IMG/VR virus record: IMGVR_UViG_3300021437_000027
Span: 1-50,422 of that record
Strand: one strand, 5' to 3'
Length of the DNA: 50,422 bases
From: a virus
Part shown: positions 1-50,422 of the stretch, piece by piece
How positions within the stretch are numbered: position 1 is the first letter of the stretch
How the letters are laid out: each line of letters opens with the position of its first letter
Notes under the pieces: model-generated
Database searches by the model: none
The model's input: only the letters and a program-made list of their open reading frames with translations
Told to the model about the DNA's origin: nothing
Program-made: the position numbers and the translations under genes

Positions 1-60
1 CGCGGGCGCGAAGAGCGCGGTGGCCGAGAGTTTTTAGCAATTCCAACTTGAATTAGCGGA

Positions 61-90
61 ATTGACCGTTTCGTCAATAGCAACTACCCT
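61..90 (+). promoter_or_regulatory. Operator-embedded early-type promoter upstream of the first gene
   Basis: The palindrome ATTGAC-CGTTTC-GTCAAT lies at 61-78. Its left half supplies a -35 hexamer TTGACC (62-67), followed by a 17-base spacer and a -10-like TACCCT (85-90). The same arrangement occurs upstream of several early transcription units in this window. A second, different palindrome, GTTGGAC-C-GTCCAAC (92-106), covers the predicted transcription start, so two regulators could act here. Confidence 0.6.
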
Positions 91-110
91 AGTTGGACCG
101 TCCAACCCCT

Positions 111-128
111 ATTGACCGAATCGTCACC
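111..128 (+). promoter_or_regulatory. Second copy of the early operator, abutting the first start codon
   Basis: ATTGAC-CGAATC-GTCACC is a diverged copy of the repeated palindrome and ends directly before the ATG at 129. No good -10 follows at the right distance, so it looks like an auxiliary operator rather than a second promoter. It takes the place where a Shine-Dalgarno sequence would be, and none is visible. Confidence 0.5.
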
Positions 129-914
129 ATGAAAAAACTTCTGACTGTGGCCGCCACGCTGGTCGCGCTGCTCATCACACACAGTGCCTGGGCCCGCGCC
201 GGTGGCGGTGTCTCAGTCGGCAGGGCCGCGCCCTCGATCGCTCGGTCTGTGCCTGCGCCCAGGTACACCCCGCCGCCAGCGCCCCGCCCCGTGGCTGCGC
301 CTACCCCTGCCGGCAATACCACCGTCATCAACCAAGGCGGTGGCTTCGCATCATCGTTCCTTGGCGGCGCGGCCGGCAGCCTGGTTGGCAATGCCCTCTC
401 ACACCCGTCGCCCCCCGTGGTCGCCGCACCCGTGATGGCCGGTACTGCAGTTGCCCACGGCATGGCACTGGCTGGCGCCACGCCCAGCATGCTCGTGGTC
501 GAGCAGCGATTTCCGTGGGGCTGGTTCTGGTTTGCCATCCTGCTGCTGGCAATCGCTGCTGCCGCTTTCTGGTGGTATCACCTGCAGCAGGCACTGGAGG
601 ACCATTTGAACGATGAGGAATTCGACGAACTGCACTTTTTCTATTCGGTGCAGCAGGCTTCGATGGACGATGACAAGTTCGCCCTGTCTCGTCTGTGCAC
701 CCCGGGCATGACTGCAGCGCTCTCGGGAAACCCCGAGCCTGGCCGCAACGCCATCAAAACCCTCACCGGCGTCACCTATGCGTGGTATGTGGGCGACTCG
801 GTGGAGTTCAGTTTCTTCGACACCAAGGAAAGCGTGCGGGTGCGTGAGCGCTGGCAGTTGCGCAACAACCGCCTGGAGGGCATCGAGGTGCTGGGCCCGG
901 CACAAGGCGAATGA
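129..914 (+). CDS. Secreted/membrane-anchored protein with Tim44-like C-terminal domain
   Basis: The 261-aa protein begins with a clear signal peptide (MKKLL..., cleavage probably after AWA near residue 23). A Pro/Ala-rich stretch follows, then one hydrophobic segment near residues 144-164 (FWFAILLLAIAAAAFWW), then a C-terminal domain (about 165-261) whose FYSVQQA...D...LCTPGM pattern resembles Tim44-like/NTF2-fold domains of bacterial membrane proteins. ATG 129 is chosen because it starts the signal peptide; a TTG at 93 lies in the promoter region. It overlaps terS by ATGA. Position before the terminase and an own operator-controlled promoter suggest an accessory gene, possibly altering the host envelope. 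That role is inference. Confidence 0.7.
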   Translation: MKKLLTVAATLVALLITHSAWARAGGGVSVGRAAPSIARSVPAPRYTPPPAPRPVAAPTPAGNTTVINQGGGFASSFLGGAAGSLVGNALSHPSPPVVAAPVMAGTAVAHGMALAGATPSMLVVEQRFPWGWFWFAILLLAIAAAAFWWYHLQQALEDHLNDEEFDELHFFYSVQQASMDDDKFALSRLCTPGMTAALSGNPEPGRNAIKTLTGVTYAWYVGDSVEFSFFDTKESVRVRERWQLRNNRLEGIEVLGPAQGE

Positions 915-1273
915 GCGAGACCCCCAGGCATGGCGGCGCGCGAGAAGGGGCCGGCGCACCGAGCGGCCCGCGTCAGCCGCCCAGCGAAGACAAACAGGAC
1001 TTTGACCACTGGCGGGCGCGCAGCGAGCGCGCCAAGGCGCTGCAGGCCGAGCTTGACCTGGGTGTGGCGGAGGGCCGCCTGGTGAACCGTGATTCGGTGC
1101 AGGCGGCCAGTGCCACCCTCCTGGCGGTGTTCACGCAGCACTGCCGCGGCATCGGTGACACCCTTGAGCGCACGCTGGGCTTGGCGCCCGAGGCCGCCGC
1201 CGCCATCTCCACCGAAATTGACGAGGCCCTGAGTGTGCTGGCCGACGACCTGAAAAAGATGGCCAATGGATGA
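911..1273 (+). CDS. terS: Terminase small subunit (probable)
   Basis: The 120-aa protein lies directly before terL and overlaps both neighbours (ATGA at 911-914 and 8 bases at 1266-1273). The N-terminus carries a basic Gly-rich segment (HGGAREGAGAP) like that at the start of many phage small terminases. The middle and C-terminus are helical and resemble Nu1-type oligomerisation regions (DSVQAASATLLAVF ... ALSVLADDLKKMA). It should bind the packaging start site and recruit TerL. No full winged-helix DNA-binding domain is obvious, so the assignment rests mainly on position and overall resemblance. Confidence 0.7.
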   Translation: MSETPRHGGAREGAGAPSGPRQPPSEDKQDFDHWRARSERAKALQAELDLGVAEGRLVNRDSVQAASATLLAVFTQHCRGIGDTLERTLGLAPEAAAAISTEIDEALSVLADDLKKMANG

Positions 1274-4200
1274 CTTCACGATTGCCCTGGGCGACGTTTG
1301 CTCGGGGTATGAGGCCCTGCGCCCGCCCAACCGTGTGACCGTCAGCGAGGGCATCGCCCAAACGCTCTACATCAAGCGCCCGGGTGGCGCCGCCGGCTAC
1401 TGGAACCCCGCCGAGACCAATTACATGGTTGAACCGGCGGATATGCTCGGCAGCCGGCGGCACGGCGCTGTGTGCTTTGTCGGCCCGGCGCAAACTGGCA
1501 AGGCGCTTGATGTAGATACGCCCATTCCAACCCCCGCCGGCTGGACACGCATGGGAGACCTCGTAGCTGGGGATGTGGTGCTTGGCGACGACGGCTACCC
1601 GTGCAAGGTGCTCGCCGCTCACGCGGTGCAACTCGATCGGCCCTGCTATCGCGTTGAATTTTCAGACGGCACGAGCATCGTGGCCGACGATGAACACCTT
1701 TGGACAGTTGATCGGTTCTATTGGGGCGCACCGAACTGGCGCGAGGTCACGCTGACCACCGCACAGATGCGGAAGCAGGGCGCGATTTATGGCGGCAACC
1801 GTCAGCGGTTCCACCTCCGCAACACCGATCCTCTGGCCCTGCCAGTGCTGGCCTTGCCTGTAGACCCATACGTGCTGGGCGCGTGGCTTGGAAACGGCAC
1901 CGCGCGCACAGATGTGCTGTCGTTTTGGGATCGAGACCTACCCCACTACGTCGAGGCTTTCCGGCGCGGCGGGCAGCACGTCGAGGCATCCAAGGACGGC
2001 CCGAATACTGTGTGGATGCGTGCGCCCGATCTTGCGCCCCTGCTGCAGGGCCTAGGCGTTCTCGGCAATAAGCACATCCCGCCGCAGTACCTGCGCGCCT
2101 CCTACACCCAGCGCCTGGCCCTACTGCAGGGTCTTATGGACACGGATGGATACCCGGGAATCGAAGGCAAGTCGGCAGTGGAGTTTTCCACGGTCATTGA
2201 CCGGCTGAAAGACGAGTTTCTAGAGTTGGCCCGCTCTCTCGGGCTGCGCCCCGTGGCGGCGCGCAAGGAAACTACTTGGACGCACGCAGGAGAGCGTCGA
2301 TATGGCGTGGCGTGGCGCGTCACGTTCTCCGTGTATCCGGGCCTGCCCGTGTTTCGACTGCCGCGAAAGGCAAGCAACTTCCAACCAGCAGAGAAGGATG
2401 TTCGACACCGCGGCATTGTCGCCATCACCCCGGTGCCGTCGCGGCCAGTCCGCTGCATCCTCGTGGACAACCCACGCCACCTGTTTTTGGCAGGGCCGGG
2501 CATGGTGCCCACCCACAACACTGTCGCTCTGGTAGACGGCTGGCTAGCCCACGCCGTGGCCAACGACCCCGGCGATTTCCTGTGCGTCCAGATGACCCAG
2601 GACAAGGCGCGTGAGTACAGCAAGCAGCGGGTGCAGCGCATGCTGCGCAACAGCCCCAAGCTGGCTGCCCTGAAGGGGCCGAGCGGCAAAGATGCCACCA
2701 TCCACGATTTCCTGTTTCGCCACGGCATGTGGGCCAAGATCGCATGGCCAACGGTTACCAACCTGTCGAGCACGAGCTACCGCTATGTGGCCATCACCGA
2801 CTACGACCGGATTGCCGACGATATTGACGGCGAGGGTGATGCGTTCACGCTGGGCCGCAAGCGCACGACCACGTTTCTGAGCCGCGGCATGATTGCGGTG
2901 GAGTCGAGTCCCGGCCGCCCGGTCACCGACCCCCACTGGCGCCCAGCCACACCGCACGAGGCACCACCAGTCAATGGCATCCTGGGTATCTACAACCGAG
3001 GGGACCGACGCCGGTGGTACTGGCCCTGCCCGCACTGCAAGGAATTCCACGAGGCGGCCCCGGGCATCGATATATTTGGCCTGCCCAGCACTGAGGAACT
3101 ACTGACCACCATCCGCCACATCAACATCGACAAGATGGCCAGGCAGTACGCGCGAATCCCCTGCCCGCACTGCGCCGCAGAGATTGGGCCTGAGCACAAA
3201 GACTGGATGAACCGCAGCGGGGTCTGGTTGCCCGATGGCGTCAAGATCGATACCCAGCGCCGCATGAGCGGCGAGGCCCGCACCTCGGACATTGCCAGTT
3301 ACTGGCTCGGCGGTGTGGCCGCCACCTATATCTCGTGGGAAATGCTGCTGCGCAAGCACCTGCAGGCCCTGCTGGAATTCGCCCTCACCGGCAACGAGTT
3401 GGCCTGGCAGACCACAGTGAACACCGATCAGGGCGGCCCGTACATGGCCAGGGCGCTCGCTGCGGCCCAGGCCGCCACCAGCCCCTCAGACCGCAAGGAT
3501 GCGAGCCTGCAGCGGTTCATCTGCCCGCCCTGGACGCGGTTCCTTGTGGCCTCAGTGGATGTGCAGGGCGGCATCGGCGCGCGGTTTGTGGTGCAGGTGC
3601 ACGCCATTGGTCCCTACCAAGAGCAGGCCCCTGTTGACCGTTACAACATCACAGAGAGTTTTCGGGATGGTGTGGGCGGCAAGGCCCCGGTAGACCCGGC
3701 CAGCTACGCAGAGGATTGGGACTGCATCACCGAACGGGTGCTGCGCAGCACCTACCGCATTGAGGGCCGCGATGACGAATTGCGTGTGCACCTCGTGGTG
3801 GTGGACACCGGTGGTGAGGGCCGCAAGGGCAAAAAGCAGGAGGGCGTCACCGAGCGTGCCTATGAGTGGTTCCGCCGCATCCGCCGCGAGGGTGAGCGCA
3901 AGCGGGTGGCCATCATCAAGGGCACCGGCCAGAAAGTTGACTGGTATGTGCGCCCCACCAAGGTCGGCGGCAAGGCCGGGCAGGGCGATGTGCCGCTGCA
4001 CCTGCTCAACTCCAACCTGCTCATGGACGCGGTGGACGCCAGTTCAAAGCGTGAGAGCGGGCCGGGTGCGCTGCGTTTCCCCGACTGGCTCACACCAGCC
4101 TGGTTTGAGGAATTCAGCGCCGAGGTGCGCAACGCCGATGGCACTTGGACACAGATTCGGGCCCGCAACGAGAGCGCCGACCTGTGCAAGTACGTGCGCG

Positions 4201-4421
4201 CCGGCTGCCTCATCCTGGGCGTGGACAAGTGGAAGGATTGGGACAATGTGCCGGCCTGGGCCCTGCCACTGGATGCAGGCAACGCCGGCCTCATCAGCGC
4301 CGACGCCCGCCGCGAGATGCGTGACAACGAGCGCATCGCCACCACGCCCCTGGCCACACCGGCGCAAGAGGCACCCCGGGCCTTCCCGCAGCGCCGGTCA
4401 ACGCCCTCCAACTACCTCTAG
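1266..4421 (+). CDS. terL: Terminase large subunit (GpA type) interrupted by an in-frame intein
   Basis: The 1051-aa precursor encodes a packaging ATPase-nuclease of the lambda gpA type (Terminase_GpA). Removing residues 80-418 (the intein) leaves 712 aa, close to the usual family size. The Walker A loop reads GPAQTGK-[intein]-TVALVDGW. Downstream are a Walker B-like strand (YRYVAITDYDRI), two CPHC zinc-type pairs and the C-terminal nuclease region. The protein would translocate DNA into proheads and cut concatemers, and cannot bind ATP properly until the intein is removed. Its stop overlaps by 4 bases, tail to tail, a small gene on the other strand. Confidence 0.92.
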   Translation: MDDFTIALGDVCSGYEALRPPNRVTVSEGIAQTLYIKRPGGAAGYWNPAETNYMVEPADMLGSRRHGAVCFVGPAQTGKALDVDTPIPTPAGWTRMGDLVAGDVVLGDDGYPCKVLAAHAVQLDRPCYRVEFSDGTSIVADDEHLWTVDRFYWGAPNWREVTLTTAQMRKQGAIYGGNRQRFHLRNTDPLALPVLALPVDPYVLGAWLGNGTARTDVLSFWDRDLPHYVEAFRRGGQHVEASKDGPNTVWMRAPDLAPLLQGLGVLGNKHIPPQYLRASYTQRLALLQGLMDTDGYPGIEGKSAVEFSTVIDRLKDEFLELARSLGLRPVAARKETTWTHAGERRYGVAWRVTFSVYPGLPVFRLPRKASNFQPAEKDVRHRGIVAITPVPSRPVRCILVDNPRHLFLAGPGMVPTHNTVALVDGWLAHAVANDPGDFLCVQMTQDKAREYSKQRVQRMLRNSPKLAALKGPSGKDATIHDFLFRHGMWAKIAWPTVTNLSSTSYRYVAITDYDRIADDIDGEGDAFTLGRKRTTTFLSRGMIAVESSPGRPVTDPHWRPATPHEAPPVNGILGIYNRGDRRRWYWPCPHCKEFHEAAPGIDIFGLPSTEELLTTIRHINIDKMARQYARIPCPHCAAEIGPEHKDWMNRSGVWLPDGVKIDTQRRMSGEARTSDIASYWLGGVAATYISWEMLLRKHLQALLEFALTGNELAWQTTVNTDQGGPYMARALAAAQAATSPSDRKDASLQRFICPPWTRFLVASVDVQGGIGARFVVQVHAIGPYQEQAPVDRYNITESFRDGVGGKAPVDPASYAEDWDCITERVLRSTYRIEGRDDELRVHLVVVDTGGEGRKGKKQEGVTERAYEWFRRIRREGERKRVAIIKGTGQKVDWYVRPTKVGGKAGQGDVPLHLLNSNLLMDAVDASSKRESGPGALRFPDWLTPAWFEEFSAEVRNADGTWTQIRARNESADLCKYVRAGCLILGVDKWKDWDNVPAWALPLDAGNAGLISADARREMRDNERIATTPLATPAQEAPRAFPQRRSTPSNYL
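1503..2519 (+). other. Class 3-type intein with degenerate LAGLIDADG endonuclease domain
   Basis: Residues 80-418 of the TerL precursor (339 aa) begin with Ala rather than Cys/Ser and end PTHN, followed by Thr of the Walker A motif. Block A is DVDTPIPTPAGW; block B is ADDEHLWT, with His144 and Trp146; block F contains Cys397 (RCILVDNP); the end carries Thr416-His417-Asn418. Ala1 plus this Trp-Cys-Thr set is the hallmark of class 3 inteins, in which the block F Cys is the first nucleophile. Between them are two LAGLIDADG-like helices: LGAWLGNGT (204-212) and LLQGLMDTDG (286-295). The first has Asn where the catalytic Asp is expected, so splicing is probably intact but homing is doubtful. Confidence 0.9.
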
Positions 4422-4606
4422 GGCTGGCGCTGCCACCACTCGTAGCCCACCCGCGCGGCAATCTCCAGGCCGCGGGAGGAATTGCCGCCCCCAATCGCTT
4501 TGAGCCGGCGGCGCGTCATCTCGTTGGTGCTGTAGGTGGTCGCCTTGACCGGCTCAGAGGGGTCGGCCAGCTTGGGGCCAGGCTTTCGGCGAGGGGGCTT
4601 GTCCAT
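4418..4606 (-). CDS. Small basic protein, possible ribbon-helix-helix DNA-binding protein
   Basis: This 62-aa gene lies on the opposite strand between terL and the gpW-like gene. The N-terminus is an AT-hook-like basic patch (RRKPGPK). A short strand (VKATTYS) and two predicted helices (TNEMTRRRLKAIGG, SSRGLEIAARVGYEWW) follow, as in Arc/MetJ-type ribbon-helix-helix proteins. Its stop overlaps the terL stop in a CTAG. No strong Shine-Dalgarno is visible. It would be transcribed against the late genes, so it may belong to the prophage or regulatory programme. Function is inferred only. Confidence 0.5.
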   Translation of the reverse strand: MDKPPRRKPGPKLADPSEPVKATTYSTNEMTRRRLKAIGGGNSSRGLEIAARVGYEWWQRQP

Positions 4607-4647
4607 ACCGGAACTCTACATAGAGATGCGGGGCATTTGGGTACAAC

Positions 4648-4667
4648 GAAATTGCCCGGCCGACATT
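4648..4667 (+). promoter_or_regulatory. Late-block conserved element, copy A
   Basis: GAAATTGCCCGGCCGACATT ends 32 bases before the gpW-like start. Near-identical elements lie before the protease/capsid block (10447) and before the tail tube gene (14252), all in intergenic gaps of the structural region. It contains the palindrome CGGCCG. A late promoter or activator-binding site is the simplest reading; an RNA processing site is the alternative. Confidence 0.5.
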
Positions 4668-4699
4668 AACGCCCCCCTCTCGGCAAACTCGCCGCCACT

Positions 4700-4920
4700 A
4701 TGGCGGTAACTCAGGCAGACATTGATGCGCTCAACGCGGCTATCGCGTCAGGCGAGCGGCAAGTGGTCATCGGCGGCGAGTCGATTACCTACAACACCAC
4801 CGACTCCCTGATTCGTGCGCGCAATGACCTCCTGGCCCAACTGAACGCTGCCACCGCACGCACTGAAGGCAAGCGCCGACCGCGGCAGACTGTGCTCACC
4901 TATCAAGGCCGGGGGTACTG

Positions 4921-4921
<1 letters not shown>
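4700..4921 (+). CDS. Head-tail joining protein, gpW-like
   Basis: The 73-aa protein resembles lambda gpW: an N-terminal helix (ADIDALNAAIASGE), a beta hairpin (RQVVIGGESITYN), a second helix (TDSLIRARNDLLAQLNAA) and a basic C-terminal tail ending in an aromatic residue. gpW is needed to stabilise DNA-filled heads and form the tail-binding surface. Gene order terL-gpW-portal is that of lambda. There is no Shine-Dalgarno; instead CCGCC-ACTAT-GGCGG (4692-4706) puts the start codon in a small hairpin loop. Its stop overlaps the portal start (TGATG). Confidence 0.8.
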
Positions 4922-6810
<1,889 letters not shown>

Positions 6811-6828
6811 CGGCTGAAGGAGCCACCC

Positions 6829-7215
6829 ATGACCCTCTCCATTTCCACCGCCGGCCGCACTGCCGAGATGAACGCCCTGTTGGCGCTGATCCCCGGCGGC
6901 ACCATCAAGCTCTACGATGGCGCCAAGCCGGCTAGCCTGGGAACCCCGGCGGGGGTCTTGCGGGCCACGCTCACGCTGGGCAACCCGGCCGGCACCGTGT
7001 CAGCCGGTGTGCTCACTATCGGTGCCGTCACGCAGACCAACAGTGCCCACTCAAACGGCACGCCCACCTTCGTGCGCTTCTCTGACAGCAGCGGCACTGT
7101 CGTGATGGACGTTGACATTGGCACTGGCGCGGGCACCGTTTCATTCACCGGTAACGTGGCAAACGGCCAAAACGTCACCGTCACCGGCCTCACCATGACC
7201 GCTGGCAACCCCTGA
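6829..7215 (+). CDS. Hypothetical structural protein of the head region
   Basis: The 128-aa product starts with ATG after a good AAGGAG site. It is rich in Gly, Thr, Val and Ser and predicted to be almost all beta strand (KLYDGAKP, ATLTLGNPAGTV, FVRFSDSSGTVVMDVDIGTGAGTVSF). Its place between portal and protease and its composition fit a virion decoration or fibre-associated protein. No catalytic motif is visible and no specific family is recognised. Confidence 0.65.
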   Translation: MTLSISTAGRTAEMNALLALIPGGTIKLYDGAKPASLGTPAGVLRATLTLGNPAGTVSAGVLTIGAVTQTNSAHSNGTPTFVRFSDSSGTVVMDVDIGTGAGTVSFTGNVANGQNVTVTGLTMTAGNP

Positions 7216-7228
7216 CCCTGGGCTGACC

Positions 7229-8563
7229 GTGGCAACAGCCGTCTCTCTCAGCTACAGCGCCGCCAGTGGCGCCGGCATCCACGCCGGGCGCTACCCGGGT
7301 GGGCGGCTGTCTGGTGCGCCCGTGCTGGGCGATGTTGCGCCTGGCGGGTCGCTGGGCGCTGCATCGATCCTGGGCGGCAACGTCACGCTCGCCGACATAG
7401 CCCCGACCGGCACGCTGGGCACCGCGATCACATGGGATGCCAACCTGGGTATCACTGCCGTTGCACTGCCATCGTCGGTGACGTCAGCCGGCTTCACGCT
7501 GCTTGCCTCGGGCGACCGCGCGCTCGACTTCTACGGGTCATTCACGCAGCACCAGGGCATGGTCTATTTCCCGCCGCTGCGGTCAATGATCTGCTTCGGT
7601 GCTGAGACGCACGGCAATGCTCCGTACAACGGCGTGAATAGCCCGCGCATCATCGAACTCGACACGATGAAGTTGTCGCGGGCACTGCCCGACGATCCGG
7701 TGACGACTGAGCGGCTGAGCACTGATGGCATTCCCTGGGCGGATGCTGCACACACCCGCCCGTGGTCGATGCACGGCTTCAGGCAGCAGATGGTCATTGG
7801 TGACGAGCTGTGGGTGTGCTACGACGCCATGCAGCACAGTTATTTTGACGGGTACGGCTCGCCAGCGAACACCCCGATCTACGAGGGCGTGGCGACCACT
7901 ACCAAGCCGGTCATTTGGGCCTGGAAGCCGAGCACGAAAGCCTGGCGCTATATCGATGGCGGCGCAAACAACGCCAACGTGGCTGCAATGCTCGGCGTGA
8001 GCTACGGTTTGGTCTACAGCGCCTCGCGCAACAGCATCATGGGCCGGCCTGGTGGGTCCGTCGGCTGGGCGGAGCTGTCGCTGGCCGACTTCACCTTGGG
8101 CGCATCGCGGCCGTCACCGCCTATCAGCGGGGTGAACAACTACAGCCTCCTGTTGCCCAATGGCCGGGTGATTGTTGGCGCAGGCGGCGAGGGCGACACG
8201 GTGCTGTTCAGCATTGTGGACCCGGCGAACCCCGGCGCCTACGTCACGATCAATAAGGCCAGCTACGCGTCAATCTCGGGTCTGTCTACGCGAGACACGC
8301 CGTGGGCCGTGCTCCCGAGCGGGCGTGTCATCGGGTTCCTCAAAGACGTTGCGGGCGGCCTGCTTCGCCCGTTCATCTTCGACCCAGCAGACAACAGCCT
8401 GACCGATAGCGGGCACTCGCTGAATGTCGGAACGGCGGGCAGCGCCACCACTTGGTACTGGCAAGGTTGCGACTACGCCAGCGACTTCGGGCAAGTGATT
8501 TTCGCCTCGTACCTGGGCAGCCTGCTGCGCGTCTGGTCCTACAAACCGTCATCGGGCGTCTAA
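7229..8563 (+). CDS. Large beta-rich virion protein with GNVTLAD-type N-terminal repeats
   Basis: The 444-aa protein starts at GTG 7229, just after the previous stop. Residues about 28-70 contain the repeat type LGGNVTLADIAPTGTLG, also found in the next two gene products. The remaining about 370 residues show repeated strands with Trp and Gly turns (VIWAWKPSTKAWRYIDGG, SLLLPNGRVIVGAGGEG, SGRVIGFLKD) suggesting a beta-propeller or Kelch-like fold. It is probably a head-associated fibre or decoration protein. Function is inferred from composition and location. Confidence 0.6.
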   Translation: MATAVSLSYSAASGAGIHAGRYPGGRLSGAPVLGDVAPGGSLGAASILGGNVTLADIAPTGTLGTAITWDANLGITAVALPSSVTSAGFTLLASGDRALDFYGSFTQHQGMVYFPPLRSMICFGAETHGNAPYNGVNSPRIIELDTMKLSRALPDDPVTTERLSTDGIPWADAAHTRPWSMHGFRQQMVIGDELWVCYDAMQHSYFDGYGSPANTPIYEGVATTTKPVIWAWKPSTKAWRYIDGGANNANVAAMLGVSYGLVYSASRNSIMGRPGGSVGWAELSLADFTLGASRPSPPISGVNNYSLLLPNGRVIVGAGGEGDTVLFSIVDPANPGAYVTINKASYASISGLSTRDTPWAVLPSGRVIGFLKDVAGGLLRPFIFDPADNSLTDSGHSLNVGTAGSATTWYWQGCDYASDFGQVIFASYLGSLLRVWSYKPSSGV

Positions 8564-9613
8564 ATGGCACAGCCAACCCTTCTGCGCACGGCATCAAAGG
8601 CGCACGACTTCACCACGCCGGCTCCGCTGGTCGTTGATCTGACGGGCGCGCACGCCATCCTGGTGGTGGCGTTCCAAGACTCGACCGCCGATGCGGCGTT
8701 CAGCTTCACCGGGTGCTCGATTAGCGGTTCTGGCCTGTCGTTCACAGCCGGCACCGAGGTGATCTGGAATACGAACGCCTCCAGGCGGCGTGCGTTTTGG
8801 CTGACCAGCAACTCTATTCCGAGTGGTTCGCAGACCATCAACGTGACATGGACAGGCACGCGGCGCGGAGGTTATGTCGTCTACGTGTTCAACGACGCCG
8901 GCGCATCGCCGGCCATCACCATCGTCGGCAGTACGCCAGTCGCCACTACGGGATCAAGCCCGGCTGCCCAATCGTTCACGGTCACCAGCACCACGGCCGC
9001 AGCCGAGTGTTTGGCATTTGTCGCAGCCTGCAATTTCCAAGCATTCAGCGGCACGCTTCCCGCCACCGGATCGGGCGGAACAACTGCAGTCGGCTATGAC
9101 AACACCAGCTTGGTGTGGCAGGCCTGGTTCAGTGAAAACGGCGCAGCGACATCGACGGTGATGGACTGGACGTGGAGCACCACGGGCAACAACCTGTCGC
9201 TGTTCGGTTTCTCGATCACCGGCAGCGCCCCGTCTGCCACGCTTGGCGGCAACGTCACGCTCGCAGACGTAGCCCCCAGCGGCGGCCTCAGCAGCGTCGC
9301 CAGTTCTCTCAGCGGCAACGTCACGCTCGCCGATGTAGACCCGACCGGTACTTTGGGCGCACAGCCTGGCGCATTCGCCAGCGAAGTGTTGAAGGACTGG
9401 ACCGGCGCCGTGCAGGCCAGCACCGCGCTGACCTATTACCGGCTCTACAACCCCACCACAGGCGCGCTGGTGGTGTCGCGCACGGGCCTGTCAACTGACA
9501 GCGCTGGCATCGTGTCATTCACCGACGCGGCGCTGACCGCTGGAACCAGCTACGCATCCGACTGGCTCACCGCCAGCGGCGCGCGGCGCATGCCGGTGAA
9601 GGCTGCCGCATGA
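8564..9613 (+). CDS. Beta-rich virion protein sharing the GNVTLADV repeat
   Basis: This 349-aa protein starts directly after the preceding stop (TAAATG). Its first about 220 residues form a Ser/Thr/Gly-rich beta domain. A tandem repeat follows at about 224-265 (GGNVTLADVAPSGGL, then SGNVTLADVDPTGTLG), then a C-terminal domain of about 80 aa (VLKDWTGAVQ...YYRLYNPTTGALVVS) that looks like a small surface beta domain. The shared repeat links it physically or evolutionarily to its neighbours. It ends in an ATGA overlap with the next gene. Confidence 0.6.
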   Translation: MAQPTLLRTASKAHDFTTPAPLVVDLTGAHAILVVAFQDSTADAAFSFTGCSISGSGLSFTAGTEVIWNTNASRRRAFWLTSNSIPSGSQTINVTWTGTRRGGYVVYVFNDAGASPAITIVGSTPVATTGSSPAAQSFTVTSTTAAAECLAFVAACNFQAFSGTLPATGSGGTTAVGYDNTSLVWQAWFSENGAATSTVMDWTWSTTGNNLSLFGFSITGSAPSATLGGNVTLADVAPSGGLSSVASSLSGNVTLADVDPTGTLGAQPGAFASEVLKDWTGAVQASTALTYYRLYNPTTGALVVSRTGLSTDSAGIVSFTDAALTAGTSYASDWLTASGARRMPVKAAA

Positions 9614-10242
9614 GCTGGGTCAGTTCGCCCGACGCCAGCCTGGTCGGTGGCTGGCTCTCGTCGCAATACAGCGGCCTGGGGGCTACGGGCGCAGTCATCA
9701 ATGCAGCAAGCTCGGGTGGTGAGAGCGGCGCCGGCCCGCTGTACGGCTTGGGCCTGTCGGGCGCCAGCGAGTATTACTGGCGGGTCACCACTGCGCCTGC
9801 CAGCGGAGCCTTGGTGATCTATGAGGACGGCACGTTCAGCCATACCGGTGCGGCGGATGGTTCCTGGACGTGGACGGCCAATGTCTACGCCGATGGAGTG
9901 CTGCAGTGGTCGCTCACCGTGACGGGTACTTTTGGAACCCCAACGCTCAGCGGCAACATCACGCTCGGCGGCCTGAGCCTCACGGGTGCGCTGGTGGGCC
10001 CAACCCTCAATGCTGCCGACCTTGATGCTATTGCCCAAGCAGTCTGGTCCCGTGTGATTGAGCACGGGCTGACCGCTGAGCAAATGCTGCGGATCGCGCT
10101 CGCTGCGCTGGCAGGCAAGGCCAACGGCATCGGTACTGGCACTGAGACCTACCTGGGTGTGGACGGCACCACCACACGGATCGCGGCGGTTTTTGACTCG
10201 CAAGGCAATCGCCTCGACATGACGCTCAACGGTGTGCCATGA
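9610..10242 (+). CDS. Virion protein with phage-type C-terminal domain
   Basis: The 210-aa product has an N-terminal beta domain with an EDGTFSHTGAADGSWTW strand pattern and one diverged repeat (LSGNITLGGLSLTGAL, about 116-131). Its C-terminal domain (about 135-210; ADLDAIAQAVWSRVIEHG, ILR/MLRIALAALAGKANG, then a DGTTTRIAAVFDSQGNR strand pair) is a module seen at the end of many small phage structural proteins. It is coupled by ATGA overlaps on both sides and probably works with the two proteins before it. Confidence 0.6.
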   Translation: MSWVSSPDASLVGGWLSSQYSGLGATGAVINAASSGGESGAGPLYGLGLSGASEYYWRVTTAPASGALVIYEDGTFSHTGAADGSWTWTANVYADGVLQWSLTVTGTFGTPTLSGNITLGGLSLTGALVGPTLNAADLDAIAQAVWSRVIEHGLTAEQMLRIALAALAGKANGIGTGTETYLGVDGTTTRIAAVFDSQGNRLDMTLNGVP

Positions 10243-10445
10243 CGCAGTTCAAGGGTCGGCTGTTCGGTGGCAAGTTGTTCGCCGGGCGGCTGTTCCACGG
10301 TGTCACTGAGGTTGCGCCGCCCGCACCAGCACCCGAGGCAAGCGCCGGGGGCCGCGGCAAAGGTCGCAACCGCACCAGGCTGACAGAACCGCCCGCGCCG
10401 CGCCGCGACCGCGATGACGATGTGCTGCTGTTCCTGCTGCGATAG
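10239..10445 (+). CDS. Small basic hypothetical protein
   Basis: This 68-aa protein overlaps the previous gene by ATGA. It starts with a repeated GRLFGGKLFAGRLF pattern and continues with a Pro/Ala and Arg-rich segment before an acidic/hydrophobic end (DDDVLLFLLR). Short proteins with this FGG/FAG pattern accompany the preceding structural genes in related phages, as far as I can recall. No function can be assigned. It closes the transcription block that ends just before the second late-block element. Confidence 0.55.
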   Translation: MTQFKGRLFGGKLFAGRLFHGVTEVAPPAPAPEASAGGRGKGRNRTRLTEPPAPRRDRDDDVLLFLLR

Positions 10446-10446
10446 C

Positions 10447-10466
10447 GAAATAGCGCGGCCGACATT
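10447..10466 (+). promoter_or_regulatory. Late-block conserved element, copy B
   Basis: GAAATAGCGCGGCCGACATT ends 31 bases before the prohead protease start and matches copy A at 16 of 20 or more positions. The distance to the next start codon is almost identical in A and B (32 and 31 bases), which favours a fixed promoter or activator geometry. Confidence 0.5.
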
Positions 10467-10497
10467 CCCACGGGCAACTCAATAGGATTTCATCATC

Positions 10498-11472
10498 ATG
10501 AAAATCTGGTATTCGATCACTGCCAAAAGCGAAGCCACCGCCGAAATCTCGATCTTCGGACCCATCGGCAATACGTGGGACGGCGAGGGCGTGACTGCCA
10601 GCAAGTTCATTTCAGACCTGAAGGCGATCAAGGCCCCCAACATCGAACTGTCGATCAACAGCCCCGGCGGCTCGCTGTTCGACGGGCTGGCCATCTACAA
10701 CGCCCTGGCCACGAGCGGCAAGACGGTCACCGCCAAAATCATGGGTGTGGCCGCCAGCGCCGCGTCAATCGTTGCTATGGCGGCCAGCAAGATCGTCATG
10801 CCGAAAAACTCGCACATGATGGTGCACAAGGCCGCGAACTACGCATTCGGCAACGCTGACGAAATGCGCGAGACCGCCGCAGTGCTTGACACGCTGGACA
10901 ACTCGATTGCCGCCACCTACGCGGCCCGCACCGGCAAGCCCCTTGATGAGGTGAAGGCACTGCTGGACAAAGGCGACACTTGGATGAACGCCGACGAGGC
11001 GGTTGCTGCCGGCTTCGCGGACGAGACCACTGACCTCGTGACGGCCACCGCCGAGTTCGACATGGACAAGCTGCCCGAGGCGGTGCGCAACAGCCTGCGC
11101 CCGCCCGCGCCGCCGGTCGCCCCGTTGGCCGACCGCATCAAGGCTGCTGCCGAGACCGCCGGCCTGGGTGCCTACGCTGCCGCGTTCGTGCTCGACCCCA
11201 AGCTGGCCACGATTGAGCAGGCCCAGGCCGCCATCGACCAGGCGCGAGAGGTGGTGCAACTCGCCGCTGTGGCGGGCAAGCCTGACATGGCCAGCAAGCT
11301 CATCACCTCCCGCGCCACTTGGCCCGAGGCCCAGGCAGCCATTGCCTTGGCCCTGGCCGCCGAGGACGAGGGCAACCCCGTGGACAACAAGCCCGGACCC
11401 ACCAACACGCCCAAACCGGCCGCTGCACCCACGGGGCCTGCGGCCTATTGGGCAGTCAAGTCGGCGGCCTGA
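10498..11472 (+). CDS. ClpP-like prohead protease with C-terminal scaffold-like extension
   Basis: Residues 1-190 form a ClpP-type serine protease domain: oxyanion-loop region INSPGGSLFDGLAIYN (53-68), catalytic Ser87 in GVAASAAS and His110 in MMVHKA. The third residue is probably one of the Asp residues near 131-134. Residues about 200-324 are Ala/Pro-rich and helical and may serve as scaffold, as in other phages where protease and scaffold are fused. The enzyme should process capsid components during head maturation. Its place before decoration and capsid genes matches lambda-like order. A weak AGGA lies 11 bases before the ATG. Confidence 0.88.
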   Translation: MKIWYSITAKSEATAEISIFGPIGNTWDGEGVTASKFISDLKAIKAPNIELSINSPGGSLFDGLAIYNALATSGKTVTAKIMGVAASAASIVAMAASKIVMPKNSHMMVHKAANYAFGNADEMRETAAVLDTLDNSIAATYAARTGKPLDEVKALLDKGDTWMNADEAVAAGFADETTDLVTATAEFDMDKLPEAVRNSLRPPAPPVAPLADRIKAAAETAGLGAYAAAFVLDPKLATIEQAQAAIDQAREVVQLAAVAGKPDMASKLITSRATWPEAQAAIALALAAEDEGNPVDNKPGPTNTPKPAAAPTGPAAYWAVKSAA

Positions 11473-11499
11473 TCCCCAACGCAACTGGAGCAACCAGAA

Positions 11500-11859
11500 A
11501 TGACGACCATCACCCAGGGCTATCTCGTTGGCGAGTGGCTGATCTCCGAGGCGGACGGCACCGGTTCGCGCGATACCGCCACCGTGACTGTGGCCGGCGC
11601 TGTGGCACTGCCCTCGGGCACGGTTCTCGGCAAGGTCACTGCCACCGGCAAGTACCTCAAGCACTCCACTGCTGCGGTGGACGGCTCGCAGAATGCCGCC
11701 GCCATCCTGCTGACCGATCTTCCGGGCACCAACGGCGACTACTCCGCCGTCATTTTCGCTCGTGATACCGAAGCCATCAGTGCCATTCTGAATGGTGGCA
11801 CCGGCCCCCTGACGGGTGCCGCCGCTTCGTTGCTGGCGCTGGGCATCGTCCTGCGCTGA
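11500..11859 (+). CDS. Head decoration protein (lambda gpD / HDPD type)
   Basis: The 119-aa length and pattern (LVGEWLISEADGTGSRDT, LPSGTVLGKVTATGKY, AAAILLTDLPGTNGDYSAVIFARDTEAI) match the small trimeric cement proteins of the HDPD family, which bind the capsid at its local threefold sites after expansion. It has a TGGAG ribosome site with the same leader (ACTGGAGCAACCA) as the following capsid gene, suggesting coordinated high expression. Confidence 0.88.
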   Translation: MTTITQGYLVGEWLISEADGTGSRDTATVTVAGAVALPSGTVLGKVTATGKYLKHSTAAVDGSQNAAAILLTDLPGTNGDYSAVIFARDTEAISAILNGGTGPLTGAAASLLALGIVLR

Positions 11860-11899
11860 TCGCCCCGCCCACCCGCAACCTTCTCACTGGAGCAACCAC

Positions 11900-12889
11900 A
11901 TGCTGATCGACGTTTTCAAGGGTGACCCGTTCAAGCTCGCCACCCTTTCCAAGGCATTGAATGACATTCCGTTCATGCCCACTCGCCTGGGTCGCCTGGG
12001 CCTGTTCACGCAAGAGCCCATCACCACGACCACGGTGCAGATCGAGCGCCAGGGCGAGACCTTGGCGCTGGTGGCCAGCAAGCCTCGCGGTGCTCCGGGT
12101 ACTCCGGTCGTACCGAACCGCCGCACGCTGCGCAACCTGTCCACCGTCCACCTGCCCACCGAGGTGAGTGTGCTGGCCGATGAGGTGCAGGGTCTGCGCG
12201 CCTTCGGCACCGACAGCGACGAGACGACCGCGCTGGCCTGGCTGAACCGCAAGATGGCTGTTGCCCGCCGTCGCATCGAGTTGACGCTGGAATACCACCG
12301 AATTGGCGCCATCAAGGGCCAGGTGCTGGACTCGGACGGCAGCACGGTGCTGGTTGATCTGTTTGCCGAGTTCGGTGTGACCCAGCAGACCCTTTCGATG
12401 GCCTTGGGAACCGATACCACCAAGGTGCTGCAGAAGGTGGTCGCGCTCAAGCGCATGGTCGAGGACGAGCTGGGCGGCATCCCCTACAGCGGTCTGCGTG
12501 TCGAGTGCTCTCCCGAGTTCTTCGATGCCTTCACCGGCCACCCGCTGGTGCGTGACGCCTTCACCTACTACCAGCAGACTTTCAAGTCGAGCGACGTGCG
12601 TGACGGCTTCGTGTTCGGTGGTGTCCTGTGGGAAGAATACCGCGGCAGCGTGGGCTCCACCCGGTTCATCGAGGCCAACGCCGCCTATGCGGTGCCCGAG
12701 GGCGTGCCTGACCTGTTCACCCAGCACTACGCGCCGGCCCCGTACATGGAGACGGTCAACACGATGGGCATGCCCTTCTACTCCAAGATGGAAATCATGG
12801 ATTACGACAAGGGTGTGAACGTCGAGATGCAGAGCAATCCGCTGTCGTTCTGCACTCGCCCCCGCGCCATCGTCAAGCTGACGGTCTGA
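11900..12889 (+). CDS. Major capsid protein (capsid E family)
   Basis: The 329-aa protein matches the lambda gpE/Phage_cap_E type: N-terminus MLIDVFKGDPFKLATLSKAL, the IPFMPTRLGRLGLF segment, an RQGETLALVASKPRG region and a C-terminal NPLSFCTRPRAIVKL strand. ATG 11900 is chosen because it follows a TGGAG site and gives the family's usual N-terminus; an upstream in-frame extension would overlap the decoration gene. It builds the icosahedral shell. The stop overlaps the next start (TGATG). Confidence 0.9.
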   Translation: MLIDVFKGDPFKLATLSKALNDIPFMPTRLGRLGLFTQEPITTTTVQIERQGETLALVASKPRGAPGTPVVPNRRTLRNLSTVHLPTEVSVLADEVQGLRAFGTDSDETTALAWLNRKMAVARRRIELTLEYHRIGAIKGQVLDSDGSTVLVDLFAEFGVTQQTLSMALGTDTTKVLQKVVALKRMVEDELGGIPYSGLRVECSPEFFDAFTGHPLVRDAFTYYQQTFKSSDVRDGFVFGGVLWEEYRGSVGSTRFIEANAAYAVPEGVPDLFTQHYAPAPYMETVNTMGMPFYSKMEIMDYDKGVNVEMQSNPLSFCTRPRAIVKLTV

Positions 12890-13170
12890 TGCCGAGCGCC
12901 GCCGCGATTCGCGCCAGCGAGCGTGTGCGGGCTCGCCTCGGCCAGCCCAGCATGCTCAACGGTGTGGATTGCGGGGCGGTGCACATCGAGCATGGTGTGC
13001 GCGTCTACCTCAGTGACGTGGCGGTGATCCGCACCGTGGCCACCATCGGCGTGCAGCATGCCCCGGCCACGGGCAAGACCTTGATTCATCCGACAGAGGG
13101 CAGTCTTGTCCTCGACGCTCTGCTGGGCGACAACGGCGCCAGCAGGCGCTTTGTGGTGAGGCCGGTATGA
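12889..13170 (+). CDS. Head-tail connector / stopper protein (FII-like, probable)
   Basis: The 93-aa protein directly follows the capsid gene, where lambda-like phages encode head completion proteins. It has a helical N-terminus and a beta-rich middle (GVRVYLSDVAVIRTVATI) and end (GSLVLDALLGDNGASRRFVVRPV), like small FII/stopper proteins. Assignment is by position and size rather than by a diagnostic motif. It overlaps both neighbours (TGATG upstream and ATGA downstream). Confidence 0.6.
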   Translation: MPSAAAIRASERVRARLGQPSMLNGVDCGAVHIEHGVRVYLSDVAVIRTVATIGVQHAPATGKTLIHPTEGSLVLDALLGDNGASRRFVVRPV

Positions 13171-13799
13171 GCCGCCAAAATTCCTTTGCAGTCGAAATCG
13201 GTACTGAGCAGGTGCTGGCCCTGGCGCAGCGCCTGGAGGGCGCCACCGGTGCGAGCTTCAACGCTGCCCTGGTGCGCGCAGTGCAGGCCACTGCGGAGCG
13301 GTTCGACACCAAGGCCCGGCGTGCGATGAACGCGAGCATTGCCCTGAGCGATGCCTACGTGAGCAGCCGCATGGAAGTTGACCGCAGCGACGGCGTTCCC
13401 CGTGTGACTATCACCGCGGCAGGCCCCGGGCGCCAAGGCCGCAAGGGGCTCACCATCCTGGGCCACTACAACCCCAAGACGTTCACCGGCAGCCTGGCGC
13501 GGCCGGGCGGTGTGACGATCGAGGCCACGCGCGGAAAGCCGCAGCGCCTGGAGCGCCGCGCATTCATCATGCGCCTCAAAAAGGGCACTGTGGCCGGCGA
13601 CCAGATGGGCGTTTTTGAGCGCCTGGGCCCCGACTTCAAGAATGCAGACGGCAGTATCAGAAAGCGCAATTGGAAGCACCTCTATGGTGTCAGCCCCTAT
13701 TCGCTGTTCCGGTTCCAAGTCGAGCACGGCGTGGCCGCACTGCAGGACGACCTAGAGCACACGTCGCTCGATGAGCTTGCAAAGGCGATTGACCTGTGA
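13167..13799 (+). CDS. Tail completion protein, gpZ-like minor tail protein
   Basis: The 210-aa protein resembles the prophage minor tail protein Z family: an N-terminal helical half (ATGASFNAALVRAVQATAERFDTKARRAMNASIALS contains the typical conserved face), a central basic beta region (RKGLTILGHYNPKTF, RRAFIMRLKKGT) and a C-terminal (LYGVSPYSLFRFQV) segment. It is expected at the head-proximal end of the tail. It is coupled to both neighbours by four-base overlaps (ATGA and GTGA). Confidence 0.75.
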   Translation: MSRQNSFAVEIGTEQVLALAQRLEGATGASFNAALVRAVQATAERFDTKARRAMNASIALSDAYVSSRMEVDRSDGVPRVTITAAGPGRQGRKGLTILGHYNPKTFTGSLARPGGVTIEATRGKPQRLERRAFIMRLKKGTVAGDQMGVFERLGPDFKNADGSIRKRNWKHLYGVSPYSLFRFQVEHGVAALQDDLEHTSLDELAKAIDL

Positions 13800-14251
13800 C
13801 GCACGCCTACGAAACGGTCGGTGCGGCCATCAAGGCACGTCTGGAGCAGTGCACCATCTTGCAGGGCGCCGAGACCAACCTGGGCGCCAAGGTCTACCGC
13901 GGCCGGCGCAACATCACCGATGACCAGATGCCGTGCGCGGTGCTGGTTGAGGGCGAGGCCGACGCAGGCGACCGGCGCGGGGGCCGCGCGGTGCAGTACG
14001 CAATCAAGGCCAACTATGCCCTGCACGCCTATGTGCCGTGCGACCCGGATGACCCCAATGTGGCCGCCCACGCTGCGCTGCGTGACATGAAACGCAGGGT
14101 GTTGGCCGACTCCACCCTCACCGGCCTGGCGCAGGCCCGAGACGTGGAATTCAAGAGCACGGATATTGCCCCCCGTGTCGATGGCGCGGCTTTCGTCCTG
14201 GCGGTCTTGACCATCGCTGTCACGCTGTACGAGGACATGGCCACTCCCTGA
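13796..14251 (+). CDS. Tail terminator protein, gpU-like (probable)
   Basis: The 151-aa protein starts at GTG 13796, overlapping the previous stop. Size, position directly before the tail tube gene and the pattern of a helical start (ETVGAAIKARLEQC), central strand (MPCAVLVEGEAD), AHAALRDMKRRVLAD helix and final strands (FVLAVLTIAVTLYEDM) fit the gpU-like tail terminators that cap the tube and join it to the head. It ends at the third late-block element. Confidence 0.68.
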   Translation: MTHAYETVGAAIKARLEQCTILQGAETNLGAKVYRGRRNITDDQMPCAVLVEGEADAGDRRGGRAVQYAIKANYALHAYVPCDPDDPNVAAHAALRDMKRRVLADSTLTGLAQARDVEFKSTDIAPRVDGAAFVLAVLTIAVTLYEDMATP

Positions 14252-14271
14252 GAAATAAGGCGGCCGACAAC
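14252..14271 (+). promoter_or_regulatory. Late-block conserved element, copy C
   Basis: GAAATAAGGCGGCCGACAAC begins at the stop of the tail terminator gene and lies 50 bases before the tail tube ATG. It shares GAAAT and CGGCCGACA with copies A and B at the same internal spacing. A GGCCGC-containing stretch follows it immediately. Confidence 0.48.
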
Positions 14272-14321
14272 AAAGGCCGCACCTCCCTAAACTTTTCGCA
14301 GACCTATTGGAGTCAATCAAC

Positions 14322-15083
14322 ATGACCACTGCACGCGGCTTCCTCGGTGCCGGCGATATTTACATCAGCCGCTTCGACACGACCTCTGGCCTTTTCCTTC
14401 CCATGCAGGGGCCCTACGAGTCCACCAAGTTTGAAATCAAGGCCACCACCAACCTGGTGGAAATGACCTCGCGCAGCCGCGACGGCTATGGTCAGATCGT
14501 GGAATCGGTGCCCATCCCGCAGCCCACCGAATTCGCCATCAGCCTGGCTGAGGTCAACAAAGAATCCTTGACCCTGGCACTGCTGGGCACTCAGGCCACC
14601 CTGACCCAGGCCGGCGCGACCGTCATCGACGAGGTGCTGGTGGCCAACTTGGGTGCCTGGTCGAAGTTGCTCAAGAACAACCTCAACGCCAACAGCGTGG
14701 TGGTGACCAATTCGGCCGGCTCCACCACCTACGTCGAGGGTACTGACTACACCGTCAACTACCAACTCGGCTGGATCAAGGCCAACGTGGGTGGCGCCAT
14801 CACCAACCTGCAGAGCCTGAAGGTGGACTATGTGGCCGCCACGGTGAACGGCTCACGCATCAAGGGCGTGACCAACTCCCAACTGCGCGCGCAAATTCTG
14901 TTTGATGGCGTGAACATGGCCGATGGCGCACCGGCGGTGGTCGAGTGCTACGAGGCGGTTCTGTCATCCTCGGCAGCTTTCGATTTCCTCTCGGACAAGT
15001 TCAACGAAATCCCGCTGTCGGGGCGTCTCAAGACCCCGGTGGGCAAGAACGAACCGTTTGAGGTTCGTCTGCCGCGAGGCTGA
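14322..15083 (+). CDS. Major tail tube protein
   Basis: The 253-aa protein has the expected tube profile: ARGFLGAGDIYISRFD start, then FEIKATTNLVEMTSRSRDGYGQ (compare gpV-like tube proteins), a Thr/Val/Asn-rich middle, and a C-terminal strand region ending PFEVRLPRG. ATG 14322 is preceded by GGAG at a good distance, which decides the start over an upstream ATG. It would polymerise around the tape measure into the tail tube. It is followed almost directly by the tape measure gene, with no chaperone pair between. Confidence 0.82.
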   Translation: MTTARGFLGAGDIYISRFDTTSGLFLPMQGPYESTKFEIKATTNLVEMTSRSRDGYGQIVESVPIPQPTEFAISLAEVNKESLTLALLGTQATLTQAGATVIDEVLVANLGAWSKLLKNNLNANSVVVTNSAGSTTYVEGTDYTVNYQLGWIKANVGGAITNLQSLKVDYVAATVNGSRIKGVTNSQLRAQILFDGVNMADGAPAVVECYEAVLSSSAAFDFLSDKFNEIPLSGRLKTPVGKNEPFEVRLPRG

Positions 15084-15096
15084 TTGACTTGACCGA

Positions 15097-15112
15097 CGCC
15101 CCTTCGGGGGCG
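15097..15112 (+). terminator. UUCG-capped hairpin between tail tube and tape measure genes
   Basis: CGCCCC-TTCG-GGGGCG forms a perfect 6-bp stem closed by the very stable UUCG tetraloop. There is no U-tract, so full termination is not expected. It probably reduces read-through or protects the 3' end of tail tube mRNA, matching the need for far more tube than tape measure protein. Confidence 0.55.
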
Positions 15113-15137
15113 CCTACCCTCCTGCACGGGCACACAC

Positions 15138-18100
15138 ATGGCGACCAATGCCCGCGACGTTAGCCTGACCATCAAGGCCAACACCTCGGGGGAGGGCGAA
15201 ATCAAGGCCCTGGCCACGCAGGTCAGGGCCCTGGGCAAAGCAGGCACCGACGCCGCCCCCGAGTTTGAGCGGCTGGCCACGGAGCTTGACACGCTCGCCG
15301 GGCAAGCCCGCACCGTTGACAACTTCAAGGCGCTCACCGCCGAGGTGGACGCGGCCGGTGCAGCCCTGCGCAACTCGGCCACGATTGCCGAGGGCGCCGG
15401 TGCCGCCTACCGCCAGCAGGCCGCCGCCACCAACGAACTGCGTGATGCTCAACGAAAGGCCGCCGATGAGGTGGTTCGCGTCAAGGGCGCGCAGGACGAT
15501 GCCCGGGATGCCCTGCGCCGCCAGCGCCTGGAGGCGAGCGCGGCTACCAAGGACACTGACGAGTACGCCGCATCCGTCAAGCGGGCCAAACTCAACATTC
15601 TTGACCTGGGCACCGAACTGCGTGCCAAGCGCAAAGACCTGTCCGAGGCAACTGCCGCCACGCGCGAAGCAGCCAAGGAGGAAAGCACTCTCGCGGACGC
15701 CCACCAGCGAGCCGCCAAAAGCCTGGCAGAAAATCAGGCCGCCGAATCCAAGCGGTCGAGCGCACTGCGCGAGGCTGCAGAGGCCGCCCGCCTTGCCGGT
15801 GTCAATGTGGCCGACCTCACCGGTGAGGAAAGCCGACTGGCCAGCACCCTCACCACCGTGGTTGCCGCGGCTGAGAAAAACCGCGTCGGGATGCTGGAAG
15901 CGGCGGACGCTGCTGAGAAGTTGGCACAGGCCACTGCCCAGGCCGAGCGGTCTGAGCAGGCCCTGGCGGAAATTCGCAAAGTCGCCTATCAGCAAAACAA
16001 CGCGGCCAAGATCAAGGCGGAGGCGGAGGCGGCGCGTGACCTCGCCCAAGCCCAAGCCCAAGCCGAGAAGTCTGAGCAGGCCCTGGCGGAAATTCGCCGT
16101 TTGGCCTACCAGCAGGATGCTGCCGCCAAGATCAAGGCCGAGGCCGAAGCGCAGGCCCTGCTCAATACCGAGCAAGCCCAGGCCGAGCGAATCCAGACCG
16201 CGCTGGCCAATATCCGTCGTATCGCCTACCAGCAGAACACTGCTGCGCAGATCAAGGCCGAGGCCGACGCCCTCCAGCAACTGGCCGCCGCCGCCCAACA
16301 GGCTGCCGATGCACTGCCCAAGGCGTTCGGCCAGGCCGGCGTGCGCAGCGTGGCCTTGATCCAGGCTGAAATCTCGCAGACCGGCCGGGCGCTCACATAT
16401 CTTGAAGCGCAGTTCAAGGCGGGTGCCATCAGCGCCTATGACCTCCAGCGTGCCACCGGCTCAGCCGCGGCCCGCATGCAGCAACTGCGTGAGGAAATGC
16501 AGCAACTGCCGGCAGCCACGGGGCTGCTGGAGCGCATGAATGCATCGGTGCTGTCGTTGGTCAACCGCTTTGGTGCACTGAGCGCTGCGGTGGCCACGGT
16601 CGGCTTTGCAGTCAAGCCCATCCTTGACGCCAATATCGCCCTGGACAGCATGCGCCGCGTGCTCACCACGGTCTACGGGTCCGCCGCAGAAGCAGGCAAG
16701 CAAATTGATTTTGTGCGCCGCGTGTCCGAGGCCGCCGGCCTGAACGTGACCACCACTGGCGAGGCGTTCACCAAGTTCGCTGCTTCGGCAAAAAGCGCAG
16801 GGGTTAGCACTGACCTCGTGCAGCGAGTTTTCGAGTCCACCGCCAATGCTGCCGGCAACCTGGGCCTGAGCAGCGACAAGGTGGGGAACATCCTCAATGC
16901 CCTGAGCCAGATGGCCAACAAGGGCACGGTCAGCATGGAGGAACTGCGCGGCCAGTTGGGCGAGTCGTTGCCCGGCGCACTGTCTCTGCTGGCCAAGGGC
17001 TTGGGCATCACCGAGCCCCAACTTGTCAAGCTGGTCGAGTCGGGCAAGCTGCTCACAAGCGAGGCCCTGGGCCCCCTGGCCAAGGCGATGGACACGCTTG
17101 CTGCCCCTGGCGGCCGCGTGGAAGGCCTGCGTGCGTCGATGGAGCGCCTGGGCAACAAGTTCGTTGAGGCGTACCGGCAGATCGGCGACTCGGGAGCGGT
17201 CAAGGCCCTCGGCGCGGTACTGGACGGCTTGGCCAGCAACTTCGGTGTGGTCAGCAAGGCCGCCGTGGTGATGTTCGAGGCCCTGGCCATCAGCAAGTTG
17301 CTGGCCCTCGCGTCCAATTTCCTCGGCCTCAAGGCGGCCACCGATGCAGCCGCAGCCGCAGCACTGCGCTCGGCCGAGGCGTCCACCGCAGAGGCTGCAG
17401 CGTCTACCCGCGCCAGTGTGGCCGCCACCGAGAAGGCAGTCGCCACGCGCGCCGCCGCTGTTGCGTCCGATATTGCGGCTGCCGCCGCAGTGCGCAATGC
17501 CGCAGCCCAAACTGCTGCAACTGCAGGAATGACCACGGGGGTCACGGCGGCTGCCGTCGCCGCCAATACCCTCACGGTTGCCAAGGGGGCGCTTGCTACT
17601 GCCGGGGCCCGAGTCCTGGCAGTGATGGGTGGGCTGCCCGGCCTGCTTCTGGCTGCCGGGCTGGCCATGATTCAGTTTGGCCCCGCCATCCTGAAAGCTG
17701 CCGCCGGCATGCTCGGGTTCGGTGATGCTGCCAAGCAGGCAGCCGCGTACACCAAGTACCAGGCCGAGCAGACAGCACTGGCCGCCAAAGAGCATGGCGC
17801 GGCCGAGGCGTCCCTGGTCCAGGCAAAGGTGCGCTATGGGGAACTCGCACATTCCCTGAACGAGGCCACTGTCAACGCTGAGAAGCACGTCAAGGCAGTC
17901 AAGGATGTGGGCGACGCCAGCGTGGCTGTCGCCGACCTGACGGGTCGTGAGAGCGACAAGCTCCAGGCCACTGCAAAGGCCCGTGCCGACAACGTGGTGG
18001 CGCTGGAGGCAGAGGCCAAGGCACGCAAGGCCGAGGCTGTTGCCACCGAGGGCCTGGTGACGCGCATGGAGCGCGAAATCGCCGTCAAGGGCAGCCTGTT

Positions 18101-19724
18101 GGCCTCTGACCAGGCGCAACTTGATAGCCTGCGTGAAAAGCTAGACCTTGTAGGCCGCCTCGCCCCAGGGGAGCAAGCGCTGCTTAAGGTACTGGAGGAC
18201 AAGGAAGACCAGGCCAAAAAGTCCACTGTGGCAGACCTTGAGGCCCTGAAGGTCACCCGCGAGAAGCTGGCCGCCCAGCAAGCTGCATCCGAGCAGACTG
18301 CTGCGGCTACGGTCAAAGAGCGTGCCCTGGCGGAGGCCAGCAACTTTGCTGCTGAGGCGGCTCGGAACAACACCGCCCGCATCAAGGAACTGAAAGACGC
18401 CTGGACTGCCTCAGAGAAGGAACTGGCTCGTTTGACCCAAGGCCAGCGGGACGGTTGGGTCACCCAGGAGCAAGTCACCGTAGCGACCACGCGGGCAGCG
18501 CAGGCGCAAGGGCTCTACCGCGGAGCCCTTGAACAGTCCCTGAAGGTCGGTGTTGATTTACGCGAATTGCAGACTGGCATCAGCGACGACTACTTCAAGC
18601 AGGTGGGCGCCATCAATGGTGTCATCACCACGTTGAAGGCTCTCGGGGTTTCCGCTGAGAAAGCCAGTCCTCAGTTGAGCGCTGCCCTAGACAAGCAGAT
18701 CGAGGCCGCCAAGACCAAAGAGGAATTGGAGTTTCTGAAAGCGGAAGTGCTGCGCGCCCGAGACGCTTTCCTGCTGCTGGGCCCTGACGCAGAGCGAGAG
18801 CTTCTACGCATCAAAAGTCGGGTCATTGAACTGTCTCCCGCAATGTCGCAGGCCGCCAAAGACGCCAGGCTCCTGGGCGTTGAACTGAAAGACAAAATCG
18901 GCGGCGGCGCCGACGCGGGTGTGAAGGCATCGCTGGAGGCATACGAGCGCCTGAAGGTGGGCGGGCAGGCCACTGAGCGCGAAGTTGGCCAGGCGTTCGT
19001 CAATCTCGCTACCAAGGCAATCGATGCCAACCGCGGCATCGTGCCCGAGTGGGTCAAGGTCGAGGCTGCTATTCGCGGTGCCACCATCCAGATTGATGAG
19101 AATGGTAAGGCTACCGTGCAGGCGGCGGACCTGACACTGAAAAACACCAAGCAGATGGCTGCGGGCTTTGACCATGTGGCTGACTCGGCTCAGAAGGCAA
19201 CAGACGCTGCGCTCCGGTACGGAAGCGCCCTCAAGTCAACGCAGTACGACGCTGAAAAGTTTACCCTGGGCGCAGACGGTCAGCGGCTGACTGCCAGCAA
19301 TGGAACTGCTGACCCCCTTGCAGCGCGCCAGCAAGCGAACAGCGCGCAGGCCACTTTCGATGCCGCCCTGTCTGCGTATCTGCTCGCATCTGACAAGGTT
19401 CAGAACTACAGCAAGTATTTTTCTACGACCGGGGTTAGCGCAGCAACTACGGGTGCCCGTCAAAGCGCACTGCAGGAGGAACTGACCCGAGCGTTGGCTG
19501 CACTTCAAACAGCGCAGGCAAGCCTGACCCCCGTGCCGGGTGTCAAAAGCCCTGTGGCAACGGAGCCTAGCGCCGCCCCGGCGGCCAGCAGCACCCGTAC
19601 CGTCAACATCAACCTCACCGGTATGGGCAGCACCAGCATCAACGTGGCCAGTGACGCCGATGCTGCTCGGCTTGAGGCAATGCTTCAACAACTCGCCGCC
19701 GCGTCGGCCAGGAGCGGCGGATGA
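15138..19724 (+). CDS. Tail tape measure protein
   Basis: The 1528-aa protein sets tail length; at about 1.5 angstrom per residue it predicts a tail near 230 nm (general rule, not measured). Residues 1-400 are Ala/Glu/Gln-rich coiled coil with three copies of a 38-41-residue repeat near 266-385. A typical tape-measure domain follows at about 470-660 (NIALDSMRRVLTTVYGSA, EAFTKFAASAKSAGV, SMEELRGQLGESLPGAL). A hydrophobic segment lies near 820-850 (VMGGLPGLLLAAGLAMIQFG), then more coiled coil and a short C-terminal SINVASDADAARLEAML motif. It overlaps the next gene by ATGA. Confidence 0.93.
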   Translation: MATNARDVSLTIKANTSGEGEIKALATQVRALGKAGTDAAPEFERLATELDTLAGQARTVDNFKALTAEVDAAGAALRNSATIAEGAGAAYRQQAAATNELRDAQRKAADEVVRVKGAQDDARDALRRQRLEASAATKDTDEYAASVKRAKLNILDLGTELRAKRKDLSEATAATREAAKEESTLADAHQRAAKSLAENQAAESKRSSALREAAEAARLAGVNVADLTGEESRLASTLTTVVAAAEKNRVGMLEAADAAEKLAQATAQAERSEQALAEIRKVAYQQNNAAKIKAEAEAARDLAQAQAQAEKSEQALAEIRRLAYQQDAAAKIKAEAEAQALLNTEQAQAERIQTALANIRRIAYQQNTAAQIKAEADALQQLAAAAQQAADALPKAFGQAGVRSVALIQAEISQTGRALTYLEAQFKAGAISAYDLQRATGSAAARMQQLREEMQQLPAATGLLERMNASVLSLVNRFGALSAAVATVGFAVKPILDANIALDSMRRVLTTVYGSAAEAGKQIDFVRRVSEAAGLNVTTTGEAFTKFAASAKSAGVSTDLVQRVFESTANAAGNLGLSSDKVGNILNALSQMANKGTVSMEELRGQLGESLPGALSLLAKGLGITEPQLVKLVESGKLLTSEALGPLAKAMDTLAAPGGRVEGLRASMERLGNKFVEAYRQIGDSGAVKALGAVLDGLASNFGVVSKAAVVMFEALAISKLLALASNFLGLKAATDAAAAAALRSAEASTAEAAASTRASVAATEKAVATRAAAVASDIAAAAAVRNAAAQTAATAGMTTGVTAAAVAANTLTVAKGALATAGARVLAVMGGLPGLLLAAGLAMIQFGPAILKAAAGMLGFGDAAKQAAAYTKYQAEQTALAAKEHGAAEASLVQAKVRYGELAHSLNEATVNAEKHVKAVKDVGDASVAVADLTGRESDKLQATAKARADNVVALEAEAKARKAEAVATEGLVTRMEREIAVKGSLLASDQAQLDSLREKLDLVGRLAPGEQALLKVLEDKEDQAKKSTVADLEALKVTREKLAAQQAASEQTAAATVKERALAEASNFAAEAARNNTARIKELKDAWTASEKELARLTQGQRDGWVTQEQVTVATTRAAQAQGLYRGALEQSLKVGVDLRELQTGISDDYFKQVGAINGVITTLKALGVSAEKASPQLSAALDKQIEAAKTKEELEFLKAEVLRARDAFLLLGPDAERELLRIKSRVIELSPAMSQAAKDARLLGVELKDKIGGGADAGVKASLEAYERLKVGGQATEREVGQAFVNLATKAIDANRGIVPEWVKVEAAIRGATIQIDENGKATVQAADLTLKNTKQMAAGFDHVADSAQKATDAALRYGSALKSTQYDAEKFTLGADGQRLTASNGTADPLAARQQANSAQATFDAALSAYLLASDKVQNYSKYFSTTGVSAATTGARQSALQEELTRALAALQTAQASLTPVPGVKSPVATEPSAAPAASSTRTVNINLTGMGSTSINVASDADAARLEAMLQQLAAASARSGG
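15937..16290 (+). repeat. Three in-frame tandem repeats inside the tape measure gene
   Basis: Three copies of about 117-123 bases begin near 15937, 16054 and 16177. Each encodes AQAER/KSEQALAEIR-x-x-AYQQ-x-x-AAKIKAEAEA-like sequence, with the third most diverged. Unequal recombination between such repeats would change tail length in discrete steps. Confidence 0.8.
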
Positions 19725-20113
19725 CCACACTGAGCGACGGCACCACCACCGTCACCTTGAGCGCTGATCTTGCCTGGAGCGATGAGTTTGCTTGGGCCCC
19801 GGTCGAGCAGACCGTGCAGCGCACCATCACCGGCGCGGTCATCGTGCAGGCCGCCGCCCGGGTGGCCGGCAGGCCCATCACGCTCGCGGCCAGCGATGAG
19901 CAGGCCGGGTGGCTCACCCGCGCCGCCCTGGACCAATGCCGCGTGTGGGCACTCATCCCGGGCCAGCAGTTGACCCTCAACTACCGAGGCGTCAGCCACA
20001 CCGTCATTTGGCGACACCAAGACACCGCCATCGATGCGAGCCCGGTGGTGTTCTACGCGGACGTGCAGAGCGGCGACTTCTACCGCGCCACCTTGCGATT
20101 CATGGAGCTTTGA
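19721..20113 (+). CDS. Tail protein following the tape measure
   Basis: The 130-aa product overlaps the tape measure stop (ATGA). It starts with TTLSDGTTTVTLSADLAWSD and is beta-rich with several Trp residues, ending in FYADVQSGDFYRATLRFMEL. The position corresponds to the first distal tail genes of siphoviruses (gpM/Dit-like position). No diagnostic motif was found, so distal tail structural protein is the limit of what can be said. Confidence 0.65.
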   Translation: MTTLSDGTTTVTLSADLAWSDEFAWAPVEQTVQRTITGAVIVQAAARVAGRPITLAASDEQAGWLTRAALDQCRVWALIPGQQLTLNYRGVSHTVIWRHQDTAIDASPVVFYADVQSGDFYRATLRFMEL

Positions 20114-20116
20114 AGC

Positions 20117-22069
20117 ATGCCCACCATCACCATTTCTGACATCAAGTTGCTGGCCAGTGCCCGCATGAACGACGATGCCAACGGCGGCGGTCCGATGACC
20201 GGCACCGCAGTGCAGGACGGCGCCGAAAACAACGTCTTCCCCGACGTGTCCAGCACCGACAGGGCCTTTGGCCGCCTGGCGCTACGCAAGGTGTTCCCCG
20301 CCGTTCTCAACAGCGGCACGGACACGATGCTGGGCGCCCACGTCATCCTCGACGACATGCCCGACGACACCAATGTGGGTGCATGGGCGCTGCTGGGGTC
20401 GAGCGCCACCGAGAGCCGCGAGGAACTGCTGGCCCGTCTGCAGGTGTCGCATTGGGAGCCCGCAGCAGCCGGCGGCTGGGTATGGGCTTCCTCACCCTAC
20501 CTCTATTCGCGCATCAAATGCCCGGCGGGGGTGGCACCGCCGTCCGAGGGTACGGTGGTCTATATGACCCAGGGGGACGGGCGCGTCTCCACCCCTGTGC
20601 TGCTCACTTCGGCCACACTGGTGACCGGTGACACGGGTGGCTTCTCCAGCACGGTGGCAGGTGACACGATCTACGCGGTGAGCTATGACGGCACCCTGGC
20701 GCTGACCTCGGGCACAACCTACACACTCGGGGCGCAGTGGGGTGTGCCCAGCCTCTCGTCGCCACGTCTGTCCACCACGCGGCCCGTGACGGGCGCGCTG
20801 TCCATCGGGGCAACCTACTGCGATGTTGATTCGTTGCTGGTGCCGGTGGTGCCCAAGCAACTCGGGGCGGCGGCCGGTTCTGCCGCGCAGATCGGCATTG
20901 ACGCATCGGCGATGCTGCCTGCTGGACGCGCCATCGGGTTTCGCTCAGGGGACGGTCTGGTGCTGCGACACAGCGCCGATGTGGCCGCCGCTACCTATAC
21001 CAATGGCAACACGATCAACGTGGGGCGCACGGGCCTGTCTGACGTGCGCCTGATCGACACCAATGGCGCAAGCATCCTCTCGGGCTGGACGGTCAACCTG
21101 TCAACAGGCATCGTCACCGTGACCAGCATCACTGGCTGGGCTCAACCGGTCAAGGTGCGCCACAGCATTGAGGAAGTGGTGGCCTGCTCGCGTACCGGCT
21201 ACGGTGAGAAAAGCGGTGGCTCGACGGGCTCGGGGTCGTCGCAGGCCACGGCGCCGTTCACGTTGAGCACCGGGCTGACGATGTACTGCGGTCGGACTAA
21301 TGTGGGCAGCATTCGGGTCATCAGTCGGACGGGCCAGGACATTACCGATTTGACCTACTACATCGATACTGCTGGGGCTTCTTTCCGGCTGTTCAACGTC
21401 AACCTGGCTGCAGGCTCTGCAACTTTTTCGTTATCCGGGGACAGCAGCATTGCTGCGGCAATCACCAGCCACTCCCCTGTCACCCTGGTATCCAGCGGCT
21501 CCTATGCCACCCCAGGCACCGCCAGCGCCCCGCAGTCCACGCCTACTCGACTGACCTTCAACCGCGCACTGACCAAAGCGTTCCCCTCGGGCACGCTGGT
21601 GTCGAGCATGCTGCTGCTGGGCGATCTGCAAGCCAGCACGGGCGCGGCCTTCAGCCAAGAATCGTGGACGGCGGCCTGGGCGGATGCGCGAATCGGCAGC
21701 GTGATCGCACCGCAGTACCAGCAACTGGCCAACCCCATCGTGGTCAACAACGCAGGGGCTATCAGCGAGCGATGGGCCCTCATTTTCCTCACCAGTACCA
21801 CCTACCGTGTGGTGGGTGAGAGCGTGGGCCAGATCGCCACGGGGTCGGTAAACAGCGCGCTGGCACCCACGAACCCTGCCACGGGTCAGCCCTACTTCAC
21901 CCTGTCTGAGATGGGCTGGGGGTCGGGCTGGGCAGCAGGCAACGTGCTGCGCTTCAACACGACTGGCGCCAACGCCCCCGTGTGGGTGGCCCGTGCGGTG
22001 CTGCCTAGCGCGCCCAGCAGCACACCCGATTCCCTCACCCTCGCCGTGCGCGGCGACCTCAACGCATAA
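20117..22069 (+). CDS. Large tail structural protein
   Basis: The 650-aa protein begins PTITISDIKLLASARMNDD and has a conserved-looking N-terminal part (DRAFGRLALRKVFPAVLNSGTDTMLGAHVILDDMP) followed by long beta-rich, Ser/Thr/Gly-rich domains. The start resembles distal tail or baseplate-like proteins of other GC-rich siphoviruses. There is no signal peptide or enzyme motif. Location between the tape measure and the F5/8-like gene supports a tail-tip or side-fibre role. Confidence 0.65.
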   Translation: MPTITISDIKLLASARMNDDANGGGPMTGTAVQDGAENNVFPDVSSTDRAFGRLALRKVFPAVLNSGTDTMLGAHVILDDMPDDTNVGAWALLGSSATESREELLARLQVSHWEPAAAGGWVWASSPYLYSRIKCPAGVAPPSEGTVVYMTQGDGRVSTPVLLTSATLVTGDTGGFSSTVAGDTIYAVSYDGTLALTSGTTYTLGAQWGVPSLSSPRLSTTRPVTGALSIGATYCDVDSLLVPVVPKQLGAAAGSAAQIGIDASAMLPAGRAIGFRSGDGLVLRHSADVAAATYTNGNTINVGRTGLSDVRLIDTNGASILSGWTVNLSTGIVTVTSITGWAQPVKVRHSIEEVVACSRTGYGEKSGGSTGSGSSQATAPFTLSTGLTMYCGRTNVGSIRVISRTGQDITDLTYYIDTAGASFRLFNVNLAAGSATFSLSGDSSIAAAITSHSPVTLVSSGSYATPGTASAPQSTPTRLTFNRALTKAFPSGTLVSSMLLLGDLQASTGAAFSQESWTAAWADARIGSVIAPQYQQLANPIVVNNAGAISERWALIFLTSTTYRVVGESVGQIATGSVNSALAPTNPATGQPYFTLSEMGWGSGWAAGNVLRFNTTGANAPVWVARAVLPSAPSSTPDSLTLAVRGDLNA

Positions 22070-22081
22070 CGCGAGGCATAC

Positions 22082-23269
22082 ATGGCCAACGAAATTGTCT
22101 GGTTTGACGACACCGAGACGGGTGCCCCCACTCTCAACAACGCTGCAGGCTCGCTCGATGCGGTCCTTTACGCTTGCCTGGTGACCGGGTTCAATCCCAA
22201 GTCGGGACTGGCCATCAGTGTGGCTGGCGGAGTGGCCACGGTCACACTGGCCAGCCACGGCTACACCACGCAGAAGATGGTCGATATTGCCGGTGCAGGA
22301 ACCTCGGCCATCAACGGGCGCAAGCTCATCACAGTCACCGGTTCCGGATCGTTCACCTTCCCCGCGCCTGGCGTGGCCGATGGCACCATCTCGGGGTCGA
22401 TCACCGCCAAACGCTCGCCATTGGGTTGGCTGCGTGACCTCAATTCGGCCAACGTGTCGATCTACAAGCGCAGCGACTCGGCCGCAACGGCAATGGGCCT
22501 GCGCATTGACGACACGGGTGCGGGCATCGCCACGGTCGATGCGGCGCGTGTCCGAATGGTCGAGGCGTGGTCGGACCTCAACACGTTTACCGGGCCGGCG
22601 CCAACCGACACCCAATTGAGTGGCGGGTTCTACTGGACCAAAGGGGCCAACAGCACCACCGCCAAAAAATGGGTGATCGTCGGGGACTCGCGGACGTTCT
22701 ACCTGTTCAGCGACTGCTCTACCTACCCGGCGTCCAGTTTCAACCAGTTGCCCACCGGCATCTATGGTTTCGGAGACCTCGCATCCTTCCGGTCTCCCGA
22801 TGCCTATGGCGCGTTCTTGTCGGGCAGCACCTCGGCTGGGGGGACGAGTTCGTTTTCTCCAGGGTCCGGGCAGTCGCTGGGGGTGTTTTCCAGTAGCAAT
22901 GCGTGCGTCTTGTCACGTCCGTACTCCGGGGTCGGGACTGCGATCTACGCGGTGTCAGTAACTCCTGGCGCGGGGATGCTGGGAGCACACGGAGCCCCAT
23001 ACCCGAGCCCTGTGGACAGCGGGTTGCCGCTGTCGCTGCAGGTGCTCGCGGCAGAAAACAATTCGGTCATGGTGTACCCCCTGCGCGGTGCGTTCCGGGG
23101 CCTGGCCGAGCCGCTGGTGAACTTTTCGGTGGGGGCGCTTGCAGCGAACATGAACCGGCAAGTCTTGAGCGGCTTCACGGGGAGCACCAAGAGCTATCTG
23201 ATGACGGGGTTTCAGCAGGCCGGCTCCTACGGCATGGCCGCCTTCGACCTGACCGGCCCCTGGGCGTAA
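22082..23269 (+). CDS. Tail structural protein
   Basis: The 395-aa protein opens with NEIVWFDDTETGAPTLNNAAG and a region typical of phage tail surface proteins (VVLASHG/ITVTGSGSFTF-like strands). A central domain follows with WVIVGDSRTFYLFSD and a C-terminal beta-rich segment. The pattern suggests an exposed, possibly receptor-facing tail component. It sits in the same tightly packed tail operon as its neighbours, 12 bases after the previous stop. Confidence 0.6.
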   Translation: MANEIVWFDDTETGAPTLNNAAGSLDAVLYACLVTGFNPKSGLAISVAGGVATVTLASHGYTTQKMVDIAGAGTSAINGRKLITVTGSGSFTFPAPGVADGTISGSITAKRSPLGWLRDLNSANVSIYKRSDSAATAMGLRIDDTGAGIATVDAARVRMVEAWSDLNTFTGPAPTDTQLSGGFYWTKGANSTTAKKWVIVGDSRTFYLFSDCSTYPASSFNQLPTGIYGFGDLASFRSPDAYGAFLSGSTSAGGTSSFSPGSGQSLGVFSSSNACVLSRPYSGVGTAIYAVSVTPGAGMLGAHGAPYPSPVDSGLPLSLQVLAAENNSVMVYPLRGAFRGLAEPLVNFSVGALAANMNRQVLSGFTGSTKSYLMTGFQQAGSYGMAAFDLTGPWA

Positions 23270-23272
23270 ATC

Positions 23273-24037
23273 ATGGGCGCGCATCGCTACTGGCGGTTGC
23301 TGCTGGACACCGCCAACTCAAACGCTCGGGCAGGTATTGCCGAGTTGGAAATGCGTGGCTCTGTGGGTGGTGCCGATATGTGCGTGGGGGGTACACCGGT
23401 TGTTTCCGGGACCACCACGGGGGCCGCCGCCAACGTCTTTGACAACAGCACCGCGACAGAGTGGTCAAGCGCAGCAGGGGTCGGCGGGCATTGGGCGGGG
23501 TACGACTTCGGCACCCCGGTGACGGTGGTAGAGGTCGCCCACACGCAGCCGGCCGCCATTGCCTCATGCTCAGCGTGGGCACTCCTGCAATATTCGGACG
23601 ATGGCGTGACGTGGGTGTCGCTCGCGCCCTATGCCACGCTGACACTCACTGCCTCGGCCACCACGGTGTTCAGCGGGTTTACTGCGCCGGTCGTCACAAG
23701 GGCAGGGGAGGTGTCCCGCCTCAATACCAACTGGCCCGCCGGCATGTCCTCGACGATGGGTGTCGTTGGCCAGGTCATTCGGCACGATGCTGCGGACGGG
23801 GGCCAGTACCGGGTGGCTGGCACTGTTGCCATTGACGGCACCCCCGCTACGCCCGTGCGCCGCCGGGTGCGGCTGTTCAACACCACCACGGCGCGGGTCG
23901 TGCGTGAAGTTTGGAGCAACGATGACGGCACGTTTGAGTTTGCCAACTTGGCTTTGGCCGAGTACATCATTCTGAGCGATGACCACACGCGCCTCTACAA
24001 CGCAGTAGTGGCAGACAAAGTAATGGCGGTGGTGTGA
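23273..24037 (+). CDS. Tail protein with F5/8-type carbohydrate-binding-like domain
   Basis: Residues about 1-135 have the jelly-roll signature of F5/8 type C or CBM32-like domains: HRYWRLLLDTANSNARAGIAELEM, NVFDNSTATEWSS, WAGYDFGTPVTVVEV and LLQYSDDGVTWVSL. Residues about 165-254 form a second, carboxypeptidase-regulatory-like beta domain (VRRRVRLFNTTTARVVREVWSNDDGTF). These domains usually bind sugars, so the protein is a good candidate for host surface recognition. It is coupled to the next gene by a GTGA overlap. Confidence 0.75.
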   Translation: MGAHRYWRLLLDTANSNARAGIAELEMRGSVGGADMCVGGTPVVSGTTTGAAANVFDNSTATEWSSAAGVGGHWAGYDFGTPVTVVEVAHTQPAAIASCSAWALLQYSDDGVTWVSLAPYATLTLTASATTVFSGFTAPVVTRAGEVSRLNTNWPAGMSSTMGVVGQVIRHDAADGGQYRVAGTVAIDGTPATPVRRRVRLFNTTTARVVREVWSNDDGTFEFANLALAEYIILSDDHTRLYNAVVADKVMAVV

Positions 24038-25776
24038 CCGACCTGCGCTTCTCGCAATCGCTGGGCCCGCAGCCGGGCGGCGCGGTCGCGCTGTTGTTCG
24101 GCTACACCGGTGCACCGCCGCCTACCCCCGACCCACCCAGCGGGGCGCTGCGGCTCGCTATTGGTGCACCCTGGGCGCGGGCGGCGGGTACTGCGCCGGC
24201 CCCCGTGGCAGCCCCGTGGCAGCCAGCGCAGGGGAAAGGTAAGGCGTGGGGTGCTTCGTGGGCTGCTGGCGCCCTTGCGGCCCCTGCAATCGGCCTGCCG
24301 TGGGCACGCACAGGGGCAGTCGCCTGCCGTACCGCTACCGCTTGGCGGTGGACCACGCCCGCAAGAGAGGCCACCGGTTCCTCGTGGCAGCAAACGCTCA
24401 CGCTGAGGGCGGAGTGGGTCGTTCCGTCGCGCCAGGCTGCCGCCACTCAGCGTTCAATTGTCGCCGGCTGGCGCACGGGGATCGCTGCCTACCCTGTGAC
24501 CACCGCACGTTGGGCGGGCGGGCGGCCCATCAACACGCTCACCGTCACCTCAGCCTCGGCGGGCCAGCGGTCAGGCCGGGCGGCTCGTGCCTCGTGGCGG
24601 GCCGGCACGCTGGTCGTCAGCCACGGAGGGCCCTGGGTTCCCCCCACGGTCGGCCCGGCGCCCGCCACACCGTGCTACCTGCCCGACCCGGGCGGTGCAG
24701 TCGGGCTGATCTTCCGCGAGACACACACCGGTCTTGCGGCTCTGGTTTTTGCATGCCGGCGCACGGCAATCAAGTTCGTGCCGGTCAGGAGGGTCTACAT
24801 GGTTACCAACACCACCACGCTGCGGCGAGTTGTGGGCGATGTGAGCATCCCGTGCTTTGGCCTGAGCCTGAGCCTGGATGTGGATAGCTGGGCCTGGGGC
24901 TTTTCGGCCAGCTTGCCGGCGGATGCTCTCTCGCTCATTGAGCCCAGCACTGAGGGCGAGCCGGTGGAGCTTGAGGCGGTGGTGAATGGCACGGCGTTCC
25001 GCCTGATCGCTGAGAGCTTGGGCCGGGATCGCACGTTTGGGCAGGCCAGCGTGCGCGTGCAGGGCCGTGGCAAGACCGCAGTGCTTGATGCTCCCTACTC
25101 GGCCCTGCAGGTCTTCAGCGCCGGCAGCACGCTCACCTCGCAGCAACTGCTCAACCAGGCGCTGCCTACCGGTTGGACGGCTGACTGGCACCTCACTGCC
25201 TGGAGCGTACCGGGCGGTGTATGGTCACACCAGGGCACACCCATCTCGGCGGCCCTGGCCATTGCGGCGGCCGGCGGCGGCTACGTGCAGCCGCACGCCA
25301 GCGCCAGCAGCATCACGGTGCTGCCACGCTACCCGGTCGCTCCGTGGGATTGGGGTAGCGTCTCGCCCGACATTGAAGTGCCTGCCGCGGTGATGACACG
25401 CGAGGGCATTGAGTGGGTGGAAAAAGCCCGCTACAACCGGGTCTATGTGTCGGGCACCAATACGGGCGTGCTGGGCCGCGTGACCCGCACGGGCACCGCC
25501 GGTGATGTGGTCGCGCAGATGGTCACCGATCCGCTCATCACGCATGTTAACGCTGCGCGCCAGCGGGGCCTGCCGGTGCTGGCCGACACGGGGCGCATCG
25601 CCTACGTGACCCTACGCATGCCGGTGCTGGCCGAGTCGGGTGTCATCCGCCCCGGCCAGTTCGTGCGCTACACGGACGGGTCAACGGTGCGCCTGGGGCT
25701 GGCACGTTCGGTGAGCGTGGATGTGGCCTTGTCCGAGGTATGGCAAACGATCAAGGTAGAAACCCATGTCAACTAA
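24034..25776 (+). CDS. Tail-tip hub-like protein
   Basis: The 580-aa protein starts at GTG 24034. Its first about 245 residues are rich in Ala, Trp and Arg with repeated W-A-R patterns. The C-terminal about 330 residues (from MVTNTTTLRRVVGD) resemble tail hub or baseplate hub proteins: SLDVDSWAWGFSASLP, ELEAVVNGTAFRLIAE, YNRVYVSGTNTGVLGRVTRTG. The last 10 bases overlap the next gene. A role at the centre of the tail tip is inferred from domain layout and position. Confidence 0.65.
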   Translation: MTDLRFSQSLGPQPGGAVALLFGYTGAPPPTPDPPSGALRLAIGAPWARAAGTAPAPVAAPWQPAQGKGKAWGASWAAGALAAPAIGLPWARTGAVACRTATAWRWTTPAREATGSSWQQTLTLRAEWVVPSRQAAATQRSIVAGWRTGIAAYPVTTARWAGGRPINTLTVTSASAGQRSGRAARASWRAGTLVVSHGGPWVPPTVGPAPATPCYLPDPGGAVGLIFRETHTGLAALVFACRRTAIKFVPVRRVYMVTNTTTLRRVVGDVSIPCFGLSLSLDVDSWAWGFSASLPADALSLIEPSTEGEPVELEAVVNGTAFRLIAESLGRDRTFGQASVRVQGRGKTAVLDAPYSALQVFSAGSTLTSQQLLNQALPTGWTADWHLTAWSVPGGVWSHQGTPISAALAIAAAGGGYVQPHASASSITVLPRYPVAPWDWGSVSPDIEVPAAVMTREGIEWVEKARYNRVYVSGTNTGVLGRVTRTGTAGDVVAQMVTDPLITHVNAARQRGLPVLADTGRIAYVTLRMPVLAESGVIRPGQFVRYTDGSTVRLGLARSVSVDVALSEVWQTIKVETHVN

Positions 25777-25990
25777 CCTTTTCGCCCAATTTCGCCGCCT
25801 CACTCCCGCACCGCCGCTGCTCGTCGGCCGCGTTATTTCCTCGGGTGGTGGGGCGTCTACAGTTGAGTTTCCAGGCGGCGCTCAAGTAATCGTTCGCGGT
25901 GAGGCCACGGTTGCGACCAACGTGTTCATCCGGGCCGGCGCGATCGAGGGGAGCGCCCCCAGCTTGACCCTCGTGACCGTGGAGGTTTGA
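25766..25990 (+). CDS. Small tail-associated protein
   Basis: The 74-aa protein overlaps the hub-like gene by 11 bases and ends one base before the holin start. It is a single small beta domain (PLLVGRVISSGGGASTVEFPGGAQVIVRGEATVATNVFI), like an OB-fold or short baseplate tip protein. It is probably the last virion gene of the late operon. No motif allows a firmer call. Confidence 0.6.
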   Translation: MSTNLFAQFRRLTPAPPLLVGRVISSGGGASTVEFPGGAQVIVRGEATVATNVFIRAGAIEGSAPSLTLVTVEV

Positions 25991-25991
25991 C

Positions 25992-26399
25992 GTGAAACGC
26001 ATCACCCTGTGGCTTGCTGCCCTCACCCTGGCCATGCAAGCCCACGCGGCCGAACCCATCAAAGACCCGTTGAGCTACCCGCTGCGGCAGTACGGGCTGG
26101 TGCTCGCCGTGGCTCTGCTTGGCGGTTTGGTCTCCTGGGGTGCAAAGGTACGCGCCGGCACAGTGCAGGCGTGGCATTTGATGAGCTTGGTGGGCGAACT
26201 GTCCACCAGCGCCCTGGCGGGCTTGCTGTGCTTCTGGCTCTGCGAGTGGCAAGGGTTCAACCCGCTGCTCACTGCCAGCCTGGTTGGCATTGCCGGCCAC
26301 ATGGGCACGCGCGCTCTCGCTATGGCAGAGCAGGTGGCAGAGAAGCGGTGGGGCGTGACCGCACCCGGGCCGTTAGCCGACGATCATCCAAAGGAATAG
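25992..26399 (+). CDS. Holin (LydA / holin superfamily III-like)
   Basis: The 135-aa membrane protein starts at GTG 25992. It has a signal-like N-terminus (residues 1-19, ending QAHA) and three hydrophobic segments near 33-50, 72-88 and 93-110, followed by a charged cytoplasmic tail. The core pattern (YGLVLAVALLGGLVSWGAKVRAG, LVGELSTSALAGLLCFWLCEW, ASLVGIAGHMGTRA) matches LydA-type holins. It would make holes in the inner membrane at lysis. No endolysin or spanin gene adjoins it. Its last 80 bases overlap, convergently, a gene on the other strand. Confidence 0.82.
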   Translation: MKRITLWLAALTLAMQAHAAEPIKDPLSYPLRQYGLVLAVALLGGLVSWGAKVRAGTVQAWHLMSLVGELSTSALAGLLCFWLCEWQGFNPLLTASLVGIAGHMGTRALAMAEQVAEKRWGVTAPGPLADDHPKE

Positions 26400-26757
26400 C
26401 CAGCGCCCACACAGTGGATACCGCACGGCGCTTTTTCTCGCGGTGGCGGGTGTTGTGCTCAGTGCGGGTCAGCTTGGGTGGTTTGATCGCGTCCTTATGC
26501 GACCCGACAGCGTAGACCGCCCGCGTGTGGATGCCGGTGGTGTCGTCATCGCGCCGCCACGACTGGATATAAATTTGCTTGAGCTTGCGAGTGCGCGTAC
26601 CTTTGACACCACGGCACCTCGGGGTAAACCACTGAGCGTGCAGGTAAGACGCCAGCGTGCGGACATACCCCGCTGAGAAGTCCACCGCCTCGGCCATCTC
26701 CTGCGTGGTCATCGGCTGGTCGGCCAGCAGTGCCAGCAGTTGCTCTACTTGGGTCAT
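26320..26757 (-). CDS. Winged-helix/HTH DNA-binding protein downstream of DNA polymerase
   Basis: The 145-aa product has an N-terminal HTH of MarR/winged-helix style (VEQLLALLADQPMTTQEMAEAV, then YVRTLASYLHAQ recognition-like helix) followed by a basic region (GVKGTRTRKLKQIYIQSW) and a basic C-terminus. It overlaps the polymerase stop by ATGA, so it is the last gene of the leftward replication operon. Its 3' end overlaps the holin gene on the other strand, which could produce antisense interference between early and late transcripts. Confidence 0.65.
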   Translation of the reverse strand: MTQVEQLLALLADQPMTTQEMAEAVDFSAGYVRTLASYLHAQWFTPRCRGVKGTRTRKLKQIYIQSWRRDDDTTGIHTRAVYAVGSHKDAIKPPKLTRTEHNTRHREKKRRAVSTVWALAIPLDDRRLTARVRSRPTASLPPALP

Positions 26758-29153
26758 GCTTTCACGTACCTCGGGCCTTCCCAACCCCCGGCGGCGCTGA
26801 TCGGCCAACCCTCGGCCCAGGCCGGCAGCCGGGCCATGATCGCCTCCAGTTCCTTGACACTTCCCAAGCCAATGGGCACCTCGGCCACCACCTCGTCGTA
26901 GGTGTGCATCACGATGGGGTAGCCGGCCTGCTCCAGCAGGTGGATGGCGTTCATCTGAATATCGCGTGCCGTGGCCTGCACCACGTTCTCGCAGAGCCGG
27001 CCCCCGTATGTGTTCATCCGCTGCCAGCCCATTGCCCCGTTCTTGGGGTTGCTGTTCCAGCCCTCGAAAGACAACTGCAGGCCGCGCCAAGATTCGGTAG
27101 CCTGGGTGATGCGCGGCCGGTGGTAGGCGATGCTGCGGCCCGAGCGCAACGTGCAGTGCAGCACATCACCCTGGCACTGGTAGGAGATGCCCGAGGGTTG
27201 ACCATCCAGGCGCAGCACCTGCTGACGCTCACCCGGGCGCTGCACCGCCTGCAGGGCCATGCCCTCCAGGCCGAACATGCATGGCGACCAGCGACCACGC
27301 GGGCCCAGGTTCTGGCCACCCCACAGGTGCACCAGCGCCGGGCTCGCATCGCGCCACTTGAGCACGGTGTCCTTCAGTTCGTCGTCGGTGCCATCCACAC
27401 CGAACTGGCGCAGCGCGGTAATCCAGCCACCGAACCCCAGGCCAAGCTCACCGCCTTTGCCCTTCTGACGCAGCGGGTGGTGTTTTCCGTTTTCCTTGGC
27501 GTAGGTCACCATTTCGGCCACGGGCACCCCGAACATCCGTTCAGCCGATAGAAGGTACATCGGGGCGCCTTGAGCGTAGGCATCGATGCGCCACTGCTCA
27601 CCGGCCAGCGCCGCCACCACCACGCCCTCGATCGCGGTGAAATCGCTGCTGACCAGGCGTGTGCCAGGCTTGGCGATGAACAGCCCTCGCAACACCCCGG
27701 CCACCGCCGCCATCGCATCGGCCATGACGTGCTCGACGTAGGCCAGTGATCTGCTGTGCAGCACCGCCAGAGCGTCCTCGGCGGCCTCGGGGCTCCACTC
27801 GTCGGGCTTGCGGCCCGGCGGGCACGGGAAGCGGCACCAGGGGCACTCCACGGCGTCCGGTCGGTGCCTGTGGCCGCAGTGCTTGCAGCGCACCACCGGT
27901 GGGCCAGAGCGTGGCAGATTGGTCGGTTGCGGCCCGCTGCCGGTGGGACGCCCCGTGCGAGCACCGGCCCACAGATAGAGGTCGTGCAGCCGCCCATCGG
28001 GAGACAGCATGTTGCGCATCGCAAAGACTTTTTTGACCGACGCACTGCCCACCGCGGCGCGGATTTCCAGCACGCGGCGAGCTACCGGCGGCAGTTCCAG
28101 CTTGAGGGCGGTATCTACCGCGTCCTCATCGAGCCCATCCATGTGGACGCCCAGCCCGTGCAGAAAGCCAACGATCTGCGCGACCTTGCTGGCCGCGTCG
28201 ATACCGGTGAGGGCTTGCAGTTCGGCGTTGTACTGCTCGTGCGCCTGCTCGATGATCGAGATGCAGGAGTGCATGGCGGCCACATCGATGGCCACGCCAC
28301 GCCGGTTGATCGTCTGGTCATCCTGCCAGTAGCCGAGTTCAACCGGGTCGAGGTCGGGGATGAGCCCGCTGGCCTCGGCCTCGGCCGCAATGTCGGTCTC
28401 GTTGTAGTCGAGCAGGCGCAGCGTGTCGGCGTGATCCTCGGCCAGCACCTTGAGCCACTTGACGTGCGCGCGGCCCCACTGCTTGGCTTCGTAGCCCGGG
28501 AATTCCTCAGTGGAATATTGGAGGGCTAGGGCCTCGGCCTCCTGGGGCGTCCACACCGGCAGCACCCACAGGCGGTGGTCGGCCTGGGTGGGGTTACGCG
28601 GCTGCGAAAACTTGTCGAGCAGGCGCTTGCCGTCGCTGTCCTTCTGCGTGCGCAGGGCCAGCACCGTGCCGGCGTTGTCCAGGCCGCCGGGCAGGCAGTA
28701 GCTGCGGGCCTTGGCCATTGCGCAGCGCCATTGGTGTGGCTGCACCGCCGGCCAGCCCATGCGCGCGTGGCAGACCCAGGCCCAAATTTGCCACTCAAAA
28801 CCCACGTTCCACGCCTCCAGCAGCTTGCCGGCCTGAATGTGGTTGAACAGGTCGATGGGCTCGGGCAGCCCGGGGCGCCACCGGCGCCGGCCCTGGCCAT
28901 CCTTGAGGTCGTAGGCGAGAGTCAGCACCCTAGTGCTCGGGTGGCGCGCGTAGAGGGCCGCGCCGACCGTGGGCAGGCCCCGCTTGGCAGCGTTGGGAAG
29001 CGGGCACCACTTGCGATCCTGCGGCTGCCACACGGCACCGGCCTCGCTGGCGGTCTCAAAGTCCAGATCGGCCAGCACCTCGGCGTATGACAGGCCGGCG
29101 ATGAGGCGCTGGCCCGCTGACCAGGCCGGTGGGGGAAGGGGTAGCGCGCTCAT
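26754..29153 (-). CDS. DNA polymerase I-type (family A) with 3'-5' exonuclease
   Basis: The 799-aa replicative polymerase starts at ATG 29153, overlapping the previous stop. An N-terminal DEDDy-like exonuclease domain has DLDFE (motif I), a NVGFE segment where motif II normally has Asp, and YNETD (motif III). The polymerase domain has motif A SSDFTAIE, motif B RQKGKGGELGLGFGG and motif C TYDEV, which shows Tyr where family A enzymes usually have His. A zinc-ribbon-like insert (CKHC...CPWC) separates the two halves. Together with the primase-helicase at 44.3 kb it forms the phage's own replisome. Confidence 0.9.
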   Translation of the reverse strand: MSALPLPPPAWSAGQRLIAGLSYAEVLADLDFETASEAGAVWQPQDRKWCPLPNAAKRGLPTVGAALYARHPSTRVLTLAYDLKDGQGRRRWRPGLPEPIDLFNHIQAGKLLEAWNVGFEWQIWAWVCHARMGWPAVQPHQWRCAMAKARSYCLPGGLDNAGTVLALRTQKDSDGKRLLDKFSQPRNPTQADHRLWVLPVWTPQEAEALALQYSTEEFPGYEAKQWGRAHVKWLKVLAEDHADTLRLLDYNETDIAAEAEASGLIPDLDPVELGYWQDDQTINRRGVAIDVAAMHSCISIIEQAHEQYNAELQALTGIDAASKVAQIVGFLHGLGVHMDGLDEDAVDTALKLELPPVARRVLEIRAAVGSASVKKVFAMRNMLSPDGRLHDLYLWAGARTGRPTGSGPQPTNLPRSGPPVVRCKHCGHRHRPDAVECPWCRFPCPPGRKPDEWSPEAAEDALAVLHSRSLAYVEHVMADAMAAVAGVLRGLFIAKPGTRLVSSDFTAIEGVVVAALAGEQWRIDAYAQGAPMYLLSAERMFGVPVAEMVTYAKENGKHHPLRQKGKGGELGLGFGGWITALRQFGVDGTDDELKDTVLKWRDASPALVHLWGGQNLGPRGRWSPCMFGLEGMALQAVQRPGERQQVLRLDGQPSGISYQCQGDVLHCTLRSGRSIAYHRPRITQATESWRGLQLSFEGWNSNPKNGAMGWQRMNTYGGRLCENVVQATARDIQMNAIHLLEQAGYPIVMHTYDEVVAEVPIGLGSVKELEAIMARLPAWAEGWPISAAGGWEGPRYVKA

Positions 29154-29770
29154 TCCTGCCGCAGACCGTTGCGAGCGGCACACATCGCCTCGTTGCTGAC
29201 CGCGACACCACTGAGAATCGTGGTCAGCACGTCATCGGCCGCAGTGTGGGCGCTCTGCACGCGCTCCAGCTTGTTGGCCAGTTGCTCAAGGTGCTCGACC
29301 AGGGCCCGCACTGGTACACCGGGCCTGAAGACGGTTCCGCTGTTCCGACCGACCGAGACGGTTACATCCAGCGGAGCATCGAGGACACCCCGAGGTGCGG
29401 GGGCCAGCCACCCGTGTTGATCCGTCCAGCAGTAGCCCATCCCTTCCAAGATGGTGGCCGCCTGTGAGGGGCACGGCACGCGGGCGTCCACGTAGCGCCC
29501 GGCCAGCGCATCGGCGGCAGCCAGGCGCGCGTGGGCGGCCACAAGGTTGGCCACCACGGTGTTCTCGGCGGCGCGGGCGTCATCCCGCGAGGCCCACCAT
29601 GCATGGGCGTCAGCGTGGGGGCCACCCGAGACCTTGCTGGCCAAGGTAGCACGGTCGAGCGCAGCAGCGGTCATGCTCAGCCACTCGTCTGCAGTGAACG
29701 GTTTATCGTGATGTACTTCCCCTCCGTAAGTGCTTGATTCGTCACGGGGCGGTTTGTAAGCGTGCGGCAT
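29150..29770 (-). CDS. Hypothetical protein upstream of DNA polymerase
   Basis: The 206-aa protein is helical and Ala-rich (TADEWLSMTAAALDRATLASKV, ENTVVANLVAAHARLAAADALAGRYVDARV, VPVRALVEHLEQLANKLERVQSAH). A short central segment (ILEGMGYCWTDQHGWLAP) looks like a small beta insertion. AGGA lies 9 bases before ATG 29770. Coupling to the polymerase by ATGA overlap suggests a replication accessory role, but no family is recognised. Confidence 0.6.
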   Translation of the reverse strand: MPHAYKPPRDESSTYGGEVHHDKPFTADEWLSMTAAALDRATLASKVSGGPHADAHAWWASRDDARAAENTVVANLVAAHARLAAADALAGRYVDARVPCPSQAATILEGMGYCWTDQHGWLAPAPRGVLDAPLDVTVSVGRNSGTVFRPGVPVRALVEHLEQLANKLERVQSAHTAADDVLTTILSGVAVSNEAMCAARNGLRQE

Positions 29771-29807
29771 TCCGTTAATCCTGTGTAGAGATCGCTAAGT
29801 GCTTGAT

Positions 29808-29838
29808 CTATTTAAGAAATTCCGGCGGCAGAAGCCGG
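29808..29838 (-). terminator. Probable intrinsic terminator on the minus strand
   Basis: Read on the minus strand, CCGGC-TTCTGCC-GCCGG forms a 5-bp GC stem followed by AATTTCTTAAAT, a weak U-rich tail. It lies after the 55-aa gene (stop at 29921) and before the polymerase operon start, so it would end or reduce transcripts coming from the accessory genes. Confidence 0.5.
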
Positions 29839-29898
29839 CGATGGGTGTACTTTTCGTCTGCACCGGCAATATGACGTAGCCCGGCCTTTTCACATCAA

Positions 29899-29915
29899 AT
29901 GCACATCAAGTGCAT
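29899..29915. promoter_or_regulatory. Short palindrome, possible operator
   Basis: ATGCAC-ATCAA-GTGCAT is a perfect 6-bp inverted repeat in an AT-richer gap; the left half is part of a direct repeat CACATCAAATG/CACATCAAGTG. It differs from the main early operator. It lies upstream of the polymerase operon and could bind another regulator. Confidence 0.35.
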
Positions 29916-29920
29916 ATCCG

Positions 29921-30088
29921 CTATTCCCACTCCGCCGCACGAGCGTCCCACTCAGGTGACCCAAAGGCGATGACCAGATAGTCGTCGCTCATGTAGGAAT
30001 AGCCCGCCAAGTCTGCACGCAGGCACCACGTTCCATCGGGCCACAAAATAACGTCCTCGGGGGAAATCGGTGTAATCTGTTGCGCCAT
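29921..30088 (-). CDS. Small conserved phage-type protein, 55 aa
   Basis: ATG 30088 is preceded by a perfect AAGGAG seven bases upstream. The 55-aa product (MAQQITPISPEDVILWPDG..., then YSYMSDDYLVIAFGSPEWD) has the Trp/Asp/Tyr-rich profile of small phage accessory proteins and ends with a TAG before the terminator. Its start codon overlaps, on the opposite strand, the start codon of the lipoprotein gene at 30087. Function unknown. Confidence 0.72.
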   Translation of the reverse strand: MAQQITPISPEDVILWPDGTWCLRADLAGYSYMSDDYLVIAFGSPEWDARAAEWE

Positions 30089-30368
30089 GCGCTATCTCCT
30101 TGTGCTCATCACACTGCTGGCCACGGGCTGCAGCAAGCCGCCCACCGCTGAGCAGGTGGCGCTCGACAAGTGCAAAGGTGCGATCCTGGCCAAGCTCATC
30201 GACCCCGAGAGCGCACGCTTCACTGAGCCGATGGTTGTTGACCTGAACAGTGGCCGCAACGCCCGGTTCATCGTCAACAGCAAGAACCGCATGGGTGGGT
30301 ACTCGGGCCGCGAGCCGTTCATATGCGAGTTCGATGCAGCCGGTGAGGTGAGCAAGGTCATTCCTTAG
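30087..30368 (+). CDS. Small lipoprotein, inverted relative to its neighbours
   Basis: The 93-aa protein has a signal peptide ending in a lipobox (LLATGC, Cys about residue 15), then a small domain with a conserved-looking DPESARF motif and one further Cys. It is the only + strand gene among leftward genes. A -10-like TGTAAT (30071-30076) sits just 10 bases before the ATG, implying a nearly leaderless mRNA; no Shine-Dalgarno is seen. Its stop overlaps the converging gene by 4 bases. A periplasmic or outer-membrane lipoprotein expressed alone could act in superinfection exclusion; this is inference. It is not Rz1-like. Confidence 0.72.
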   Translation: MRYLLVLITLLATGCSKPPTAEQVALDKCKGAILAKLIDPESARFTEPMVVDLNSGRNARFIVNSKNRMGGYSGREPFICEFDAAGEVSKVIP

Positions 30369-30649
30369 CCCTCCACTGGAAGGGCACCCCCAGCTTGCTG
30401 CTGGCGCCGACCCCATGCCGCACGTTGGGCGCGCTCCACATCCACCAAGTTCGGCCCGGATTGCTTGATGACGTGCATACCGAGGCCAAACAGGAACACC
30501 GCGGCCGGGTAGCCCGCGTCGTTCTTGCAAAAACCTTCATAGGTCGTCTCGGCTTCGGCAAACGTGCCACACAGCACGCTGATACCGCTGCCGTTGCAGT
30601 AGAGGTCTTTTGGGCCGTAGATACGGCGGCAGCTTACTTCGTATCCCAT
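30365..30649 (-). CDS. Cys-containing hypothetical protein, 94 aa
   Basis: ATG 30649 follows GGAG seven bases upstream, which decides the start against a longer reading. The product (MGYEVSCRRIYGPKDLYC..., FGLGMHVIKQSGPNLVDVER) contains four Cys in its first half. It looks like a small folded phage protein of unknown role. It has its own strong predicted promoter (TTGACG-17-TAATAT) with the early operator. Confidence 0.65.
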   Translation of the reverse strand: MGYEVSCRRIYGPKDLYCNGSGISVLCGTFAEAETTYEGFCKNDAGYPAAVFLFGLGMHVIKQSGPNLVDVERAQRAAWGRRQQQAGGALPVEG

Positions 30650-30686
30650 GACGTTCTCCAGTCGGTAGGCAGTAGTTATTGCATGA

Positions 30687-30716
30687 ATATTAACGGTAAC
30701 TAACCTAGTCGTCAAT
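30687..30716 (-). promoter_or_regulatory. Operator-embedded promoter with near-consensus -10
   Basis: On the minus strand TTGACG is followed by a 17-base spacer and TAATAT. The operator is one good half site (GTCAAT) and one weak half (ACTAAC) at N6 spacing (30699-30716). It drives the 94-aa gene and lies in the gap before it. Of the set, this is the promoter closest to sigma70 consensus. Confidence 0.65.
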
Positions 30717-30718
30717 AG

Positions 30719-30901
30719 CTAAATTTCACCGTCGCCATCAACGCCCAACATCAGCGGCGGGTGCGTCCAGTAGCTAGCCACCGCAGGGGCGCCGTCGCTG
30801 TATTGGAGGCGCGTGATGGGCAGGGCGAAGCACTCGTCATTGCTCATGCCTGGGGGAGCGCCAATAACATCGTTGTTACTAGGGTGCTGGGTGCGGTTCA
30901 T
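30719..30901 (-). CDS. Small Eaa-like accessory protein, 60 aa
   Basis: ATG 30901 is preceded by GGGGAG; a GTG at 30907 that overlaps the previous stop is an alternative. The C-terminal half (MSNDECFALPITRLQYSDGAPAVASYW split over two strands, ending LMLGVDGDGEI) resembles short segments found in Eaa-type and other early phage accessory proteins. No function is known. Confidence 0.55.
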   Translation of the reverse strand: MNRTQHPSNNDVIGAPPGMSNDECFALPITRLQYSDGAPAVASYWTHPPLMLGVDGDGEI

Positions 30902-30903
30902 GC

Positions 30904-31149
30904 TCACTCCCCGGTGGTGGGCGCAGCCTGGGCGGCATCGTCAGCGCACAGGGATGCAATAGCAGCGCTGGCTTTGTCGTGCGTGTCGTAGTGCATTGGC
31001 TTCGAGCCCATAGCGCAGTGCATCCACTTGCCGCCCTTCTCGCGCATCGTCTGCACGCCGTAGATGATGGTCGCCATAGGCTGATTCATCGCTTCTTCGC
31101 TGGTGTCAATCCACTGCGTCACGCGGTACTGCGGGTATTTGGTAACCAT
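30904..31149 (-). CDS. Hypothetical protein, 81 aa
   Basis: ATG 31149 has an AAGGAG six bases upstream. The protein has a beta-rich first half (YRVTQWIDTSEEAMNQPMATIIYG) and a KWMHCAMGSKPMHYDTHDKA middle, and ends AQAAPTTGE. The last residues come from a DNA repeat shared with the ends of the two genes upstream. Function unknown. Confidence 0.6.
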   Translation of the reverse strand: MVTKYPQYRVTQWIDTSEEAMNQPMATIIYGVQTMREKGGKWMHCAMGSKPMHYDTHDKASAAIASLCADDAAQAAPTTGE

Positions 31150-31514
31150 CCCTCACTCCTTCTTGTCGGTGGTGGGCGCAGCCGGCACGACTCGCGGCAT
31201 CACGCTGATGTCAATCCAACGCGGATCGCCAAAGCCCTTGAACAGCAGCGTCCACGCTTTGCGGCCATGCGGCTTGTCTCCGGGCGCCCCGTTCACCTTG
31301 GTATCGGTCTGCTCGGCGATCATGTTGATGACGGGCTCGGGTGGTGCGGTGGTTTCGACCCAGGGCACCAACACCACATCAAGATCGCGGGTGAAGCTGC
31401 CATGCAGGCAGGCGGCGTAGCCATAGCTCCACGCGAGACAGCGGATGATGCTGTAGGCGCGGGCATAGTCAGGGTCGTAGATCATCCCTGCCCCTTGTCG
31501 GTGGTGGGCGCAGC
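30913..31514. repeat. Direct repeats at three successive gene junctions
   Basis: GGTGGTGGGCGCAGC occurs at 30913-30927, 31168-31182 and 31500-31514; the last two extend to 21 identical bases (from 31162 and 31494). Each copy encodes, on the minus strand, the last residues (AAPTTDK or AAPTTGE) of a different gene, just before the next gene's ribosome site. Confidence 0.8.
31153..31485 (-). CDS. Nucleotidyltransferase-like protein
   Basis: The 110-aa protein carries LHGSFTRDLDVVLVPW (about residues 28-43), which fits the GS-x-x-RD-x-D signature of minimal nucleotidyltransferase folds. This suggests nucleotide transfer or a degenerate relative. AAGGGG precedes ATG 31485. The C-terminus ends AAPTTDKKE, the tag shared with its neighbours. 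A catalytic role is not proven, since the protein is short and the third acidic residue is not certain. Confidence 0.55.
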   Translation of the reverse strand: MIYDPDYARAYSIIRCLAWSYGYAACLHGSFTRDLDVVLVPWVETTAPPEPVINMIAEQTDTKVNGAPGDKPHGRKAWTLLFKGFGDPRWIDISVMPRVVPAAPTTDKKE

Positions 31515-32018
31515 GGTGATGCCGAGACAGCCCGGATCAGCGTGGCACGACGAGACTGCAGACAGCAAGATTTCCCCAGCGCACTTCATGGCTACGGCCC
31601 TGGCTGCGCCTCTGGCCGCAGCCCAGGCTATGGCCCAGCCTACGGCCCTGGCTACGGCCCAGCCTACGTCTCTGGCCGCAGCCCAGGCTACGTCTCTGGA
31701 TGCGTCCAGTTCGGCATCGGTCGCCTCGCCGTGAGCATGCCGTTCGGCGACATCAAGCGCGGTGATGCTGCGCGGATCGGTCATCAGATGCTGCACTTGC
31801 CTGGCACACCGCACAGCGACAGCGCGCCACAGTCGGTCATGCTGCGGCTCTACACGCAGGCACCACAGCGCGTCATCAGCGCCATTGATGCGCAGGATCG
31901 CGTCAAAGCCCAGCGGCTCGTCGTCCGCGGTGGTCTTGCCCAGGCCGCGCAGGAGCTTTGCCCATCCTGTTGGGCACGGATAGTTCGCACGGATGCGGTT
32001 GAGTGTGGTGTAGATCAT
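31482..32018 (-). CDS. Ala-rich phage accessory protein, 178 aa
   Basis: ATG 32018 follows AAGGAG and overlaps the previous stop by ATGA. The first half (YPCPTGWAKLLRGLGKT, FDAILRINGADDALWCLRVEP, ARQVQHLMTDPRSITALDVAERHA) is a pattern often seen in early regions of temperate phages. The second half is a run of Ala-Arg-Trp-rich short repeats (AARDVGWAVARAVGWAIAWAAARGA), produced by tandemly repeated DNA near 31600-31700. It ends TAAPTTDKGQG. Function unknown. Confidence 0.65.
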   Translation of the reverse strand: MIYTTLNRIRANYPCPTGWAKLLRGLGKTTADDEPLGFDAILRINGADDALWCLRVEPQHDRLWRAVAVRCARQVQHLMTDPRSITALDVAERHAHGEATDAELDASRDVAWAAARDVGWAVARAVGWAIAWAAARGAARAVAMKCAGEILLSAVSSCHADPGCLGITAAPTTDKGQG

Positions 32019-32341
32019 TCGCTCTCCTTCGGCGCTGGCACAGTATTTGCCCACGCGCCGTGTCGGTAGCCGTCAAGCCACCCTTGGTCGTATTGCTGTA
32101 GCTGCGGCGCTGACTTATACGGCCCGCACCCCGGGCAGACATCCGGGGTACAGGATTGGCACCATCCGGGCTGCGGTGCTGGCTGCACTGCCTGGGCGGG
32201 GGCCGTGTAGAGCTTGGTCCCAATCGGCAGCCGGTGCGGGTTTGTATCCAGCCACACCAGGCCGTCGCGCTCAATCTGCGCCACCGGCTGCGCGTCAGGC
32301 ATCTGCACTGCCAGGCGTTTTTGCACGGACTTGGACGCCAT
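32015..32341 (-). CDS. Cys-rich accessory protein, 108 aa
   Basis: ATG 32341 lies six bases after GGAG; upstream ATGs lack such a site. The protein has VWLDTNPHRLPIGTKLYTAP, a segment common in early phage proteins, then a possible metal-binding cluster (WCQSCTPDVCPGCGPY) and a YDQGWLDGYRHG C-terminal part. It is the first gene after the integrase in the leftward direction and overlaps the next gene by ATGA. Function unknown. Confidence 0.62.
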   Translation of the reverse strand: MASKSVQKRLAVQMPDAQPVAQIERDGLVWLDTNPHRLPIGTKLYTAPAQAVQPAPQPGWCQSCTPDVCPGCGPYKSAPQLQQYDQGWLDGYRHGAWANTVPAPKESE

Positions 32342-32386
32342 GTCATTCTCCAAAGTAGAAGTACCCCACGTACTGCAGGAGGGTGC

Positions 32387-33454
32387 TCAAGGCTTGATCC
32401 TCACAATGATCGGCTCGACCCCACGCGGGTCGGCGTAGAGTGCGTCAGTCCTCTCATCCTTGTGGCTGAAAAGGTGCTGCGTGTCCACGTTGCCCTGGGC
32501 TTTGTAGAGGCGCTTGGCCAGGGACTTGATTTCGTAGAAGGTAGGGGCTACCTGGCCGTTGGGCATCACGTCCGGTATGCCCGCGCGCTGTCGGGCATCG
32601 GTGAACCGCTTGGTGATGCGCTGCACGAAAACCGGCTTGCCGTCAGGCCAGGCGACGAGGTAGCCCTTTGGCACAGCCTGCACCAACTCGCGCAACGTCC
32701 AACCGTTCACGCTGAGGTCGAGCGGGATGGCCACGGGCTGATTGGTCGCCCGTGTCTTGTTGCGCTGCACCACCAGATATTCACCGCCCTCGATCGTCTG
32801 TAGCATATTGGTGTGCATACGCGCTACCGTCTCACGGTCCTGCCCGGTCACGAGCAGCAGCAGCATCGCCTGCGGCAGCCAATCCTCGGCCTTTGCCAGG
32901 ACGGCGTTGAACTGCTCCAGAGTGAGGCGGTCACGCTTGATGCGCGGCGAGGGCGCCTCTGTGGGTTCCGCAGGGTTCCGCTCGACCCACCCAAGATTCA
33001 TGGCGCGCTTGAACATTTGCACCATGCGACTTCGCAACGATTGCGCTTGGCGCTCGTGGCCCCGCTCTCTGCTGTTCTCCAGCAACTTTGCGCAGTCAAT
33101 CACTCGGACGCTTGACACCGGGGTCTCGGCGCCCAGGCCGACGAGGATCAACTTATCGAGTGCGCGCCATGTCTTGGCAGTGTTGGGCATCTTTGCGACG
33201 GGCATCTTGGCCACCAGCATGGACATGGTGTTGTTGGCACCCATGATGCGCGCGACCAGGCTAGGCTTGCGTGCGCTCAGGGCCGCCAGCGCGGCGATGG
33301 CCTCATCCTTGGCGAACTGCAGCGGAACCCGGCCGATAACTGCCTGATGCAGAGTGCTATCGGAAGTGCTCCAGCGGAACACGAAATAGCCGGGCGCGGT
33401 CTCGTAGAGGCCCCTAGGCCAATCACGGCGCTTCAAGTTGCGGCGGGCGGGCAT
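32387..33454 (-). CDS. int: Tyrosine integrase with substituted active-site residues
   Basis: The 355-aa protein is a lambda-type integrase: basic arm-binding N-terminus (RRNLKRRDWPRGLYE), core-binding region about 80-165, and catalytic domain about 175-350. By alignment of motifs, Arg207 (GQDRETVARM), Lys233 (QRNKTRA), His331 (LFSHKDE) and Tyr340 (ALYADPRG) are present. The central motif, usually HE-x-R, reads TFYEIKSL, so Tyr307 replaces His and Lys310 replaces the second catalytic Arg. It would integrate the phage at a host site; no attP could be identified. It is transcribed in the same direction as xis and the ssDNA-binding gene. Confidence 0.85.
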   Translation of the reverse strand: MPARRNLKRRDWPRGLYETAPGYFVFRWSTSDSTLHQAVIGRVPLQFAKDEAIAALAALSARKPSLVARIMGANNTMSMLVAKMPVAKMPNTAKTWRALDKLILVGLGAETPVSSVRVIDCAKLLENSRERGHERQAQSLRSRMVQMFKRAMNLGWVERNPAEPTEAPSPRIKRDRLTLEQFNAVLAKAEDWLPQAMLLLLVTGQDRETVARMHTNMLQTIEGGEYLVVQRNKTRATNQPVAIPLDLSVNGWTLRELVQAVPKGYLVAWPDGKPVFVQRITKRFTDARQRAGIPDVMPNGQVAPTFYEIKSLAKRLYKAQGNVDTQHLFSHKDERTDALYADPRGVEPIIVRIKP

Positions 33455-33458
33455 GGTG

Positions 33459-33689
33459 CTACGTCCGCAGCGGCAAATGCGCGCAGGTGAACCCGCCAGG
33501 CGCTCGACACATCGGGCACGGGTCAGTTAGAGCCTGCCGCGGCGCTTCGCGTGCCGCCACCGGCCGCACCAGGGGTAGCGCCCAACGCAGTGCTTCAAGC
33601 TCGGCCACCGCCAGGGGTGGGTTGCTGCGCTGTTCGCTCAGGTAGGCGAGGCGACGCTCCAGCATCGCAATGTGACGGGCGGCGTTCAT
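33459..33689 (-). CDS. Small zinc-motif protein, 76 aa
   Basis: ATG 33689 overlaps the previous stop (ATGA). A helical start (ARHIAMLERRLAYLSEQRS, then LAVAELEALRWALPLV) is followed by a C-terminal Cys/His motif (CPMCRAPGGFTCAHL) that could bind zinc. Its stop lies 4 bases before the integrase start, so the two are probably co-translated. Function unknown. Confidence 0.62.
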   Translation of the reverse strand: MNAARHIAMLERRLAYLSEQRSNPPLAVAELEALRWALPLVRPVAAREAPRQALTDPCPMCRAPGGFTCAHLPLRT

Positions 33690-33985
33690 TTGTCCATCTC
33701 GGCAATGGCGCGGCGCAAGTAGACCGCCTGATCGAGGCATTCCTCCAGAGCGTGCTGCAACCACTGACGCAGGGCCAGAGGGTTGTCGGCCACGGTGGTG
33801 CCGTACTTGGCGATCCCGTGGGATTGCCGGGCGGCAATCTCGTTGCAAACCAGGGCCTCGATACCCGTAGCCTCTGTGCGTGGAGACCACGCGGATTCCG
33901 CGGGCCCATCGATGCCGGGGCAGGTGCGGCACGGTTCCGAACCAGCCGGCTGGTGCAGGTGCTTGCAGGTGCTGCAGTCGCTCAC
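33686..33985 (-). CDS. Conserved early phage protein with N-terminal Cys pairs
   Basis: The 99-aa protein starts at GTG 33985 within a GTGA overlap. CSTCKHLH and CRTC near the start may bind zinc. The rest (GIEALVCNEIAARQSHGIAKYGTTV, LALRQWLQHALEECLDQAVYLRRAI) matches a family common in early operons of temperate phages, often in or near nucleotide-metabolism genes. The helical EECLDQ pattern recalls MazG-type proteins, but the full metal-binding set is missing. Confidence 0.68.
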   Translation of the reverse strand: MSDCSTCKHLHQPAGSEPCRTCPGIDGPAESAWSPRTEATGIEALVCNEIAARQSHGIAKYGTTVADNPLALRQWLQHALEECLDQAVYLRRAIAEMDK

Positions 33986-34269
33986 AGGGGGCCTCCAGAG
34001 TTGCGTGCCTTGCGGACGGTGACCCGGTGCGCGTAGTGGCCCATTGCGAAAGGCTGCAGAGGTTCCTGCTCAATGGTGAGCACGAGGCCGCGTTCGGCAG
34101 CCACACGGATCAACTCACTGGCCGCCTCGTGCACCTGTTGGGCGCCGTAGAGCCAGCCCGGGTCTGCCACTTCCGCATGGGCCTCATTGGCCCCCAGGTC
34201 GCAGCCCTTCTCCCAAGCGCCGGGGCAGTCCCTGGCCTCTCGCACGCCGCATTGGCACGGACTCATCAT
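33982..34269 (-). CDS. Hypothetical Cys-containing protein, 95 aa
   Basis: Two adjacent ATGs (34269 and 34266) could start this gene, just after the xis stop. The N-terminus MMSPCQCGVREARDCPGAW has three or more Cys in a zinc-knuckle-like spacing. The C-terminus (ELIRVAAERGLVLTIEQEPLQPFAMGHYAHRVTVR) is a helix followed by strands, as in small DNA or nucleotide-handling proteins. Similar genes occur next to the preceding family in other phages; function unknown. Confidence 0.58.
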   Translation of the reverse strand: MMSPCQCGVREARDCPGAWEKGCDLGANEAHAEVADPGWLYGAQQVHEAASELIRVAAERGLVLTIEQEPLQPFAMGHYAHRVTVRKARNSGGPL

Positions 34270-34270
34270 G

Positions 34271-34486
34271 TCAAACCCCCAGCCGCTGCGTGAGCGGCAC
34301 ATAGTCAGGACGTGCGGCGCCCACCTTCTCGGCGGTCTCCAACACGCGGTAGTCGGCGCCCACCTTGTCAGCAGGCGGATGAATTTTTTCCTCGCGGCAC
34401 CACCGGCGCAGCGTGTGGATGCTGGGCACAGGCGAGTAGCGAGCGGCGGCCCACTCCTGCAGCGGTATCCACTTGGCGCGGGTCAC
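34271..34486 (-). CDS. xis: Excisionase (Xis-like)
   Basis: The 71-aa protein resembles lambda Xis: WIPLQEWAAARYSPVPSIHT followed by LRRWCREEKIHPPADKVG and a short YRVLETAEKV segment, giving the winged-helix with a wing ahead of a basic tail. It should bend attachment-site DNA and steer integrase towards excision. It starts at GTG 34486 overlapping the previous stop and lies in the same operon as int, but three small genes separate them. Confidence 0.8.
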   Translation of the reverse strand: MTRAKWIPLQEWAAARYSPVPSIHTLRRWCREEKIHPPADKVGADYRVLETAEKVGAARPDYVPLTQRLGV

Positions 34487-34803
34487 GGGGCACTCCGTTC
34501 GATCAGGCTCACCATGCTGCGGCTCACACCCAGGTCGCTGGCAATGGAATCCAAGGGCTCACCATGCTTGCGGCGACGGCGCACGATTTCAGCGTTGCGG
34601 GCGAACTTGGCAACGCGCTCGGCCACGGTGGCGAGGTAGTTGCGCTGGCGTTGCTTTGCGCTGCAGTACACCGCCCCATGCACCTCAATGGTGGGGAAGG
34701 TGTGGCCATTGGCGCACCGGCGGCGGCGCTCCGTGCGGTGCCCGCCATCTTTGGCCCGGGTGTCCAGCACCTCAGACCACGCGCCGCATTTGCTGCAGTT
34801 CAC
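34483..34803 (-). CDS. Zinc-ribbon plus HTH regulator (NrdR-like N-terminus)
   Basis: GTG 34803 overlaps the previous stop (GTGA) and gives a 106-aa protein. It starts with a zinc ribbon (NCSKCG...RRRRCANGHTFPT) very similar in layout to the N-terminus of NrdR, followed by a basic linker (QRQRNYLATVAERVAKF) and a C-terminal HTH (SIASDLGVSRSMVSLIERS). It lacks the ATP-cone of NrdR. The combination indicates a DNA-binding regulator; the target is unknown. Confidence 0.7.
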   Translation of the reverse strand: MNCSKCGAWSEVLDTRAKDGGHRTERRRRCANGHTFPTIEVHGAVYCSAKQRQRNYLATVAERVAKFARNAEIVRRRRKHGEPLDSIASDLGVSRSMVSLIERSAP

Positions 34804-35285
34804 TTGACCCCCAGGTACTGGCGCCACGGGACTTTCTTCCCGTCAACAAAGAAACCCCAGGTGCCTTGGTAGCGCCACGTAATGAACAAGGTCCAAACGC
34901 CATCTGGTGACACGCTGACGATCCGGTGGTACTCACCATGCTTGATAGCTGCCGTTTCACCAGGAGCGCGGAGCAGTTGCTTTCCGTCCAAGCGTTCCTC
35001 GACATAGACACCGCGCAGAATGATGGTGCGGGCATTCCAGGGGTGGTCATGCAGGTGCCGGTCACTGTCAGCTCTGCAGATGTGGTGTACCCGGATCGAC
35101 GGCAACCACTCCCATCGCTTAGCCGCTCCCGATTCGGGGTAGGGGTTGAACAGCCACCACCTGCCCATGTAGAGGCTGCGGCCATCTGCCGAACGAATGT
35201 GCGTGTAGGGAGTGCGCTCGGCACGCTTGTAGAGCCACTGCGCAACACAGGGCATTGCCGCAACACGGGCGATCAGCCCCCACAT
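34800..35285 (-). CDS. Cupin-like protein
   Basis: The 161-aa protein carries a metal-binding cupin signature, DRHLHDHPWNARTIILRGVYVE (here given as HLHDHPW followed by ILRGVYVEE), and a second strand pair with HGEYHRI. Cupin-fold proteins of this kind are found in many phage early regions without known substrate. ATG 35285 has GAGGT nine bases upstream and follows an overlapping TGATG stop-start; GTG 35288 is an alternative. Confidence 0.7.
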   Translation of the reverse strand: MWGLIARVAAMPCVAQWLYKRAERTPYTHIRSADGRSLYMGRWWLFNPYPESGAAKRWEWLPSIRVHHICRADSDRHLHDHPWNARTIILRGVYVEERLDGKQLLRAPGETAAIKHGEYHRIVSVSPDGVWTLFITWRYQGTWGFFVDGKKVPWRQYLGVK

Positions 35286-35497
35286 CACGGTGCCACCTCA
35301 ATGATGACCTCGGCAGTGGCGCAGAGCACGCCCTGCAGGGCGGGGCGCACCTCGACGCTCTGCACCCTCACATCCGGGTCGGTCAGTTCCACACCGGCCT
35401 CGGCGGCCACTGCTTTGGCCAGCAGCAACTTGAGGTCTTCGGAGTCGAGCAGCGCACGGATTCGGCGGCGCGATTGGGTCACGTCACTGACTTGCAT
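35285..35497 (-). CDS. Small helical protein, 70 aa
   Basis: ATG 35497 is preceded by GAGGA. The product (QVSDVTQSRRRIRALLDSEDLKLLLAKAV, then a beta-rich end VRVQSVEVRPALQGVLCATAEVIIEV) is a short alpha/beta protein of unknown function. It overlaps the preceding gene by 14 bases and is coupled to the cupin-like gene. Confidence 0.6.
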   Translation of the reverse strand: MQVSDVTQSRRRIRALLDSEDLKLLLAKAVAAEAGVELTDPDVRVQSVEVRPALQGVLCATAEVIIEVAP

Positions 35498-35696
35498 GTT
35501 GGGTTCCTCGTTGAGGTTGGTGCAGGCCCGGAAAATCCATGTGCTCGGCCTCGGGGCCGCAGGCGCCACCGTGGGCCCGCGCCCGCTCGAAAGGCACCGC
35601 TTGCTGACGTCCCACCACCGCGGGGCACTGACACAGGCCAGTGCTTCCGTGGCGGCAGACCCGCTCGCAGCCATAGGGCATGACGGGGGCCCACAT
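35484..35696 (-). CDS. Cys-rich small phage protein, 70 aa
   Basis: The start is taken at ATG 35696, six bases after the ssDNA-binding gene stop; ATG 35681 is also possible. The first half has a Cys/His cluster (CERVCRHGSTGLCQC), the second reads VPFERARAHGGACGPEAEHMDFPG, a pattern shared by small proteins in other temperate phages. It probably binds a metal ion; function unknown. No Shine-Dalgarno is seen, so translation is probably coupled. Confidence 0.62.
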   Translation of the reverse strand: MWAPVMPYGCERVCRHGSTGLCQCPAVVGRQQAVPFERARAHGGACGPEAEHMDFPGLHQPQRGTQHASQ

Positions 35697-35701
35697 GGCA
35701 A

Positions 35702-36568
35702 TCAGGGGAGCAGGTGCCCGGCCTGGATCATCTGCGCGTCGTTCCAGCCACCATCGATGAACGACTGATAGGTGTAGCCGGCGGCCAGGGCGGCAGGGCT
35801 CATGCGCTTGGCAGGCACTGCGAGGATAGCCGGGTTGGGCGGCACGGGAGGGGGCGCCACAGGGGCGGCCGGTGGCGCCACGTAGGCGGCGGGCGCAGCG
35901 GCCACAGGCACCTGGGGCGCCACGGCAGCGGGGGGCAGGGCATTCACCGGCACGGCGCTGGCGCCAGCGGGCAGGGGAGACTGGCCGAAACCGGCCTGCG
36001 TCGGATCGGGGCCGAAAGTGATTTCCGGGCCATAGCCGGCCAGCGCGACCATGCTGTGGTTGAGGTAGATGCCGGGCTGCTGCATGCTGCCGTTGCCATC
36101 CACACTGCCGGCGATCTGCACGTAGTAACCGGGCTTGACGGCATCGGGTTCTGCGATGGGTGCCGAACCATTGGCGTTGAAAATCCGGGGGGCGTAGCCG
36201 CCGCCGAAATTGAGCACCCAGCAACCGCGGTAGCCCTCCTGATCGACCGGCCGCTTGCCTTGGCGGTTGGGCACCGCGCTGTCACCGTCGATGATTTTCC
36301 AGGCAAAGGTCGGCGCCAGGGCCTGACCCTGCGGGAAGCAACCCAGGCCCACCGTGTGGATGACCTGGCCCCACGCGGTCTGGTTCCAGTGCGCTTCACC
36401 CTGCTTGGGGATGGCAATGGCCATGTAGTAATCCACACGGGCCTGGCCGGCGTTCGGGCCCGACTTGATGACCAGAGGCTTGCCCTCGGCGTCGGTGGTC
36501 TGCGGCTTGTAGAGATTGCCGCGCACGAGGCGGCCCACGGGGGTGGTGAAAGTCTTGGCGGTGCTCAC
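35702..36568 (-). CDS. Phage ssDNA-binding-like protein (DUF2815-like)
   Basis: GTG 36568 follows GGAG nine bases upstream; a longer reading would run into the promoter. The first about 180 residues (TPVGRLVRGNLYKPQTTDAEG, SGPNAGQARVDYYMAIAIPK, GCWVLNFGGGYAPRIFNANG) resemble the phage OB-fold ssDNA-binding proteins annotated as DUF2815. An Ala/Pro/Val-rich linker and a short C-terminal domain follow (AALAAGYTYQSFIDGGWND). It likely coats single-stranded DNA in replication and recombination. It opens the int/xis-containing operon. Confidence 0.75.
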   Translation of the reverse strand: MSTAKTFTTPVGRLVRGNLYKPQTTDAEGKPLVIKSGPNAGQARVDYYMAIAIPKQGEAHWNQTAWGQVIHTVGLGCFPQGQALAPTFAWKIIDGDSAVPNRQGKRPVDQEGYRGCWVLNFGGGYAPRIFNANGSAPIAEPDAVKPGYYVQIAGSVDGNGSMQQPGIYLNHSMVALAGYGPEITFGPDPTQAGFGQSPLPAGASAVPVNALPPAAVAPQVPVAAAPAAYVAPPAAPVAPPPVPPNPAILAVPAKRMSPAALAAGYTYQSFIDGGWNDAQMIQAGHLLP

Positions 36569-36599
36569 GTTGGAGTGCTCCAGGGTTGGTGTGGTAGAG

Positions 36600-36629
36600 A
36601 GTCTGCTATTTATTGACGGAGGTGTCAAT
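36600..36629 (-). promoter_or_regulatory. Operator-embedded promoter of the ssDNA-binding/xis/int operon
   Basis: On the minus strand TTGACA, a 17-base spacer and CAGACT lie over the palindrome ATTGAC-GGAGGT-GTCAAT (36612-36629). The perfect outer hexamers make this one of the best operator copies. Transcription would start near 36593 and first read the gene starting at 36568. Confidence 0.65.
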
Positions 36630-36637
36630 AGCAGAAA

Positions 36638-37204
36638 TTAGCTGACGCGAGCGTCCAGACCGCCCTTGTCTGCGCGGGCCTCTGCGTCGGCCTCGGTGAA
36701 CTTGTTGGGGAAGCGCACGCGCAACTTTTCGATATTTGCTGCCGCGCAGTCCTGCAGGTTCAGATTGAGGACGCAGCACACAGCAGCGAGGCACATGAGG
36801 GTGTCGTGCAGACGTTCAGCCGCGTCCTCATAACTGCCGGTCTCAATGAGGGCGCTGAACTCGCCCACGTTGGCAGCCAGGCGTCGTACACCGCGCGAGA
36901 GGTAAACGTCTGTGGTGACACCCGGCGTGAGGTTCAGGTCTGCCTGCACACCGGCAAACGACACGACGCCCAGGTCCAGCAAGCGATTCGCGGCGATGGC
37001 CCAATACCAGAGCACATCGCCAATTTCCTCGGCGGCATGCACACGGTCGATGGGCTTGAGGTAGATGCGGAGGCGCTTGACCTCGGTGGCCAGTTCCCCG
37101 AGTTCAGTGATGAGACCGAGGGCCGCGTGCTCAAGCTCGCCCGCCTGGTCGTGCATTGGCGCTGCGGTGCGTAGGGCCTGCTGGATGTAGTCAGAAATCA
37201 GCAC
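36638..37204 (-). CDS. MazG-like nucleotide pyrophosphohydrolase
   Basis: GTG 37204 follows GGAGGG. The 188-aa protein has the helical metal-binding pattern of all-alpha NTP pyrophosphatases: EHAALGLITELGELATEVKR in the first part and a later EEIGDVLWYWAIAANR. It ends with the common phage C-terminus NIEKLRVRFPNKFTEADAEA. It would hydrolyse (d)NTPs, altering the nucleotide pool or removing modified or alarmone nucleotides during infection. It overlaps the preceding gene by 7 bases. Confidence 0.82.
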   Translation of the reverse strand: MLISDYIQQALRTAAPMHDQAGELEHAALGLITELGELATEVKRLRIYLKPIDRVHAAEEIGDVLWYWAIAANRLLDLGVVSFAGVQADLNLTPGVTTDVYLSRGVRRLAANVGEFSALIETGSYEDAAERLHDTLMCLAAVCCVLNLNLQDCAAANIEKLRVRFPNKFTEADAEARADKGGLDARVS

Positions 37205-37494
37205 TTGTGTGCCCTCCGGTTGCGTTGCTGGTTGCGGCGCTTGCACGCCATGCGTTGACCCTGGCGCACGGTGTGGCCAGGCTTGGGGTACTTGGGATTG
37301 AGAAAGCGCTGGATGTGGCGCAGGCGCTGCGCCTGGTGGTCACGGTTGGTGGCCACACGGCGCGAGGGCAGGGCGTCCTGTCGCTGCTGTTGGGCCTGGG
37401 CCACGCCGGGCGCCGATACCGCCGAGTCCGGGAATCCGGCGGCTGCTGCGAGTGCGAGCCCGAGCGCGGCCAGCGTTGATTTACTGCTGTTCAT
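37198..37494 (-). CDS. Basic protein with signal-like N-terminus, 98 aa
   Basis: ATG 37494 overlaps the preceding stop (ATGA). The N-terminus (NSSKSTLAALGLALAAAAGF) looks like a weak signal or membrane segment, and the remaining part is very basic and Gln/Arg-rich (QRMACKRRNQQRNRRAHKC at the end). Gene overlaps on both sides support its reality, but the composition gives no clear function. Confidence 0.5.
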   Translation of the reverse strand: MNSSKSTLAALGLALAAAAGFPDSAVSAPGVAQAQQQRQDALPSRRVATNRDHQAQRLRHIQRFLNPKYPKPGHTVRQGQRMACKRRNQQRNRRAHKC

Positions 37495-38630
37495 CCGAAT
37501 ACCCTCCGTGCTTCGCTACCGTCATCCGGCACCAGCGTGGCTGCGCCTGCATGGCGCGTGCTGTAGGCGCCCACCAGGGCCTCGTCCAGGCCCGCCTTGA
37601 TCGCTTGCTTGGGGGTGAGCGCAGCCGGGGGCTTGGCCACATTCAGGCCCATCATTTGGCCCAGCGCGATGACCTCGGTGGCCGGGCGCACCCACACCTG
37701 CCGGCCCTGTGCACGCTCGACCTTGAACCACGCCACGCGGCGCCCGGCACGCTCGCTGGCCAGGGCCTGCTCCTGCAGCCCCGAAATGCGCGCGTTCAGG
37801 CGGTCACGCGACTGCAGCAAGGTGCGCAGTTCCAGACCCAGCGCATCGGGCGCCAGTTCCAGTGGCTGCGCCTGGCCGGCACGCTCGGCCGCGCTGTAGC
37901 CGGCACGCTGCAGGGTTGGGCAGGCGTGACGGGCGCTGCAGTTGCCGCACTCGTCGCCCGTCTGTACCCGGGGGTTGTCGCCCAGGGCTTCCTCAGCAGC
38001 GCCGGCTGCCCGGTTGATGTAGCCGCGCAGGTCGCTTGCCGGGAGGGCCCACCACCGGCTGGCGCCTTGGCGGTGGTAGCACCGCGGCTGGATGATGCCC
38101 AGCACCACATCGACCTCAAGGTCACTCAGCTTGGTGCCAGATATGCAACCCGCCGCATAGGCAGCAAGCTGGTAGTTGCCGAACACCTCGACCGGGGAGT
38201 GGCCGAATTTGTAGTCCCACACCATGAGCTTGGCACGGCCCGAGGGTGTGCGGCTCGCCGGTATCCAGGCACGGTAATCCGGTGTTCCCCAGCACTCGGC
38301 GTGCACGGTCGGGATGGCCACGGGCACCTCGACCGCAAGGTCAGTCAAGCCCATCCCGTAGGGCGCGAGGTCGGCGGTGATGGTCTCGATGACCTCCTGC
38401 GCCCCCTCGTGCATTTCCTCGGTCACGATGACCCCGTTAGGGGCCGGCGTATCCACCGGTGCCCAGGTGCCTGCCACAGCGTGCTGGACGACCCAATGGG
38501 CTGCCTCACCCTCGCGGGCTGGTTCGTCATCGCCATAACCCGGGTGGGTCTGCTGCATGCGCAGCGATCCCGGGCACTGGACAGTGCGAGCCAGCCCCGA
38601 GGGCTGAACGAGCGCATGCACGCCCGACAC
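37491..38630 (-). CDS. DUF2800-type PD-(D/E)XK nuclease-like protein
   Basis: The 379-aa protein resembles the phage DUF2800 family, relatives of RecB/Cas4-type nucleases. A WGTPDYRAW strand and VWDYKFG (the D-x-K part of the active site) are followed by GNYQLAAYAAG and a Cys cluster (CGNCSARHACPT) as in the iron-sulphur or zinc site of Cas4-like enzymes. It may process DNA ends in phage recombination. GTG 38630 follows the previous stop at once. Upstream and downstream genes are all in the same operon. Confidence 0.75.
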   Translation of the reverse strand: MSGVHALVQPSGLARTVQCPGSLRMQQTHPGYGDDEPAREGEAAHWVVQHAVAGTWAPVDTPAPNGVIVTEEMHEGAQEVIETITADLAPYGMGLTDLAVEVPVAIPTVHAECWGTPDYRAWIPASRTPSGRAKLMVWDYKFGHSPVEVFGNYQLAAYAAGCISGTKLSDLEVDVVLGIIQPRCYHRQGASRWWALPASDLRGYINRAAGAAEEALGDNPRVQTGDECGNCSARHACPTLQRAGYSAAERAGQAQPLELAPDALGLELRTLLQSRDRLNARISGLQEQALASERAGRRVAWFKVERAQGRQVWVRPATEVIALGQMMGLNVAKPPAALTPKQAIKAGLDEALVGAYSTRHAGAATLVPDDGSEARRVFG

Positions 38631-38631
38631 T

Positions 38632-39468
38632 TCAGGCCCCGAGCATGGCGGCGAGGTGCTGGTAGATCGCGGGCACCTTGTCGGGCGCAGCGATCAGGGC
38701 CGGCAGGCTGGCCACACCGTGGGCGGTGAGCACGCCCTGCAAGCCGGCGTTGTCCAGCTTGCCGGCAGTCATCTTGGGCGTCACCCACAGCATCAACTCG
38801 CCAAAGGTATTGGGCGCGGCAGGTGCGCCGGCCTCGACAGCAGCAGCGACACCCGTTGCAAAGACGCTGGCGGCCGAGGGCGGTGCGGGGGGCGTAGCCG
38901 GTGCCGGCGGAGCAACCGGGGCGGCAGCAGGCAGGCCGACACGGGCGCGCAGTTCGGCCTCGACCTGGGCCACCAGCGCCGGGTCGGTCTCGCGCTTCTG
39001 GCGCCAAGTGCCGTCCTTGTTGGTGGTCTTGGTGCTGGTGTGGATGCGCTCATCCCACGGCAAACCGTTCTTGTCAACGCTGGCGGCAGGGCTCGGTTGA
39101 GCGACAGGCGCCGAGGGTGCAGCCACCACGGGCGCGGGCGGCAGTGCAGGGGCCGACACCGCGGGGGGCGTGGGCGGGATGGTGGCCACGGGGGCAGTCG
39201 GTGCTGCTTCGGCAGCCGCAGAAGACGGGGCAAAAGCCGCCACCGGATCGAGGGCCAAAGGGGCAGCCACCGGCGGGATCACCGCAGTGGGTGCACCCAA
39301 AAGGGTGCCCTGGGTTGCGGGGATGACAGTGGGGGCAACTTCGCGTCCCATGTCCGGGCGGTCGGCGTGGGCAATGGTGATGGGCTCGCCGCCCAGCAGG
39401 TAACGGGCGACGTTGGCCATGACGGCAGAGTCGGCGGCTTCGTGACGGTCGAGGATGGCAAGGCGCAT
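38632..39468 (-). CDS. Pro/Ala-rich early protein with GLPWDERIH motif
   Basis: ATG 39468 is preceded by AAGGGA at a good spacing. The 278-aa protein has a short helical N-terminus (RLAILDRHEAADSAVMANVARY), a long Ala/Pro/Val linker, a conserved-looking segment (NGLPWDERIHTSTKTTNKDGTW, written here as GLPWDERIH with following TWRQKR) and a C-terminal helical domain. The GLPWDxRIH segment is common in early proteins of other temperate phages, often beside nuclease or recombination genes. Its function is unknown. It is the first gene of the leftward transcript from 39.5 kb. Confidence 0.65.
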   Translation of the reverse strand: MRLAILDRHEAADSAVMANVARYLLGGEPITIAHADRPDMGREVAPTVIPATQGTLLGAPTAVIPPVAAPLALDPVAAFAPSSAAAEAAPTAPVATIPPTPPAVSAPALPPAPVVAAPSAPVAQPSPAASVDKNGLPWDERIHTSTKTTNKDGTWRQKRETDPALVAQVEAELRARVGLPAAAPVAPPAPATPPAPPSAASVFATGVAAAVEAGAPAAPNTFGELMLWVTPKMTAGKLDNAGLQGVLTAHGVASLPALIAAPDKVPAIYQHLAAMLGA

Positions 39469-39498
39469 TTGGCGTCCCTTCAGTTGTTGAGGGTTCCG

Positions 39499-39529
39499 AC
39501 CATATTTGCTACTGACGCTAATTGTCAAC
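39499..39529 (-). promoter_or_regulatory. Leftward early promoter with diverged operator
   Basis: On the minus strand TTGACA is followed by an 18-base spacer and TATGGT. The palindrome is diverged (ACTGAC and GTCAAC with a 7-base spacer, 39511-39529). It drives the leftward operon beginning at 39468. Confidence 0.55.
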
Positions 39530-39536
39530 AAGCACA

Positions 39537-39573
39537 AATAGCGAAAAAAATAGCGGGCTAATTTTTCGCTATT
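39537..39573. promoter_or_regulatory. AT-rich 12-bp inverted repeat between the divergent early promoters
   Basis: AATAGCGAAAAA (39537-39548) and TTTTTCGCTATT (39562-39573) are exact inverted copies with a 13-base loop. It lies between the leftward and rightward operators and overlaps the first bases of the rightward one. It could bind a regulator, act as a bidirectional terminator or help unwind the region. Confidence 0.5.
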
Positions 39574-39600
39574 GACGGTTGCGTCAGAAATAGCGAGACT
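39571..39600 (+). promoter_or_regulatory. Rightward early promoter with operator
   Basis: ATTGAC-GGTTGC-GTCAGA (39571-39588) supplies TTGACG as -35; after 17 bases comes GAGACT (39595-39600). Transcription would start only about 4 bases before the helicase ATG at 39611, suggesting a leaderless or nearly leaderless mRNA. The helicase gene lacks a clear Shine-Dalgarno, which fits. Confidence 0.55.
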
Positions 39601-39610
39601 CGCGGCGCCC

Positions 39611-41230
39611 ATGCCTACCCACTCACTTCGCTACTACCAGCACGACCTCGTGGTCGGCGTCAAAGCCGCCTGGTCGCGGGTTCGCAACGTCCTTGCCGTG
39701 TCGGCCACGGGCAGCGGCAAAACCGTGGTGGTGGCCAGCCTCATTGCCGATGAGCCCGGCGCGTCTTGTTTCATCGCCCACCGCACTGAACTGGTCTCAC
39801 AGGCCAGCATCGCCCTGGCGCGCGAGGGGATCGTGCACCGGGTCATCGGCCCGGACAGCCTGCGCCGCAACTGCGCCGCCATCCATGTGGCCGAGTTCGG
39901 CCGCAGCTTCTACGACCCCAACGCACGCACCGCAGTTGCGGGGGTTGACACACTCGTGCGGCTGCCGGAGTCCGACCCTTGGCGGCATCAGGTGCGCCTG
40001 TGGGTGTGCGACGAGGCTCACCACCTGCTAGAGCAAAATAAGTGGGGCACCGCCGTCACCCTGTTCCCCAACGCTCGTGGCCTGGGTGTGACCGCCACGC
40101 CCATGCGCGCCGATGGCAAGGGGCTGGGCCGCCACGCTGACGGGCTGATTGACGAGATGGTGGTGGGCCCACCGATGCGCCAGTTGATCGACGAGGGCTG
40201 GCTGACCCGCTACCGGGTCTTTGCGCCGCCCTCAGACCTTGACCTGACTGCCGTGGCGGTATCGGCCAGCGGCGACTACTCGCCCGAGCCACTGCGCAAG
40301 GCGGTGCACCGCAGCCACATCGTGGGCGACGTGGTGGCCCACTATCTGCGCATCGCCCGGGGTAAGCTGGGCATGACCTTCTGCGTGGATGTGGAAGGGG
40401 CGACCGAGACCGCCGAGGCGTTCCGCGCCGCCGGCATCCCGGCCGAGGTCATCAGCGGCAAGACGCCCGAGCTTGAGCGGGCAGCCATCATGCGCCGGTT
40501 CCGCTCGCGGCAGGTGCTGCAGATCGTCAGCGTGGACATTCTTGGCGAGGGCACCGATGTGCCTGCTGTCGAGGTGGTCAGCATGGCGCGGCCAACGCAG
40601 TCCTATGGGCTCTATGTGCAGCAGTTCGGCCGCGGTCTGCGCCTCATGGACGGCAAGGAATTTGCGCTCATCATCGACCACGTTGGCAACGTTCAGCGCC
40701 ACGGGCTGCCCGATGCGCCGCGCCGCTGGTCGCTCGATCGACGCGAGCGCCGTGCTGCGGGCCCGCGTGACGCAATCCCGCTGCGCACCTGCCTGAACAC
40801 CGATTGCGTGAGCGTCTACGAGCGCCTGCTGCCGGCCTGCCCGTTCTGCGGCACCGTCGCGCCGCCACCGGCCACGCGGGGCTCACCGGCTCAAGTTGAT
40901 GGTGACCTGGTGGAACTGACGCCCGAGGCGCTGGACAGGCTGCGGGGCGAAATTGAGCGGGTGGACGGTGCGCCGGTGCTGCCCTATGGTGCTGGCCCCG
41001 CAGCCGCTGGATTCGTCAAGCGCCACCACTGGGAGCGCCAGCAGGCCCAGGACACGCTGCGCAAGGCTATCGCTGCTTGGGGTGGCCTCATGGCGGCCAG
41101 GCGCGGCCTGGACACCTCGCAGCAGCAAAAACTTTTCTTCTACACCTTTGGGGTCGATGTGGGCACTGCTCAGACGTTGAATGCTGCGGATGCGGATGCA
41201 CTGCGGGCTCGGGTGGAGGGGGCCGCGTGA
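39611..41230 (+). CDS. SF2 DEAD/DEAH-type helicase
   Basis: The 539-aa protein has a superfamily 2 helicase core: SLRYYQHDLV (Q-motif-like start), Walker A SATGSGKT, DEAH box (CDEAHHLL), motif III (VTATPMRADG), and motifs V-VI (SVDILGEGTDVPAVE, QQFGRGLRL). A C-terminal zinc-ribbon-like pair (CLNTDC...CPFCG) and a helical tail follow. Such helicases help replication-fork restart or recombination in phages. ATG 39611 is chosen by domain start. It overlaps the methyltransferase start (GTGA). Confidence 0.9.
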   Translation: MPTHSLRYYQHDLVVGVKAAWSRVRNVLAVSATGSGKTVVVASLIADEPGASCFIAHRTELVSQASIALAREGIVHRVIGPDSLRRNCAAIHVAEFGRSFYDPNARTAVAGVDTLVRLPESDPWRHQVRLWVCDEAHHLLEQNKWGTAVTLFPNARGLGVTATPMRADGKGLGRHADGLIDEMVVGPPMRQLIDEGWLTRYRVFAPPSDLDLTAVAVSASGDYSPEPLRKAVHRSHIVGDVVAHYLRIARGKLGMTFCVDVEGATETAEAFRAAGIPAEVISGKTPELERAAIMRRFRSRQVLQIVSVDILGEGTDVPAVEVVSMARPTQSYGLYVQQFGRGLRLMDGKEFALIIDHVGNVQRHGLPDAPRRWSLDRRERRAAGPRDAIPLRTCLNTDCVSVYERLLPACPFCGTVAPPPATRGSPAQVDGDLVELTPEALDRLRGEIERVDGAPVLPYGAGPAAAGFVKRHHWERQQAQDTLRKAIAAWGGLMAARRGLDTSQQQKLFFYTFGVDVGTAQTLNAADADALRARVEGAA

Positions 41231-42318
41231 GCAACATTCGGGATTGGGGCGTGTTCCGCCTGTACCGGGGAGATAACCTGCAAGTGCTGCGGTCTCTGCC
41301 TGACAATTCGGTTGATTCCATCGTGACCGACCCGCCCTATGGGTTGTCGTTCATGGGCAAGAAATGGGACTATGACGTGCCGCCGGTTGAGACCTGGGCA
41401 GAGTGCTTGCGGGTGCTCAAACCCGGTGGCTACCTGCTCGCTTTTGCGGGTACGCGCACCCAGCACCGCATGGCTGTCCGTATCGAGGATGCAGGCTTTG
41501 AGATTCGGGATATGATCGCCTGGGTGTACGGGTCGGGGTTCCCGAAGTCGTTGGATGTTTCAAAGGCGCTGGACGCCGCCACCGACGCAGCCCCCCAGTG
41601 GCAGGGGTGGGGAACCGCCCTCAAACCTGCGCTAGAACCCATCACCGTGGCGCGCAAACCGCTGATTGGCACAGTGGCGGCCAATGTGCTGGCCTGGGGT
41701 ACTGGCGCGTTGAATATTGACGAGTGCCGCGTGGAATCTGAGGCCGGGGGGCGGCCACTTCGTGTGGTTGCACCGCTGCGCGATGGCGTGCAATACGCAG
41801 GAAACGCACTTGCTGGACGACTGGACGGCAGCCTGGCCTCAAGCGTTGCGGCCGGTTCGACTGAACGGGGCCGCTGGCCAGCGAACCTAATTCACGATGG
41901 GAGCGACGAGGTGCTGGCCGCGTTTCCGCAGGCGCAGGGTCAGCAGGGCCGTGCACGCACCGATGGCGCCGACCAGGGGAACAACACTTTTGGCGCCTTG
42001 AAACACATCACCAATCGGCCCGACCCTCGTGGCGACACGGGCAGCGCCGCCCGGTTTTTCTACTGCGCCAAGGCCAGTAAGAACGACCGAGGTGAAGGCA
42101 ATACCCACCCCACCGTCAAGCCGACCGATCTGATGCGATACCTCGTGCGCCTGGTCACACCGCCGGGGGGCACTGTGCTTGATCCGTGGATGGGTTCGGG
42201 CAGCACCGGCAAGGCAGCAGTTCCCACCGGGTTCAAGTTCATCGGTATCGACCGAGACGACTGGCTCGACCTTGCAGAGCGGCGCATTTCTGTGGCCGCT
42301 TTTGGTTGCGCCGCATGA
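41227..42318 (+). CDS. DNA N6-adenine/N4-cytosine methyltransferase
   Basis: GTG 41227 lies in the helicase stop overlap. The 363-aa enzyme has the catalytic motif TDPPYG (residues about 35-40) ahead of the SAM-binding motif (DPWMGSGSTGKAAV near the C-terminus), i.e. the beta-class order of N6_N4_Mtase enzymes. The middle region (WQGWGTALKPALEPITVARKP) is typical of phage members. It would methylate phage DNA, either against host restriction or for regulation. No cognate restriction enzyme is present. Confidence 0.9.
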   Translation: MSNIRDWGVFRLYRGDNLQVLRSLPDNSVDSIVTDPPYGLSFMGKKWDYDVPPVETWAECLRVLKPGGYLLAFAGTRTQHRMAVRIEDAGFEIRDMIAWVYGSGFPKSLDVSKALDAATDAAPQWQGWGTALKPALEPITVARKPLIGTVAANVLAWGTGALNIDECRVESEAGGRPLRVVAPLRDGVQYAGNALAGRLDGSLASSVAAGSTERGRWPANLIHDGSDEVLAAFPQAQGQQGRARTDGADQGNNTFGALKHITNRPDPRGDTGSAARFFYCAKASKNDRGEGNTHPTVKPTDLMRYLVRLVTPPGGTVLDPWMGSGSTGKAAVPTGFKFIGIDRDDWLDLAERRISVAAFGCAA

Positions 42319-42791
42319 CCCTTGACCAATGGGCCGCCGACTGGCGTGTCCCCCCCGCCGCACTGGTTGATCTGCGCAAGCGCCTGGGGTGCGAGCCGCC
42401 GCCCCCGCCGCCGGATGCTCGCGGCCGCAGTGAGGCGTGGGCGCAGAGTGCTGTCCGCATTGAGGCGGGGGCCAAGGGCATCCGACTGTGGCGCAACAAT
42501 GTGGGCGCGCTGCTCGACCAGCGCGGCGTGCCGGTGCGCTACGGGCTGGCCAACGACAACAAGGCCCTCAACGCGCGCCTGAAGTCCGCCGACTTGGTGG
42601 GAATAAAGCCGCTGCTCATCACCCAGGCCCATGTGGGCGCCACGGTGGGCCAGTTCATTTGCCGCGAGATGAAGGCCCCTGGCTGGCACTACCGCGGCGA
42701 CGAGCACGAGCGGGCGCAACTGGCCTGGGCCAAGCTGGTGGTATCGCTGGGTGGCGATGCGGGGTTTGCTACGGGCAGGGGGTCGCTGTGA
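42315..42791 (+). CDS. VRR-NUC-type nuclease
   Basis: ATG 42315 overlaps the methyltransferase stop. The 158-aa protein's second half (GIRLWRNNVGALLDQRGVPVRYGLAND, LKSADLVGIKPLLI, GQFICREMKAPGW, AQLAWAKLVVSLGG) matches the VRR-NUC fold of PD-(D/E)XK nucleases with the catalytic D and E-x-K present. Relatives cut branched DNA or help in replication fork repair. It is linked by overlaps to both neighbours. Confidence 0.82.
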   Translation: MTLDQWAADWRVPPAALVDLRKRLGCEPPPPPPDARGRSEAWAQSAVRIEAGAKGIRLWRNNVGALLDQRGVPVRYGLANDNKALNARLKSADLVGIKPLLITQAHVGATVGQFICREMKAPGWHYRGDEHERAQLAWAKLVVSLGGDAGFATGRGSL

Positions 42792-43618
42792 ATTGGGCAC
42801 CACCAGACCCTTGGGAAGTTCCGTTTGACCGCCTTGCGCTGGAGCACATTGTGGTCGTGTCGTTCGGTGGGGGACTGAACAGCACCGCCCTTCTGGTGCG
42901 GTGGGCGATGGGCGGATTCCCACCGCCCCACAAGATCATATTTGCGGACACGGGGGGGGAGAGGCCGGAAACCTACACGCATGTTCGTCGGTTCGACCTG
43001 TGGCTGCGCGTGTTCGGTTTTCCCCCCATCGAAGTCACTCGCAAAGGTGGACGCCCCGAGACTTTGGAGGACTATTGCATTCGGATTGGGATGCTCCCGT
43101 CCATCGCCTACGGACGAAAGGGGTGCAGTCACAAGTTCAAGATCGAGCCCCAGGAACGAGACACCAATCGCTGGCCGCCGGCTCGCACGATCTGGAAGTA
43201 CGGTAGCAAAGTGGTCAAGATAATTGGCTACGGAGCGGAGGAACAGAAGCGCATCAGCAGGGCGAAACTTGAGGATGAGAAATATTTCTATCGGTTTCCG
43301 CTGGACGAGTGGGGGATGCGGCGAGAGGACTGTGTGCGTGAGGTTCAGTCGGTCGGGCTTCCCATGCCTCCTAAATCCTCCTGTTTCTTTTGCCCCTCAA
43401 GCACCAAACCTGAAATCCGCAACTTGGCCCCGGAACTGCAAACTCGGGCTATCCGCATCGAGGACGCCGCGAAGCTATCCGGCCGCTCAAGAACCTCTAA
43501 AGGTCTCGGCAGGCGGTTTGCGTGGCGTGACTTTCTAGCGGGGGAGGAAGTCCCCGAGGCCCCTGTCGTCGCGGGGTGCATGTTTTGTGTAGACGACTCT
43601 GAGGCACCGGCAAAATGA
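42788..43618 (+). CDS. PP-loop ATPase related to PAPS reductase/DndC
   Basis: GTG 42788 overlaps the previous stop (GTGA). The 276-aa protein has the PP-loop SFGGGLNSTALL (compare SGG-x-DS), then FADTGGERPETY and KGCSHKFKIEP, as in PAPS reductase-like proteins. CFFC and CMFC pairs in the C-terminal half may bind iron-sulphur or zinc. Base composition is visibly lower in GC than its neighbours in parts (near 43230-43400), suggesting recent transfer. Phage members may modify DNA or nucleotides; the true substrate is unknown. Confidence 0.78.
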   Translation: MNWAPPDPWEVPFDRLALEHIVVVSFGGGLNSTALLVRWAMGGFPPPHKIIFADTGGERPETYTHVRRFDLWLRVFGFPPIEVTRKGGRPETLEDYCIRIGMLPSIAYGRKGCSHKFKIEPQERDTNRWPPARTIWKYGSKVVKIIGYGAEEQKRISRAKLEDEKYFYRFPLDEWGMRREDCVREVQSVGLPMPPKSSCFFCPSSTKPEIRNLAPELQTRAIRIEDAAKLSGRSRTSKGLGRRFAWRDFLAGEEVPEAPVVAGCMFCVDDSEAPAK

Positions 43619-43854
43619 CGCTCACCTTTGGCAGCGCGTGTAGTGGAATAGAGGCCGCGTCCGTGGCCTTCACGCCCCTCGGCTGGCGGGCCGCGGTGGA
43701 CTGCCCCGACGACCCTCGCTATCGGGCGCTCGGTAATTCTTGGGCGGTGCCCTGCGTAGCCTGGATCGGAGCGCGTCTGTACGCTCATCTCTACAGACTA
43801 AATTCTGCCATTGACGCGACCGTCAATAGCGACCACACTGTGGGCGTCGTGTAG
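43615..43854 (+). pseudogene. Internally deleted DNA cytosine-5 methyltransferase
   Basis: The 79-aa reading frame joins the first about 27 residues of a phage Dcm-type enzyme (FGSACSGIEAASVAFTPLGWR, motif I, given here in part as SACSGIEAASVAF) directly to its last about 40 residues (CPDDPRYRALGNSWAVPCVAWIGARL, motif X region, in part RYRALGNSWAVPC). Motifs IV (PC), VI, VIII and the target recognition domain are absent. Normal enzymes of this type have over 200 residues between these parts. The frame is open and ATGA-coupled to the gene before, but it cannot be a working methyltransferase. Its 3' end contains an early operator. Confidence 0.85.
43810..43839 (+). promoter_or_regulatory. Operator-embedded promoter upstream of the TetR-like gene
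   Basis: ATTGAC-GCGACC-GTCAAT (43810-43827) has perfect outer hexamers. TTGACG, a 17-base spacer and CACACT (43834-43839) form the promoter. It lies inside the end of the truncated methyltransferase frame and about 110 bases upstream of the TetR-like start, so the regulator probably controls its own gene. Confidence 0.65.
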
Positions 43855-43946
43855 CTATTCAGGTGCTACCACTAACCGCAACTAACGTCAACCCCCGGCC
43901 CGAGTAATAGACTATGAGCACTCTCAACAAACCCACGGAGTCCGTA

Positions 43947-44261
43947 ATGGCCACCACCCGGCTGCGCCTCGACCCCAAGGTGCGCAAGGCTGCTCTACTC
44001 AAGGTCTCCCTCGATCTGGCGGCAAAACACGGCATCCACCACATTACTCGGGACATGATCGCTCTGGCTGGGGATGTGAGCCCCGGCCTGGTCTCGCAGT
44101 ATTTGGGCACGATGGATGCCCTTCGAAAGCTGGTGATGCGCGAAGCCGTCAAGCAACAGGTGGTGCCTGTTGTCGCCCAGGGGATTGCTAACCGGGACAG
44201 GGCGACTCTCAAGGTGTCCGACGAGTTGAAGCAGAAGGCGCTCGCTTATCTGGCCCGCTGA
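43947..44261 (+). CDS. Short TetR-like DNA-binding regulator
   Basis: ATG 43947 has a GGAG seven bases upstream; an earlier ATG at 43914 lacks one. The 104-aa protein has a TetR-type HTH: AALLKVSLDLAAKHGIHHIT (helix 1), RDMIALAGDVSPGLVSQYLG (helices 2-3, recognition helix) and TMDALRKLVMREAV (helix 4). The usual TetR ligand-binding domain is reduced to about 40 residues. It lies just after one of the early operators. It is the best candidate for the repressor of the operator set, a role inferred from position and fold. Confidence 0.72.
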   Translation: MATTRLRLDPKVRKAALLKVSLDLAAKHGIHHITRDMIALAGDVSPGLVSQYLGTMDALRKLVMREAVKQQVVPVVAQGIANRDRATLKVSDELKQKALAYLAR

Positions 44262-44264
44262 CCT

Positions 44265-46928
44265 GTGGCCGCCATCGTCAAAGGGCTGGCAGCCCTGGCT
44301 GCCCACCCGAATTTCATCCTCGTCAAGTTGGTGCCCAGCCGCACCAAGCCGGGCAAGCTGGACAAGTTCCCGTGTGACTGGCGCTCGGGTCAGGTGGTGG
44401 ACGCCCACAACCCCGCCATCTGGATGCCGTGGGAGCAGGCGAGTGCACTGCTGCCGGCCTGGGGCACCGGCTACTGCCTGGGCTGGGTCATCACACCGGC
44501 CACGGGTATCTGGTGCCTGGATGTGGACAACTGCGTCACGCCAGAAGATCAGTGGTCGGAGACCGCCAAGCAGTTGTTTGGCCTGCTGCCGCGCGCCGCC
44601 GCTGAGTTGAGCCTGAGCCGGAAGGGACTGCACTTTTGGGGCTCAGGCCCTGTACCGCCGCATGCCAAGAAATGCGTGCCCTTGGGCCTGGAGCTATACA
44701 CCGAGCTTCGCTTTATTGCGTTGACGTGCGAGGTTCTGCAGGGTGACGCGAGCGCCGACCACACTGCTGAGATTGCCAGCCTGGTCGCCTCGTGCTTTCC
44801 GCTCAGGAATGGGCCCGGGGTGGACGCCCCTGACACCGGGCCCGCAGCGGACTGGCGTGGGCCCACGGATGACGAGGAACTGCTGCGGCGGGCTCTACGT
44901 TCTGGCGGCGCGGCTGCAGCCTTCGGCGGCAAGGCCAGTTTTGCCGACCTGTGGACGGCCAATGCGCCCGCCCTGGCCCGGTGCTACCCCGACAGCGGCG
45001 AGCGGCCCTATGACGCCTCCAGCGCCGACGCGGCTCTGGCCCAGCATCTGGCCTTCTGGACCGGCCGAGATGCCGCCCGCGTCGAGCGCCTGATGAGACG
45101 TAGCGCCCTGGTGCGCGACAAGTGGGACCGTGAGGACTACATGGTGCGGACGGTCAGCGGCGCGTGCAGCCGGCAGGTGCAGGTGCTGCAGGATGACCCT
45201 GTGGTGGCCCCCACCGGTGCCATCGAGGCCCTGACCCCGCTCACCAATGACGCCCTGGCCTCGCAGTGGCTCGCGCATGCGCGGGGCCTGGACAAGGCCG
45301 GTGCCGAGGCGCTGGTGCAGTTCGTCGGGCACCGCCTGGGCACACCCACCCCGGCACTGCGCGCACAGGTCAAGGCGATCCATGACGCCGAGCAGGCCGC
45401 CGCCAGTCAGGTAGCGGTGGCAGAGGCGGCGGGCGAGCGGGCGCTGATCTTGGTGCGCCCGGACGCGCCGCATGTGGTCGCTCTGGAAATCGAATCCGCC
45501 ATCCTGACCAAGGCCGAGCCTGGCCGGTTCCTGCTCTATGGCGGCGTGCCCTCGCAGATCGTCGTGCAGCCTTTACCCCAGGGAATGCCCGGCAGCACAC
45601 CGGTGACGCAGATAGAGCCGCTGGGCTACTCGGACCTGCTCAAGGTGGCGGCGAGCACCAGCGCCTGCTACAAGCCACGCAAGGGTGGCGCCCCGGAGAT
45701 GGTGGAGCACCCAAAGGCGGCGCTGGACATTTTGCTGCACCAAAAGTCGGGGGGAAATGCCCCTGCCGTCATGGGTGTGGTCACCCACCCTCTGGTGCGC
45801 CTGGATGGCAGCATCCTCAGCACGGGCGGGTTCGACGCCACCACGGGGCTGTTTGCCACGGCATCGGCGGCCACACCTTGCCGGGCCTACTCGCGTGACG
45901 AGGCTATGGCCGCCGGCCAGCGCCTGGCCGCCAACTGCCTGCCTGGGTTCCGGTTTGAGTCTGAGCAGGATAGGTCGGCCGCGCTGTCCGTTTTCCTCAT
46001 GACAATGGTGCGCAAGGTGCTGGATACCGCCCCCGCGCTTGCCGCCCTGGCGCACGATCAAGCCAGTGGAAAAACTACACTCGCCCGTGCCATCCACATC
46101 GTGGCCACGGGGCGCGACATGCCGGTGAGCAATCTGCCCATGCGTGACAGCGACGAGGGTGAAAAGCTCATCTCCGCGGTGCTCTCGCGCAACCCCGAGA
46201 TGGTCTGCTTCGACAACATCCCCGAGGGCTATGTGGTGCGCAGCAAGACCCTCACCCAGGCCCTGACCTCATCGGTGTTTGAGGCCCGCATATTGGGGGT
46301 GTCGCAGACCTTCAAGTGCCAAACCAACGTGCTCATCGCCATCACCGGCAACAATCTGACCTTCGCGGCCGATGAGCAATCACGGTTCTTGCCGGTGCAC
46401 CTGACACGCCACGGCGGTGATGGTCCGCCGGATGTGCTGCGCTACTTCATGGCGGCGCGCGAACAGATCATCAAGGACGTGATCGGTGTGATTGCCGGCT
46501 ACGTGCAGCATTGCGGCGGGGTGCTGGGCAAAGGCTCGCGCTTCTCACAGTGGGACCGGCTGGTCAGATACCCAATGATCTGGCTGGGTTTTTCCGATCC
46601 GGCTGCAAGTTTTGAGGAAAACGTAGCGCAGTCAGACGACAACCAGGCGCTGCACCAGTTGATGCAGGCCCTGTCGGGCATGTACCAGGGACGGGAGTTC
46701 ACCACCGCGAATCTGGCCACCGCTGCGGCTGCAGGTGTGGGCGCTGAGGGCCCACTGCTGCGCCAGGCGCTGCACATGCTGGGCGTTGATCGGCTGGACA
46801 ACTCGCGCCAGATCGCGCACCGGCTGGGCGCCATCATCAAGAAGCCCGTGGCTGGCATGACGATTGAGCGCCTACCCTTCAACCCGGCAATGGGGCCGCA
46901 GTTCCGTTTGAACCGGGCGACTTCTTGA
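44265..46928 (+). CDS. Primase-polymerase/helicase fusion
   Basis: The 887-aa protein starts at GTG 44265, 4 bases after the regulator. The N-terminal domain has the PrimPol-like metal motif CLDVDNC (about 84-90) and LSRKGLHFWGSG (about 117-128), similar to NrS-1-type and other archaeo-eukaryotic primase-polymerases. A long linker region leads to a C-terminal helicase domain with Walker A AHDQASGKTTLA, an acidic strand VCFDNIPEG and a sensor-like TGNNL. It should unwind and prime DNA for the phage polymerase. Confidence 0.82.
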   Translation: MAAIVKGLAALAAHPNFILVKLVPSRTKPGKLDKFPCDWRSGQVVDAHNPAIWMPWEQASALLPAWGTGYCLGWVITPATGIWCLDVDNCVTPEDQWSETAKQLFGLLPRAAAELSLSRKGLHFWGSGPVPPHAKKCVPLGLELYTELRFIALTCEVLQGDASADHTAEIASLVASCFPLRNGPGVDAPDTGPAADWRGPTDDEELLRRALRSGGAAAAFGGKASFADLWTANAPALARCYPDSGERPYDASSADAALAQHLAFWTGRDAARVERLMRRSALVRDKWDREDYMVRTVSGACSRQVQVLQDDPVVAPTGAIEALTPLTNDALASQWLAHARGLDKAGAEALVQFVGHRLGTPTPALRAQVKAIHDAEQAAASQVAVAEAAGERALILVRPDAPHVVALEIESAILTKAEPGRFLLYGGVPSQIVVQPLPQGMPGSTPVTQIEPLGYSDLLKVAASTSACYKPRKGGAPEMVEHPKAALDILLHQKSGGNAPAVMGVVTHPLVRLDGSILSTGGFDATTGLFATASAATPCRAYSRDEAMAAGQRLAANCLPGFRFESEQDRSAALSVFLMTMVRKVLDTAPALAALAHDQASGKTTLARAIHIVATGRDMPVSNLPMRDSDEGEKLISAVLSRNPEMVCFDNIPEGYVVRSKTLTQALTSSVFEARILGVSQTFKCQTNVLIAITGNNLTFAADEQSRFLPVHLTRHGGDGPPDVLRYFMAAREQIIKDVIGVIAGYVQHCGGVLGKGSRFSQWDRLVRYPMIWLGFSDPAASFEENVAQSDDNQALHQLMQALSGMYQGREFTTANLATAAAAGVGAEGPLLRQALHMLGVDRLDNSRQIAHRLGAIIKKPVAGMTIERLPFNPAMGPQFRLNRATS

Positions 46929-46934
46929 TCCGGC

Positions 46935-47183
46935 TCAGAGTTTGGCGTGGCGCAGAGGAACGCCCGCTTGCGCCGCTGCCAGGCAGGCCAGGCCCTCGCG
47001 CACCAGGCGCTGCTGCACCTGCGGGGCATTGTGGGGGCCGTGCTTTTGCGCCAGGGCGTCAAGCACCCCGGGCGGGGCGTCCACGCGGCCGGTGATGGTC
47101 ACGGTAAACCCGCTTTCGTGGCGAGCTACTGCACCCTCGACCGACCACAGGGCCTGCCATTTGTAGTGGCGGCTGTTGGCCAT
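46935..47183 (-). CDS. Hypothetical protein, 82 aa
   Basis: ATG 47183 directly follows the stop of the gene upstream (TGAATG overlap). The protein has a beta-rich N-terminal half (KWQALWSVEGAVARHESGFTVTITGRV) and a helical C-terminal half (QVQQRLVREGLACLAAAQ). It converges on the primase gene, 6 bases apart. Function unknown; coupling to neighbours supports a real gene. Confidence 0.6.
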   Translation of the reverse strand: MANSRHYKWQALWSVEGAVARHESGFTVTITGRVDAPPGVLDALAQKHGPHNAPQVQQRLVREGLACLAAAQAGVPLRHAKL

Positions 47184-47381
47184 TCAGGGCGCCTCTCGGG
47201 CCAGTTGATCGGCCAGCGCCACCAGGGTCTCGATGGCGTCATAGGGGGCGGCCATTCGCAGGGCAATGTCTCCCGCCGCGTCTCGCCGTTCCAGCGCGCC
47301 GGGTGGGAACGCGGCAGTCCAAAGAATCCCCACCTCTCTGAAGCACTCGCCCGGTATTGACAGGTTAGGCCGCTCGCTCAC
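47184..47381 (-). CDS. Hypothetical protein, 65 aa
   Basis: The gene starts at GTG 47381 in a GTGA overlap with the gene before it and ends at the start of the next. The short product (ILWTAAFPPGALERRDAAGDIALRM, given in part as GILWTAAFPPGALERRDAAG, then DAIETLVALADQLAREAP) is mainly helical. No family is recognised. Confidence 0.55.
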   Translation of the reverse strand: MSERPNLSIPGECFREVGILWTAAFPPGALERRDAAGDIALRMAAPYDAIETLVALADQLAREAP

Positions 47382-47551
47382 TGCGACGGTTCTTTGATGC
47401 GCCGGATTGCGGCTTCTACTGCCGCCGTCCCGACGCGGGCAGCCTTCTCAACCACGTCCTGATAGGTTCGCATGCTCAGGCGTGCGGCGCGCTTCAGTTC
47501 GGGCGGCAACGCAGGCCGCCCGGCCTTCTTTGGTTCGGGCGGATTGTTCAT
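47378..47551 (-). CDS. Small basic protein, 57 aa, possible DNA-binding
   Basis: ATG 47551 overlaps the previous stop (ATGA) and the stop overlaps the next start (GTGA). The product begins NNPPEPKKAGRPALPPELKR, an AT-hook-like GRP segment, then LSMRTYQDVVEKAARVGTAAVEAAIRRI, here read as two helices. The layout recalls the small basic ribbon-helix-helix-like protein near 4.5 kb. It is too short for standard length cut-offs but well supported by its overlaps. Confidence 0.62.
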   Translation of the reverse strand: MNNPPEPKKAGRPALPPELKRAARLSMRTYQDVVEKAARVGTAAVEAAIRRIKEPSQ

Positions 47552-47823
47552 GACCAGCGCACAGTCTTGCGGCCACGGGTTGCAGTAGCCACCGTCAGCA
47601 GGTCAGGGATGCTGTCATCGTCACTGCTGACAACGATGGCCACGTCGCAAACGCCGTCCTCTGAATCGCGCGCCCACATTTGCGCGACTTCTGCCGCCGC
47701 CTTGCGCGCTTCGGCCTTGTTCTTGAACTCGCCGTTGTTCATCGCCTCGAAAAGCTCTCCGCCTGCAAAATTCACGGTGCGACCGCCTTGACCGAGGTTA
47801 CCGAGGGTGTAGGTCTTGCTCAT
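47548..47823 (-). CDS. Hypothetical protein, 91 aa
   Basis: ATG 47823 follows GGAGAG. The acidic protein has an N-terminal beta segment (YTLGNLGQGGRTVNFAGGEL), a helix (EARKAAAEVAQMWARDSED) and a final strand region (CDVAIVVSSDDDSIPDLLTV). It heads a four-gene leftward operon of short genes with its own non-operator promoter. Function unknown. Confidence 0.65.
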   Translation of the reverse strand: MSKTYTLGNLGQGGRTVNFAGGELFEAMNNGEFKNKAEARKAAAEVAQMWARDSEDGVCDVAIVVSSDDDSIPDLLTVATATRGRKTVRWS

Positions 47824-47868
47824 GTTCGTCTCTCCAGTTGCTGGTCAGCACCGCGCTGCCCATGAACA

Positions 47869-47921
47869 TTAATGTACGCCATACAGCATCGGTATTGCAA
47901 GCCTTTTATGTGCGCCACAAA
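47869..47921 (-). promoter_or_regulatory. Promoter with a second type of operator repeat
   Basis: On the minus strand TTGCAA (47895-47900), an 18-base spacer and TACATT (47871-47876) form a promoter for the gene at 47823. Two direct repeats, TTAATGTACGCCATACA (47869-47885) and TTTATGTGCGCCACAAA (47905-47921), flank it 36 bases apart. One copy covers the -10. The main early operator is absent here, so another regulator is likely. Confidence 0.5.
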
Positions 47922-48109
47922 TGTAAAGTTTCACGCTTTGGGGATGCCTCAGTGAGGGTGAGGCTGCAGTGGTGGCCCGCCATGACCGCCACGCGGGCCT
48001 CGCAGTAGCCATCGGGTTCGCCCCGTGGTCGCCACGAGGGGCGGTGAGGTGCCTGGGTCAGACGCAGGCTGCCGTAGACGCGGGAGAGGGCGGTTAGAGG
48101 TGCGCCCAT
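47906..48109 (-). CDS. Hypothetical protein, 67 aa
   Basis: ATG 48109 lies 2 bases after the stop of a 33-aa gene. The protein (GAPLTALSRVYGSLRLTQAP, later EARVAVMAGHHCSLTLTEAS) is short, probably beta-rich, with a basic middle. No strong ribosome site is visible, so translation may depend on the gene upstream. No family is recognised. Confidence 0.5.
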   Translation of the reverse strand: MGAPLTALSRVYGSLRLTQAPHRPSWRPRGEPDGYCEARVAVMAGHHCSLTLTEASPKRETLHLWRT

Positions 48110-48111
48110 GT

Positions 48112-48213
48112 TCAGACCCACCAGAGGGGGTCATACCCTTCCGAATAGCCGATGAAACAGGCATTGCGGAACCACGGGTTGAAGTCGCTCATTTTCTGAT
48201 CGTCAATGAACAT
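48112..48213 (-). CDS. Micro-protein, 33 aa
   Basis: ATG 48213 is preceded by GGGGAG eight bases upstream. The 33-aa product (MFIDDQKMSDFNPWFRNACF, ending in GYSEGYDPLWWV) is rich in aromatic residues and has non-random composition for this genome. It lies between two leftward genes with 5-base and 2-base gaps. Ribosome site, spacing and composition support a real micro-gene; function unknown. Confidence 0.6.
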   Translation of the reverse strand: MFIDDQKMSDFNPWFRNACFIGYSEGYDPLWWV

Positions 48214-48218
48214 GGCGC

Positions 48219-49019
48219 TTACTCCCCAAGTGCGGTGCGCAGGGCCAGCGAGTGGTCGAGCAGTTCGCCCAGCGCGGGCTCGCTGCCGTCCAAATTCTCG
48301 GCGCGGATTTCCCGCAGGTAGGCGTCGAGGTCGTTGAGCATTGCCAGCACCTCGCCGTGCGACTGCTGCATGGCAGTGAAGGTGGGCAACCCAACATCCT
48401 GCAGGTAGGCGTCTGCGTTGGCCACGGCCTCGTCGCGGGCGCTAGGTTCCTCCAGCACTTCGCCCACAGGAATGGCCGGGGCGTCAGCAGTGATGGTGCC
48501 GCCCATCACTGCCATGTTCGTTGGCCACTTGTCGCCAGAATAGACCGAGGTGCTATTGCCCTCGCCGTCAATTACGAACAGGGCGAAACGGGGAGCGTTA
48601 GCCGGCTCCCGCGCCTCGGCCAGCGGGTGCTGAATCCACATGCGCAATGTACGGTCCGGGCTCTCAAAGCGGGGGCAGGCGTCGTTGCCTTCGGACACGT
48701 CGCACCATCCCGCGTCCAGTAGTTCGTGGGCCTCGGCCATATGGGGGAAATTGAAGTGCTCCACGATGTAGCGCGGCAGGCGCTCGTTGGGAGCATGCAC
48801 GCCCGCCTCGATAGCGTGGATCCCGGCCGCGTGGCAGCACTCACTCATGAAGTCGATGAGGTGCTGGCGCAGATCGTCGCTGTCGCTCAGATCGGGGTCA
48901 GTCGCGTCGAACTCACCGACGAGGGATTCGTACAAGGCCACAAGGGTGGCGTGGTCGGGGGCCGCGTAGATTTCGGCCACATCGCGCTGGAAGTGGGGGA
49001 GGGAAGGGTTCAGGGACAT
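48219..49019 (-). CDS. Acidic hypothetical protein, 266 aa
   Basis: ATG 49019 has a GGAGAA six bases upstream and an operator-type promoter about 50 bases upstream. The protein is acidic and mostly helical (LVALYESLVGEFDATDPD, DLRQHLIDFMSECCHAAGIHAIEAG), with a central strand region (PRFALFVIDGEGNSTSVYSG) and a coiled-coil-like C-terminus (LAMLNDLDAYLREIRAENL). No catalytic motif is recognised. Acidic, early, operator-controlled genes of this kind could be host-takeover or DNA-mimic proteins, which is speculation. Confidence 0.65.
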   Translation of the reverse strand: MSLNPSLPHFQRDVAEIYAAPDHATLVALYESLVGEFDATDPDLSDSDDLRQHLIDFMSECCHAAGIHAIEAGVHAPNERLPRYIVEHFNFPHMAEAHELLDAGWCDVSEGNDACPRFESPDRTLRMWIQHPLAEAREPANAPRFALFVIDGEGNSTSVYSGDKWPTNMAVMGGTITADAPAIPVGEVLEEPSARDEAVANADAYLQDVGLPTFTAMQQSHGEVLAMLNDLDAYLREIRAENLDGSEPALGELLDHSLALRTALGE

Positions 49020-49063
49020 GCTGGTTCTCCGTAGAGCACCCCCGGGCTGGGGGCATGCGTTGC

Positions 49064-49094
49064 ATTGTGCATCGTTATTGACGCAACCGTCAAT
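49064..49094 (-). promoter_or_regulatory. Operator-embedded promoter of the 266-aa gene
   Basis: ATTGAC-GCAACC-GTCAAT (49077-49094) has perfect outer hexamers. On the minus strand TTGACG, an 18-base spacer and CACAAT form the promoter. It lies in the gap between the stop at 49098 and the start at 49019. Confidence 0.65.
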
Positions 49095-49097
49095 AAC

Positions 49098-49505
49098 CTA
49101 TCGCTGCGTGGGGTCATCGGCCAGGAGTGTGGCCAGGGCCTGCAGGGGGACGAGTCGGTCACGGGGGGTCACGAATGCCCATATGAGCCCCCGCCCGTCA
49201 GGCATGATGCCCACCGCCCGGCCGGGTGAGCCGGCCACTTCGCCCAGGACTTTGGCCCCCTCATCCGTGGCGTAGACCTCCAGCGTGGTCATTCGGTCAC
49301 GCAAATTGGCCGCCAGAGCAACGGCCCGGGTGTGGATGTCGGCCAATTTGTGGCGGTTCAGCACCCAGGTTACCCGGGGCCAGAGACGACAGGCGGTCAT
49401 TTGTTGGCTAGGAAACACCCGCCCTTGCTTGCCGAGGAGGGCGTCCATCTCGGCGACGTAGGGGGGTGGGACGCTCAGGGTCAGGGGTCGTGTGCTGTGT
49501 GTCAT
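49098..49505 (-). CDS. Hypothetical protein, 135 aa
   Basis: ATG 49505 gives a 135-aa protein (THSTRPLTLSVPPPYVAEMD at the start; RMTTLEVYATDEGAKVLGEV; GIMPDGRGLIWAFVTPRDRL). It looks alpha/beta with no known signature. On the minus strand TTGTCA, 17 bases and CTACAT lie just 7 bases before the ATG, so the mRNA may be leaderless. Its upstream region is the G-rich inverted repeat. Confidence 0.55.
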   Translation of the reverse strand: MTHSTRPLTLSVPPPYVAEMDALLGKQGRVFPSQQMTACRLWPRVTWVLNRHKLADIHTRAVALAANLRDRMTTLEVYATDEGAKVLGEVAGSPGRAVGIMPDGRGLIWAFVTPRDRLVPLQALATLLADDPTQR

Positions 49506-49572
49506 GGGGGCAATGTAGGGGACTATGTGCGCTGTTGACAACAGGTGCAAATAACAGATGAAGTGAGCGGCA

Positions 49573-49798
49573 GGGGACTACTGGGGATACAGGGGTTACA
49601 GGGGTCCGTTTCCCCGAACCACTAGGCAGAAAACACGGACTTCACATAGCCCCCATCAGTAATAGCATATTGAAAAACTACTCCTGAGCCTGCGTAGTCA
49701 AAAGTGTAAATAGTAGTGGGGGCTATGTGAAGTCCGTGTTTTCGTATGGACGTTCGGGGAAACGGACCCCTGTAACCCCTGTATCCCCAGTAGTCCCC
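49573..49798. repeat. 226-bp inverted repeat with paired G-quadruplex motifs
   Basis: The outer arms (49573-49619 and 49752-49798) are exact 47-base inverted copies. After 9-10 unmatched bases, inner arms (49630-49654 and 49718-49742) are exact 25-base copies, with a 63-base AT-rich loop. Each outer arm contains four GGGG tracts separated by 6, 5 and 5 bases: on the + strand at 49573-49604 and on the - strand at 49767-49798. This is a textbook G-quadruplex motif. The element fills the 307-base gap between two divergent genes and gives both the same leader. An origin, a transcription switch or a small transposed element are possible. Confidence 0.85.
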
Positions 49799-49812
49799 GC
49801 CACAATCACAGT

Positions 49813-50241
49813 GTGGTTGACAAACAGATACTGGCCGATACTCTGCGCGGCAGTATGGGAACCAATACCAATCTCGACGACATTGCCAGCGTGATCGGCT
49901 ACACCCCGACCCGCCAACTTGTCGCGTGGTATGCGGGTCGGAAACTCTACGTGCCCAGCGAGCCCCGGGAGGGTCATCCGCTACAGGTATTGCTCGGTCG
50001 GTCGGCACTGCGCCGCCTCATGCATGAGTGGGCCGGGCAGCACATCCGCATTCCAACGCTGGCCGAGGATCAACGATTGATCCGCGAGCGGGAAATTGCC
50101 GAGGCCCTTGTGGCCGGCGAGCGGGATTCGGTACTCGCCGCGCGGTTCACGGTCACCCCTGAGCGAATCGGGCAAATTCGGCGGGCGCTTACCGCCTCGG
50201 GGCTGCTGGATTGTCAGACCCTCGCCCAAAATGAAAATTGA
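49813..50241 (+). CDS. Mor/C-like transcription activator
   Basis: The 142-aa protein (GTG start) fits the Mor family of Mu Mor and C: a dimerisation half with RQLVAWYAGRKLYVP and HPLQVLLGRSALRRLMHEWAGQHIRIP, then a C-terminal HTH (REREIAEALVAGERDSVLAARFTVT, then RIGQIRRALTASGLL). Mor and C activate middle and late promoters with weak -35 elements. Lying just before the genome end next to the late operon, it is a good candidate for the late activator here. No Shine-Dalgarno is seen; the inverted repeat lies 14 bases upstream. ATG 49855 is an alternative start. Confidence 0.75.
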   Translation: MVDKQILADTLRGSMGTNTNLDDIASVIGYTPTRQLVAWYAGRKLYVPSEPREGHPLQVLLGRSALRRLMHEWAGQHIRIPTLAEDQRLIREREIAEALVAGERDSVLAARFTVTPERIGQIRRALTASGLLDCQTLAQNEN

Positions 50242-50360
50242 ACCGGCGAGGATTTTCAAAATCGGTCGCCCGGCCGCCGCCTGGCCGCCGCCTCTCGGGT
50301 CACCGGCCAGCACCACGAGCTAGGGAGGGCGGGCGGCGCAGGCTGCCGGGGGGTCGGCCC

Positions 50361-50420
50361 CTGCGGGCCCAGCGTCGCCCCTGCGGGCCCAGCGTCGCCC
50401 CTGCGGGCCCAGCGTCGCCC
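50361..50420. repeat. Three tandem 20-bp GC-rich repeats at the window end
   Basis: The unit CTGCGGGCCCAGCGTCGCCC is repeated three times without change and the window stops in the next copy (CT). Each unit has the palindrome GGGCCC. About 120 bases before it have no recognisable gene. If the window ends meet, the repeats lie upstream of terS and could be terminase binding sites (cos/pac-type iterons); a repeat-caused assembly break is the alternative. Confidence 0.8.
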
Positions 50421-50422
50421 CT

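What the first reader, a model, noticed from the sequence alone, without database searches (positions are those of the whole stretch)
61..49094. Repeated palindrome embedded in the -35 of the early promoters forms a phage-wide regulon
ATTGAC-N6-GTCAAT or close variants occur at 61, 36612, 39571, 43810, 49077 and 30699 (one weak half), with a 7-base-spacer variant at 39511. In each the half site facing the gene gives TTGACn, followed 17-18 bases later by a -10-like hexamer with A at position 2 and T at position 6 in nearly all (TACCCT, CAGACT, GAGACT, CACACT, CACAAT, TAATAT; TATGGT for the 39511 variant). A further copy at 111 abuts the first ATG. The sites lie upstream of early or accessory transcription units and not before the virion blocks.
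Basis: partly seen in the sequence, partly recalled or inferred. Interest (0 to 1): 0.85.

Follow-up and report, generated by a model that had tools for sequence, protein, structure and literature searches.

The report
Phage-wide TetR-like operator and promoter regulon
The repeated palindrome is real: it sits at a fixed place inside the promoters of this phage's early and accessory genes, recurs the same way in many related phages, and is most likely the landing site of a small phage-made TetR-type repressor that also controls its own gene.

Summary
ATTGAC-N6-GTCAAT occurs exactly four times (61, 36612, 43810, 49077), against 0 in 100 simulated windows. A motif built only from other phages rediscovers 61, 111, 36612, 39571, 43810 and 49077 at 21-32 bits; 30699 is weak, and the N7 variant at 39511 is supported only by position. 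One half is the -35 (TTGACn), the other lies in the spacer, and the -10 follows at 17-18 bp. In relatives, 72 of 102 TTGACn-17-(T/C)AnnnT promoters carry GTCAA at exactly that offset (2 of 38 in a contrast group). The motif marks relatives with one type of a short TetR-like protein (here 43914-44258, behind the 43810 site) and is absent from relatives without it. The operator equals the Vibrio LuxR/HapR operator at its outer twelve positions with the same spacing, and the modelled protein's best PDB match is LuxR on DNA. Best reading: an autoregulated TetR-type repressor shuts early and accessory promoters by covering -35 and spacer. Relatives with other recognition helices have other palindromes in the spacer or over the -10. 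I found no description of this regulon. 'Not before virion blocks' is only partly right: 61/111 head a gene chain running into terS-terL. Binding and repression are inferred.

The parts
61..78 (+). Exact palindrome ATTGACCGTTTCGTCAAT; -35 TTGACC (62-67), 17 bp, -10 TACCCT (85-90); before gene 129-914 and the terS-terL chain
   Evidence: 24.9 bits with a PWM built without the window; geometry
111..128 (+). Palindrome with 2 mismatches abutting the ATG at 129; second operator of the pair, no convincing -10 of its own
   Evidence: 22.4 bits
30699..30716 (-). Weak palindrome (one good half); TTGACG, 17 bp, TAATAT; before gene 30365-30649
   Evidence: 12.0 bits, below the 14-bit threshold; geometry
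36612..36629 (-). Exact palindrome; TTGACA, 17 bp, CAGACT; before the Gp2.5-like ssDNA-binding/annealing protein gene 35702-36568
   Evidence: 30.0 bits; phrog_7011 E 5e-71 for the gene; same position in Scuro, JD001, PEAT2 and SppYZU01
39511..39529 (-). N7 variant; TTGACA, 18 bp, TATGGT; before the leftward operon starting at 39468
   Evidence: Sequence and geometry only; the PWM cannot see a 7-base spacer
39571..39588 (+). Palindrome with 2 mismatches; TTGACG, 17 bp, GAGACT; before the helicase gene 39611-41230 (nearly leaderless)
   Evidence: 20.9 bits; helicase phrog_16 E 2e-84
43810..43827 (+). Exact palindrome; TTGACG, 17 bp, CACACT; before the TetR-like gene (autoregulatory site)
   Evidence: 23.1 bits
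43914..44261 (+). 115-aa TetR-like regulator, proposed to bind the palindromes
   Evidence: TetR_N E 0.021, below Pfam's cut-off, on its own; phrog_8723 E 2e-25; 20 of 22 homologs match TetR_N; AlphaFold pLDDT 85, best PDB match LuxR with DNA
49077..49094 (-). Exact palindrome; TTGACG, 18 bp, CACAAT; before the leftward unit 49019-46935
   Evidence: 31.7 bits

Best explanation
The palindrome TATTGAC-N6-GTCAATA is the operator of the phage's own short TetR-like protein (43914-44261). A dimer bound to it would cover the -35 hexamer and the front of the spacer of a sigma-70 promoter and keep host RNA polymerase off. The same site lies before the regulator's own gene, the helicase operon and the divergent leftward operon, the ssDNA-binding/annealing protein gene and accessory cassettes. 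These genes would fire at once on infection and be shut down together as the regulator accumulates (negative feedback). In members with an integrase, such as this phage, the same regulator could also keep the prophage silent. Shown by sequence: the sites, their fixed promoter geometry, their recurrence across phages, and their association with the TetR-like gene and its recognition-helix type. Inferred: binding, dimerisation, repression rather than activation, timing, and any role in lysogeny.
For: (1) A PWM from relatives alone recovers the window sites. (2) 23 class A genomes or contigs (570 kb): 107 sites of 14 bits or more against 1.8 for permuted PWMs, 22 of 23 with at least two sites; 12 class B relatives: 4 sites, none with two; 4 phages without the gene: 1 site. 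(3) -10 score +2.4 at exactly 17 bp, below 0 at every other offset. (4) Promoters chosen without regard to the dyad: 72 of 102 have GTCAA at the dyad offset in class A, 2 of 38 in class B. (5) A site lies just before the tetR gene in the window, Scuro, JD001, PEAT2, MSW-3, L012, L015, L018, L021-L024 and L034. (6) TetR_N in 20 of 22 homologs; best fold match LuxR bound to DNA, 64 residues on HapR at 1.4 A and 34% identity. (7) The operator agrees with the LuxR operator read from the base positions named in PMC2628434 at its 12 outer positions with the same spacing. (8) Relatives with other recognition helices have other palindromes in the same promoters.
Against: No binding or expression data. 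The window protein alone scores below Pfam's cut-off (15 against 24 bits). It has only about 45 residues after the HTH domain, so how it dimerises is unknown. Foldseek E-values are modest (6e-3). Helix and operator do not match perfectly: L009, L010, L037 and Psp6 have class A-like helices without strong class A sites. Classes were drawn after seeing the data and many contigs are close kin. The site 30699 and the N7 site 39511 are weak.
Confidence: 0.74

Rival explanations
1. The same TetR-like protein binds the sites but activates the promoters.
For: V. harveyi LuxR, the nearest solved relative, is both activator and repressor (PMC2628434).
Against: The site covers the -35 and spacer of promoters that already have a TTGAC -35 and a 17-bp spacer, a position where a bound dimer should block polymerase. 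Operators of class B relatives lie in the spacer or over the -10.
Confidence: 0.07
2. The dyads are bound by another phage protein (the Zn-ribbon/HTH protein at 34483-34827 or the Mor-like protein at 49855-50241), and the TetR-like gene is only one of the targets.
For: Both carry DNA-binding motifs.
Against: The dyads follow the presence and helix type of the TetR-like gene across phages; the operator matches a TetR-family (LuxR) operator. The distribution of the other two proteins across the relatives was not tested.
Confidence: 0.06
3. The palindrome is bound by a host TetR-family regulator (for example a LuxR/HapR-like protein), tying phage early genes to host state.
For: The operator agrees with the LuxR operator at the outer twelve positions.
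Against: The same dyad occurs in phages of Klebsiella, Pectobacterium, Edwardsiella, Acinetobacter, Shewanella and Vibrio, and it is missing from relatives or look-alikes that lack the phage gene. Cross-binding by HapR in Vibrio phages is not excluded.
Confidence: 0.06
4. The dyad is only two facing -35 boxes of overlapping divergent promoters, with no regulator.
For: TTGAC reads on both strands; the opposite strand shows a weak rise of the -10 score at 17 bp (-0.44 against about -3); some sites lie between divergent genes.
Against: Most sites have a gene on one side only. The outer TA flanks are conserved too. Class B phages have palindromes that do not contain TTGAC in the same promoters.
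Confidence: 0.05

Closest known systems
Vibrio LuxR/HapR/SmcR (TetR family) and its 21-22 bp operator
   Same: Same DNA-binding fold (best Foldseek matches) and, as far as the base positions named in PMC2628434 allow, the same TATTGA...TCAATA half-sites at the same spacing; one regulator with many sites.
   Different: About 115 aa against about 200; no ligand-binding domain; inner bases C7/G14 instead of T7/A14; carried by phages; sites fixed inside promoters at -35/spacer.
TetR-like genes annotated in phiPLPE-like dwarf myoviruses (CP-T1, 138, phiPLPE; PMC3391216) and Jedunavirus (JD001)
   Same: Homologous gene beside the primase/helicase block.
   Different: Only the gene has been noted; that paper guesses at osmotic stress and mentions no promoters or palindromes. 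No operator or regulon was described in the papers I could search.
Classical phage repressor circuits (lambda CI/Cro operators; mycobacteriophage L5 stoperators; from general knowledge)
   Same: One phage protein, many sites, early promoters shut off.
   Different: TetR fold instead of XRE-type. Sites are symmetric and promoter-embedded, unlike the asymmetric one-way stoperators. No CI/Cro-like gene was found among the early proteins scanned.

Membership tests
TetR family regulators | N-terminal TetR_N helix-turn-helix domain | tested here: met
   20 of 22 homologs match TetR_N, best E 3e-12; profile matches TetR-family PDB chains; window model's best matches are LuxR/HapR. The window protein alone is below the cut-off.
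TetR family regulators | C-terminal ligand-binding and dimerisation domain | tested here: not met
   115 aa in all; the model shows only short helices (67-113) after the HTH. It works like a TetR DNA-binding domain but is not a canonical full-length TetR.
TetR family regulators | Operator with dyad symmetry near its own gene | tested here: met
   43810 site before 43914 gene; same in many relatives
TetR family regulators | Binds the operator and represses | not testable with these tools
   No wet experiment
LuxR/HapR operator type | TATTGA-N8-TCAATA half-sites and spacing | tested here: met
   PWM consensus against the base positions named in PMC2628434; full operator sequence is in a figure not held, so it was reconstructed from those positions and my own knowledge
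lambda-type CI/Cro immunity | XRE-type repressor pair | tested here: not met
   No XRE/S24 match among about 30 early-region proteins scanned with Pfam; not every ORF of the record was scanned
Mycobacteriophage L5-type stoperators | Asymmetric sites in one orientation along transcription units | tested here: not met
   Sites are symmetric and placed at promoters
Temperate phage | Integrase and excisionase | tested here: met
   Integrase 32387-33454; excisionase 34271-34486. Lysogeny itself not tested; no prophage found

The most novel reading that the evidence does not exclude
A phage-specific family of mini-TetR proteins is the master repressor and immunity regulator of a broad group of dwarf myoviruses and relatives, standing in for CI/Cro. 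Its operator specificity has switched repeatedly together with the recognition helix, while the operator stays inside the promoter and moves between -35 and -10. It would account for temperate behaviour in phages such as CP-T1 that lack every known lysogeny gene.
Probability: 0.3. Interest if true: 0.82.

Novelty: new variant of a known kind. Interest (0 to 1): 0.66.

Why it matters
Genes annotated 'TetR family regulator' have sat without a role in dozens of phages, including many Klebsiella phages. This gives them a testable role, a target list and a binding site. It offers a candidate repressor for CP-T1, reported as temperate although it lacks all known lysogeny genes (PMC3391216). The paired change of recognition helix and operator is a natural data set on how repressor specificity evolves.

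Tried and rejected
Megablast of the window against phages gave nothing useful. Single-protein scans of viral and genome contigs found no relatives; a profile was needed. A genome scan for prophage copies gave only two weak generic TetR hits, so lysogeny could not be tested that way. PWM hits of 9-12 bits are unreliable: ZF40, which lacks the gene, has eight, so 14 bits was used. Bidirectional promoters, a host regulator, other phage regulators and activation were considered and ranked low. Ordinary -35 conservation is rejected because it cannot explain GTCAA in the spacer. Chance is rejected. Nine paper searches returned no description of this operator; subscription papers are not held, so absence is not proof.

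Full report
OBSERVATION. The window is a 50,422-base IMG/VR virus record, 65% G+C. ATTGAC-N6-GTCAAT occurs exactly at 61, 36612, 43810 and 49077, and with two mismatches at 111, 30699 and 39571; 39511 has a seven-base spacer. No other spacing from 0 to 15 gives an exact copy. The expected number is about 0.006, and none appeared in 100 simulated windows.

ORIENTATION. On the strand of the downstream gene the first half gives TTGACn (-35), the second half lies in the spacer, and the -10 follows at 17 bp (61, 30699, 36612, 39571, 43810) or 18 bp (39511, 49077). Start codons lie 40-104 bases from the start of the palindrome, most at 61-75. The copy at 111 has no convincing -10 and touches the ATG of 129. 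The -35 is therefore in the half away from the gene.

RELATIVES. The 115-aa protein behind the 43810 site has homologs in Shewanella phages SppYZU01 and SFCi1, Aeromonas phage AeroV_348 and Acinetobacter phage Scuro, in Klebsiella, Pectobacterium, Alteromonas, Vibrio and other phages, and in 30 IMG/VR contigs. In Scuro the same dyad (TGACA-N4-TGTCA core) appears before its tetR gene, between the divergent helicase and exonuclease operons, before the SSB gene and before two other units. De novo inverted-repeat searches return TTGACG-N4-CGTCAA among the top families in JD001 (11 copies), PEAT2 (16) and CP-T1 (9).

BLIND TEST. At 14 bits or more, 23 class A genomes or contigs (570 kb) hold 107 sites against 1.8 for column-permuted dyad PWMs, and 22 have at least two. 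Twelve class B relatives hold 4 sites in all and none has two; four phages without the gene hold 1; nine ambiguous ones hold 5 and none has two. In seven phages 39 of 54 sites are intergenic where 10.5% of the sequence is non-coding (p = 1e-26). Gene calls were made with my own simple caller. Many contigs are kin, 18 of the class A members supplied the PWM, and the classes were drawn after seeing the data, so these figures are descriptive; the window itself was kept out of the PWM.

PROMOTER EMBEDDING. Over 88 oriented sites the -10 score is +2.4 at exactly 17 bp and below 0 at every other offset. Choosing promoters by TTGACn-17-(T/C)AnnnT before a start codon, with no regard to the dyad, 72 of 102 in class A carry GTCAA (at least 4 of 5 bases) at the dyad offset and 0-6 at any other offset; class B shows 2 of 38. 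Ordinary promoters do not conserve the spacer, so a bound protein is the simplest reading.

REGULATOR. Twenty of 22 homologs match Pfam TetR_N. A profile matches PDB TetR-family proteins, among them HapR, LuxR and SmcR. The AlphaFold2 model (mean pLDDT 85) has LuxR bound to DNA as its best Foldseek match, and 64 residues superpose on HapR at 1.4 A with 34% identity; E-values are modest (6e-3). V. harveyi LuxR binds a 21-bp dyad (PMC2628434). The base positions named there (A2, T3, G5, A6, A8, T12, A14, T15, A17, A18, A20) fit the consensus I know as TATTGATAAATTTATCAATAA, which agrees with TATTGAC-N6-GTCAATA at the twelve outer positions with the same spacing. A14G, the base the phage operator has, is listed there among the most benign changes.

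SPECIFICITY CLASSES. Class A recognition helices mostly read S-x-G-x-V (MGLV, PGLV, HGTV, MGSV, TGIV, TGTV); class B read PQAI, TALI, PPAV, PPAI. Class B phages have their own palindromes in the same promoters: PY6 GTAGCGC-N4-GCGCTAC five times between TTGAC and TACACT/TACGCT; SFCi1 and kin ATAGGGGGCA..TGCCCCTTAT over the -10; AeroV_348 GGGCTA-N4-TAGCCC; Psp6 AAATCATAAATTATGATTT. Exceptions: L009, L010, L037 and Psp6 have class A-like helices without strong class A sites; L034 and L027 have sites with another residue in place of G.

FUNCTION. An operator over -35 and spacer, a site before the regulator's own gene, and shared control of replication, recombination and accessory genes point to a repressor with negative feedback. 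The window phage has an integrase and an excisionase, and no CI/Cro-like gene was found among the early proteins scanned, so the protein may also hold lysogeny; this is inference. CP-T1 is reported temperate without known lysogeny genes (PMC3391216).

NOVELTY. The gene has been annotated as TetR in several phages (PMC3391216 and database records), but I found no mention of operators, promoters or a regulon. It works like a LuxR/HapR-type TetR DNA-binding domain; it lacks the ligand-binding domain that defines canonical TetR regulators, so I file it as a new variant of a known kind.

LIMITS. No binding, transcription or genetic data. The 30699 and 39511 sites are weaker. 'Not before the virion blocks' fails for 61/111, whose unit runs into terS and terL.

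Noticed in passing
49573-49655 and 49717-49798: Long perfect inverted repeats (47-nt and 27-nt arms, nested) that fold as one strand into a very stable hairpin (-102 kcal/mol, z -23), next to the Mor-like gene; role unknown (origin, terminal or mobile-element remnant).
   Followed up: partly
49855-50241: Mor-like protein (Pfam Mor E 7e-7; phrog_836 'late transcriptional activator' E 2e-16). A TTGACA-17-TACTCT promoter-like site lies at 49817 without the dyad, so it appears to lie outside the regulon; candidate late activator.
   Followed up: partly
L005:38065-38562, L008:21427-21924, L012 and kin: Several homologs of the regulator carry a second TetR_N-like domain at the N-terminus (tandem HTH, about 165 aa), while the window protein has one.
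   Followed up: partly
1266-4421: Terminase large subunit of lambda gpA type (residues about 420-1036) with a long N-terminal extension that matches DnaC-like helicase loaders and another large-terminase family; an unusual fusion.
   Followed up: no
34483-34827: Protein with an NrdR-like zinc ribbon and a sigma-70 region 4-like HTH; possible second regulator in the leftward operon.
   Followed up: no
50357-50422: Three 20-base tandem copies at the record's end, perhaps where assembly stopped.
   Followed up: no
L051 (phiPLPE) 5082, 6572, 6626, 11921: Degenerate copies TTG(A/C)CG-N4-CG(T/G)CAA, one just before the unlabelled tetR homolog: a drifted form of the same operator.
   Followed up: partly

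Follow-up and report, generated by a model that had tools for sequence, protein, structure and literature searches.

The terminase large subunit gene of the virus analysed here carries a 339-residue insert in its Walker A motif, and by far the best explanation is that a cis-splicing class 3 intein has become fixed in the P-loop of a GpA-family enzyme. The sample is IMG/VR record IMGVR_UViG_3300021437_000027, positions 1 to 50,422, and this whole stretch of 50,422 bases is termed the window; the terminase gene, its parts and its two neighbours lie on the plus strand. The precursor, intein included, is encoded by an ORF of 1051 residues (1266-4421) with no frame break. Both domains of a GpA-family terminase large subunit are present in the exteins. 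Pfam GpA_ATPase is matched with an E-value of 9.6e-65 in two stretches with the insert between them, and GpA_nuclease (E 1.8e-52) lies downstream of the split ATPase domain. The gene is preceded by that for the terminase small subunit (911-1273; phrog_57, E 4.7e-13) and followed by that for a lambda-type portal protein (4921-6810; Pfam Phage_portal_2, E 1.5e-103), the usual packaging order. The window also encodes a major head protein and a tape measure protein.

Other features of the window were noted. A run of about 14 GCA/CAG repeats (6339-6381) encodes a polyglutamine stretch within the portal protein, and a 120-base repeat of 2.8 copies (15936-16267) lies within the tape measure gene. A perfect 20-base tandem repeat of 3.3 copies (50357-50422) runs off the end of the record and may be an assembly end effect. 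An ORF of 809 residues on the minus strand (26754-29183), oriented opposite to the structural genes, gives a weak DNA polymerase A match of 29.5 bits, below the Pfam cut-off. A DNA methylase gene (41077-42318; N6_N4_Mtase, E 1.8e-29) adjoins a ResIII/Helicase_C ORF (39572-41230).

The intein, a HINT splicing domain with an inserted LAGLIDADG domain, was delineated with phmmer, profile and model comparisons and occupies positions 1503-2519. It comprises precursor residues 80-418 and is placed between Lys79 and Thr419 of GPAQTGK^T. The N-extein (1266-1502, 79 residues) ends with the GPAQTGK part of the Walker A motif; the C-extein (2520-4421) begins with Thr+1 (Thr419, codon ACT, 2520-2522), which is also the Walker A threonine. 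These boundaries derive from the codons and from alignment with the intein-free terminase of Curvibacter phage PCA1, which shares 55.8% extein identity with the window and reads GPARTGKT at the site, the motif that removal of the insert restores as GPAQTGK|T. An earlier note on this DNA, made from the letters alone, had given the same span, placed the insertion between the lysine and threonine of Walker A, and listed an alanine at the first position, a tryptophan two residues after the block B histidine, Cys397 and a Thr-His-Asn end. The span agrees exactly with the ORF, PCA1 matches across the same site, and the residues are all as listed when read codon by codon. Ala1 (A:1, Ala80; 1503-1505, codon GCG) leaves the intein without an N-terminal nucleophile. 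Block B provides His65 (B:10, His144) and Trp67 (B:12, Trp146) at 1695-1703, Cys318 (F:4, Cys397; 2454-2456) is the predicted initiating nucleophile, and the intein ends with Thr337-His338-Asn339 (G:5 to G:7, Thr416-His417-Asn418; 2511-2519).

The sequence match to a solved class 3 intein, that of the Mycobacterium smegmatis DnaB protein (DnaBi1, PDB code 6bs8), is far beyond chance, with a phmmer E-value of 1e-34. It consists of two collinear ungapped blocks, residues 1-72 and 305-339, in which Ala1, His65, Trp67, the F:4 cysteine and the Thr-His-Asn end are in register, Cys318 aligning with Cys118 of DnaBi1. The published positions of His65 and Trp67 in the M. smegmatis intein carry the same numbers as in the window (PMC5222942). 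In a comparison alignment of 98 distinct inteins, a set of relatives of the window intein rather than a census of class 3, the B:10 histidine, F:4 cysteine, G:5 threonine, G:6 histidine and G:7 asparagine are invariant and Trp B:12 is found in all except one (97/98). The class 3 type claimed in the earlier note hinged on the cysteine and tryptophan occupying F:4 and B:12, and alignment to class 3 inteins puts them precisely there. With Trp B:12, Cys F:4, Thr G:5 and no cysteine, serine or threonine at position 1, the window insert has the residues that define the class, and Thr+1 is one of the two residues, serine or threonine, usual at that position. The assignment as a class 3 intein is thus supported, and the splicing chemistry would be that of the studied members (PMC5222942, PMC7664689).

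Might the class 3 appearance be superficial, the intein in fact belonging to class 1 or class 2? The near relatives in Acidovorax phage ACF1 and in a locus labelled L040 have a cysteine at position 1, and class 1 and class 3 marks therefore occur together in the lineage. In the window, however, Ala1 excludes class 1 initiation, the Trp-Cys-Thr (WCT) signature is complete, and sequence comparison with solved structures gives class 3 inteins as the nearest matches. We consider such a resemblance extremely improbable and set it aside on the residue evidence of Ala1, WCT and the register with 6bs8. The ACF1 (L001, 460-1512) and L040 (718-1902) inteins themselves combine Cys1 with the full WCT signature.

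An AlphaFold model of the intein, calculated from 57 sequences, has a mean pLDDT of 96.4 and a class 3-like HINT fold. Superposition on 6bs8 gives a Z-score of 22.2 and an RMSD of 1.1 Å over 125 aligned residues with 57% identity. DnaBi1 resembles the window intein in its splicing fold, WCT signature, DxxH motif, Cys48 and F:4 cysteine, and in its P-loop site, but differs in being a mini-intein without an endonuclease, in its helicase host and in having serine at +1. The yeast VMA intein PI-SceI is a class 1 intein that matches the whole HINT plus LAGLIDADG architecture, with a Z-score of 28.7 over 323 residues and a profile match of E 2e-16. The inserted domain contains both LAGLIDADG motifs (blocks C and E), and its modelled fold matches those of PI-SceI and I-DmoI.

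The proposed route begins with translation of the whole precursor and folding of the HINT domain. Cys318, helped by His65 and Thr337, would attack the Lys79-Ala80 peptide bond to give the branched thioester of class 3, and the N-extein would then be passed to Thr+1. Cyclization of Asn339, aided by His338, would be accompanied by joining of the exteins, restoring GPAQTGKT. The +1 nucleophile doubles as the Walker A threonine, and the P-loop must therefore be rebuilt by splicing; until then the ATPase would be without a proper one. Published P-loop inteins, for which RadA is cited, provide the basis for a requirement of splicing for ATP binding (PMC6195587), and these together with the insertion site indicate that packaging very probably needs splicing. 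Need for splicing need not imply a switch. The terminase (TerL) inteins of mycobacteriophages splice readily in Escherichia coli reporters (PMC5050341) and endonuclease-bearing class 3 inteins have been suggested to splice constitutively (PMC7891396), which makes fast maturation the default expectation; in the window, splicing is most likely a fast constitutive maturation step.

It is also conceivable that the intein is dead or dying and does not splice, leaving a non-functional terminase gene, as might happen in a prophage undergoing decay. Class 3 inteins that have decayed are known, Arth_1007 being one (PMC3196547), and the window intein has lost one endonuclease aspartate. Arth_1007, however, lacks Cys F:4 and His B:10, both of which the window intein has. 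No splicing residue has been lost, the reading frame is open throughout, the matches to both extein domains are strong, and genes for the small subunit, the portal, the major head protein and the tape measure protein accompany the terminase. We judge a dead intein very improbable and dropped this reading on the intact splicing residues, retaining that of an intein competent to splice.

Could splicing nevertheless be conditional? The earlier note had suggested that packaging might vary with the rate of splicing. DnaBi1, which also occupies a P-loop, forms a Cys48-Cys118 disulfide on treatment with H2O2 and its splicing is inhibited in vivo (PMC6195587). The window intein has a counterpart of the redox-trap cysteine, Cys48 (1644-1646), placed by the ungapped 6bs8 alignment with its role taken from that study, and Cys48 and Cys318 occupy the same positions as Cys48 and Cys118 of DnaBi1. 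Cys48 was called non-conserved in the DnaBi1 study (PMC6195587); here it is present in 85 of the 98 inteins compared and in all 17 that occupy the Walker A site of GpA terminases. On our analysis the Cys48-Cys318 pair is the only concrete basis for conditional packaging. Oxidation might then form a Cys48-Cys318 disulfide that blocks splicing, such that active terminase would arise in a reducing cell only, which would give the suggestion in the earlier note a mechanism. Against this, DnaBi1 lost the ability to splice with each of the Cys48 substitutions tried (PMC6195587), and the conservation may therefore be structural or catalytic alone; 13 of the 98 inteins lack the residue, and the mycobacteriophage TerL inteins splice readily. 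We regard oxidative control as improbable. The broader proposal, that GpA P-loop class 3 inteins serve as redox gates with packaging awaiting a reducing cytoplasm, and that repeated change of the endonuclease aspartate marks inteins kept for gating and not for homing, is offered as speculation that we hold to be slightly more doubtful still. Constitutive maturation remains the preferred reading.

The LAGLIDADG domain would once have mobilized the intein. In block C (motif 1) the window sequence is WLGNG, and the profile alignment and codon place Asn131 (1893-1895) where PI-SceI has the catalytic Asp218; in block E (motif 2) Asp215 (2145-2147), the counterpart of PI-SceI Asp326, is intact. Both aspartates, Asp218 included, are described as critical in PI-SceI (PMC1508164), which, unlike the window intein, retains the pair. 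With a catalytic aspartate in one of the two motifs and Asn131 in the other, the window domain is not described here as an active homing endonuclease and, because of that replacement, double-strand cleavage and homing have probably been lost. The block C aspartate is kept in 92 of the 98 inteins and absent from six. Residues other than aspartate are commoner among the GpA Walker A inteins (4/17) than in the remainder (2/81), with a Fisher p of 0.008 that is descriptive only, the inteins being related to one another and the two groups having been defined once the data had been inspected. The ACF1 intein also has asparagine in block C, specified like that of the window by the codons GGA AAC GGC, whereas L040 has aspartate. 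Nevertheless, ACF1 groups with L040 at 100/98 support and a clade of the window with ACF1 is rejected (p-AU 0.0225). A single loss in an ancestor of the window and ACF1 inteins was therefore set aside in favour of either parallel loss or reversion in L040.

The endonuclease regions of the window and ACF1 are still 53% identical, and the domain may keep some role, for example in support of the fold or in nicking, for which the replacement of aspartate by asparagine does not account. An alternative is that the endonuclease is active, Asn131 being tolerated or the enzyme acting as a strand-specific nickase, and that the intein still homes. Asp215 and Lys190 are intact, the domain is modelled at high confidence and ACF1 has asparagine in a domain that is still well conserved. 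The predominance of aspartate at this position among the 98 inteins and the critical role described for PI-SceI Asp218 argue the other way; we think continued homing unlikely, though it merits consideration, and favour its loss.

Class 3 inteins were found at the Walker A site in 17 GpA terminases, including those of the window and ACF1, and Pfam GpA domains were confirmed for the 15 others. Between the window and ACF1 the intein (54.3% identical) and the extein (53.4%) have diverged about equally. The intein tree gives full support to a clade of the window, ACF1 and L040, which three other members (L072, L078 and L119) adjoin with support of 80. In the extein tree these two groups are again neighbours, with support of 88 and with the empty PCA1 terminase lying within the first, and the inner order of the window, ACF1, L040 and PCA1 group is poorly resolved. 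Intein and terminase thus share this grouping, and the simplest reading would be that the intein has resided in this lineage of terminases for a long time and was lost or gained at least once near PCA1. Given the poorly resolved inner order of the exteins and a join to the neighbouring three with only 80-88% support, transfer of the intein within the window, ACF1, L040 and PCA1 group may also have occurred. A survey of 398 genomes, taken from the phylum to which a Defluviimonas genome belongs, gave intein matches in 6, and a single scan of genome contigs returned one intein-free GpA terminase.

Three loci depart from the pattern. One of the 17, the GpA terminase on an Endozoicomonas sp. Mp262 plasmid (CP092490.1; L038, 943-3497), holds its class 3 intein in a deviant Walker A motif, GAQVGG^T, and its frame is broken shortly past the intein, pointing to either an error in sequencing or a disrupted gene. 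The class 3 intein in the GpA terminase of a viral contig (L086, 3015-6239) interrupts the ATPase domain outside Walker A, at a second site that reads SGNTTLHK^TFAGG. In L041 (366-3851) a terminase with a GpA_nuclease match, and none to GpA_ATPase, is interrupted at PRGSGK^T by a class 3 intein that also lacks the block C aspartate.

How does the window intein compare with those already described? Class 3 inteins are common, with 1701 in the nr database of which 82.5% have LAGLIDADG motifs (PMC7891396). Inteins of type TerL1-a lie between the Walker A lysine and threonine of mycobacteriophage terminases, but their hosts belong to the Terminase_1 family and that of the window to GpA (PMC5050341). 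The same survey of mycobacteriophages recorded inteins in terminase_1, terminase_6 and the terminase-like Pham3880 only, and none in GpA-type terminases (PMC5050341). The terminase intein of mycobacteriophage Henry (L030), which judging from its site is of type TerL1-a, shares the WCT signature, the GK^T position and the LAGLIDADG domain with the window intein. Among the closest known counterparts is that of ACF1 (MZ547449.1, Acf1_00088), about 54% identical, in the same GpA terminase, at the same GK^T site and with WCT and block C asparagine, but with Cys1 in place of Ala1; neither the ACF1 record nor the ACF1 paper mentions an intein. Our literature search found no papers on inteins in GpA-type terminases.

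The window intein is therefore of a type already known, here in an additional family of hosts, since Walker A inteins between lysine and threonine are already published for other terminase families. It extends the host range of P-loop class 3 inteins to GpA-type terminases, 17 of which carry one at the same site. As some of these related inteins keep the block C aspartate and others lack it, the group provides material for studying the loss of homing. With Cys48 retained in most of the relatives, one can test whether splicing that responds to redox state is a property of the class as a whole or special to the mycobacterial DnaB intein.
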